This document shows, one piece after another, positions 1 through 37,387 of a stretch of DNA of 37,387 nucleotides (its first letter is position 1; every line of letters begins with the position of its first letter). The stretch comes from Chrysochromulina tobinii. Lineage: Eukaryota; Haptophyta; Prymnesiales; Chrysochromulinaceae. The translations under genes and the position numbers were made by a program. The stretch lies in contig JWZX01003368.1 of NCBI GenBank assembly GCA_001275005.1, positions 1-37,387 on the forward strand. The letters run 5' to 3'. The notes below the pieces were generated by a model that had not been told where the DNA came from, did not search any database, and saw nothing but the letters and a program-made list of their open reading frames with translations.

Positions 1-1090
1 TGCTGCTGCCTCAGGGGAACTCGCCGCGCACAAGCCTCGTGTCCGAGCGCCACGGCATCGAGTTTCGGCAGGTTTGGAAGGTGGCAAGTTCATCGCTCGC
101 CTCATTCTTCTACTGCAACATGTGGGGATCCCTGCGACTCGACAAGCTGCCGCCTAACCAGCCGTTGCCAAAGCGCGCGATGGGCACAGGTGCATCGGCC
201 CCTCGGCTCATTGCTTTCCTGTCCCGTGAGCCAATCAGCCGCTTCGTGGCCTCGTGCTTCGAGGTCCTTGTGCGGCTCCTCAATCATGTCTCGCCAAGCG
301 GGGAGCGAATGCCCGCCGAAATGTACACGGAGCCCAAGGGCCCGTTCTCGCCGAGCGTGCTGCGGCACGGCACGAGCTGGTATGGGCCGCTGCTGCGCAC
401 GCTCAATGCCTCGAGCGCATCGGAGCGAAGGCTGGAGCTCACCGCCCTCGCCAACGGCTTCATCGAAGACATCGAGTGCGCCATCGTCTACACTGCTGCA
501 GAGCATCTCGCCACCCAAATGTCGTTCATTACGAGCGGGTACGAGGAGCGCTCGACGCGCCCCGATGAGATTGCATGTTAATTGCATGTTGATAACATGT
601 AGATAACATGCTGATGGCCTCCCTCATCAGGTACGAGGAGCGCTCGACGCTCGACTTCCAAATCCGGCTGGCCAACGCGACCGTCGACCTTGAGCGGCTC
701 GGGCGGCGCATTACGTACCAAACCCTGCATGGCGTCCCGCCGCATGCCAATACCTCCGTCTGGAAGTGCGCTCTCGGCCGGGAGAATGACGCCTCGAACA
801 AGGCAAAGCTTGCGTTCAGCAAGGCTGACTTCGTTAGCGTGCTCGAGCACAACCCCGCGTTCGTGCAGCGCCTGTGCACGGTTTACATTCAGGACTATCT
901 TTGCTTGGGCTTCGCGCTGCCGCCCGAGTGCGAGGGCGGACGAGAATTGCACCAATGGCCCCATCCTCGGCGGTCGGGCCGACGCGGCGCTCCAGTATCT
1001 GCTGTCGCTGCCCCCGCTGCCATGCAGGCCGCCGTCGCAGGGGACGTCCCTTACATGCAGGGGACGACGGGTTGGCGGACAAGTCAATGA
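1..1090 (+). CDS. Sulfotransferase, 5' partial, one intron
   Basis: The reading frame is open from base 3, so the gene begins before the window. Exons are <1-538 and 631-1090, with the stop TGA at 1088-1090. The stretch FRQVWKVASSSLASFF looks like the 5'-phosphosulfate loop of PAPS-dependent sulfotransferases. REPISRFVASCFEVLVR matches the 3'-phosphate-binding R-x-P-xx-RF/S motif. The second exon contains QDYLCLGFALPPEC, a C-terminal motif I associate with algal and stramenopile sulfotransferases. The enzyme would transfer sulfate from PAPS to a carbohydrate or other acceptor, probably in the secretory pathway; the acceptor cannot be told. The last ~50 residues after PPEC are low complexity and may be poorly conserved. 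The intron joins GG|G to complete a Gly codon (phase 2). Family assignment is fairly sure and the exact N-terminus is unknown. Confidence 0.72.
539..630 (+). other. Intron of the sulfotransferase gene, introner-like
   Basis: The intron is 92 nt, GTACGA...CATCAG. The 21 bases at 538-558 are repeated without mismatch at 630-650, so the start of the intron duplicates the start of the next exon, with an offset equal to the intron length. The two flanking frames fuse cleanly only if this segment is removed. The middle holds AT-rich near-repeats of TTGCATGTT/ATAACATG, and the 3' end is the module CTGATGGCCTCCCTCATCAG (611-630). Confidence 0.85.
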
Positions 1091-1480
1091 GTTCCGAAGC
1101 TCACGAGCCGCGAGCCGCGCGCAGTGCCAGGGTGGCCTGCGGAGCCATGCTAAAACTCACTGGGATCATGGCGGTTGTAATCGCCATAACTGTTTTCCCA
1201 TTTTGAATACACAGCTGTCTCATTCGATAGTCCTGCCCTCCTGTACTGCAAACGCGAAACGGGGGCGGGATCGTCTGGTGTGTGGTAGATCGTAACGTAA
1301 TGGCTGATGCTCGACTTGAGAGATGCATGCGTGAGTTGCGTGGGTAGCTGGGTAGATGGTACGCGTACGGAGCCAGAACCGAACGCTCCGTTCACCTGCT
1401 TGCGTTCGGTTTTAATAGCATTTTCTACATACCGCAACTTGTTTACTATTTGGCTCTACGCTCATTGGAAAACGGCATCG
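1091..1480. other. Intergenic region
   Basis: This lies between the stops of the convergent sulfotransferase and NYN RNase genes. It is less GC-rich than the coding regions and has no ORF with coding character. It presumably holds the two 3' UTRs. Confidence 0.6.
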
Positions 1481-2824
1481 TCAACCAAAAGGCCGACGCG
1501 CCCGATCATCAAAGAGTGCGAGATCGTCGGCGGCGGGCGAGAAGGCGTCGCCGCAGAAGGCAAAACGAATGGTACGTCGGCGGACGGCCTCAGTGGCGTG
1601 GCGCGCTGCTCGGCCCTCCCGCCAAGCGTCGTTGGTCAGGGCCCACGCGCCGTAATCAGCGCAGCACTGGAGTAGGAAGAGGTCGTCGTACTTGCCCGTG
1701 GGTGTAAGTGAGATGCACCCAAGCTGATCGACGTAGGCCAACTCAGGGTCGGCCGCATCCCAGCGGTTCTCGTTGAGTATGACAGCCATCTCGGCCGCGT
1801 GCAGCCGGCGCCCAGTCGTCCGGCGCAGGTAGTAGTCGACGCATAGGCGGATGCCACGCGCCTCGAACCGTGCGTCGCGGCTGTAGTTGAACGCGACGTT
1901 TGCGCCATCGATGATCAGCACGGGCGGGGGCAGCGCACGGGGCGGCCGCGGTACTGGTGCTGGTCCTGGGTCTGCAGCAACGAGCAGATTTGGTGCGAGA
2001 ACGGAGCCCGGCGCCGCGGACGAGCGTGCGGAGCCCTTTCGATCTCCAGCGCGATCTCCAGCGCGATCTCCCACGGCGGTGACCAGCGCATAGCTCGGCC
2101 CGCTCGAGCCTGCGATTGGTGGTGGCGGACATGGCGGCTGCAGCGGGAGCTGGCATGGGGTTCCAGCTGCAAGAGTGCCGCCCGAGAAGAATAGGTGGTC
2201 CCGAAGCGCCTCGCTACGATGCTTGCTGGATCGACGCATCGCACTCGCCGCACCCTCACGCCTCGCTGCGGCCTCGTCGTCCCTTTGCAGCTTCCACGCG
2301 AGGGCAGCAGAGGCGTCCTCACCAGCAACGTGATTTGCGAGCAGAGCACTGTGGCTACGTTGCTCCTCCTCCGCTTCAAGCTGCATGGCGAGTGCTAGCG
2401 ATGCGTCATCGTCTGGCAGAGGAGACGCTGATGCAGCCGCTCGTGCTGCCGCCGACTCAGCAGCGTGATTATGCTGCTGAGCCTCCTCCGCTTCAAGCTG
2501 CATGGCGAGAGCCAGCGATGCGTCATCGTCTGGAAGAGGAGATGCTAATGCAGCCGCATGTGCCGCAGCCACTGCCTCTGCATACGGTCCGCTGCCACGC
2601 GAAAGGAATGCGTCAACGTCCACCTCGACCGTCGAAGCATTGAAACAAGTCTTGAGTTGCTCCAGCGTGATCGCGGGATGAAGCAGCTCGGCAACTTGCT
2701 GCACATCCATCGTCCGGGCTGCAGAGCGGGCCGATCCCGCCAGCACCAAGCCAATCCCAATACCGCGAGTCGACAAGGAAAACGAGTGTCTTCCGGGCCG
2801 CTTGTGAATGGGCTGTAAATACAT
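1481..2824 (-). CDS. NYN/PIN-type ribonuclease (Regnase/N4BP1-like) with UIM-like repeats
   Basis: Single-exon ORF of 447 aa. The C-terminal ~140 residues form a Zc3h12a-type NYN domain: VLIIDGANVAF (first acidic residue), the RGIRLCVDYYL helix, GKYDDLFLL, ALTNDAWREG and FAFCGDAFSPAADD carry the Asp residues expected for a metal-dependent endoribonuclease. In the family, such proteins cleave mRNA or act on ubiquitinated complexes. The N-terminal half contains two copies of a 39-residue unit with DDDASLALAMQLEAEE (near residues 99-114 and 138-153). A third related motif, DASAALAWKLQRDDE, follows. These resemble ubiquitin-interacting motifs. A CUE/UBA-like helix (MDVQQVAELLHPAITLEQLKTCF is the region) precedes them. 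The first Met is at 2824, but the internal Met at 2710 is a more natural start. Only 70 bp separate this gene from the divergent CFAP221 gene. No CCCH zinc finger is visible, unlike animal Regnases. Confidence 0.78.
   Translation of the reverse strand: MYLQPIHKRPGRHSFSLSTRGIGIGLVLAGSARSAARTMDVQQVAELLHPAITLEQLKTCFNASTVEVDVDAFLSRGSGPYAEAVAAAHAAALASPLPDDDASLALAMQLEAEEAQQHNHAAESAAARAAASASPLPDDDASLALAMQLEAEEEQRSHSALLANHVAGEDASAALAWKLQRDDEAAARREGAASAMRRSSKHRSEALRDHLFFSGGTLAAGTPCQLPLQPPCPPPPIAGSSGPSYALVTAVGDRAGDRAGDRKGSARSSAAPGSVLAPNLLVAADPGPAPVPRPPRALPPPVLIIDGANVAFNYSRDARFEARGIRLCVDYYLRRTTGRRLHAAEMAVILNENRWDAADPELAYVDQLGCISLTPTGKYDDLFLLQCCADYGAWALTNDAWREGRAARHATEAVRRRTIRFAFCGDAFSPAADDLALFDDRARRPFG
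2365..2582 (-). repeat. 117-bp in-frame tandem duplication (UIM-like module)
   Basis: Two imperfect copies of a 117-bp unit lie head to tail within the NYN RNase gene; for example GCTTCAAGCTGCATGGCGAG recurs with an offset of 117. The unit equals 39 codons, so the duplication keeps the frame and doubles the UIM-like motif. Confidence 0.7.
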
Positions 2825-2894
2825 ATGTTCACGCCGACTACTCGGAAATGTTGGAAGGGCACGCAGGATTAGGTAGGATTCTCATCACAGTTAC

Positions 2895-5800
2895 ATGTAC
2901 CCGCACGGTGTGAAACCACGCGTGCGGACGTTGCTGTTGCGGCAGTCGAACCCTGTATTGCGGCCGCACGCCACACGCACGCGCCTCAGCACTGGCCACA
3001 TGGTCGCGGGCACGCCGTCCGGGCCGACGGCGTCGGCGCTGGCCTCGTCGATGCGCGCGTTGTACCCGTCGAGTGCCGACGCGACGGCCGTATCGTTGCC
3101 GACGGCGCTCATCTCGGCCGAGCGCCTGCCGCCGCCGAACCCCATGCTGCAAAAGGAGTACGCCAAGATCGGCGGCGCGGGCGCCGTACGCGCGGAGCCG
3201 GCGGCGTTACACTTTGCGGGCATCGAGATCGGCGCGGGCGGCTCGCTTGTGCAGAAGCTGCGGCTCATCAACAGCTCCGGCCACCCCATTCGCATGCACG
3301 TCCTTCCGCCGAGCACGCCCTTCTTCACGATCAGCTTCGAGAAGAAGGGCCGGCTGATGCCGGGCCTGGCCGAGGAGATCATGGTGCGCTTCGCGCCCAA
3401 CGAGGTGCGCTACTACCACGACACCATCAAGGTGCACCTCGGCGACGGCGACGAGAACTGCCTGCTGGTGCCGATCCACGCGTACCCGGCAGTCGGCGAG
3501 CTTGCCTTCCCGGCGCGCGTCGACTTCGGGATCGTGGCGCAGGGGCAGTCGCGCGAGCGCGTGCTGCCGCTACACTCGCCCGATGGCGCCGAGTTCGAGT
3601 GGCGCATCGAGGTGCGCCAACCGCACGCTGACTTTGTGATACAGCCGAGATCGGGCATCGTGCCCGCACGCGGCGAGGCGGCCATTGTCGTCACGTTCAC
3701 GCCGTCGCGTTTGGCCACGGCGCACTGCGTCTTCGAGCTGCTGATCGCGCAGCTCGGCTATGCGCCCAAAACGATCTCTCTCGTCGGCACGTCCGCGCCG
3801 CTCCAGGTCAAGGACGCGACGCTCGCCCGCTTGCGGCACAGCGAAGATGAGCGCCTGGCTTCCGAGGAGGCCGAGTTCCGGGGGCGCATGTTCCCAAACG
3901 GGGCGCGGCGGGCGGCGGGGGACGATCCGAGCTTGGACGATCCCGCTAGCGGCGCGGCGGGCGACCCGGCTCTCGCGCCCTCGGTGCTCACTGCGCCGCC
4001 CCCCACCGGCCTGATCGAAAAGATCGCCCACGAGGCGCCCTACGGCGGCGGCTCGGCGGGCGGTGACTATGTGACGCGCGCGCGCGCGGCGCAGCTGCGC
4101 GAGGCGATCGGCGACGCGTCCGTCGAGGTCAAGTACCGGGAGGAGCGCCCGTCATACCCCGAGGAAATGAAGGAGGGCTTGCGCGTGCCGCCCTTCCTCT
4201 CGAACCAGTATGCAGTCAACTCGATGCTGCTGCAGCAGCCGTATAAGATGCGGGTCTCGGACTTGCGAGTCGCCATCGAGGAGCAGCAGGCGGACGCGGC
4301 GCGCCAGCAGGAGGAGATGGAGCTCGCGGCGATGGCGAGCCTGCCAGTGCAGTCGCAGCTGCTACAGTCGCTCGGCAAGCGTGTCGATGACGTCATCGCG
4401 TACCTGTTCGCGCGCGATTCGAATGGCGTCGGAACCGTCACCCGCAAACAGTTCCTGGGCGTACGCCATTTGCTCAAGGTGGCGTGCCTGATGGCATCCC
4501 TCATCTGATGACGTGCTTGATGGCCTCCCTCATCTGATGACGTGCCTGATGGCCTCCCTCATCTGATGACGTGCCTGATTGCCTCCCTCATCAGGTGCCC
4601 ACGGCTACGGCGGCGGACATGGGCGAGTTCTTCGACGGGATGGACCACCTCAACGCGGGGGAGCTCGACTATATGCAGCTGCAACGTGTGGCCAAGCGGC
4701 GTGCGGCGACTTTGGGCGGCGGCACGGGGCGGATGGCGTCAACGTCCGTCGAGCCGGGAGAGCTCGACATCGCGCTGCAGGGCCCCGAGCGTACGCGCCA
4801 GCTCAAGGACATGCTCTTCATGAAGGAGGTGGATGCCATCGAGACGTACGAGAAGATGAAGGAGGTCAAGTCCTTCGTGGCCACCGGCCCGCCGCTGACG
4901 CAGCCGTTCATCATCGAGGCCACTCACCGCGCTCGCGACGTTTTCTACGCCGAGAAGAGGCGTGAGGAGCGCGCGGTGGCGCGCGCGCGCCAAGCGACCG
5001 AGCTGTCCGATCCGGCCAAGGTACGCGTCGAAATCTCCGAGCCCGTGGCGAAGCTTGCTGCCGACACGACGCCCAAGTTTGACTCGTATGAGGCTGAGGT
5101 GTGGGGAAAGCGCGAGGGGGTGATGTTCGACCTGCAGCTGGCGGTGCGCGTGGCCACACTACGCGCGCGCCTCAGCCGGCGCGTGGCTGCTGTGCATGCG
5201 GCGCTGGCCAAGGCCGGCATAGGGCTGCACGACAAGCACGCGGTCCATCAGCTTGTCCTCTCGCGCTCGAAGGCAGGTGGCGGCGGCGGCGGCAAGTCGG
5301 CCGGCCTCGGGAGCTCCTCAACCCTGTCCGACGGCACGGTCGGTGGTGGGGGCCTCTCCGCTCTGGCCAAGGCGGCCAAGGCTGTGGGGCTGAGCATGGA
5401 GGGCCTCGCGCCCTTCATATTTCCGGAGGCGCCCTCCAAGGGGGCAGGCGTGCCGCAGGGGGATCCTCTCCCCATCCTGCCGATTGAGCCGTTTGATGAA
5501 ACCAAGCTCTTCGCCCTTCGCGTGCCTCGCCGGTACGTGCAGATGGACTATCGCGAGGCGCTGCTGAGCGCGCCGGGCGCTTTCCCGCCAATGGTGGATG
5601 ATCGGCCGCTGCGCATCGGCGCGCCGTTTGAATCGGGCCGGTTGCTCCCGACTGGGACAGCTGTACCGGTGCCGGATACGTGGGGTCTGCCGTCGCTGCT
5701 GCTCATGCCGCCGCCGCGCCCGCCGCCGCCGCCCGAGCCCGCCGACCCAACTATGGATGACCTGTCGGCGACCAAGGCGCTGGGTGGCGACGAGGCCAAG

Positions 5801-6633
5801 GAGGCGGCCGGCGACGAGGAGGAAGATGCCGAGCTGTCTTGGGATGAGAAGCATCGGATGCATCTGGCCCAGCTCAAGCCGCCGATACTTGTGCAGGTGC
5901 ATCCGCGGGTCATGTGCCGCCCTCCTCGCGCTAATGGCCTCCCTCATTGCATGCTGATTGCCTCCCTCATTGCATGCAGGTGCATCCGCGGGTCATGTGC
6001 CGCCCTCCTCGCGCTGTGGAGACGGATGCGCGTCAGATGTTCCGCCCGATGCCGCTCACCTGCAACGAGTTTTGGAAGGCGGAGCCGATCGGCTTCGGAT
6101 CGGGCCTTGTGCTGCTCGAGGCCGCCTCCCTCTCAAGCGTGTGGCGGCGTACGGCGGACCCCTGGGCGGATGCAGTCGCCGAGCTACCCGAGCGAATGGA
6201 GGACGTCAACCCGCCCGACGCCGCAAAGGAGCTGTCGGAGGACGAGAGCGATACCGAGATCGACCCGTCGTTGCTCTTCCCGCCCTCGCTGGATAAAGTC
6301 GGCCAGATTTTCGACTTGCCGACGCTGCCGGAGGCCGGTACCCTTTTGCCCAACGAAGCCGCCGGCTCGGCCGCGGCCGCCGTGGACGCGAAGCAGGCGT
6401 CGCCGGCGGCGGCGGCGTCTGAGTCGGTCGACGATGGCGACGTGTCGATCGCGCCCGAGCGCGACCTCATCGTCGATGCTCAGTCGGAGCGAGCGCGCGC
6501 CGAGGCGGACCTCGAGCTGCAGGCCCGCCAGGCGCGACGCATGCAGAGGCTCCGGCTGCGCGAGCAGCTCGCCGCGCTCAACGAGCACATCGAGCAGCCT
6601 CGCCACCAACTGAGCCTCACGCAAGGAGCCTAA
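2895..6633 (+). CDS. CFAP221: CFAP221/PCDP1 ciliary central-apparatus protein, three exons
   Basis: Exons 2895-4478, 4595-5896 and 5980-6633 give about 1179 aa; both introns are phase 0. The N-terminal third matches the PCDP1/FAP221 pattern: KEYAKIGG, RAEPAALHFAG, INSSGHPIRMHVLPPSTPFF, EKKGRLMPGLAEEIMVRFAPNE, RYYHDTIKVH and LLVPIHAYPAVGELAFPARVDFG. These form two ASH/MSP-like beta domains (about residues 90-310), as in HYDIN-type proteins. KFDSYEAEVWGKREGVMFDLQ and a C-terminal FRPMPLTCNEFW region also fit the family. In Chlamydomonas and animals this protein sits in the C1d projection of the central pair and binds calmodulin to regulate ciliary beating, so the organism should have motile 9+2 cilia. 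A degenerate EF-hand-like segment (FARDSNGVGTVTRKQF followed by DHLNAGELDYMQLQRV) straddles intron 1. The start at 2895 is the first Met; starts near residue 36 or 53 are possible. I am confident of the family. Confidence 0.88.
4479..4594 (+). other. CFAP221 intron 1, built of 29-bp tandem repeats
   Basis: The intron is 116 nt, donor AAG|GTGGCG, acceptor CATCAG|GTGCCC. After five bases it consists entirely of 3.8 copies of a 29-bp unit (GTGCCTGATGGCCTCCCTCATCTGATGAC with one or two changes, written here only by its start GTGCCTGATGGCC and end CATCTGATGAC). The last copy is cut at TCATCAG to give the acceptor. Unlike most introns here, it has no long duplicate of the flanking exon. Confidence 0.85.
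5897..5979 (+). other. CFAP221 intron 2, flanked by a 41-bp perfect duplication
   Basis: The intron is 83 nt, CAG|GTGCATCC...GCATGCAG|GTGCATCC. Bases 5892-5932 and 5975-6015 are identical over 41 bp, with an offset equal to the intron length. Between the copies lie two runs of GCCTCCCTCATTGCATG, related to the shared 3' module. Removing the intron joins two frames that both belong to CFAP221. Confidence 0.87.
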
Positions 6634-7077
6634 TTAGGCAAGGAGCCCCGCGAGGGCGGGAGCAGCAGGGCACGCGTGAAAGTCAAGGACGATCATGGGA
6701 ACATTGTGGGGCGCGGTGTGTACCGGTCCTGGCGGCGACGGCGCGAGAGCCAGACCCAGTTCGCAAGCCACGTAAGACTAAAAGTGAGAGCCAGGCCGCG
6801 CAACCGGCCGCGCAACCAAGCGCGAAGTGTGCCTGTGAGGGACTGACTCACTTACACACTGACTCACTCACCCGTACCTGCATATGCCGTACCGAAAAGA
6901 TAGTGGGTGCGCACCTCTCCAAATTGTGTATGGCGACGGGTTATCCCGGCGTCGTTCATAGGGAGACGACGACTTGACTTGACTTGACTTGACTACATGT
7001 CCTGCCCGTGGCTTTGCGGTCTTTGCGGTCGAGTCGTCGAAAAGGCCGCCAGAGCTCCACAACAGGACGTGGACGCC
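6634..7077. other. Intergenic region with 3' end of CFAP221 and upstream region of the next gene
   Basis: GCAAGGAGCC occurs twice around the CFAP221 stop codon, separated by TAATTAG. The stretch after the stop has some coding-like character in two frames, so an alternative C-terminus cannot be excluded. Further right are GACTCACT-type repeats and the TTGAC pentamer array listed separately. Confidence 0.4.
6971..6993 (+). promoter_or_regulatory. (TTGAC)n pentamer array upstream of a gene
   Basis: The pentamer GACTT is repeated four times plus GAC. It lies 85-107 bp upstream of the likely ATG at 7078. The same array, in the same orientation relative to the gene and at a similar distance, precedes the AP-3 delta gene. 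It may be a promoter element or a microsatellite. Confidence 0.4.
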
Positions 7078-7458
7078 ATGTTCGCAGCGCAGCTCGCGCT
7101 CTGGGCGCGGCGGGCGCGCCTACTTCCCATCGCGCAGCCGCTGCGGCTATTGGCGCTCTCGCCACCCCGACTGTCTTGCGTTGCCTCGGTGCAGCTGCCT
7201 GTCGACGCGCCTGCGAGCGGCGCGCTGCGCGATGTCGCGACTGCGGTGTTGCCCGCCTTGGCTGCGGCGTGGACGCTTTTCCCACCCGTCTTGGCAGACC
7301 TCATGCCGAGCATCCTGATGACCGGCAAGCGCCGAACTTCGGGCAAGAGCAAACGGCATCCAAAACCCGCCAATCACGGCGCGCGTGCCTGCAACCACGT
7401 CGGTAGGAGGCAGCGTGCTGCAGCAATTGGCAACCTAAAGTATGCGACGAAAAAGTAA
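7078..7458 (+). CDS. Small basic protein, probably organelle-targeted
   Basis: The frame is open from the ATG at 6997, but the Met at 7078 gives a better start. That start gives 126 aa whose N-terminus (MFAAQLALWARRARLLPIAQPLRLL is the region) is Arg/Leu/Ala-rich with no acidic residues, like a mitochondrial presequence. The C-terminal ~45 residues are very basic (GKRRTSGKSKRHPKP, then ANHGARACNHVGRRQRAAA and KYATKK) and look like the conserved core. Size, charge and targeting suggest a mitochondrial ribosomal or RNA-binding protein, but I do not recognise the family with certainty. The gene is convergent with uL29m, itself a mitoribosomal protein; that is context only. Confidence 0.55.
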   Translation: MFAAQLALWARRARLLPIAQPLRLLALSPPRLSCVASVQLPVDAPASGALRDVATAVLPALAAAWTLFPPVLADLMPSILMTGKRRTSGKSKRHPKPANHGARACNHVGRRQRAAAIGNLKYATKK

Positions 7459-7755
7459 GTGCATCAGGTGACGCATCTGTTCTCTGTGTTGGGCGTGTAC
7501 TGCAAGCCGCCTCCGCACTCATGTGAAACTCATGTGTGCATCACTTTTGGCCCGCGACCTGATTTTAGATTTATCGTGAGGACGTTAATGGGCTATCGTG
7601 TCGAAGTATCGGCGCATCTCGCCAGGACACACGCACACACTTGCTCTCTACCCCAGAAAACGGCACGTCGTGGACCGCACGCGTTTCGGTTTCTACGGAG
7701 CCGATGGCGGGCCCGGCGCGGGACTGGGAGCGACATGGCCATGAAGGCCATGTGC

Positions 7756-8814
7756 TCATGGCAACTCTTCGAGCCCCTTTGCCGCCGCCTCCTTTCGCTC
7801 ACGCAGCTTGGCGGACATCGCCCGATTGATCGCCGCGAGCGCCGCGAGCCGCTTTCGCCGCTTGGAAGGGAGCACACGCACCGGCACCGCCCCCTCCCCG
7901 AGCGGCTCCCCGTACAGCGTCGCACTCACCTCGAGGCTCAGAGGGTCGCCGAGCTCCTCCTCGGAGCCAGGGCGAAGGAAGTCGGCGGCGGGGATGGCCT
8001 GACCGCCCACGTACACGTGGCAGTTGTAACGCACTTGGTCAGGGCGCGACTTCGCCGGGGGCTGCCGATGCATTCGCACCTCGACCAAGTTCGACGGCAA
8101 CAGCTCGCCCTTGTATCGCATCTCGATGGCGAGCGCGTCCGCCGGAGGGTCCTTCTCGGGCGTGCTCCCATCGGTGGTGCGCAGCAAGATGGTGAACGAG
8201 TGCGCCGCCGCGAGCGGCAGCTCGCGCGCCGCCCCCGGGATGAACGGCGGCCACACCTCGCTGCGTGCGAGATCAATCTGCGACAGCGTGCACTCGCGAA
8301 GGTGCTCGGCGGCGAGGCGCTCGTCGCGCTCCTGCTTGGCGCGCTGGCGCTCGCCGAGCACGACCTTGATCATGGCCATGCTCTTGCGCGTCGCCTGGAC
8401 ACGACCTAGGTGCGGCATCTTCGTCTTGCGCTTCTTGTGCAGCATGCGCGTGCTGTGCAACATGTTGCGCTCCCGGAGCAGCACGATCCAGAGCTTCTGC
8501 AAGTCCTCGTTGCTCTTCAGCCGCAACTCCGCGGCGCGCCAGCGGCGCCCGGGCTCACCCCGGTCTGGGTCCTTCTCGTAAGGATCGATGAACTGCAGCA
8601 ACGCCTCGCGCGATGCAGTCTCTGGGTCCTCCCACGTTGGCTTCGGTGGCCGGTCCGGCGGGCCACGAGGAGCGTAAGATTTCAGCGCAGGAGCGATTTG
8701 CAACGCTCGGCTGAGCACCGCCGTCGGAGCAGCCAGCACAGCGCACTGCGACGATGTGGCCAACATCGAGGCTGGCCGCAGCATCGCGGCTGGGCGACGG
8801 AGAAGCGAAAGCAT
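7756..8814 (-). CDS. MRPL47: Mitochondrial large-subunit ribosomal protein uL29m (MRPL47)
   Basis: Single-exon ORF of 352 aa. The N-terminus (MLSLLRRPAAMLRPASMLATSS) is a typical mitochondrial presequence. The family core follows at about residues 85-165: GRRWRAAELRLKSNEDLQKLW, LLRERNMLHSTRMLHKKRK, and GRVQATRKSMAMIKVVLGER, as in MRP-L47/uL29m, which sits near the exit tunnel of the mitochondrial ribosome. The C-terminal half (residues ~190-352) is an extension typical of mitochondrial versions, ending in a basic helix. The start Met at 8814 is well supported by the presequence. The gene is divergent from the CAP-Gly/filamin gene. Confidence 0.88.
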   Translation of the reverse strand: MLSLLRRPAAMLRPASMLATSSQCAVLAAPTAVLSRALQIAPALKSYAPRGPPDRPPKPTWEDPETASREALLQFIDPYEKDPDRGEPGRRWRAAELRLKSNEDLQKLWIVLLRERNMLHSTRMLHKKRKTKMPHLGRVQATRKSMAMIKVVLGERQRAKQERDERLAAEHLRECTLSQIDLARSEVWPPFIPGAARELPLAAAHSFTILLRTTDGSTPEKDPPADALAIEMRYKGELLPSNLVEVRMHRQPPAKSRPDQVRYNCHVYVGGQAIPAADFLRPGSEEELGDPLSLEVSATLYGEPLGEGAVPVRVLPSKRRKRLAALAAINRAMSAKLRERKEAAAKGLEELP

Positions 8815-9044
8815 AGGGTCCCGTGCCCCTTGTTCTTCAATTCACAACGCAACAAAAACGCTTCTTACGCACGCGATGTGCAACGCAAACTGCGCTCACA
8901 TTCTACCAATACACCTCGGAAATAACGACAGTAAAGTTCAGCGAGTTTTTGGGATTTGGGTTGAACGACGATGGTCTTCCTGGGCGCGGACTCCGACGGA
9001 CGGGCGGCCTCTTCCCTCGTGCCGCTCTGGCGCGCGCGGGGAGG

Positions 9045-12000
9045 ATGAAGGCGGCCGTCACGGAGCGGCCGGGCGCGAAGGCGGCCGTCACGGAGCGGCC
9101 GGGCGCGATGCTCAAAGGAGCTCCGCCACCGCCGCCAGCCAAAGGCGCGCCTTCGGGCAAAGGCGTAGCCGCCGGCGCTGTTGCTCCAACAGCCCCTCCA
9201 CCGAGCAAGATCAGCACCTTCCGGCAAGGCGACCGTTGTGCGGTGAAGAGTGATACAGTCAGCGGCACAGGCGTGATTCAGTTCGTTGGCGAGGTTGCAT
9301 CGTTAGGCCCTGGGATGTGGGTGGGGGTGCTTCACGATGAGCCCGTTGGGACCTCGAACGGTGTCATCGACGGCCGGCGGCTCTTCGCGTGCCCCAACAA
9401 GCACGGCGGATTCTACGCCGTGCACGAGATTCGTGTGGACAAGCACGCCGATGAGAAGGCATCCGGCGGTGTCCCGAAGGCGTCCGGCGGTATCCCGCAG
9501 TCAACTGCGTCACCGTCTGGGGCCGTCGGTGACGAGGCTGGTCCCTCGGTCCCTTGCGCGGCGACGAGTGTCGCTGCGGGCCGTGGCCTGCATACGGCCG
9601 TGGTGGCACAGCTCTCGCAGATTACGATCACGTGCAACGATGCGTATGGGCGACGAACGAGCGGCGGGGATTCCCTGAGCGTCATCGTGCGTGGCGTCAG
9701 TCCACCGACGCAACTGCGCGTCAAGCTGCACGACCACGGCAAGGGAGTCTACGTGGCAGAGTACCGCGCGGAGCTCTCGGGCCAGCTGCTGATCGCGGTG
9801 TGCATCCGAGGCGAGGCCGTGCCAGGAAGTCCCTTCTCGGTGGAGGCGTTGTCGCTGCACGCTGAGGCATCGCAGTGCAAGCTGAGGGGAAACGCCCTCG
9901 TGGCGGCCGTGGCGCGGAAGCCGATGGCGTTTGAGATCGACTTTGTCGATGCGCTCGGCAACCCCGCGGCGGCCGAGGAACTCGACGTGCGGCTCGAGAG
10001 GGCGGAGCCCCTGCCGCCGGAGGCGGCGCCCGTCGGCATTGATGGTGACGAGGGACAGGATGCCGAGGCGCTGGCGGAGGAGAAGGCCGCGTTCGAGGAG
10101 CGCCTCGCTGCGGTCGGCACGCTTTGCGTCCTCCTGAGCAAGGCGTCGGGACTCGACTCGGCGGATCTGAACGGCAAGAGTGACCCGTACGTCGTACTGC
10201 TGTGCGCGGAGCACAAGGCGAAGAGCACGATCAAGCCCAAGACGCTGAGCCCCGTGTGGAACGAAGACTTCTCGTTTGCTGGTACGCTCCAGTCCTTTGT
10301 CACGTCGGGCCTGATGGTCAAGGTGTACGACTGCGACAATCCTCTCAAGCCGGAGAAGGATGATCTCCTCGGCGAGAAGCTCGTGTCCCTCGACAGCTTG
10401 AAGCATCAGAACACGAGCGAGTTAGTCGAGTTCCTGTCCCTCCAGGTAAAGGGGGAAACTAAGCCCGTGCCCAAGGGCAAGGTCATGCTCACGGTGACGT
10501 GGCAGCCGCCGCCCGGTGCGGAGGACGATGACATGAGCGCGAAACTGCTCGTGGGCGACGAGCGGGTGAGAGGATCGCGCCCTCTGATTGCCTCTGATGA
10601 CCGTTTGATGACACCCCTCATCGGCGTGCTGCAGGTGGTGAGGGGATCGCGCCCTCTGATTCTGCGCGAGCGTTGTGAGAAGAACTCGGCGGTGCTGTGC
10701 ATGCTACCCCCAGGCTCCCGGCTGCAGCTTCACGAGCTCAGGGAGATGAGTGACGGTACCCGTGCGCGCGTGCGCGTGGTCAGCTTCTCGGACCCGGTCT
10801 TCGGAGCTTCTTCGAAACTCAAGACCGCACGCCCCGCGGCGACCGCTCGGCTACCCGCACCCGCCCTTCCAGTTGGCGAGTAGCTCATTGGATGGGTCAC
10901 AGCATGGTACGCCAACGGGCGACGCATGCTGGTCAAGAGGCATTTGAAGCTCGACGCGAACGAGCGGCGCCGGCAGCTCGAGCTGTGGAACAAACGGACC
11001 TTTGACGAGAGGGCGCTGATGCAGCTCCAGGGGAAGGAGAAGGCCCAAGGCAAGGAGAAGGAGTTCAACGTGGGCTCGAGCTTCGTGCATGAGCTCGCTG
11101 AAGGCCCTCGTAAGATCGCGTTCGCGTGCGGCGGCGTCTTCCCGGGCACGCTCCACGCGCACGGCGCGCTGATCAAGACGCACCAAGTGTCGTACAGCGT
11201 CGGCGCTGCGGGCAAGTACCTGATGCACGTGGGCCTTCGCCAGCAGTCGGTGGTGCTTCCAGGCTCCCCGTTTGCTCTCGAGGTGAAGCCCGGTCCCGCG
11301 CACACTGAAGACCTCTGATGACCTCTGATGACCTCTGATTGAATCTGATGGCATCTGATTGCCTCCCAGGTGAAGCCCGGTCCCGCGCACGCGCCGTCGA
11401 CCAAGTTTCCCGAGGACGTGCTGCCGCTGCAAACGGTGGTCGGCACCCAAGGAAGGCTTGTCGTCCACTTATCCGACTGCATGGGCAACAAGTGCATCGA
11501 AGGCGGCGCTCATCTCGAGGTCTCGGTCAACACGAACGGCGCGCCCAAGGCCGCTCTCACGTGTAAGTGCGACGACCAGCAGGACGGCACCTTCCTAGTC
11601 ACCTGGTCCAGCGAGGTAAGCCACAAGTTGCATGCTCGAGCTCAAGATCCACAGCATGCATGTGCTCACCACGACGCTCCACCACTTCCCCACAGGTGAG
11701 CCACAAGTACATGCTCGAGCTCAAGATCCACGGGGTGCACATCGTCGGCTCCCCGGCGCCGCTGACCCTGCTTCCTGGAGACCTCGAGGTGAGCCGCTGC
11801 TCGCTGCTCGCGCCTCGCGAGGCTGTCGCGGGCGTCGCGAGCCTGGTCGAGACCAAGTGTTGCGACGCGTATGGGAATGAGGTTGCGCCGGACGTACTCG
11901 CGGGCCATGCGCCACCCTTTGGACTCCTCCTCGTGCCCGCGCTGCTCAAGGGCGTCAGCGGGCCGACCGGCAAAGACGGACGGGACGTCGAGGAGAAGCG

Positions 12001-13599
12001 CGGTCCCAACAAGGGCGACCACGTGGACGAGAAGCGCCGCGCAGCCCTGCTCAAGAAGGAGGAGCGCGCAAACCTCGTCAAGACGCTCGACACGATGAGC
12101 TTCCATGGCTCGTGGGACGGGTCCCGAATGAAGATGAGCTTCGTGCCCAAAGAGGCCGGCGACTTTGAGTTGCATGTTTGGTGCGAGCCCAACACAATTG
12201 GGGTTCGTCAGTTCCTTCCAGGCTGCCCGACGATGATACACGTGAAACCGGGGCGTGCTAGTGCGATTGGTTCGCATGTCCGATCCGATGGCGCGTCCGT
12301 CGCGCTGCTCACCGCCGGCGACAAGCTCGCCCTTAAGGTCCAGTGGCTGATGAGCTTTGATTGCCTCCCTCATCAGGTCTGATGAGCTTTGATTGCCTCC
12401 CTCATCAGGTCCAGATCTGCGACGAGTTCAACAACTTCGTCTCCCTCGCATCGGCGTCTGATATGACCTCGATGCTCGAGACGCCCATCGGGCAGCTCGC
12501 GCTGATCCAGAAGACGAGCGAGAAGCTCGAGGATCACAAGGAGGGCGACAAGAAGAAGCACAGCGTCGCCGCCGGCTCGTCCGCGGTCGGGCTGTACGAG
12601 ATCGTGAGCCCGGGCGAGCTCACTGTTAAGGGTGCGCATAGGGTATCGATCCAGCTCTTCGGCGAATCGATCACGGGCGCGCCCATCAATATTATGGTGG
12701 CGCCCGGGCCGCCAGTCTATCATAAGAGCTACCTCGAGGCCAAGGGTAGCCGACAGGAGATCGATTCTCCCATCGACGTCATCCTCCATCTTCTCGACAA
12801 GTACGGCAATCGGTGCGAGCAGGGCGGCGTACGCGTGGACGCGAAGGCGTACGGCTCCAAGGCGAGCGAGGCCAAGGTGATCGACAATCCGAACTGGCCA
12901 TTGATGGCGCCCTTCATCAGCCTCCCTCATCAGCCTCCTTGATTGTACCTTGATTGCCTCCCTCATCAGGTGGTCGACAATTCGAACGGGACCTTTTCGA
13001 TCTCGTTCAGCGCGGCGGTCCCGGGCGATTACAAGGTCCAATGCCGCCTCGAGAATGCAGACTTGCAAGTGCTGCAGCTACACGTCCTCGAAAAGGGCGA
13101 GAAGGCCGACAAGGCGGATTACGATGAGGAGATAGCGCCAGCCCTCAGAGCCCTCGCCAGCTCCAAGCCTCCAGCCCCTCCAAAGTCCGCAAGGTCAGCC
13201 TCGTCACCGACTTCGTCGGTGGTCACGGCGCCTTCAGCGCTGCCACCGGCCCCCATGATGCCCCCGCGGCCACCTGACGGCATGTCGGGTCCGGAAGCCG
13301 CCCTAGTCAAGCAAGATGCAGACGCAGCCAAGAAGAAGAGCAAAGAGAAGGGCAGCAAGACTGGCCGTGAAGAGAAGAGCGCCCGTGAAGAGAAGGGCGC
13401 TCGTGAAGAGAAGGGCGCTCCGAGCGCCACGAGCGCCGTGACGAGCGCTACCGAGGACGAGAGCACCAAGAAGACGGCCCGGGCCGGTAGCGGCAAGGGC
13501 ATCAAAACTGGGCGCGAAAGTACTGCGAGCAGTCCACCAACACCAAAGAAGGACGCCGCCAAGAAGGGTGGTAGTAAAACCGTGAGGGTGGTTGGATGA
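9045..13599 (+). CDS. CAP-Gly, C2 and filamin-repeat multidomain protein, seven exons
   Basis: Inferred exons are 9045-10565, 10635-10778, 10884-11282, 11370-11615, 11696-12337, 12409-12876 and 12970-13599 (about 1349 aa; all introns phase 0). After a Pro-rich N-terminus comes a CAP-Gly domain (residues ~62-128, GPGMWVGVLHDEP...HGGFYAVHEIR). Its usual GKNDG is replaced by GTSNG, so tubulin-tail binding may be altered. A filamin-type Ig repeat follows (~185-270, ITITCNDAYG...GSPFSVEAL), then a C2 domain (~358-470, GLDSADLNGKSDPYV with Ca-binding Asp residues), an SH3-like stretch (LHELREMSDGTRARVRV...IGWVTAWYANGR), and more filamin-like repeats (GKYLMHVGLRQQ..VLPGSPFALEV and later copies). The tail is Lys/Ser/Ala-rich and disordered. 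It probably links microtubules, actin and membrane in a calcium-responsive way; this is inference. The start is the first in-frame ATG close to the CAP-Gly; the frame is open back to 8823. The exon ending at 10778 is the least certain. Confidence 0.8.
9048..9108 (+). repeat. 30-bp in-frame tandem duplication
   Basis: A 30-bp unit starting AAGGCGGCCGTCACGGAGCG is present twice in a row just after the likely start codon, encoding KAAVTERPGA twice. Confidence 0.7.
10566..10634 (+). other. In-frame 69-nt intron flanked by near-identical direct repeats
   Basis: Donor CGG|GTGAGA and acceptor CTGCAG|GTGGTG. GTGAGAGGATCGCGCCCTCT starting at 10566 recurs with one mismatch at 10638 (24 bp in total, offset 72). 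The interior has TGATT/TGATG and CCCCTCATC motifs related to the shared module. The length is a multiple of three with no stop, so retention would add 23 residues. Splicing is inferred from the repeat structure, because the open frame alone does not demand it. Confidence 0.65.
10779..10883 (+). other. Probable intron containing an in-frame TAG
   Basis: The frame is continuous on both sides except for TAG at 10881-10883. That TAG can serve as the acceptor (GCGAGTAG|CTCATT), with a donor at GTG|GTCAGC, giving a 105-nt phase 0 intron. This joins DGTRARVRV to LIGWVTAWYANGR, which reads as one SH3-like unit. The donor choice is uncertain because several GT pairs lie nearby. It has no flanking duplication and no shared module. 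Confidence 0.5.
11283..11369 (+). other. Intron flanked by a 23-bp perfect duplication
   Basis: The intron is 87 nt, GAG|GTGAAG...CTCCCAG|GTGAAG. Bases 11281-11303 and 11368-11390 are identical over 23 bp. The interior is a run of CCTCTGATGA repeats ending in TGATTGCCTCCCAG, a shortened form of the shared module. It contains stops, so it must be removed. Confidence 0.87.
11616..11695 (+). other. Intron flanked by a ~37-bp diverged duplication
   Basis: The intron is 80 nt, GAG|GTAAGCC...CCCCACAG|GTGAGCC. About 37 bases from 11614 recur from 11694 with a few differences, one a single-base indel. In the intron copy the donor is GTAAG, in the exon copy GTGAG. The shared CATCAG module is absent; the 3' end is an ordinary pyrimidine tract, CTCCACCACTTCCCCACAG. 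Confidence 0.85.
12338..12408 (+). other. Intron containing two tandem copies of the shared module
   Basis: The intron is 71 nt, AAG|GTCCAG...CATCAG|GTCCAG. Flanking identity is only AGGTCCAG (8 bp). The interior is almost exactly two copies of a 32-bp unit beginning CTGATGAGCTTTGATTGCCT and ending in CATCAGGT, so a second potential acceptor lies at 12376. Confidence 0.85.
12877..12969 (+). other. Intron flanked by a diverged 23-bp duplication
   Basis: The intron is 93 nt, AAG|GTGATC...CATCAG|GTGGTC. The 23 bases from 12875 match the 23 from 12968 with three mismatches. The interior carries two extra partial modules (TTCATCAGCC, CCTCCCTCATCAGCC) before the final TGATTGCCTCCCTCATCAG. It contains stops. 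Confidence 0.85.
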
Positions 13600-13856
13600 G
13601 ACGTCAGCAACAGTCACCTAGGGGCAACCTGGCAAGACCCGCGCAGCACACGCACATCAGAACGGCATGCCTCCCAGCGCAGTATTGGAAATTGCCGTGC
13701 GAGGTGCGAGCCGGATGCGGATCGCGTATTCCATCTAGTTAATTACCGAACGACCGGGTACCTCTTCAGGTGTCAGGAGGTATAGTACGTGTTCGACAAT
13801 CGCGTATTCGATAACGTACTGAGTCGTGAGTGAAACTGAGTGCAGAGTAGACACTC

Positions 13857-16587
13857 TTAGAGGGTGACGAGGGGTGCCTCGCCTCCTGCCGCGTCGCTGG
13901 ATCGGTGCTTGCGGCGGCGGCGCTTCTCCTTCGGCGCCCCGGCATCCTCAGGCTGCGCGGGCGCTCCGAACGCCTCCCCGTCCGCGTCTCCGAGCAGGTT
14001 GACAAGGAACGGCCCCTTTGCATGGCTGAGCAGGGCTTTGGACGGCGCAGCCAGCGGCGTGGCTGCGGTCGCTCCTGCGCCGCCGGCCATTTCAGGCACG
14101 CGTCGCTCGTCGTCATCGTCATCGTCGCCGGCCCCTTCGGGCATGGCTTCGTCAAGATCAACGGCCGTAACGGCCTCCTCGTCTCCGAATGCATGCGTAC
14201 CGCCTGCCATATGAGCCAAGTCGCCCGCGCCCGCAGCGGCGCCGCCCCTGCTGCTAGCGCCGCTGCCAGTGGTGGTGGCACCTTCGGAGTACATTAGAGA
14301 CGGCTCTGCCGCGCCGGGCAGCGCGGTGCTCGGCGGGCCGGCAGGCTCGTCCGTCGCCAGGTAGTACGGGCCGGCGCGCCCGGGGCGTCGTGCGCCGTCG
14401 GAGGAGGCGGAGGTGGCACTGCCCGGATAGGCGGTCGGCGTGGAGGGCGTGGAGGGCGCGGCGGGCGCGGTTGGCGGCGGCGGCGGCGTGTACAGGGGCG
14501 TGTGTAGGTCAAGGTCCGCTGGCGGCTTCACCTTACGCTGAGCTTTTGGGGCCACCGCCCGGAGCTCCACCGTGAGACCCTGCCGCAAGGCCGCGAGCAG
14601 CCGCAGCGCACTCGGCTCGGGCCAGCTCGGATCGGGCCCACCACCCGCACTCGGATCGGTCCAGCTCGGCTCGCGCCCACCCAACGCGACGGCGCCCAAC
14701 GCGGCGGGCGCGTGCATCAGCTTGGCCGAGCTCCCGAGCTCGGCGCCGTGTCGGGCGTGCGCACCGGCGCCGAGCACGAGCACGAGCACCTCAGCGGCCG
14801 AGGTGGCGCGTTCGCTCACCTCGAGGTGCGGGGAGGCATAGAAGCGGCACAGCGCGCCGTACGTGGAGCGCACGAGCGCTCGCAGCGCCGCGGCCTCGTC
14901 CCCTTGGCACGTCGCGCCGGGTCGATCGAGCGTGGCGAGGGCGCTCTCTACCTTGGGCAGGTGGACCAGAACGCGGGGGGCCGCCTGCACGCATGCCGCC
15001 TGGACAGACGGGGAGAGTGAAGCCACCGCTGGGCACAGGAGCACCTCGAGTGACCGAAGCTGTGAAGACGGTGGCAGCTGTGAAGAGTGCTCGCCCAAGA
15101 CCCAGGCGGCCGCGTACAGCGTGGCATCCGGCTGGAGCAGGCCGGGCAGGGAGGCGCCCGCCATTTGGTCGAGCGCCGTCTCGAGCACCTCGAGTGCCTT
15201 CTCCGCCGCAAAGCCGCGTACGGACTGTACGCGGAGCGTCACCTCGACGAGGAGCTGCGCCACGTCAGCATCGTGCTTCGAGGGGAGCGCCGCGAGCGCA
15301 AAGAGCGTCGTGACGAGCCAGCGGAAGGACGGCACGTGGGAGAAGCTCTCGGCCTTCACAGCCGCCAGGAGAACCTCAATCACCTCGTCGCGATACGAGC
15401 TCTCGCTAGTGTACAGCTGTCCCATCAGCTTCGCGACCAGCCCCGGCAGGCTCGCGCGGCTGACCATCCCCGAGATCAGGCTGAGAGCGCGTTGACGAAC
15501 CGTCGGCTGGTCGTCGAGGCATTTGAGAATCGCGTCGCGGCAAGGCTCGACCAACGCCTTGTCCGCCCTCTGAAGCTCCGCGAGCGCGAGCAGCCCGAGG
15601 GCCTGCAGGTTCGGGTCGCTCGTCTCGATGAAGCCCTGAAGGTGCGTCGCAGTCAGCTGCGCGAGCTGAGGGCTCGAGTCGGCCATCGTCGAGGCGACCG
15701 TGTACAGGCATTCAAACTGGAGCGATTTGGCGGGAGTCGTCTCGATCAAATGGGTGAGGGGCTGGACGAGCTTCTTGGCGAGCCGCGGCTCATGGGGCAC
15801 GAGCTGCCGAAGGAACTTGACCACCTTAATGAGCGTCCAGTTGGAGGACGAGGTGGTGAGCACCTGTGGGGAGACGCGAGGGCGCCGTAGTCAGCACTTG
15901 CATGCAGAGTGGCGTCCGGTGAAAGGACGAGGCAGTGAGCACCTGGTAGAGCGCGGGGGCTAGCCCGAGGTACCCTTTGGGATTCTCGGTCGCGAGCTCG
16001 GTGAGCACGTTGACGGTGCACGAGACGACGTTCGGATCAGGGTCGTCGAGCTTCTCGCGCAGCCGCGGGAACGCGGTCGGCAGCGCCTCGGGCAGACGCC
16101 GCAGCAGCCGGTACAGCGCGATGACCGCCTTTTTGCGCACGAGAGGGCGCGACGAGGAGAGCAGATTGGTCACGTCCTGAAGCAGGTCGCGCGAGAGGTC
16201 GGGCGTCGCCATGACTGAGAGGCTGTTGAGCGCGAGCGACGCGTCGTGGTGCACCGACGACGCGAACGACTTGCGCAGCAGGTTGGTCGTGAGCAGCATG
16301 ACGTCCGTCGCATCCGTGAAGGTCTGCGCGGCGGCGAGGTAGCCGATGCGCTTCCCGCGAAAGCGCGGCGAGGCCATCAGGTCGACGAAGTGAAAGGCGG
16401 CCCACGAGACGTCCTGGCCGAGCATGTGCATGTACATGAGCTTGAGCACTGCATGCTGCTTGACCGTCGTGTCCGTGCTCGAGAGCTCGCCCTTGCACTC
16501 GGTGATGCAGGTGGCAAGGTACGCGGCCTCGTTTTGCGGGTTGGCGCGGATGCCTTTGATCATATCGTTGAGTGTCTTCTCGAACAT
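13857..16587 (-). CDS. AP3D1: AP-3 complex subunit delta, two exons
   Basis: On the minus strand, exon 1 is 16587-15943 and exon 2 is 15863-13857, giving 883 aa with a phase 0 junction. The N-terminal ~570 residues are an adaptin armadillo trunk: KTLNDMIKGIRANPQNEAAY, HVHLLGQDVSWAAFHFVDLM-like helices, KKAVIALYRLLRRLPEALP, and DPNVVSCTVNVLTELATENPKGYLGLAPALYQ. This continues across the intron as VLTTSSSNWTLIKVVKFL and EPRLAKKLVQPLTHLI. The wording fits AP-3 delta better than AP-1 gamma or AP-2 alpha. The second half is a Pro/Ala/Ser-rich hinge and ends in a basic patch, KEKRRRRKHRSSD. No appendage domain is recognisable, so the protein is shorter than animal delta. AP-3 sorts cargo from endosome or Golgi to lysosome- or vacuole-related organelles. 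Confidence 0.88.
15864..15942 (-). other. AP-3 delta intron flanked by a 22-bp duplication
   Basis: The intron is 79 nt on the minus strand, CAG|GTGCTCACTG...CCCCACAG|GTGCTCACCA. Plus-strand bases 15845-15866 match 15924-15945 with two mismatches. A third, weaker copy (AGTGCTGACTACGGCGCCCTC on the minus strand, shown here to 20 bases at most: AGTGCTGACTACGGCGCCCT) lies inside the intron. The shared CATCAG module is absent. Confidence 0.83.
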
Positions 16588-16894
16588 GGCTGCAAAGAGT
16601 TGGAGCAGTGCTCACTGGCGATGGCAATCGTCCGGCGCGGGCGCCTGCGACGGCTTTCCTCCTTCGCACTTGACAAAAGAGGGCAAATCAAGTCAAGTCA
16701 AGTCAAGTCAAAGAACGCTCATCCCTCGCCCGGCACGCATGCACGCAACCGAGTTTCAAACGAGACAGACTTTCGTGGGGCATACATGTACATGTTTAGG
16801 GTCTGCAGGCCGCAATTGCCCCAATTGGAAACCAACACATGGGGATTTTTCTCCGTAGAGGGCCGGCACAACCTCAGGAGTCCCACGTACGCCA
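16588..16894. promoter_or_regulatory. Divergent promoter region, AP-3 delta / PRMT-like
   Basis: This spacer of about 300 bp lies between two divergently transcribed genes. It contains the TCAAG pentamer array at 16688-16711 (TTGAC on the AP-3 delta strand). The array lies about 100 bp upstream of that gene's ATG. No other clear motif is seen. Confidence 0.5.
16688..16711 (-). promoter_or_regulatory. (TTGAC)n pentamer array upstream of AP-3 delta
   Basis: TCAAG is repeated four times plus TCAA on the plus strand, so it reads TTGAC on the strand of AP-3 delta. The array is about 101 bp upstream of the start codon, a spacing close to that of the array before the gene at 7078. Confidence 0.4.
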
Positions 16895-18291
16895 ATGCTG
16901 TCTGTCGCTGTGGCCTGTTGCCCGGTCCTCGGTTCCAGTGCAACAGTCGCTGTGGCAATGGCCTGTACTGCACCGCGATCGTGCACCTCGTCGATGCTGT
17001 CAAAGCTGGAAGGAACCTCGTGGCACCCTTCTGTGGACGGTGCTGCCGCATTCGTTACCTTCACGGACGAAATGTACGAGGCGATGCTGCACGACGACGC
17101 TCGCACATCGGCCTTCGGACTAGCGATAAGCCGGAGGGTGCGTGCACACGCGGGCGACTGCGTCGTCCTCGACCTGGGAACGGGCCCATTTGCAGTGCTG
17201 GCCCTCTTCGCTGCGCGTGCAGGCGCCTCAAAAGTGTTTGCCGTCGAAGCCAATCCGGAAGCCGCGGCGAAAGCCCGCGCCTTGATCGCGAGCTCTGCAG
17301 CGTCTGACATTCCGCCAGGAACGATTGAGATAATCGAGGGCTTCTCGACGACGATCACGCTGCCGGAGCAGGCCGACCTGCTCATCTCCGAGATTGCGGG
17401 CTCGATTGCATCCGAAGAGGGCATGTTGGCCACGATCCGCGACGCGAGGCTGCGGCACATGAAGCGGCCGTGGGATCCCCGCTCCTATATCCCCGCCCGC
17501 GTCCAAACGCTCGCCGTACCTGCCGCCTACAGCCTTCACCACCGGCTCAATTGCGATTGGATCGCCTCTGGCCCTCCTGTGAGGTTTGCGTGCGACAACC
17601 CGTGGCTGCTCCCGCTCGCGACACCGCAGCTGTGGGAAGACTTTGCCTTCGGAGGCGAGGAGCTGCCGCCTGGATCGGGTGCGCGTTGCACGACGGTGCT
17701 CGAGTTCCGCGTGTGCGCGTCCACCCTCAAGGCCAACGCAGCTCGCTTGCTCGAGCAGCTCGATCTGCACGACGTCGACGCGGACCGAGCCGGTGTGCCC
17801 AAGCAAGGCCGCTCACAAAACCCTGCGCGCTGCGCCATGCCCTGCGCGGCCCGCCCCGAGCAGCTCGCCGATAGCTCGCCGAGCGCCTCTGATTATACTC
17901 CGATGGCCGCTGATTGCGACGGATTGCATGTTTGCTTCCCTCATCAGGTGCCCAAGGCCGCTCACTCGCGCAGCTCGCCGAGGACGTGGCGCACTCTCTG
18001 TCCGGGCTCGCCTGCTGGCCACGCCTCGTGCTCGATGAAGGCGGTGGTGGACCAGTCGACGAGCCCCCCATCCCTCCCATCGTCATCGAATCGCGCGGCA
18101 TGCGCGGAGAACCCTTTCGTAGCCATTGGCAAACGGTGCTCCCGTTGCTGTCGACGAGGCCAACGCCGGTCAAGGCGGGTGCGCTCATCTCAGTGAAGGC
18201 GACTGTTGAACTGAGCATGGACGTTGAGTTGCCGCCCTATTATGAGATCGAGGCTTCCATAGAGTACCCATGTGATGGCGCGCTGCCCTGA
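16895..18291 (+). CDS. PRMT-like SAM-dependent methyltransferase, two exons
   Basis: Exons are 16895-17792 and 17948-18291 (413 aa). The Rossmann fold is seen in CVVLDLGTGPFAVLALFAARAG (motif I) and KVFAVEANPEA (acidic end of beta 2). ADLLISEIAGSIASEEG resembles the double-E loop of protein arginine methyltransferases. The C-terminal part (FRSHWQTVLPLL, GALISVKATVELS) looks like the PRMT beta barrel. An N-terminal DEMYEAMLHDDARTSAFG also matches PRMT entry helices. Arginine methylation is therefore likely, but the substrate is unknown and the double-E loop is not canonical. The intron boundary is fixed by the change of frame: GCC G|GT GCC CAA. A Met at 16997 is an alternative start. Confidence 0.72.
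17793..17947 (+). other. Intron of the PRMT-like gene, diverged duplication
   Basis: The intron is 155 nt, CCG|GTGTGCCCAAG...CCTCATCAG|GTGCCCAAG. The intron start (GTGCCCAAGcaagGCCGCTCAC) and a later stretch (GAGCAGCTCGCC, TAGCTCGCCGAG) are rearranged relatives of the following exon start (GTGCCCAAGGCCGCTCAC, CGCAGCTCGCCGAG). The 3' end carries a variant of the shared module, TTGCTTCCCTCATCAG. The intron is required to move to the C-terminal frame. Confidence 0.82.
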
Positions 18292-18597
18292 GAGCTTCAA
18301 TTTCAAATGAAAAACTCCTCCGAGAGCTAGCGAAACTTAGAAGTTACTGAAGAAGCGTGTTCACAGGCGAACTTTCGAAGTGCATCCTGGTGCGAAATCG
18401 GACCCGGCCGAGTGCGTCCTGGGCGAGCAAAAGGGCCCTCTACAGACTCTTGGCCCACCCTCCTGCTGAAGCGGATGACGCGCGCCAACATCTGGACGCC
18501 TCGCAAGTCAACGCTCCTCTACTCGTCACCATCATCGCCGCCGCTCGCTGGCTTTCCAATCCGGCATTGCGGGTTCCGGTCGTGGGGCGCTGCGCTC
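18292..18597. other. Intergenic region upstream of the EF-hand coiled-coil gene
   Basis: The frame of the next gene is open back to 18412, but residues before the Met at 18598 look non-conserved. No regulatory motif is seen. Confidence 0.5.
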
Positions 18598-19842
18598 ATG
18601 GGACCCACGAGCAGCAGCGCCGACGCGTCGCAGGCGGGAATGTCGCGCCTAGGCGGACCAAAGGAGAGCGGTGCCGAGTCAGAGCGGCCTCCTACCAGCA
18701 GCGGCGCCGGCACATCGCGTGGCGGCGCAAAGAAGAAGGACGGGAAGAAGGATAAGGAGAAGCCCAAGGACGTGTCGTCGGCCGTGCTCTTCCAGCGCGC
18801 GCGTGAGCGGCTGCAGGAGGCGGCGATTTCCGATCAGAAAGCGCTGGAGGTCTACTCGAGCTTTGAGCGCGTGCTCGGCGCGGCGCTCAAGAAGAAGGGC
18901 ATGAAGATTCCCGAGCTGCTGCGGGACTGGGACAGCGAGGGCAAGGGTGAGATTAAGAAGATAGCGTTTCGCCAAAAGGTGCGCGGCAGCCTGGGCATCA
19001 AGGCGAACAATAGCGAGATAGACAACTTCTTCAACTCCATGGACGAGGACAAGGGCGGCTCGCTCGACCTTGCTGAGCTCAAGCCAGCTCTCAAGTTTCT
19101 GCTCGACTCAGCGTACGACGCGGAGGCGGAGGCGGAAGCGTTGAGGCGCAGAGCCGAGGAGTGCCGAGCGAAGGCGGCGCAGATCGAGGAGGCGGCGAAG
19201 GCGACGGAGGCGGCCGAGAAGGCTGAGGCCTCAGTCGTGGAGCTCAAGAGTGCCATAACGGGCCCGCCTGCCGTGCAGCTTGGAAAGATCATCACGAGCC
19301 GCAACCTCAAGGTTTCAGATATCATCATCAAGTGGGACCCGAGCAATGACGGCTCAGTGGACAAGAAGGAGTTCAGGGAGAATGTCAAGGAGTTGGGCGT
19401 CAAGGCCTCTGACGACGAGATCGACGCTCTCTTCGACTCCCTCGATGAAGACGGCGGCGGATCGCTCGGGGCGCCCGAGCTCAAACTGGCACTGGTGAAT
19501 CTTATGAATGACGCGAAAGCGGCGGTGCTGCAGGTGGCAGACATCGAAGCGAGCGCGCACGCGCTGCGCAAGGTCGCTTCCAAGCTGCAGCAGGTGCTGC
19601 ACACCGAGGAGAAAGCCAAGGTCAAGGCAGAGAAGGAGGCCAAGGAGGCTGCAGAGCGAGAGGCGGCGTCCAAGGCCGAGGAGGAGCGCGAGGTGGTGGA
19701 GGAGAAGAAGAAGGAACGCTTAGTGGCCGCGATGAAGAAGGCCGAGGAGAAGGCCGCCTTCGAAGCCAAGATCGTGGCGCGACGAAACAATAAGGAGGCG
19801 GCCGACTCGGGACTCGCACCCATGCAGGAGCTCGAGGCATGA
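18598..19842 (+). CDS. Four EF-hand protein with C-terminal coiled coil
   Basis: Single exon, 414 aa from the ATG at 18598 (an upstream in-frame ATG at 18412 exists). After a Ser/Lys-rich linker there are two pairs of EF-hands. The first pair is the degenerate DSEGKGEIKKIAF and the canonical loop DEDKGGSLDLAE. The second pair is the canonical DPSNDGSVDKKE and DEDGGGSLGAPE. Between the pairs is an Ala/Glu-rich helix (EAEALRRRAEECRAKAAQIEEAAKATEAAEKAEA), and the last ~110 residues are a highly charged Lys/Glu coiled coil. It is probably a calcium sensor or a structural protein of the cytoskeleton or cilium. The exact family is not recognised. Confidence 0.8.
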   Translation: MGPTSSSADASQAGMSRLGGPKESGAESERPPTSSGAGTSRGGAKKKDGKKDKEKPKDVSSAVLFQRARERLQEAAISDQKALEVYSSFERVLGAALKKKGMKIPELLRDWDSEGKGEIKKIAFRQKVRGSLGIKANNSEIDNFFNSMDEDKGGSLDLAELKPALKFLLDSAYDAEAEAEALRRRAEECRAKAAQIEEAAKATEAAEKAEASVVELKSAITGPPAVQLGKIITSRNLKVSDIIIKWDPSNDGSVDKKEFRENVKELGVKASDDEIDALFDSLDEDGGGSLGAPELKLALVNLMNDAKAAVLQVADIEASAHALRKVASKLQQVLHTEEKAKVKAEKEAKEAAEREAASKAEEEREVVEEKKKERLVAAMKKAEEKAAFEAKIVARRNNKEAADSGLAPMQELEA

Positions 19843-20380
19843 GGATGCTCTCATAGGTCAGAAGGTCGCACAGCGCAAGCCTCAAAAGCGCCAGGTCAGC
19901 AGGTCTACTTAGGAACTTACGCCTTTTCACTTTTGTGCACCGTGCACGGTAGGCGTTTTAGTCGTGGCACAGACCATAGTCCGAGAGATCCGGCACACGC
20001 GTCCCCGTAGACCCACCGTACTCCCGGTCACAGACTCACCGGTCGAACTCAGTGCGTCTGCGCGGACGGTGCGGTCGCTCGCTCGCTCCCGCGGCGCGGT
20101 CCGGACCGGACGGAAGACGTTACGTTAACTATTTAACTTAAAGATAACGCGTCGTGAAGTGGCTGTGCGGGTAGCACACGCGCGCGCCGCGGTCCGCGCC
20201 GCCGGCGCCGCGCGCGGTGCGGTGTGCCATGTTGCGCGCGGTGTCGTATGCCGTCGACTCACGCGACACAGCACTCAGCAGTCTCGGAGCGTCCTCCGTG
20301 AAACTGCTCAACCGACTACCCCGGTATTAAGTACGTCCGGTCGACCAGCTCTTCCGCATCCGATCGGAACCGCCAATGTA
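19843..20380. other. Intergenic region without recognisable genes
   Basis: GC-rich sequence with CG-rich simple repeats (CGCGCGCCGCGG-like) and an AT-rich patch at about 20120-20150. No ORF has convincing coding character. Confidence 0.5.
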
Positions 20381-20615
20381 TCTCCCCTGATCACCTTACC
20401 TGTCTTCCGACGCCAACGATCCGACGCCCTTGCCAGGTCCAGTCTCCCCTGATTACCTTACCGGTCTTCCAACGCCGACGATCCGACGCCCTTGTCAGGT
20501 CCGATTCCCCTGAGTACCTTACATCCTCTGACGCCGACGATCCGACGCCATGCCAGGTCCAGTCAGCAGTCTCCCCTGATTACCTGTCCTCCGACGCCGA
20601 CGATCCGACATCATT
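20381..20615 (+). repeat. Minisatellite, four copies of a ~62-bp unit
   Basis: Units start at about 20381, 20443, 20504 and 20570. Each begins TCTCCCCTGATTACCTTAC or a variant, continues with GACGCCGACGATCCGACGCC, and ends in CCAGGTCCAG or similar. Each unit thus contains a CCTGATTAC segment and a CAGGT, recalling the intron 3' module. Confidence 0.75.
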
Positions 20616-20630
20616 CATGCGCGTACGCTT

Positions 20631-20725
20631 TCCCTGATTGCATGCTGATGGGGCCCTCCCTCATCATGGCATGCCCATGGCCCTCCCTGATTGCATGCTG
20701 ATGGGGCCCTCCCTCATCATGGCAT
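20631..20725 (+). repeat. Intergenic tandem copies related to the intron module
   Basis: Bases 20631-20672 and 20684-20725 are identical over 42 bp (period 53). Each contains TGATTGCATGCTGATGGGGC followed by CCTCCCTCATCATGGCAT, closely related to the module at intron 3' ends. The second copy ends in CATACAG, which could act as an acceptor, but no gene is evident. Confidence 0.75.
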
Positions 20726-20834
20726 ACAGGCGATCGTGCCGATGTACCCCGGCGGGCGTCAACGTTCCGAGCCACAGCCCTGAGCCCAGAGACCACAGAA
20801 TCCTCGTCGTCGTCGTGATTCATGTCGAACGGGC

Positions 20835-21104
20835 TCAATCGCGAACGGGGTGTTTCGAAGGTAAGAGCGAAAGGTATCCGCGAAGGATTACAGCCATCTT
20901 GGCCTGCCGCGAGCTCGGGTGTGGTGGTGATGAACTCGGAATCGCCGGCGGGATGTGCAGGACCTCAACATTGGGCTCGTGGATCGCGAAGACCGTTTCC
21001 GGAGAGAGAACCTCTCCGACTATCTTGCTCTTCTTGTGATCCAGCCAGACCGTCTCATCGAACTCACTGCCAATCAAGGAGAGGCGCGCGCGCGATGCAA
21101 TCAA
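20835..21104 (-). CDS. Possible coding fragment, unrecognised
   Basis: An 89-aa minus-strand ORF with coding-like codon choice in the part FDETVWLDHKKSKIVGEVLS, PETVFAIHEPNVEVLHIPP. A donor-like TTG|GTGAGTG lies upstream near 21158, and an acceptor-like GGCAG just before SEFDE. It could therefore be an exon of a spliced gene reaching to about 21437, but I could not join the frames. It may also be a decayed gene. No family is recognised. Confidence 0.2.
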   Translation of the reverse strand: MIASRARLSLIGSEFDETVWLDHKKSKIVGEVLSPETVFAIHEPNVEVLHIPPAIPSSSPPHPSSRQAKMAVILRGYLSLLPSKHPVRD

Positions 21105-21481
21105 TCGTCAATTCGACAAAAGGTGATTCTGCCCGCACGGGCAGCACGGTAGCACTGCACTCACCAAGAATTGCACTCGCGCCCGCAGTAAAGGCCGCAC
21201 CCGCACGAATTTACACGCATGGGCATCGCTGATTTGGCTAAGGGCTGAGCGAGCCGCCCTTGTGCTCGATGGGCTCGTCGCGGATCGACAGGAGCGCGCT
21301 TTCCGGAGACATTGAATGAAGGCGACTTCGTCGATTTCGTTCTTCGACACGAATGACGAAAAAGGTAATTTTCGGATTGCTGGACATTTATCTGGAAGAT
21401 TCGACAATCTTGAACTTTTGTTTAATTTCTTGTACATCCGGACCTATACACATCACACCACCTCGCACTACTCGACGTCCC

Positions 21482-22885
21482 TCACGTGATGGTGGGACAT
21501 CCCGCCAACAGATCGTCGCCCATGTGCATGTACGTTCGCGGGTACTGCCCAAGGGACACGTGCCATTGAGCCCCAATGAGCGGAAGACCCCTCGTGCACT
21601 GGCCGCTGGCACCTGGATGATCGCAAAGTACCATCACGGGAAACTGAGCCCACGGCTTGGATGTGCGGACTCGTCGGTAATTTGCGGCGATAAGCTCACC
21701 AAGAAGCATGGTGAAGGTGGATCCAAAGCTACCGAGTAGCACGTCCGCGCGGCTCAGCAGCGCCAGATCTTGCATCGCAACCTCGCCAGCGTCCTCTCCG
21801 TGCTCCAAGGGCACTCGATGACTGCGAGAGACGTTCTGATGTCCAGGGGGCCTGGGAATGGATACCACCTGGCATTCCGAGCCCTGGAGAGCATCCACAA
21901 AGGCTGATAGCGTGAGCCTCCTATCCGTCGCGAGAAGCACGATGCAAGCCTGCCCCGCATAAGCGTAACGACGTCTCGCCTCTCGCACAGCCTGCTTGTA
22001 CATATCAACCGCCTCAGTGCCTATGAAAGATTGGAGCCGGTGGCGAATGTGCGCCGCAATCAGGAGCGGTGGGCGACCGTGTGCAGCACTGCTCGCCGAT
22101 TGAAGCACTGCCTCAACGGGTTCTAGGACGCGCTTGGCATCAAACTCGAAGGAGAGTGTGAACAGTCGACCGAAGAGGTAGTGCGGTCCAAGAGCAAAAA
22201 GAGCAGCTGCGCGCGAATTTCCATGCTGGAATCTCACGCTGCACCCTGCCCCCAGTGCAGCCAGCTCCATGGAGTCGAAGCGCTCCGCACCTTTACTTGA
22301 AAGAACGATGAGATCGTTTTCCGTATCGCACCGCCGCAACTGGCGAGTGCCGACACAAGCTAAACGTTGCTCAAAGCTCGAGTTTGACACTTCTGCAAGG
22401 GCGTCTCCCAGGCGGCAAGTGGAGCGCTTGGCGCACCGATCAGTCGTTGAGTGCAACCTCACATTGTTCAACCACGACGAGCGCTTTATGTACGTATCAC
22501 ATGGCTCAACCTGGTACTTCCAAGACTGGGACCATGCGAATGGCACATTGCGAGTCGTTGCAAAGGCTAGCGCGTTCAGGTAGTGATGCATGAAATTTCC
22601 TATGCGTGCAGGGCACGCATAGTCACTCGACACGCACGGCTGCTTGTACCAAGCAGTATCACCCATCAATGTAGCTTGCACATACTCAGTCAGCAATTTG
22701 TCGATGCGTTCCATGTGCGCTGCGACGTCTTGCGCGGGCACTTGCTTGAGGTCGGACCATGCGTGCTGCTTTGACAGCAATACCGCAAAGTCAGTTGAAA
22801 GGTTAGGACCGTGAGCCATCCTTCGGGGAAGACACCGCCACTTGGTCCACTTGCCTCCACGCGGCGCGTGCGCCGCCTTTGCCAC
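21482..22885 (-). CDS. Fucosyltransferase-like glycosyltransferase
   Basis: Single-exon ORF of 467 aa. IGNFMHHYLNALAFATTRNVPFAW near residue 95 suits the GN-x-hydrophobic donor-domain start of GT-B fucosyltransferases. LLIAAHIRHRLQSF (~280) resembles the basic motif that binds GDP-fucose. AMQDLALLSRADVLLGSFGSTFTMLLGEL (~390) is the family's C-terminal motif in which Asp and Ser/Thr contact the nucleotide. Cys residues spread through the middle suggest a lumenal enzyme. No N-terminal transmembrane anchor is obvious; the starts at 22885 or 22819 both lack one, so an upstream exon may be missing. The acceptor is unknown. GT23/GT37-like identity is inferred from motif shape only. Confidence 0.62.
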   Translation of the reverse strand: MAKAAHAPRGGKWTKWRCLPRRMAHGPNLSTDFAVLLSKQHAWSDLKQVPAQDVAAHMERIDKLLTEYVQATLMGDTAWYKQPCVSSDYACPARIGNFMHHYLNALAFATTRNVPFAWSQSWKYQVEPCDTYIKRSSWLNNVRLHSTTDRCAKRSTCRLGDALAEVSNSSFEQRLACVGTRQLRRCDTENDLIVLSSKGAERFDSMELAALGAGCSVRFQHGNSRAAALFALGPHYLFGRLFTLSFEFDAKRVLEPVEAVLQSASSAAHGRPPLLIAAHIRHRLQSFIGTEAVDMYKQAVREARRRYAYAGQACIVLLATDRRLTLSAFVDALQGSECQVVSIPRPPGHQNVSRSHRVPLEHGEDAGEVAMQDLALLSRADVLLGSFGSTFTMLLGELIAANYRRVRTSKPWAQFPVMVLCDHPGASGQCTRGLPLIGAQWHVSLGQYPRTYMHMGDDLLAGCPTIT

Positions 22886-22957
22886 ACTCCCTCACTAGCC
22901 TCTTCGCGGCGCGCGGCGCGGCGCGCGGCGCCTGAAAAGGGACTTGCGGACTTCATT

Positions 22958-22980
22958 TACCGGTAAAAAGACACCGGGGG
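22958..22980 (+). repeat. 23-bp dispersed repeat, copy 1
   Basis: These 23 bases (TACCGGTAAAAAGACACCGG then GGG) recur without mismatch at 36611-36633. A second TACCGGTA palindrome lies downstream at 22994-23001. The repeat lies just upstream of the fucosyltransferase-like gene. Confidence 0.7.
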
Positions 22981-23044
22981 AGCCGGGACACAGTTACCGG
23001 TATATGATTATATGAGATCATATTCCAGGACCCGATAGATACTT

Positions 23045-24100
23045 TTATCCGTCGAGAGCGTCAAGGAACTCCGCAGCACGCTGGTCCTTGGCAGTCCATT
23101 GCCGCGCCTTGTCGTCCCGCGTGAAGCGCGGGCCCTTCCGAGGCTTTCTGAAGGCCTCTACTACCTGCTTCGTCTTCCGTCGCTCCTCGGCCCTCGCGAG
23201 CCGCTCGATGGCCAAATCGAGCTCCAAAGAGGCCGCGAGTCGCAGGCAGGCTGTGGGCCGAATGGCGTCATAGAGGGCGGGGTCGTCAATCTTGCTGCGC
23301 TCCTCGTACAGGTAGAAGGCGGCCTCTTCGGAGCCGTCGAGCGGCGCCTGCTTCATCGCTTGAACCCACTGCTCAATGCCACGACGGACGTCCCGACGCA
23401 CGCCGATCCCGTGCACGAGAGCCCATCCCCAATTGAATTGGCCGAGTGCGGACGCCTGCGCGGCGGCGGCCTCGAAGCAACGCGCCGCCGCCCACGAGTC
23501 CTGCGTCATCCCGCACTGCCCCTCGTCGAGCATCACGCCGAGCTTGCAGAGGCCCACAGGGGAGCCGGCAGCGGCCGTCGCCTCGATGATGGCCCTGCCC
23601 ATGGCCTCGTCTTGCTCGACGCCGGAGCCACGCCGAATGCATCCGCCGAGGACGGCGAGAGCATCCAGGTTGCCTTGGGCAGCCGAGGCGGCGTGCCATT
23701 TCGCACTCGCGCGTAGGTCTGAACTGCACCCACCCACTCCCGAGAAGAGGAGAAGGCCAAGGGTCTGGGCAGCCAGAGGGTCGCCTGCTAACGCGAACGG
23801 CTCTATGCAAGCGAATCGGCCGGCGAAGGGGGTGTCAGCGCTGAAGATGTATTCGCCTTGCTTCGGCAGCGCCTCTGGTCGCTCCACGACGCTACTGCTG
23901 GTAGCTGTGTGTAACGCAGCAATCACCGCGCAAGCCACGGCAGCTGCTTCTTCTGGCTCCGGTCGGGAATTGACGCCGAACGCAGCGGCGCACGCGTCGC
24001 GCATACCCAGTGCAAGCGGCAACGGCGGACGCGCAGGCACGACGACCGTGGACACGGAGAGGAGCACAAAGGAACTGCACATGCTCCTCGTGACGAGCAC
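23045..24100 (-). CDS. Sel1-like repeat protein
   Basis: Single-exon ORF of 351 aa. Several Sel1-type repeats are seen: DPLAAQTLGLLLFSGVGGCSSD, NLDALAVLGGCIRRGSGVEQDE, PVGLCKLGVMLDEGQCGMTQD and ASALGQFNWGWALVHGIGVRRD, each with the A-x-x-x-LG...G-x-G-x pattern. These helical repeats usually act as scaffolds in ER-associated degradation or signalling. The N-terminus (SSFVLLSVSTVVVPARPPLPLAL) is hydrophobic and could be a signal or transit peptide. The C-terminus is a Lys/Arg-rich helix with KPRKGPRFTRDDKARQW. The role is unknown. Confidence 0.75.
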   Translation of the reverse strand: MLVTRSMCSSFVLLSVSTVVVPARPPLPLALGMRDACAAAFGVNSRPEPEEAAAVACAVIAALHTATSSSVVERPEALPKQGEYIFSADTPFAGRFACIEPFALAGDPLAAQTLGLLLFSGVGGCSSDLRASAKWHAASAAQGNLDALAVLGGCIRRGSGVEQDEAMGRAIIEATAAAGSPVGLCKLGVMLDEGQCGMTQDSWAAARCFEAAAAQASALGQFNWGWALVHGIGVRRDVRRGIEQWVQAMKQAPLDGSEEAAFYLYEERSKIDDPALYDAIRPTACLRLAASLELDLAIERLARAEERRKTKQVVEAFRKPRKGPRFTRDDKARQWTAKDQRAAEFLDALDG

Positions 24101-24379
24101 TCGAGCAGGGCCTCTCCATGTGTGCTGTACTCCTTTGTGTGAATGTGAATGTGTGTCTGCAATTTCTTAGGTTCACACATCCGAAGAAAACCGGCACGCG
24201 GACCGACGCACGGACGCAGGCACACGCAATCGGCAGCAGCGGAGTACACCCGTCGGACGTGGCGAGGCCGAGGGTGTTCAATACTAGAAACGTTGTCGAA
24301 CTCTTTTATACTCTGAGACTTACCTCTGTATCGAACCAAAAAGCTTCGAGGTGATGGATCTGACGCGACCGCGGTTGTC

Positions 24380-25067
24380 TCATTCCATCGAAGAGTAGAC
24401 CCTGTGGAGCGGCGACGGGCACGGCACACACATCCACACATCGCCCACAGGGCGCGTGTGCCGTCAGCCGCGCTCGCTGCAAGGCACGGCATGCGCAGGG
24501 AGCACGAAAGTGAAGGCCTCGGGTTCGATGGCGGACGCGCGTGCACTCCCAAAACCACGAGATCGGTAGCTTGACCTCGCCGTCCAGGCGGCAGTATTCG
24601 GACGGGAAGACGATGACAGGCATCACCTGGTTGCCGTCCGCGTCGGGCTTGACCAGGAACTTCAACGCCTCGTGCACCTCCGCCAACTCGAGCACGCCAT
24701 TGTTGTTCTTGTCAAAGTGGCGGAAGAGAACCTCGCAATAGTAGCGTGAGAAGACCTTGGCCGTCAGCACCTTGACGCCGTCTTCCCTGTCGTCGGCATG
24801 CGCCAAAAACTGATACTCCATGGCCTGGAAGACGTGCGGCGCGAGCTCTTCCACGCCAAGCTCCTTCGCCATCCCAGCCTTGAGCTCCTCGAGAGTCAAG
24901 CCGCCCGAGCGGTTCAAATCCATCTGCTTAAAGGCATGGCGCACACGACCAGGCGGCCTCGTGCGGTCCGCCGGCTTGAGCAGCGTGCCAGGTTCTGCAG
25001 TCGGCGGCTTCTGCAGGCACTGTGCCAGTAGCCGGCACAACAATCCGACCAAGTCCCCAGGGACCAT
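24380..25067 (-). CDS. Two EF-hand calcium-binding protein, probably two exons
   Basis: The likely start is the Met at 25067 (the frame is open to 25169). Exon 1 runs to 24547 and exon 2 is 24401-24380. Canonical EF-hand loops are DLNRSGGLTLEE and DKNNNGVLELAE, separated by a helix with MEYQFLAHADDREDGV. A hydrophobic strand, VMPVIVFPSEYC, and LPISWFWE follow. After WFWE the open frame becomes Arg/Cys-rich and unlike coding sequence. A GT-AG intron (GA|GTGCAC ... CTCCACAG|G) would give the ending WFWEVYSSME and a stop at 24380-24382. The splice is inference. The protein is probably a calcium sensor. The gene is divergent from the RNase H gene. Confidence 0.62.
24402..24546 (-). other. Probable intron of the EF-hand gene
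   Basis: The intron is 145 nt on the minus strand, phase 2, with a GTGCAC donor and a CGCCGCTCCACAG acceptor. It shows no flanking duplication and no shared module, so it looks like an ordinary older intron. Confidence 0.5.
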
Positions 25068-25277
25068 CACTCCACCAGATCCCTCACAGAGGTTCCGCGC
25101 ACCGCAAGTAGGTGAGAGAGAGAGCAGGGGACACAAACAGCCACCAAATTGTGCTCCGCCAGGAGTCAATTGTTACTGTGAAATCAAGGTAAGTTGAGGA
25201 TAAGTTCGGCGATCGGTCTGCGCCCCCCCACGGTGTGTGTCCACGGGACCGGTGGGTGTGCGACTTGCCGCGACTTT

Positions 25278-25296
25278 GCAAAATACGTGAACGTGA
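25278..25296 (+). promoter_or_regulatory. 19-bp shared upstream element, copy 1
   Basis: GCAAAATACGTGAACGTGA lies 48-66 bp upstream of the ATG of the RNase H gene. The same 19 bases occur at 30898-30916, upstream of the S33 peptidase gene. The core CGTGAACGTGA may be a transcription-factor site. Confidence 0.5.
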
Positions 25297-25343
25297 GTTC
25301 CGTCCGGCGCGAACTGTGATCGTGAAAGCCCTCTTTGGCTACA

Positions 25344-26552
25344 ATGCGCACACCGTCTCTGCACATCCGATTCGACGGGAGCTTTCGCGGCAGCTGCGGC
25401 GGCTGTGGCGCAGTGCTTTGGCTCGACAACGTACTGCTGTGGGAGGGCGCCCGGTTCTTGCCGCGGTGTCCCTCGTCGACCGCTGCAGAGTATGAGGGCC
25501 TGTTGCTCGGTCTTGCGGCGGCGGCACAGCATGCCCTTGAGCCCTCAGTGCGTGCAGCCTTGACCGTCGAGGGCGATTGTCGCGTCGTCCTCACGCAATT
25601 CGAGGGGCGTGCCACGCCGCGCAAGCTCTCAAAACTGCACGCGCGCGCGCATGAGCACGTCGCGCTGCTCGCGCCGAGGTCGCTCTCGACCTCACTTGTG
25701 CCACGCGAGCAGAACGCACACTGCGACGCGCTCTCGCGGGCAGCCATGGACGCGGCCGTCGATTTGAGAACGGGATCCATCCTCGGCACCGCCCGTGCCG
25801 GCCAGCGTCAGCAAGCGCTCGCGCTGCTTGAAGGCGCGGGGCGCGACGGCGTGCCATGCGACCCAACGCTCATCCTCGAGTTGCTCCTCGGCGCGCGCGC
25901 CGCCTCTGACTGGGGCGGCCTGCTCTCCGTGTACGCGGAGGCGGAGGCACAATCTGGGATCGGCACGGGCCGAGGCTCGAGCGGCGCTGGGCCGGGCGGG
26001 CGGGCGCTCGCGATCGAGGCGCTCGAGGCACTTGAGGTGCGTCGTGGCACGTCGGCGGGACGGCACCTAGTCGAGCTCCGGCGGCAGGCGAGAGACGAGG
26101 CGCAGCGGCGCCCGAGACGGTATGCTCTCGCAGAGGCGCGGCCGCAGACGCAGACGTCACTGCGCAGTGACGGCGAATCAGTCGAGAGAGTAGCGGCCGC
26201 TGCGGCGGCGTTGGACGCGGTCGGCGTTCACGGTCGGCGTTCACGGTCAGCGGCGATGGACACGGTCGGCGAGGAAGAGATAGCGGCGGCGGCGGCGGCG
26301 GCGGCTGACGAGGAGCGACTCCGCACACCCATCGACGACGGCCCCAAAGATGACCGAAAAGAGGAGCGCGCGTTGGCGGCAGCCTGCTGGCGTGAGGCGC
26401 TCGAGCGTGAGGTCGGCGGCCCCGAGGCGCTCCGAGGAGAGAGGAGCGAGCCCGAGGCGCTCGAGCGGCTCGTAGCGCTGGCCGAGCGGCTGCAGAGTGA
26501 GCACGGCTTTGGTCGCACTCCAGAGAACTGTCCTACCAACGACAGGCGGTAA
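25344..26552 (+). CDS. RNase H domain fused to a helical (PPR-like) region
   Basis: Single exon, 402 aa from the ATG at 25344. Residues 5-136 form an RNase HI-like domain of the RVT_3 type: IRFDGSFRGSCGGCGAV (D11), AAEYEGLLLGL (E49), VEGDCRVVLTQF (D78) and VPREQNAHCDALSRAAMD (D128) supply the four acidic catalytic positions. Such domains cut the RNA strand of RNA:DNA hybrids. Residues ~145-200 (AGQRQQALALLEGAGRDGVPCDPTLILELLLGA, then SDWGGLLSVYAEAEA) look like a pair of pentatricopeptide-type helical hairpins, suggesting RNA targeting. The rest is Ala/Glu/Arg-rich and probably helical or disordered. No clear organelle targeting peptide is seen at this start. Confidence 0.77.
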   Translation: MRTPSLHIRFDGSFRGSCGGCGAVLWLDNVLLWEGARFLPRCPSSTAAEYEGLLLGLAAAAQHALEPSVRAALTVEGDCRVVLTQFEGRATPRKLSKLHARAHEHVALLAPRSLSTSLVPREQNAHCDALSRAAMDAAVDLRTGSILGTARAGQRQQALALLEGAGRDGVPCDPTLILELLLGARAASDWGGLLSVYAEAEAQSGIGTGRGSSGAGPGGRALAIEALEALEVRRGTSAGRHLVELRRQARDEAQRRPRRYALAEARPQTQTSLRSDGESVERVAAAAAALDAVGVHGRRSRSAAMDTVGEEEIAAAAAAAADEERLRTPIDDGPKDDRKEERALAAACWREALEREVGGPEALRGERSEPEALERLVALAERLQSEHGFGRTPENCPTNDRR

Positions 26553-26811
26553 GCTCAATTTTCGTCGTCATCACCGCAGGAAGAGAGATACCGACGTACC
26601 GTGCGTACGGCCTTCATCTTGTGTAGCTACCGAGCCCGGCGCGGGTGTTGGATACCGGCTTTTATGTGCACGAGGAGCTGTGCAAATCTTGTCAAAATCT
26701 TTATGTACGTATCTTTCCGTTCGTGTGGGTACTTTCCTCTGTCTCGCGTCGCCGCCTTGCTCCTCGCATGTCACACAGGACCGCCGTGACACGCGTCACA
26801 GGACACACTCA

Positions 26812-28030
26812 CTACCGTATGGTACACCTTGTCCCATACCGCGAGAGGCGCGGGGTCTCAGGTGGGCCTGAGGGACGCGACTCCATCTCCTCAACCGGGC
26901 GCAGAGGCGCAGGCTCGCCAAGCTGCACGAGCGCCCGGTCCCGGTTGGCGCGTGCGGCCTCGTACCACGCGTCGATACCCAGCGCCGTGTGGAAATCGAG
27001 AACCGCCTTGTCCGCCTCGCCCGTCGAGAGTCGCAGCGCGCCGCGGTTGTTGTGAGCACGCGCCGTAGTGATATCCGAGCCGCCAGAGGCCGTTGAGAGC
27101 TCGATGGCACGGTCAAAGGCCTGCTGAGCGGCGCGTTCGTGCCCCTGACACCACTCGACCAGCCCCAGGTTCGTCAACGCGCGCGCATGCCCAGGACGAC
27201 GCTCGAGGGCTTCGAGAAGCGACTCGCGCGCTGTAGTGAGCTGGTTACCCGGCTGGATGATGGACGTCATCAGGCTCTCGAGGAGCGCCGCCTCATAGTG
27301 AGCGACGCCGCGGTCATTGAGGAGTTCCACCAGCTCCTCCTCCGCGCACGCGCCTGCGCCCGCTGCCCCACCGGCACCATTGGCAGGATCGGCAGGGTCG
27401 GTGGCGGCCGTCACATCGTCGTCTCTGAGTGCCGCCCTGAGGAGCCGCAACGCCTCATCGAAGCACTCGAATAGAGCGCGCCAGCCGCTCGGCCTTCGCG
27501 TCTTCCTCGTCCGCTGTCGCCTTGGCCCACTCAAGCAGCGTACGCGCCGCCACCGCCTGCGCCGCCCACCATGTGGGCGCCGCGCCATCAAGCAGCTCCG
27601 CGCAACAAGACCACCCTTGCTCGAAACGGCCATGACGAAGCGCGGCGTCGGCGTCCTCCCGAAACCGATGCTGACTAGCGGTTGGAGACCCAGGTGACGA
27701 TGGCGGCGGCGATGGCGGCGGCGATGGCGGTGGCGATGGCGGCGGCGATGGCAGCGGCGAACACGGTGGTGGCGATGATGGCGGCAAGGGCGGCGGCGGC
27801 GGTGATGGAGGAGGTGGTGGCGGCAGCCCCAGAGCAGCCGATTGAACTACCCATGCCCCACATGCCGCATTTGATCCAAAGCCAAGGGCGCCCAGCCGGC
27901 GACGGGCACAGCAAGGACATCGAGGTGCCGTGTTCGAGATGCTTGCCATCCATTCATTCCTTCTAAAGGTGCTCAGAACGACGGTTGGTTGCAGCTGAAA
28001 ACTTGGTCGTATAGGTTGGTTATTGCCCAT
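26812..28030 (-). CDS. Proline-rich TPR protein with an apparent single-base frameshift
   Basis: Two minus-strand frames overlap. The first (28030 to 27455; likely start Met 27949) encodes MASISNTAPRCPCCARR, a long Pro/Ser tract (PPPPPPSPPPPPLPPSSPPP and more) and a helical part ending AERLARSI. The second continues as ECFDEALRLLRAAL and carries TPR units: ARESLLEALERRPGHARALTNLGLVEWCQGHERAAQQAFDRAIEL, then ARAHNNRGALRLSTGEADKAVLDFHTALGID. Removing one base near 27469-27471 fuses them as LARSIECFDEALRLL, a good TPR helix. The cause may be a sequencing error, a true mutation or programmed shifting. TPRs bind protein partners; the function is unknown. Some repeats may be missing because the Pro tract is a minisatellite. 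Confidence 0.65.
27700..27840. repeat. GATGGCGGCGGC-type minisatellite encoding a Pro/Ser tract
   Basis: GATGGCGGCG repeats with small changes run across the region. On the minus strand they encode (PPPS)n in the TPR protein. The other strand gives a Met/Ala tract that is not a real protein. Confidence 0.8.
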
Positions 28031-28237
28031 ACTCAGGGCTTTCTTTCCGGCATCCCCTATGTTTTTTAGAACGGTCTACTTCTGAGAAGCGTTAAAACTT
28101 TCTGGTTGGCCGAGAGCGAACAACCACATCGTGTGGCTCCCGCAAGGCCACACCTCAAAGGACACGCTGTTGGATCCGGACGTGAGTGCAAGCGCCACAA
28201 CCTCACGCTCAGAACTCTTACGGCGAACACCCTCGCT

Positions 28238-30751
28238 ATGCTGCCAAGGACCCTCGCTATGCTGCCCAGGACAGAACGGCGACGGCGAGAGCAGCTGTAT
28301 ACGAACAACGGGCGCGAGCCGAGCCGCTGCCAATGGGTCATCGATCCACGCGTCACAGAGTGGATCGCCTACTGGGACTTGGCGATGGGCTTGGCGCTCA
28401 TCTACACTGCGATGGCGACGCCCGTCGAAGTCGCCTTCTTGGTCCCACAAACAGACGACTCACGCTGGCAGGACGGGCTCTTCCTATGCAACCGCGTCGT
28501 CGACCTCGTCTTCATCTGGGACCTGCATCTCCAGTTCCGCATCGCCTTCAAGAGCGAGAGCGCCGAGGAGGGCATCAGGTGGCACACGCGGCCGCGCGAA
28601 ATTGCGCGCCACTACTTGCTCTCGTCGTGGTTCTGTGTGGACGTGTTCTCGATCTTCACTTCGATCTTCGATTTGGGCGTGGTGGGCGGCACCGAAGGCG
28701 TCTTCGCGCTCCGCGTCGTGCGCATCCTGCGGCTGACGAAGCTCGTGCGCCTCGCACTCTCTTCGCGCATCTTCAAACGGTGGGAGTTGAGCGTCTCCAT
28801 CAACTACGCGTACCTATCCATGGGGACAACGATGGTGGCGATCTTTCTCGGCTGTCATTGGATGGCATGCGTATGGGGCCTGCAGGCATCCTTTGCACCG
28901 CTCGAGTCATGGCCGCGAAGCAAGGCCTACTGCGTGCCCTGGGGCCACCCAGACGAGGCCACCGCGCGCGCGATGCTCGCGACGAACTGCTCGGCGATCG
29001 CAAGCGCCGTGCACCGGAGGGCCGACCACTGCGAGATCGGCACTTGTACGGGCGGGGTGTGCTCTGGCGGCTTCAGCTGCGTCGATGCCTGGTCGATGTA
29101 CGCGTACTCACTCTACTTTTCCGTCATGACCATAACCTCCGTCGGGTATGGTGACATCACGGCGACACCTTTCAACCCGACGGAGCAGGTGATCGCGTCG
29201 GCCATAATGCTCGGCTCGGGCATGCTCTGGGGTTATCTGATCGGTACCTTCTGCGGGCTCGCAGCCAACCTCTCGCCCGCCGCCGCCGCCTTCCATGAGT
29301 CCCTCTCACAGCTGAACAGCTTCATGTCGACGCACCTCCTGCCCGCTGAGACGCGCTTCCGGCTGCGCGAGTACATGCACGAGATGGCGAACCTTCGCAC
29401 GGGGTCGCAGTCGCGGCTCATGCTCAGCCACCTCTCGCCCGCGATGCAGGGCGAGGTGCTGTGGCTCATCCATCACAGGTGGATCCGCAAGGTGTGGTAC
29501 TTACGGATGCTCTCGTCGCATCACGGCATGTTGATCCAGGTCGCGTCCAAGCTGGCCAACATGGTCTTCCCGCCGGCCGAGTTCTGCCCGTCGGGCTACA
29601 TGTACATTGTGCAGCGTGGCTCGGTGCTCTGGGCGGGTCGAGTGATCCGCGAGGGCGGTGTGTGGGGCGATGACGTGATCCTCGAGTCTGAGGACCTGCA
29701 GCTCGACTTCCCAGCGCTCGCGGCCTCGTACCTGCTCGTATTCACCATCAACGGCGCCTCCGTCATGCAGACGATGCGCAACTTCCCCGAGGCGTACAAC
29801 GAGTTCCACAGGGTGCGATCCCGCTGGCGCATCACGCGCGCCCTCGTACGGGAAGCCGAGCGGCGTGCCTTCAAAAGCGGCGCCCAGTTCCGCAACCGTC
29901 TGCGCCCGATCTATGACAAGCAGCTCGCGCGCGAGATGGACGAAAGGGCGCCCGGCAATTGGCGAAAGAAGCTGGACCTGAAGCTCGAGACAATGGCCGG
30001 CCACCTGCCAACTCTCGAGCAGACTACTTTGCATGCAGCGTCGCGGGGCAGTTCGGGCGCGATCGCTTCACTGTCGGGACGCCGTGCGCGCGCGCGCAAG
30101 GCCTCCGTCATTCCAAGGATGCCCCATGTGTGGGGCGTCAAGCACGTGCTTCCAGCTGACTTCGAGGCGCGGAGCAGGGCGGAGAGCTCGTCGCGCGGCT
30201 CCGTACTCTACGCTGCTAAGCAGATCGGCGTCGCCATCATGAAACAGCAGATGTCGGCCTCCGTCGAGGCGCAGGCGGATCACCCGCCACACCAGCTGCC
30301 CAATCTCTACAGCACGCACGCCGACGAGGACACGAGCGGCTGTGCGCATGCTCACGAGACGGCGGCTGCCGTCGAGCGACTCGAGATGCGCCTTGCTAGC
30401 TCGCACGAGAAGCTCGAAGCGAGGATGTGCGAGCTCGAGAGACTCCTGCTCAGAGCGTTCGGCCCGTCCTCGGCGCTCGATGCCGCTTGCAACAGAGCCT
30501 CGGACCCCGGCGCCGTAAGTGCTCCAGCGCGTTTACAGCCGGGTGCAACACCGGGCTCCATCTGTACCAGACGGATTGGCCAGGGCAGTACCTCGACGGC
30601 GGCTTGGGAGGGGCCGCTCGCTCGCCTTTCTATTCTCGCCAAAGCCACCGGCGCTGGCGCCAGAGAGACGGCTTCTTGGGACGGACCGCTCGCGGGCTTT
30701 CTCTTCTCCCCGGCGCCACCGCCGCGGGTGCCAGAGAGAGAGGATGTCTGA
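28238..30751 (+). CDS. Voltage-gated K+ channel of the EAG/CNG/HCN superfamily
   Basis: Single exon, 837 aa from the ATG at 28238. The frame is open further upstream, and ACCCTCGCTATGCTGCC occurs twice in a row, so a Met at 28259 is also possible. Six membrane segments follow CQWVIDPRVTEWIAYWD. S4 is RVVRILRLTKLVRLAL, with a basic residue at every third position, a typical voltage sensor. The pore has MTITSVGYGDITATPF, whose GYG filter predicts K+ selectivity. After S6 there is a C-linker (LNSFMSTHLLPAETRFRLREYMHEM) and a cyclic-nucleotide-binding-homology fold (FCPSGYMYIVQRGSVLWAGRVIREGGVWGDD). This fold lacks the Arg-Thr/Ser pair that contacts cAMP, so ligand gating is doubtful. The C-terminal tail has a coiled coil (AAAVERLEMRLASSHEKLEARMCELERLLLRA region) that may support tetramers. 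Confidence 0.88.
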   Translation: MLPRTLAMLPRTERRRREQLYTNNGREPSRCQWVIDPRVTEWIAYWDLAMGLALIYTAMATPVEVAFLVPQTDDSRWQDGLFLCNRVVDLVFIWDLHLQFRIAFKSESAEEGIRWHTRPREIARHYLLSSWFCVDVFSIFTSIFDLGVVGGTEGVFALRVVRILRLTKLVRLALSSRIFKRWELSVSINYAYLSMGTTMVAIFLGCHWMACVWGLQASFAPLESWPRSKAYCVPWGHPDEATARAMLATNCSAIASAVHRRADHCEIGTCTGGVCSGGFSCVDAWSMYAYSLYFSVMTITSVGYGDITATPFNPTEQVIASAIMLGSGMLWGYLIGTFCGLAANLSPAAAAFHESLSQLNSFMSTHLLPAETRFRLREYMHEMANLRTGSQSRLMLSHLSPAMQGEVLWLIHHRWIRKVWYLRMLSSHHGMLIQVASKLANMVFPPAEFCPSGYMYIVQRGSVLWAGRVIREGGVWGDDVILESEDLQLDFPALAASYLLVFTINGASVMQTMRNFPEAYNEFHRVRSRWRITRALVREAERRAFKSGAQFRNRLRPIYDKQLAREMDERAPGNWRKKLDLKLETMAGHLPTLEQTTLHAASRGSSGAIASLSGRRARARKASVIPRMPHVWGVKHVLPADFEARSRAESSSRGSVLYAAKQIGVAIMKQQMSASVEAQADHPPHQLPNLYSTHADEDTSGCAHAHETAAAVERLEMRLASSHEKLEARMCELERLLLRAFGPSSALDAACNRASDPGAVSAPARLQPGATPGSICTRRIGQGSTSTAAWEGPLARLSILAKATGAGARETASWDGPLAGFLFSPAPPPRVPEREDV

Positions 30752-31082
30752 CTGAGATCTCGAGTCCACCAAGGAGTCCACTTCATCTCCACCCCCACCC
30801 CGAGAGTCGGAGCTTGAACAGTTCTGTACACTGCGCTCGTCAAGTAGTCTGTCGGCGGCATTGAGATGTGCGCGTCGCTCCCTGCCGAGGCGAGATGGCA
30901 AAATACGTGAACGTGAACGTGACGTGTCCTCGTTCGTTTCAGACTTTATCCAATGTGACCGAGGGAAACGTGTGTGTTAAGGAATCATCCATTTACAGAC
31001 ATATTCACACTTCACACTCCGCATTCATGTTCATACTTGTCGGGCCTGGCCGATTCCTCCACCCGCCCCGCGCGATCGCGAC
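30752..31082. other. Intergenic region upstream of the S33 peptidase
   Basis: It contains the 19-bp shared element at 30898-30916, extended by a further ACGTGACGTG, and AT-richer sequence near 30960-31030. No coding signal is seen. Confidence 0.5.
30898..30916 (+). promoter_or_regulatory. 19-bp shared upstream element, copy 2
   Basis: GCAAAATACGTGAACGTGA, identical to 25278-25296, lies about 170 bp upstream of the ATG at 31083. It is followed by another ACGTGACGTG, so the CGTGA unit is repeated three to four times. Confidence 0.5.
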
Positions 31083-32258
31083 ATGTTCACCTGTGACGCG
31101 CTCACGCCCTCTCTGTGCTCACTCACTGTCAGAGAAGGCACTCTCCAGGTTCGAGGTCTCAACCTTACGTACTGGAAATACTCGGGCTCCAAGAAACCGA
31201 CGGGTGAGCCCATCGTCATGGTTCACGGTGGGCCTGGCTGGAGTCACCACTACATGCTGCCGCTGAAGCAGCAAGCATGCCGCGGCCGTGACGTGTACTT
31301 CTACGATCAGATGGGCGCAGGGCTCTCTGAGCGGCCGGTGCCATCCGCCAAAACCTCAGCGCCGTGGCTCTTCGATCTCTCGTACTACGCAGAGGAGCTC
31401 ACGGCTCTGATTGCACACCTCGGTCTGACGCGTCACCACGTGCTCGGCTCGTCGTGGGGCACCATCGTCGCACAGCTCTATGCTCTGACGCATCCAGCCG
31501 GCCTCTCAAGCCTCGTTCTCTCGGGCCCGCTCTCCGACGGTCAGCTCTACATTCGGTCGCAATGGGATGAGGCCGAGGGTAGCCTCGGCTCCCTGCCCCC
31601 CTTCGTCCAGCGCACGCTGAAGTCACTGGACGCAGCGGGCAGGTACGACTCGGCTGAGTACGTCGCGATCGTGCGCGCGCTCACGCCCTTTTTCACAGTG
31701 CGCACGACGCCGGCGCCCGACTGTTTCGAGACGGCCAATAACCACATGAACTCCGAGATTTACGTGGGGATCCAAGGGGCCTCGGAGTTCACCATTGGAG
31801 GCGTGCTGAAGCATTGGAACATCACGGGTCAGCTCCCGGCGCTGGGCCATCTGCCGACGCTACTCACGTACGGTCGCTACGACACGATGCGCCCACCGTT
31901 GATCCGCGCGATGGCGCGAGCGCTGCGGAATGCACGCCAGGTAGAGTTTCCTCATTCCGGCCACTGCTCGATGATCGATGATCCCGGGCTGATGAACGAT
32001 GCGATTGACAGCTTCTTTTTGTGCGTGGAGCTCGGCGCTTGCTCGAAGCGGGCTGCGCATGAGCCGACCCATCACGTCACCGGCGCGTTCTTGCAGGTCG
32101 ACAGCGCGCCGTCACGAGCGCCGTTTATCGGGACGTCACCTGTCGCCTTGATGACGGCCGCTACAGCCATCTTCGTGGGTGGGGCGAGTGCAGGCTTCCT
32201 CATGGCTCGCAGGGCCCCTCCGTATCAGCTCCTGCCCCCAGCTCTTGGGCTTCTGTGA
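31083..32258 (+). CDS. Proline iminopeptidase-like S33 hydrolase with C-terminal membrane segment
   Basis: Single exon, 391 aa, ATG at 31083. It is an alpha/beta hydrolase with the oxyanion motif HGGPG (48-52), YFYDQMGAGLSERP, nucleophile elbow GSSWG (Ser124), acid YGRYDTMRP (Asp267) and PHSGHCSMID (His294). This is the pattern of peptidase family S33, proline iminopeptidase, which removes N-terminal proline from peptides. The cap domain lies between about residues 150 and 250. Unusually, about 90 residues follow the catalytic His, with a hydrophobic segment (SPVALMTAATAIFVGGASAGFLM) and a short ARRAPPY tail, suggesting a C-terminal membrane anchor. No N-terminal signal peptide is obvious. 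Confidence 0.87.
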   Translation: MFTCDALTPSLCSLTVREGTLQVRGLNLTYWKYSGSKKPTGEPIVMVHGGPGWSHHYMLPLKQQACRGRDVYFYDQMGAGLSERPVPSAKTSAPWLFDLSYYAEELTALIAHLGLTRHHVLGSSWGTIVAQLYALTHPAGLSSLVLSGPLSDGQLYIRSQWDEAEGSLGSLPPFVQRTLKSLDAAGRYDSAEYVAIVRALTPFFTVRTTPAPDCFETANNHMNSEIYVGIQGASEFTIGGVLKHWNITGQLPALGHLPTLLTYGRYDTMRPPLIRAMARALRNARQVEFPHSGHCSMIDDPGLMNDAIDSFFLCVELGACSKRAAHEPTHHVTGAFLQVDSAPSRAPFIGTSPVALMTAATAIFVGGASAGFLMARRAPPYQLLPPALGLL

Positions 32259-33010
32259 CTATTCTGTGACACCTCTGCCCTGTGTGTGTCAGTCTCAGTG
32301 TCTGGATCGAGGATGGGGGGTGTGTTTGGGGGTGAACATGCTGATGACCAGGTCTGCGCAGAGCGCACTGCGGGGCTCCTGAGCATGTGCAGCGCGCTAC
32401 ATTCTTTTACCCGACGCTGAACGAAACGGGGGAGGGGTACCCGGAGTAGGGCCTAGAGGGAGGGATCATCTGAGGGATCATATCTGAGCTCATCTTAGGA
32501 TTCGCACACAATCCTCAACCTGGATGCTGGAAGTGAATGAAGTGACCGCGAACGTGCAAGCTGGAACCTTATTTGTTCATACCCTTAATCTGAGTGTGCC
32601 GTTCGTCGCAGTGGAAATCGCCGATGGCGATGTTATGGCGATGCCGCCGATGCCGCGCGCCGCGAAATCTGATGTGGCGATGTGGGGATTACCGGGACAA
32701 TGAATGACGATGACGAAGCACGGGAAAAAGTTTCGAGATGACGTACCCGGTATCTTTACGTTGACGACTCGATGACCCGAGCCCCGAGCCTTTCCCGCTG
32801 GAAAACATGCTTCCCAATCACACGATCAACCAGCGCCTTCTCGGGCGCATGAACACACCCACACATCTCTCTGAGCGGGCAGTAACAGTGCCGTAGCACC
32901 GGTTGTCGCGTCTGTCGTGTTAACGTTCACACCTCACACGACGGTTGGTTGGTTATCATGCTTGTAGCGTGCACTTGTAGCGAGGGTGTGGCTCACGCGC
33001 TTGTCGGGTC
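32259..33010. other. Intergenic region without recognisable genes
   Basis: About 750 bp. It contains short repeats of GATGGCGATGTTATGGCGATG type near 32620-32680, and GGTTGGTTGGTT at 32944-32955. A GTTAACGTTCACACC stretch near 32920 holds an inverted copy of GTGAACGT, the core of the shared 19-bp element. No ORF with coding character is seen. Confidence 0.5.
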
Positions 33011-34150
33011 ATGGTTGTTACGCAACAGAGCAAGCTCCGCAGCGATCCATTTGGACAATGGTCGCCGTACGGCAGGCATGAAGCTGAGGCCGACCCTGGC
33101 GAGTGGTTGCCTGTGTCGCAACCAAATGCAGCGCCGCCGCTGCATGGAGTGCCGAAAGAATACGGGCTGCGCGCAGTGGCCGCACAAGGCTATGGCTCGC
33201 GCGAGTCGTTACTGAGCGAGAAATCGCTCCTGAGCGAGAACTCAGACTGGACGCCGCATCAAACAGTGGCTTTGCTCTCGACCCACCGTTCCGCTCCGAC
33301 GTTCCGGCCGCGAAGTGCGCCGGCACATCGGCCAGCTCCACTTTTCTTGCTTAAGAGTGCGTCGACTGCATCTGTCGCTGCTCCGTGTCGACCTTCGTCT
33401 GCCGCTACACCGTCCGGCGGTGGAAGTGCTTCGGGCCTTGCGTCTGGCGGTGATAGCGGCGCAGCGCTAGCCGCCTCTTTCACGCTCGCGAGCTCGATCG
33501 AGCTGGCTGGTGATAGCGCTACAGCGCGCCGCCTCAGGCCGCCTCGACCTCAGTCGGCGAGTGTGCTGGGAGGTACTCGGCCATCCAGGACAGAGCTCTG
33601 GGCTGCCAAGAAGGCCGCCAAAGAAAGCCGTGGCCTCCAAGCTTCAGTGACGCAATCGAGGACCGAGCACCGGGCCACGCAACAAGCTACCGGTATGAAA
33701 GAGAGGAGAAAGGTGTTGACGGATGGGCATCCCCAGGATGGGGAGGCGAATTCCGAGAGCATGCCTCTGGATCGGGTGAGCAGGTGGCACGGATCGACAG
33801 AAGCCCGCACTCAACCCGACCCGCTGCTCGCAACCACGCAACGCGAGAACGTGCAGCGCCAGAGTAACGAGCTCTTCATGGCCCATAAGCTGGAGGAGAT
33901 GAGTGCGCAGATCCTGCGCTTGGACGCGACCATACGCTCGAGGAACGAATGCATCGCGACCCTGACGCGCGAGCTGGACACGACGCGGCACGCGCTGCAG
34001 GTGGCAAACAGTCGCGTCTGGCAGCCCGGCGAGAATTGGCAGCCGGGCAAGTACGCTGGAACAAGCAGTGGGGTCGTGAATGGTGTTGGGGGATCAGATG
34101 AAGCTGAGCCAGTGCGCGTGTGCCGCGTCAGCATCAGCGTGCGTCGATGA
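33011..34150 (+). CDS. Unrecognised protein with C-terminal coiled coil
   Basis: Single-exon ORF of 379 aa from an ATG. The first ~230 residues are Ser/Ala/Pro/Arg-rich and look disordered (RPRSAPAHRPAP, SGGGSASGLASGGDSG, RPPRPQSAS). Residues ~280-335 (RQSNELFMAHKLEEMSAQILRLDATIRSRNECIATLTRELDTTRHALQ region) form a clear coiled coil. A WQPGENWQPGK duplication follows. RPQSAS-like and RPRSAP-like motifs are common in ciliary and centrosomal proteins, but this is a weak hint and no function is assigned. Confidence 0.6.
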   Translation: MVVTQQSKLRSDPFGQWSPYGRHEAEADPGEWLPVSQPNAAPPLHGVPKEYGLRAVAAQGYGSRESLLSEKSLLSENSDWTPHQTVALLSTHRSAPTFRPRSAPAHRPAPLFLLKSASTASVAAPCRPSSAATPSGGGSASGLASGGDSGAALAASFTLASSIELAGDSATARRLRPPRPQSASVLGGTRPSRTELWAAKKAAKESRGLQASVTQSRTEHRATQQATGMKERRKVLTDGHPQDGEANSESMPLDRVSRWHGSTEARTQPDPLLATTQRENVQRQSNELFMAHKLEEMSAQILRLDATIRSRNECIATLTRELDTTRHALQVANSRVWQPGENWQPGKYAGTSSGVVNGVGGSDEAEPVRVCRVSISVRR

Positions 34151-34541
34151 GTGCGCCAGTGGCGGCAGGCAACCTGTGGTCGGTCATGATTATACTGCTA
34201 CTTTTCGGTATGTGTGAATCCAGTTGCTGGTTCCCCAAGTGTGTGTTTCGTCGGATCGTCGCGGACAGCGCGCACATCGTCCGTCTCCGTACTTACTACT
34301 TTCGCCTTCTACTTTGTACTTAGTACTTTCGAAACAAAGTGAAGGTCAGTTGAACCGACACGCACGCGAACGCGCACCGACCAGCCAAGTCAAGTCAACC
34401 AGGCACGCGTACGCGCACCGGCCTCGTCGTGAAAAGGTGAGATCAGAATGGACTCGAACGAAAAGGTCAGCTCGACAACGCGCAAACGTGAGGAAGCTCG
34501 AGGCGAGGCAAACCCCGTTCGCTCGGTTTGGTGCGGCCGCG
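34151..34541. other. Intergenic region upstream of the CIA30 gene
   Basis: Contains the short GTCAA array at 34386-34398, and TACTTACTACTTTCGCC / TACTTAGTACTTTCG near-repeats at about 34288-34331. The frame of the next gene is open back to 34224 but has no coding character before the ATG at 34542. Confidence 0.5.
34386..34398 (+). promoter_or_regulatory. Short (GTCAA) pentamer run
   Basis: AAGTCAAGTCAA lies about 145 bp upstream of the ATG at 34542. It is the same pentamer as the two TTGAC arrays, but shorter and in the opposite orientation relative to the gene. Confidence 0.25.
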
Positions 34542-35696
34542 ATGTGGCCGCTGATGACCGCTGCGATCTCAATGCTGCTGCCCTCTTGTAGCATCCTACG
34601 ACACCTGTCGCCTCGGGTCATGGTTCCCGCGATGTCGGCTGCAGCGGCGGCGGCGGCGGCACCACTGCTCACCCGCCGCGCTCCGCTCTTTTCCTTTGTT
34701 GGCGCCGGGCGGGAGGAGGCGCTCGGCATGTGGGAGCGTATCGACGATGTGATCATGGGCGGCGTCAGCAGCAGTCGACTCGTGCTCGCTACCGACGCGG
34801 CCGGCGGCGCCATCTTCGAGGGGCGCATCCGCGAGCAGGGTGGCGGCTTTTGTGGCCAGCGCATGAGGTTGCTCGCGGAGCCACTGGACCTCTCGTCGGC
34901 GTCCGGCCTCTACCTGGACCTGGACGCGTGCCAGGTGGGCGTGGGCACGCGCGTTCTGAAGGTGGCCATGCGCACGCGCCAGGACAGAGGCGAGGTTGTC
35001 TACCAACGAGCCTTCCAGCCGACCGCGCGCGGGCGTGAGCTCGTCTATCTTCCCTTTGATGAGTTTCGTCTCGTGCGCGGCCCGCGGCTGGTGCCCGGCG
35101 TGCCGCCGCTCAGCCCACGCCAGGCCAATGAGACGTACCAGATCTCGCTCGTCGTCAGCAAGTTCGAGGTAAGTGAGACGGGTGCGCCACTGGCTTCGTT
35201 CAAGGAGGGACCCTTTGCCCTCCGCCTCTTCGAGGTGGGCACCTACCGGTACGTGGAGGGCGCAGCGGGCGCAGCGGCGGCGACGGCGGCGGATGCGATG
35301 ATCGCACCCGCGCCGGTGCCCGTCCCGAGGGCGCTGAGCGAGGCGGAGCAGGCAGCGGCCGCTTCGCCTCTGCTGCGTATCCTGCGGCCCGTGCTCGGGC
35401 TTCTCTTTGGAGAGGCGGCGCGCCGGAGGCGGGCGGCGACGCTCCTACTGCAGGGGCGCGGCACGGGCGCCTTTGGGCGCTGGCGGCTCGGGTGGGCTTG
35501 GCGGGCGGCCGGTACGGCCGGTCTGCTGGGCGCGGCTCGCACCACGTGCGCCCTCGCCCTTCGCGACGTTGCAGCGCTCGCCCTTACCCTGCCAGCGCAA
35601 CTCCTTTTTCGCACTGTGGTGCTGGTGTCGCGAGCGGTGCGCTGGCTCAAGGCGCGGGTGAGCGGCGGGGCCGGGCAGAAGGCGGCGGTCGCGTGA
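34542..35696 (+). CDS. CIA30-domain protein (NDUFAF1-like)
   Basis: Single exon, 384 aa from the ATG at 34542 (Met at 34620 also possible). The N-terminus is hydrophobic and basic and may be an organelle targeting peptide. The CIA30 domain spans about residues 55-250: WERIDDVIMGGVSSSRLVL, AIFEGRIREQGGGFCGQRM, LDLSSASGLYLDLDA, FQPTARGRELVYLPFDEFRLV, and YQISLVVSKFE with GPFALRLFEVGTY. The family is named for complex I intermediate-associated protein 30, an assembly factor of mitochondrial complex I, but plastid relatives also exist. The C-terminal ~130 residues are Ala/Arg/Leu-rich, with possible hydrophobic helices (TLPAQLLFRTVVLVSRAV), not typical of NDUFAF1. Location in mitochondrion or plastid is open. 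Confidence 0.8.
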   Translation: MWPLMTAAISMLLPSCSILRHLSPRVMVPAMSAAAAAAAAPLLTRRAPLFSFVGAGREEALGMWERIDDVIMGGVSSSRLVLATDAAGGAIFEGRIREQGGGFCGQRMRLLAEPLDLSSASGLYLDLDACQVGVGTRVLKVAMRTRQDRGEVVYQRAFQPTARGRELVYLPFDEFRLVRGPRLVPGVPPLSPRQANETYQISLVVSKFEVSETGAPLASFKEGPFALRLFEVGTYRYVEGAAGAAAATAADAMIAPAPVPVPRALSEAEQAAAASPLLRILRPVLGLLFGEAARRRRAATLLLQGRGTGAFGRWRLGWAWRAAGTAGLLGAARTTCALALRDVAALALTLPAQLLFRTVVLVSRAVRWLKARVSGGAGQKAAVA

Positions 35697-36174
35697 GAGC
35701 AGGGTAGCCATGATGGCAGCACGCGCGGTCACTGCTCGATTGCGCCGCGACGCTGTGTCTGGGTTTCGTCAAGTATCTCGTGGTGTCTCGTGGTACGGCT
35801 TTGTTGCGAGGGTGCACCAGGCGCGGCGGGGAGAGAGACTGAAGCGTTAAGGGCAGGGAGGTGTGCGTGCATGTGCCCCGCATACGGCGTTGCCCCTCAC
35901 CGACCGCGAGAACCGCGGCGCATCCACGCCGGCACAAAAGTCAAAACGGAAATAGATAGTGGGTGTCCCGCGGGACCGGAGAAATGAGGGTCTCCACCGG
36001 TCTCCACCGGTCGCCTCGCGGCGCTCGCGGCTCGGCGGCAGTCGGGCTTCTCGGGTCTCGTCTGACAAAGGGTCTGAGTAACTGAGATACAATTAACTGA
36101 ACCGCGAACCGGAACCCCATTCGTGTTAGCCTGTAGGAAGCTCGAAGCTGCGGACGCCTTGCCGTGCTCCTCCG
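35697..36174. other. Intergenic region without recognisable genes
   Basis: Nothing convincing apart from a direct repeat of GGTCTCCACC at about 35990-36010. It lies between the 3' ends of two convergent genes. Confidence 0.5.
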
Positions 36175-36471
36175 TCAGAAGAGGCCCAGGAACTTCTTTG
36201 GTTCGATGGGTGGTGGCGGCGGTGCGAGTTGCGGTACGCATTGATAGACCAGCTCTTGGGCTCCAGCAGGCAGCATGTTCGTCACATGCAGCGCGAGCTG
36301 CCATGCTGTTTTCTCAAACGTGAGGACAAGGAGCGCGATGATGACGATGGACGAGATGAGCGACGCAAGGAGCGGCTTCGCGGTCGGTTTAGCTTTCGAG
36401 CTCTTGAGCAGCGCACTCTGCTGCCAGCTCTTGAGCGTCACGGTGCTGCCGGTGCTGCTCTTCCACGACAT
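36175..36471 (-). CDS. Small single-pass membrane protein, unrecognised
   Basis: A 98-aa ORF from an ATG. The N-terminal 35 residues are Ser/Lys-rich (MSWKSSTGSTVTLKSWQQ). One strong transmembrane helix follows (LASLISSIVIIALLVLTF, about residues 35-52), then a short loop with MLPAGAQELVYQCVPQL, a PPPPP run and the end KKFLGLF. The opposite-strand ORFs lack such structure, which supports this strand. The family is unknown. Confidence 0.5.
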   Translation of the reverse strand: MSWKSSTGSTVTLKSWQQSALLKSSKAKPTAKPLLASLISSIVIIALLVLTFEKTAWQLALHVTNMLPAGAQELVYQCVPQLAPPPPPIEPKKFLGLF

Positions 36472-36903
36472 GGTAGTGTAGAGGCGCTGCCGGTCAACCT
36501 CCTAGCACGCTCCCGCGTGGTAGCGCGGCGATCCCTACACGCACCAGCAGGGGCTGATGCACCGTGACCGCGGAGAGCGCAGCTCGAAACAATCTCGATT
36601 CACCCAAAAGTACCGGTAAAAAGACACCGGGGGGTGCCGGTACTGTGCTGTGCATTACGCATCAACTTTTCACTTAATTAAGCGCTGCATTTGTCGAGTT
36701 CTTGTCGTCGCCACAGGACCAGAATTCGCCACCACTTTCGCCTCAGCAAGACTTTGACGCGAAACAAAGCCCCTTGCAACAAAGCTCCCAGCCCCTTGGT
36801 CAAAGCCGCGGCGTTTCGCGTCAAAGCCCATTGCTTTGACGAAGCACAAACACGCGGCGACTCCGACCGACGGCGATTCCGATCAAACGAGAGAGCTCCC
36901 TCA
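36472..36903. other. Divergent intergenic region
   Basis: Lies between the small membrane protein and the secreted Cys-rich protein. It holds copy 2 of the 23-bp dispersed repeat (36611-36633), and near-repeats of CAAAGCCCCTTGC / CAAAGCTCCCAGCCCCTTGG / CAAAGCC at about 36765-36835. No coding signal is seen. Confidence 0.5.
36611..36633 (+). repeat. 23-bp dispersed repeat, copy 2
   Basis: Identical to 22958-22980. Here the repeat lies between GTACCGG (36610-36616) and CCGGTAC (36637-36643), a 7-bp inverted repeat, as in a very short mobile-element remnant. Confidence 0.65.
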
Positions 36904-37387
36904 ATGTCGTCCTCGCCTAGGGCTCTCTTTGTCGCGCTCGTTCTCTGCTTCGTGGGCGCTTGCCACGGTCAAGGAGGTTTACCCCCTGACCAAATGTGCT
37001 CAGAAGACCGCCGCGCGCAAAGCGAGCTCACGTGCAACCCAACATATCAGCCACCGAAGTTTCCATTTGCGTTTGTGTTAAATGGAACGCGGAGGATGAC
37101 TACCCCGGGGAACGACGACTGCGGCCCCCCCGCTGGGAGTCTAGGGGAGTGCTGGGAGTGCTGCTACAAGGAGCCACCTGCACCGCCGCCACCGCGATGC
37201 TTGGACATCAATACGCCACCTGTTGGTGATTACCGATGCGCCGATCAAGGCGGCTGGGATGCGGGGGTGAACAAGATCATGTGCTGGGTGTTCGATCCTC
37301 AGGGATTAGCGGTACAGGCACAGTGTTCCGAGCAAATCGCTGCTACAATGCCCGACAAATCCAGAGTCGCAAGCTACTCCTGCTGTG
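36904..37387 (+). CDS. Secreted Cys-rich protein, 3' partial
   Basis: The frame is open from the ATG at 36904 to the end of the window (161 codons), so the gene continues beyond. The N-terminus MSSSPRALFVALVLCFVGAC is a clear signal peptide, with likely cleavage after CHG or ACHGQ. The mature part has about 14 Cys residues in pairs and short spacings (CGPPAGSLGECWECC, CLDINTPPVGDYRC, MCWVF, SYSCC), and a PPAPPPPR linker, so it is probably a disulphide-rich extracellular or cell-wall protein. No domain family is recognised. The region is less GC-rich than the other genes. Confidence 0.65.
   Translation, partial: MSSSPRALFVALVLCFVGACHGQGGLPPDQMCSEDRRAQSELTCNPTYQPPKFPFAFVLNGTRRMTTPGNDDCGPPAGSLGECWECCYKEPPAPPPPRCLDINTPPVGDYRCADQGGWDAGVNKIMCWVFDPQGLAVQAQCSEQIAATMPDKSRVASYSCC

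Follow-up and report, generated by a model that had tools for sequence, protein, structure and literature searches.

The window analysed here, a 37,387-nt stretch of DNA from Chrysochromulina tobinii, a member of a haptophyte algal genus, raises the question of how its introns came to begin with a copy of the exon that follows them. An earlier note had claimed such copying for at least eight of twelve inferred introns. We modelled ten introns, and eight of them copy the next exon (A1, B2, C1, C2, C3, C5, D1 and E1; Table 1); the exceptions are B1, for which comparison with the exon revealed no target copy (best match 5 bases), and C4. The three pairs described as perfect (538-558/630-650, 5892-5932/5975-6015 and 11281-11303/11368-11390) were letter-for-letter identical on re-check, and the diverged copies reported near 10566, 11614, 12875, 15924 (minus strand) and 17793 were found again in the introns modelled there. 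The offset between copies, said to equal the intron length in nearly all cases, does so without reserve in 5/8, so that wording was slightly too strong; the other three deviate by a one-base indel (11616), an offset of 72 for a 69-base intron (10566) and an offset of 149 versus 155 (17793). In C1, the second copy begins 3 nt inside the exon, and one codon would therefore be added. When the window was scanned blind for direct repeats standing alone, five were returned, all of them introns; the 5892 pair was not picked up by that scan.

Table 1. Modelled introns and host genes in the window.
Feature	Positions	Strand	Length (nt)	Body and target copies, or remarks
Intron A1	539..630	+	92	family 1 body; copies 539-558 and 631-650
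Gene B	2895..6633	+		host of B1 and B2; single open frame once both introns are removed
Intron B1	4479..4594	+	116	family 1 body, made of 29-bp repeats
Intron B2	5897..5979	+	83	family 1 body, TTGCATGCAG end; copies 5897-5932 and 5980-6015
Gene C	9046..13599	+		host of C1-C5; start approximate; one in-frame stop near 10883, unexplained
Intron C1	10566..10634	+	69	diverged family 1 body; copies 10566-10589 and 10638-10661
Intron C2	11283..11369	+	87	family 1, CTGATGACCT repeats; copies 11283-11303 and 11370-11390
Intron C3	11616..11695	+	80	family 2 body; copies 11616-11652 and 11696-11731, one indel
Intron C4	12338..12408	+	71	32-bp family 1 unit, twice in tandem; shares just 6 bp (GTCCAG) with exon
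Intron C5	12877..12969	+	93	family 1; diverged copies 12877-12894 and 12970-12987
Intron D1 (AP-3 delta gene)	15864..15942	-	79	family 2 body; copies 15924-15942 and 15845-15863
Intron E1	17793..17947	+	155	family 1 end; decayed copy 17804-17816 vs 17953-17965

The copied segment is only the first part of each intron. Between the two target copies lies a short body, with a median length of about 50 bases, that is common to introns genome-wide; that the bodies are repeat families had not been mentioned in the earlier note. Family 1 ends in CTGATTGCCTCCCTCATCAG; across the genome, CTCCCTCATCAGGT has 1,208 exact matches and GATTGCCTCCCTCAT has 1,381, with 0 for the reversed controls of each. The family 2 core, GTGCTCAYYACGGCGCC, has 802 exact matches (controls 0), and the 3' module of this family consists of GTGCTCACCACGGCGCC, then a C-rich stretch, then CAG. 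Similar intron sequences occur at many unrelated gene positions of one genome, as in introners, and several unrelated bodies have similar geometry. When no splice-site filter was applied, the three letters following CCTCCCTCAT were CAG in 81/129 copies and TGC in 21/129, and the base following CTCCCTCATCAG was G in 74/82, with GT in 55/82. By inspection, the TGC class is mostly of the TGCATGCAG form, and in one array some 3' joints lie at places other than CAG. Exact 20-mers of family 1 had no match in viral_contigs or genome_contigs, collections from which records near this genome may be absent. Eight loci from a motif search (L001-L008) stand outside all of these counts.

A direct repeat scoring at least 12 and starting no more than 3 nt from the exon start was present at 65/148 acceptors bearing the family 1 body motif, versus 1.9% of 699 mismatched exon/upstream pairs; these acceptors came from the window and 40 sampled stretches, 20 of which were selected for motif density, so 65/148 is not a genome-wide rate. 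By the criteria used, the other 83/148 had no copy. Repeats of that score located anywhere were found at 90/148 acceptors versus 11.7% of control pairs, and in 53 of the 90 the exon's first base was the exact repeat start. Searching for the repeat start without constraint proved too noisy because the bodies contain internal repeats. Blind scanning of the window plus the random sample gave 3/7 for GT/AG versus 0, 0 and 1 for the controls; in the motif-dense stretches it did not discriminate (GT/AG 19/82; three pairs of control dinucleotides, 14, 10 and 6). Our first, unfiltered GT..AG repeat scan was swamped by tandem arrays and so proves nothing (195 hits for GT/AG; four other dinucleotide pairs gave 248, 210, 220 and 223, and a further three gave 75, 10 and 10).

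Of 48 family 1 insertions, 46 had target duplications (TSDs) of 12-42 bp, and 27 different lengths occurred among all 48. In 22/48 the copies were free of mismatches, which upholds the earlier impression of an active process. Because the CTCCCTCAT motif and an AG|G end were search criteria for these 48 insertions, the conservation of both is partly by construction. For family 2, a repeat at an AG accompanied 19/35 core matches, and 6 of those 19 repeats start with something other than GT.

Frames, homology and one protein with exact joins argue that the inserts appear to be removed as introns. Removal of family 1 inserts fitted the reading frame at 22/28 testable sites, where one third would be expected, and at 19/20 of the clearest; it failed at 6/28. 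These 28 were retained from 65 repeat sites after those whose flanks contained body motifs, or that lay too close to an end, had been set aside, and the codon model was trained on the window genes, which also supply 3/28 test sites. Family 2 removal fitted at 12/19 sites and failed at 7/19. Prp16 aligns to human PRP16 (E 1e-143) once five family 1 introns are removed, and each of the five, if retained, brings in-frame stops.

Within the window, the A1 copies are identical at 20/20 positions, the body terminates in CTGATGGCCTCCCTCATCAG, and the frame is consistent with removal. The B2 copies are identical at 36/36; protein P0120 reads through B2 unspliced, P0118 and P0119 run continuous over its join, and gene B residues 820-1080 are matched by 10 proteins. 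A public protein, P0129 (99% identical), contains three exact exon joins, at C2, C3 and C4; only in the spliced frame does its tail align over the C4 join. This protein may represent either a transcript or an intronless allele. Protein P0128 runs continuous across C5. For D1, the spliced AP-3 delta protein aligns without a gap at residue 215.

We propose, with a probability of roughly 0.88 on this sequence evidence, that the inserts are introners, short dispersed sequences that become spliceosomal introns on insertion into coding exons, and that several stages in the birth of introns are visible within one genome. One of the readings offered before us, recent gain through insertions that duplicate a long target, is supported. 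In the sequence, the insert brings the 3' splice-site module (CTGATTGCCTCCCTCATCAG in family 1; GTGCTCACCACGGCGCC, the C-rich stretch and CAG in family 2), with its CAG end usually adjoining an exon G, mostly GT. The target, usually of 12-43 bp, is duplicated; the left copy provides the 5' splice site and the right copy restores the exon, so the protein would be unchanged. Afterwards, the target copies decay. CTGAT in family 1 and CTCAC in family 2 are candidate branch points, and slippage probably lengthens the 10-11 bp repeats of family 1.

Template copying is suggested by the long and variable duplication, the variable 5' end and microhomology at the 5' joint. Such microhomology averaged 2.2 nt at 27 sites versus 0.65 in simulation, and 0/400 simulations were as high; 8/27 sites have none, two reach 8 nt and are perhaps arrays, and the mean without those two is 1.8. 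Copies were left out if they exceeded 45 bp, had over 3 mismatches or contained element-like letters, and the simulation replaced an earlier permutation because the latter ignored chance extension of the duplication. Target-primed reverse transcription, as in SINEs and LINEs, produces variable TSDs, a fixed 3' end, a variable 5' end and 5' microhomology. All four features are found here, the fixed 3' end being partly set by our search criteria, although the bodies are far shorter and no enzyme is linked to them. RVT_1 profile matches number 26 in the genome; in the two places examined, one of them an LTR-type polyprotein by reading, the body motif was absent, and no mobilising enzyme was found in these two of the 26. 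Target-primed reverse transcription of intron RNA and staggered-break repair that switches template to an introner already in place are each possible routes, at somewhat less than even odds. It is more doubtful that the spliced-out product is itself the mobile molecule, its mobility yielding new introns.

Variable duplications and 5' microhomology would also be expected had staggered double-strand breaks captured filler by chance, no mobile element being involved, and had selection kept the captures carrying a 3' splice site. The abundant repeats would then be merely the commonest filler, an account that overlaps with the template-switching route. The similar geometry of several unrelated bodies, the joints away from CAG in one array (by inspection) and nested duplications like those described in passages on Daphnia (PMC4202315) favour it. 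Direct repeats are present, but the fillers belong to families. Against chance capture, CAG ends 81/129 motif copies; the repeat start is most often the exon's first base; and the Daphnia exon repeats in those passages are only 4-12 bp. The inserts are, moreover, sense to coding at 30/34 testable sites. The strand test took in 48 family 1 and 15/19 family 2 insertions (four with other donors were dropped), of which 34 remained once those flanked by body motifs or lying too close to an end had been removed. We consider chance capture rather unlikely.

Cut-and-paste transposition of MITE-like introners, to which the 2022 survey, in the passages drawn on here, attributes most introner spread (PMC9860276), is considerably less probable: CTGATGAG...CTCATCAG-like ends occur in 6/48 insertions, but TIR-like ends are absent from 42/48, and the 27 TSD lengths contrast with the short, fixed-length TSDs of such transposition. 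A transposase, the favoured model for the majority of introners, does not fit with duplications that are long and variable. The earlier note had also offered tandem duplication of an AGGT-containing exon segment, a route described in parts of a review (PMC3443670) and in keeping with copies that begin at or near G|GT and with offsets equal to intron length in 5/8 window cases; however, the exon copy makes up no more than the beginning of the intron, the remainder being a body common to many genes, so for family 1 and family 2 introns this explanation is refuted, and we give it very little credence. Least probable of all is assembly artefact or repeat noise: the assembly is fragmented (2,253 contigs) and rich in tandem repeats, and in the unfiltered scan several control dinucleotides matched as often as GT/AG did, but the frame fit, the Prp16 and AP-3 homologies and protein P0120, which has another source, differs in at least one residue and reads through the same intron B2, argue against it.

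If introners, these elements resemble those in the consulted parts of the 2022 survey in that similar introns lie at many sites in many genes, the exon is mostly restored precisely, some families bring the 3' splice site and borrow the 5' one from the TSD, and hosts are mostly aquatic (PMC9860276). They differ in their 12-43 bp, variable TSDs, against the 3-9 bp cited there (Gozashti et al. 2022, PMC9860276), and in a variable 5' end. As described in the same passages, the survey demanded similarity near both intron ends, a detection rule rather than a biological definition, and removed low-complexity families; here, the 5' part is a locus-specific target copy in 48 insertions, and the repeat-rich bodies are of the kind filtered out. 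Since those rules would probably hide such introns, this class may occur elsewhere. Family 5 introners of Chrysochromulina sp., as presented there, likewise have TSDs and no TIRs, but their TSD is 4 bp and they bring the 5' splice site and borrow the 3' one, the opposite of what we find.

Likenesses to other systems are partial, as judged from passages of each source. New introns of Daphnia pulex likewise repeat part of the neighbouring exon directly and show nested insertions and internal repeats, but their exon repeats are shorter, break repair is invoked and the passages describe no shared element (PMC4202315). Amoebophrya introners are mobile introns with direct repeats over exon boundaries; unlike those here, the direct repeats are 3-5 nt, inverted repeats are 8-20 nt and splice sites are non-canonical (PMC7789003). 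Fungal introner-like elements and stwintrons are repeated introns functional on the coding strand only, but have long inverted repeats and lack flanking duplications (PMC8469720).

The burst-like origin of introns is a long-standing question. This genome captures different stages of the process, and the target can still be read on either side; the duplications pinpoint the site of insertion to the single base, which makes it directly testable. Divergence between target copies is an unclean measure of age. P0128 begins within the 3' end of C2, an intron with perfect copies, but runs without a break over C3, where the copies have diverged: a genomic P0128 would speak against a simple TSD clock, whereas one derived from a transcript only partly spliced would not.

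An earlier note on this DNA had claimed that, for many introns of the window, the start duplicates the exon that follows, and our analysis confirmed it: the three perfect repeat pairs were exact, and eight of the ten introns that we modelled, spread over five genes, carried a recognisable copy. A blind scan of the window, which missed one known pair, returned five isolated direct repeats, every one of them an intron. The introns are more than exon copies, however, and their bodies are built from repeat families.

Features in the window and in sampled loci (L numbers) elsewhere
Feature	Sequence	Position	Strand	Observation
Gene B	window	2895-6633	+	
Intron B1	window	4479-4594	+	no copy of following exon found
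Intron B2	window	5897-5979	+	
Gene C	window	9046-13599	+	sole named match from Chrysochromulina tobinii, 41%
Intron C1	window	10566-10634	+	
In-frame stop, gene C	window	~10883	+	between domains; unrecognised intron, two genes or sequence error
Intron C2	window	11283-11369	+	
Intron C3	window	11616-11695	+	diverged GTGCTCAYYACGGCGCC copy
Intron C4	window	12338-12408	+	only 6 bp in common with exon
Intron C5	window	12877-12969	+	
Intron	window	15864-15942		diverged GTGCTCAYYACGGCGCC copy
Tandem region	window	20378-20725		~62-bp units and 42-bp perfect repeat, spacing 53, introner-like letters; acceptor scan gave no target copy; possibly a non-genic cluster
Single-frame gene	window	31038-32255		
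Prp16 gene	L014	5549-7592		five family 1 introns
Array	L012	~5706-6300	-	seven motif copies, repeated exon pieces, differing 3' joints; repeated insertion into, or duplication at, a single exon
Other repeat bodies	L024, L020, L043, L045	7685, 2007, 931, 537 (respectively)		10-14 bp repeats flanked by long direct repeats; possible further introner families
Contig end (IMG/VR), phage-like frames	L052	4380-4554		family 2 core, 25 letters exact; GACGAACCCT repeat; near-identical flanks either side; perhaps a chimeric contig

Across the genome, GATTGCCTCCCTCAT occurred 1,381 times and CTCCCTCATCAGGT 1,208 times, and the reversed pattern of each was absent. Repeats of 10–11 bp, such as CTGATGACCT, often lay upstream of this family 1 end; exact two-unit 20-mers of CTGATGACCT numbered 1,624 (overlapping ones included) versus 1 in the control. 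Conservation of the 3' end among our 48 clean family 1 insertions was partly built in by the search criteria, and a better measure is given by end counts in the loci with no splice-site filter: CCTCCCTCAT was followed by CAG in 81/129 cases and by TGC in 21/129, and CTCCCTCATCAG by G in 74/82 and by GT in 55/82. The core of family 2, GTGCTCAYYACGGCGCC, is unrelated to family 1 and had 802 exact copies, with none in the control. Further repeat bodies flanked by long direct repeats were present in the sampled loci. A Ty3-like LTR retroelement open frame, assigned by reading of the letters, was seen on contig C2236, and the introner motif was absent from it.

Target duplications were measured in 20 stretches picked for motif density, 20 randomly drawn contig starts and the window. 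A repeat (score ≥12) starting within 3 nt of the exon was found at 65 of 148 family 1 acceptors, versus 1.9% of 699 control pairings. In the random 50 kb we counted three family 1 acceptors, of which one showed such a repeat, together with a single family 2 insertion whose duplication measured 35 bp; the density of the motif-chosen stretches is therefore not typical. Duplication length among the 48 clean family 1 insertions was 12–42 bp in 46 (the other two were longer, with element-like repeats), with a median of 25 and 27 different lengths, and 77% of the introns were 60–105 nt long. For family 2, 19 of 35 core matches showed a repeat placed at an AG, and of these 19 repeats, 18 were 19–43 bp long and 13 began with GT. 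Copies were free of mismatches in 22/48 family 1 and 3/19 family 2 insertions. Nested insertions at one CAG|GT were also seen.

Four lines of sequence evidence (frames, Prp16, AP-3 delta and public proteins) agree in suggesting that the segments are removed as introns. Codon-usage frames flanking family 1 segments fit removal at 22 of 28 testable sites, where one third is expected, and at 19 of 20 with the clearest calls; for family 2 the figures were 12/19 and, where clear, 10/13. Prp16, itself a splicing helicase gene, contains five introns of family 1; a target copy is not clear in every one of them. Its spliced protein matched human PRP16 (E 1e-143): residues 207, 243.67 and 312.67 mark joins that aligned without gaps, the join at 369 adjoins a gap of one residue, and the join at 27.67 falls within a separate gapless block. 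Retention of any of the five would introduce in-frame stops. The AP-3 delta intron join in the window was likewise gapless in alignment.

Among public proteins matching gene C, P0129 (99% identical) is uninterrupted across both C2 and C3. Over the C4 join its tail, which is frameshifted, aligned with a score of 153 in the spliced frame, and no genomic frame gave more than 84. P0128 (92%), which starts inside C2, is uninterrupted across C3, C4 and C5. For gene B, P0118 shows 95% identity across the region that was searched and is uninterrupted at B1 and B2. Each of these three proteins may come from a spliced transcript or from an allele lacking the introns. P0120 has a different origin and differs by at least one residue; it reads through B2 unspliced, and B2 is therefore probably not an assembly error.

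We propose that the insert would supply the 3' splice site and probably the branch point, as CTGAT and CTCAC resemble the branch-point consensus YTNAY. The GT of the 5' splice site would come from the exon: once the target is duplicated, one GT-bearing copy would lie inside the intron and the other would restore the exon. Exon-derived donors were GT in 41/65 and GC in 10/65, under an acceptor rule that demanded a following G. The body varies at its 5' end. Across 27 testable 5' joints, the tail of the target matched, over a mean of 2.2 nt, the letters that precede this repeat phase at other places in the body; simulated random joins gave 0.65, and 2.2 was reached in 0 of 400 simulations. Eight joints had no such microhomology, and two had 8 nt; these two may be arrays, and the mean excluding them is 1.8. 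Insertions lay in the sense of the stronger coding signal in 30 of 34 testable cases from both families (p = 6e-6), and their flanks carried more coding signal than random positions did (p = 3e-5). This bias can reflect selection against unspliced copies, insertion bias, or both.

Two routes fit these observations. In one, intron RNA would be reverse-transcribed at a nicked target, and the frequent CAG end and sense bias point that way; in the other, a staggered break would be repaired with a switch of template, towards which some joints of the L012 array point, as by inspection they lie off CAG. A cut-and-paste transposase is disfavored by the variable duplication lengths and the few inverted ends (6/48 family 1 insertions).

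The nearest known kind of element is the introner. The 2022 introner survey cites target duplications of 3–9 bp for characterised families; it demands similarity near both intron ends and discards low-complexity families, rules under which the present class would probably have been missed (PMC9860276). A 2025 survey gives repeats of 4–30 bp (mean 11.4) at introns generally (PMC11782384). New introns of Daphnia differ in having exon repeats of 4–12 bp, ascribed to staggered breaks (PMC4202315), and fungal stwintrons in being described without flanking duplications (PMC8469720); the intron-rich Amorphochlora is reported without introner features (PMC12730881). A full-text literature search, covering few subscription papers, returned no title or abstract opening describing such a structure. 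The phenomenon is genuine and unusual, and apparently recent. Its kind of element is already known; what distinguishes it as a novel variant is its long, variable duplications, the putative pairing of a 3' module brought by the insert with a 5' splice site borrowed from the target, bodies made of repeats, and its copy number.

The assembly comprises 53.15 Mb in 2,253 contigs, the window being one of these. For the single-frame gene near by, the best named match was Emiliania huxleyi (67% identity), with metagenome proteins ranking above it at up to 94%. The source of the DNA is probably an uncultured haptophyte. A U2 snRNA gene was found in the genome.
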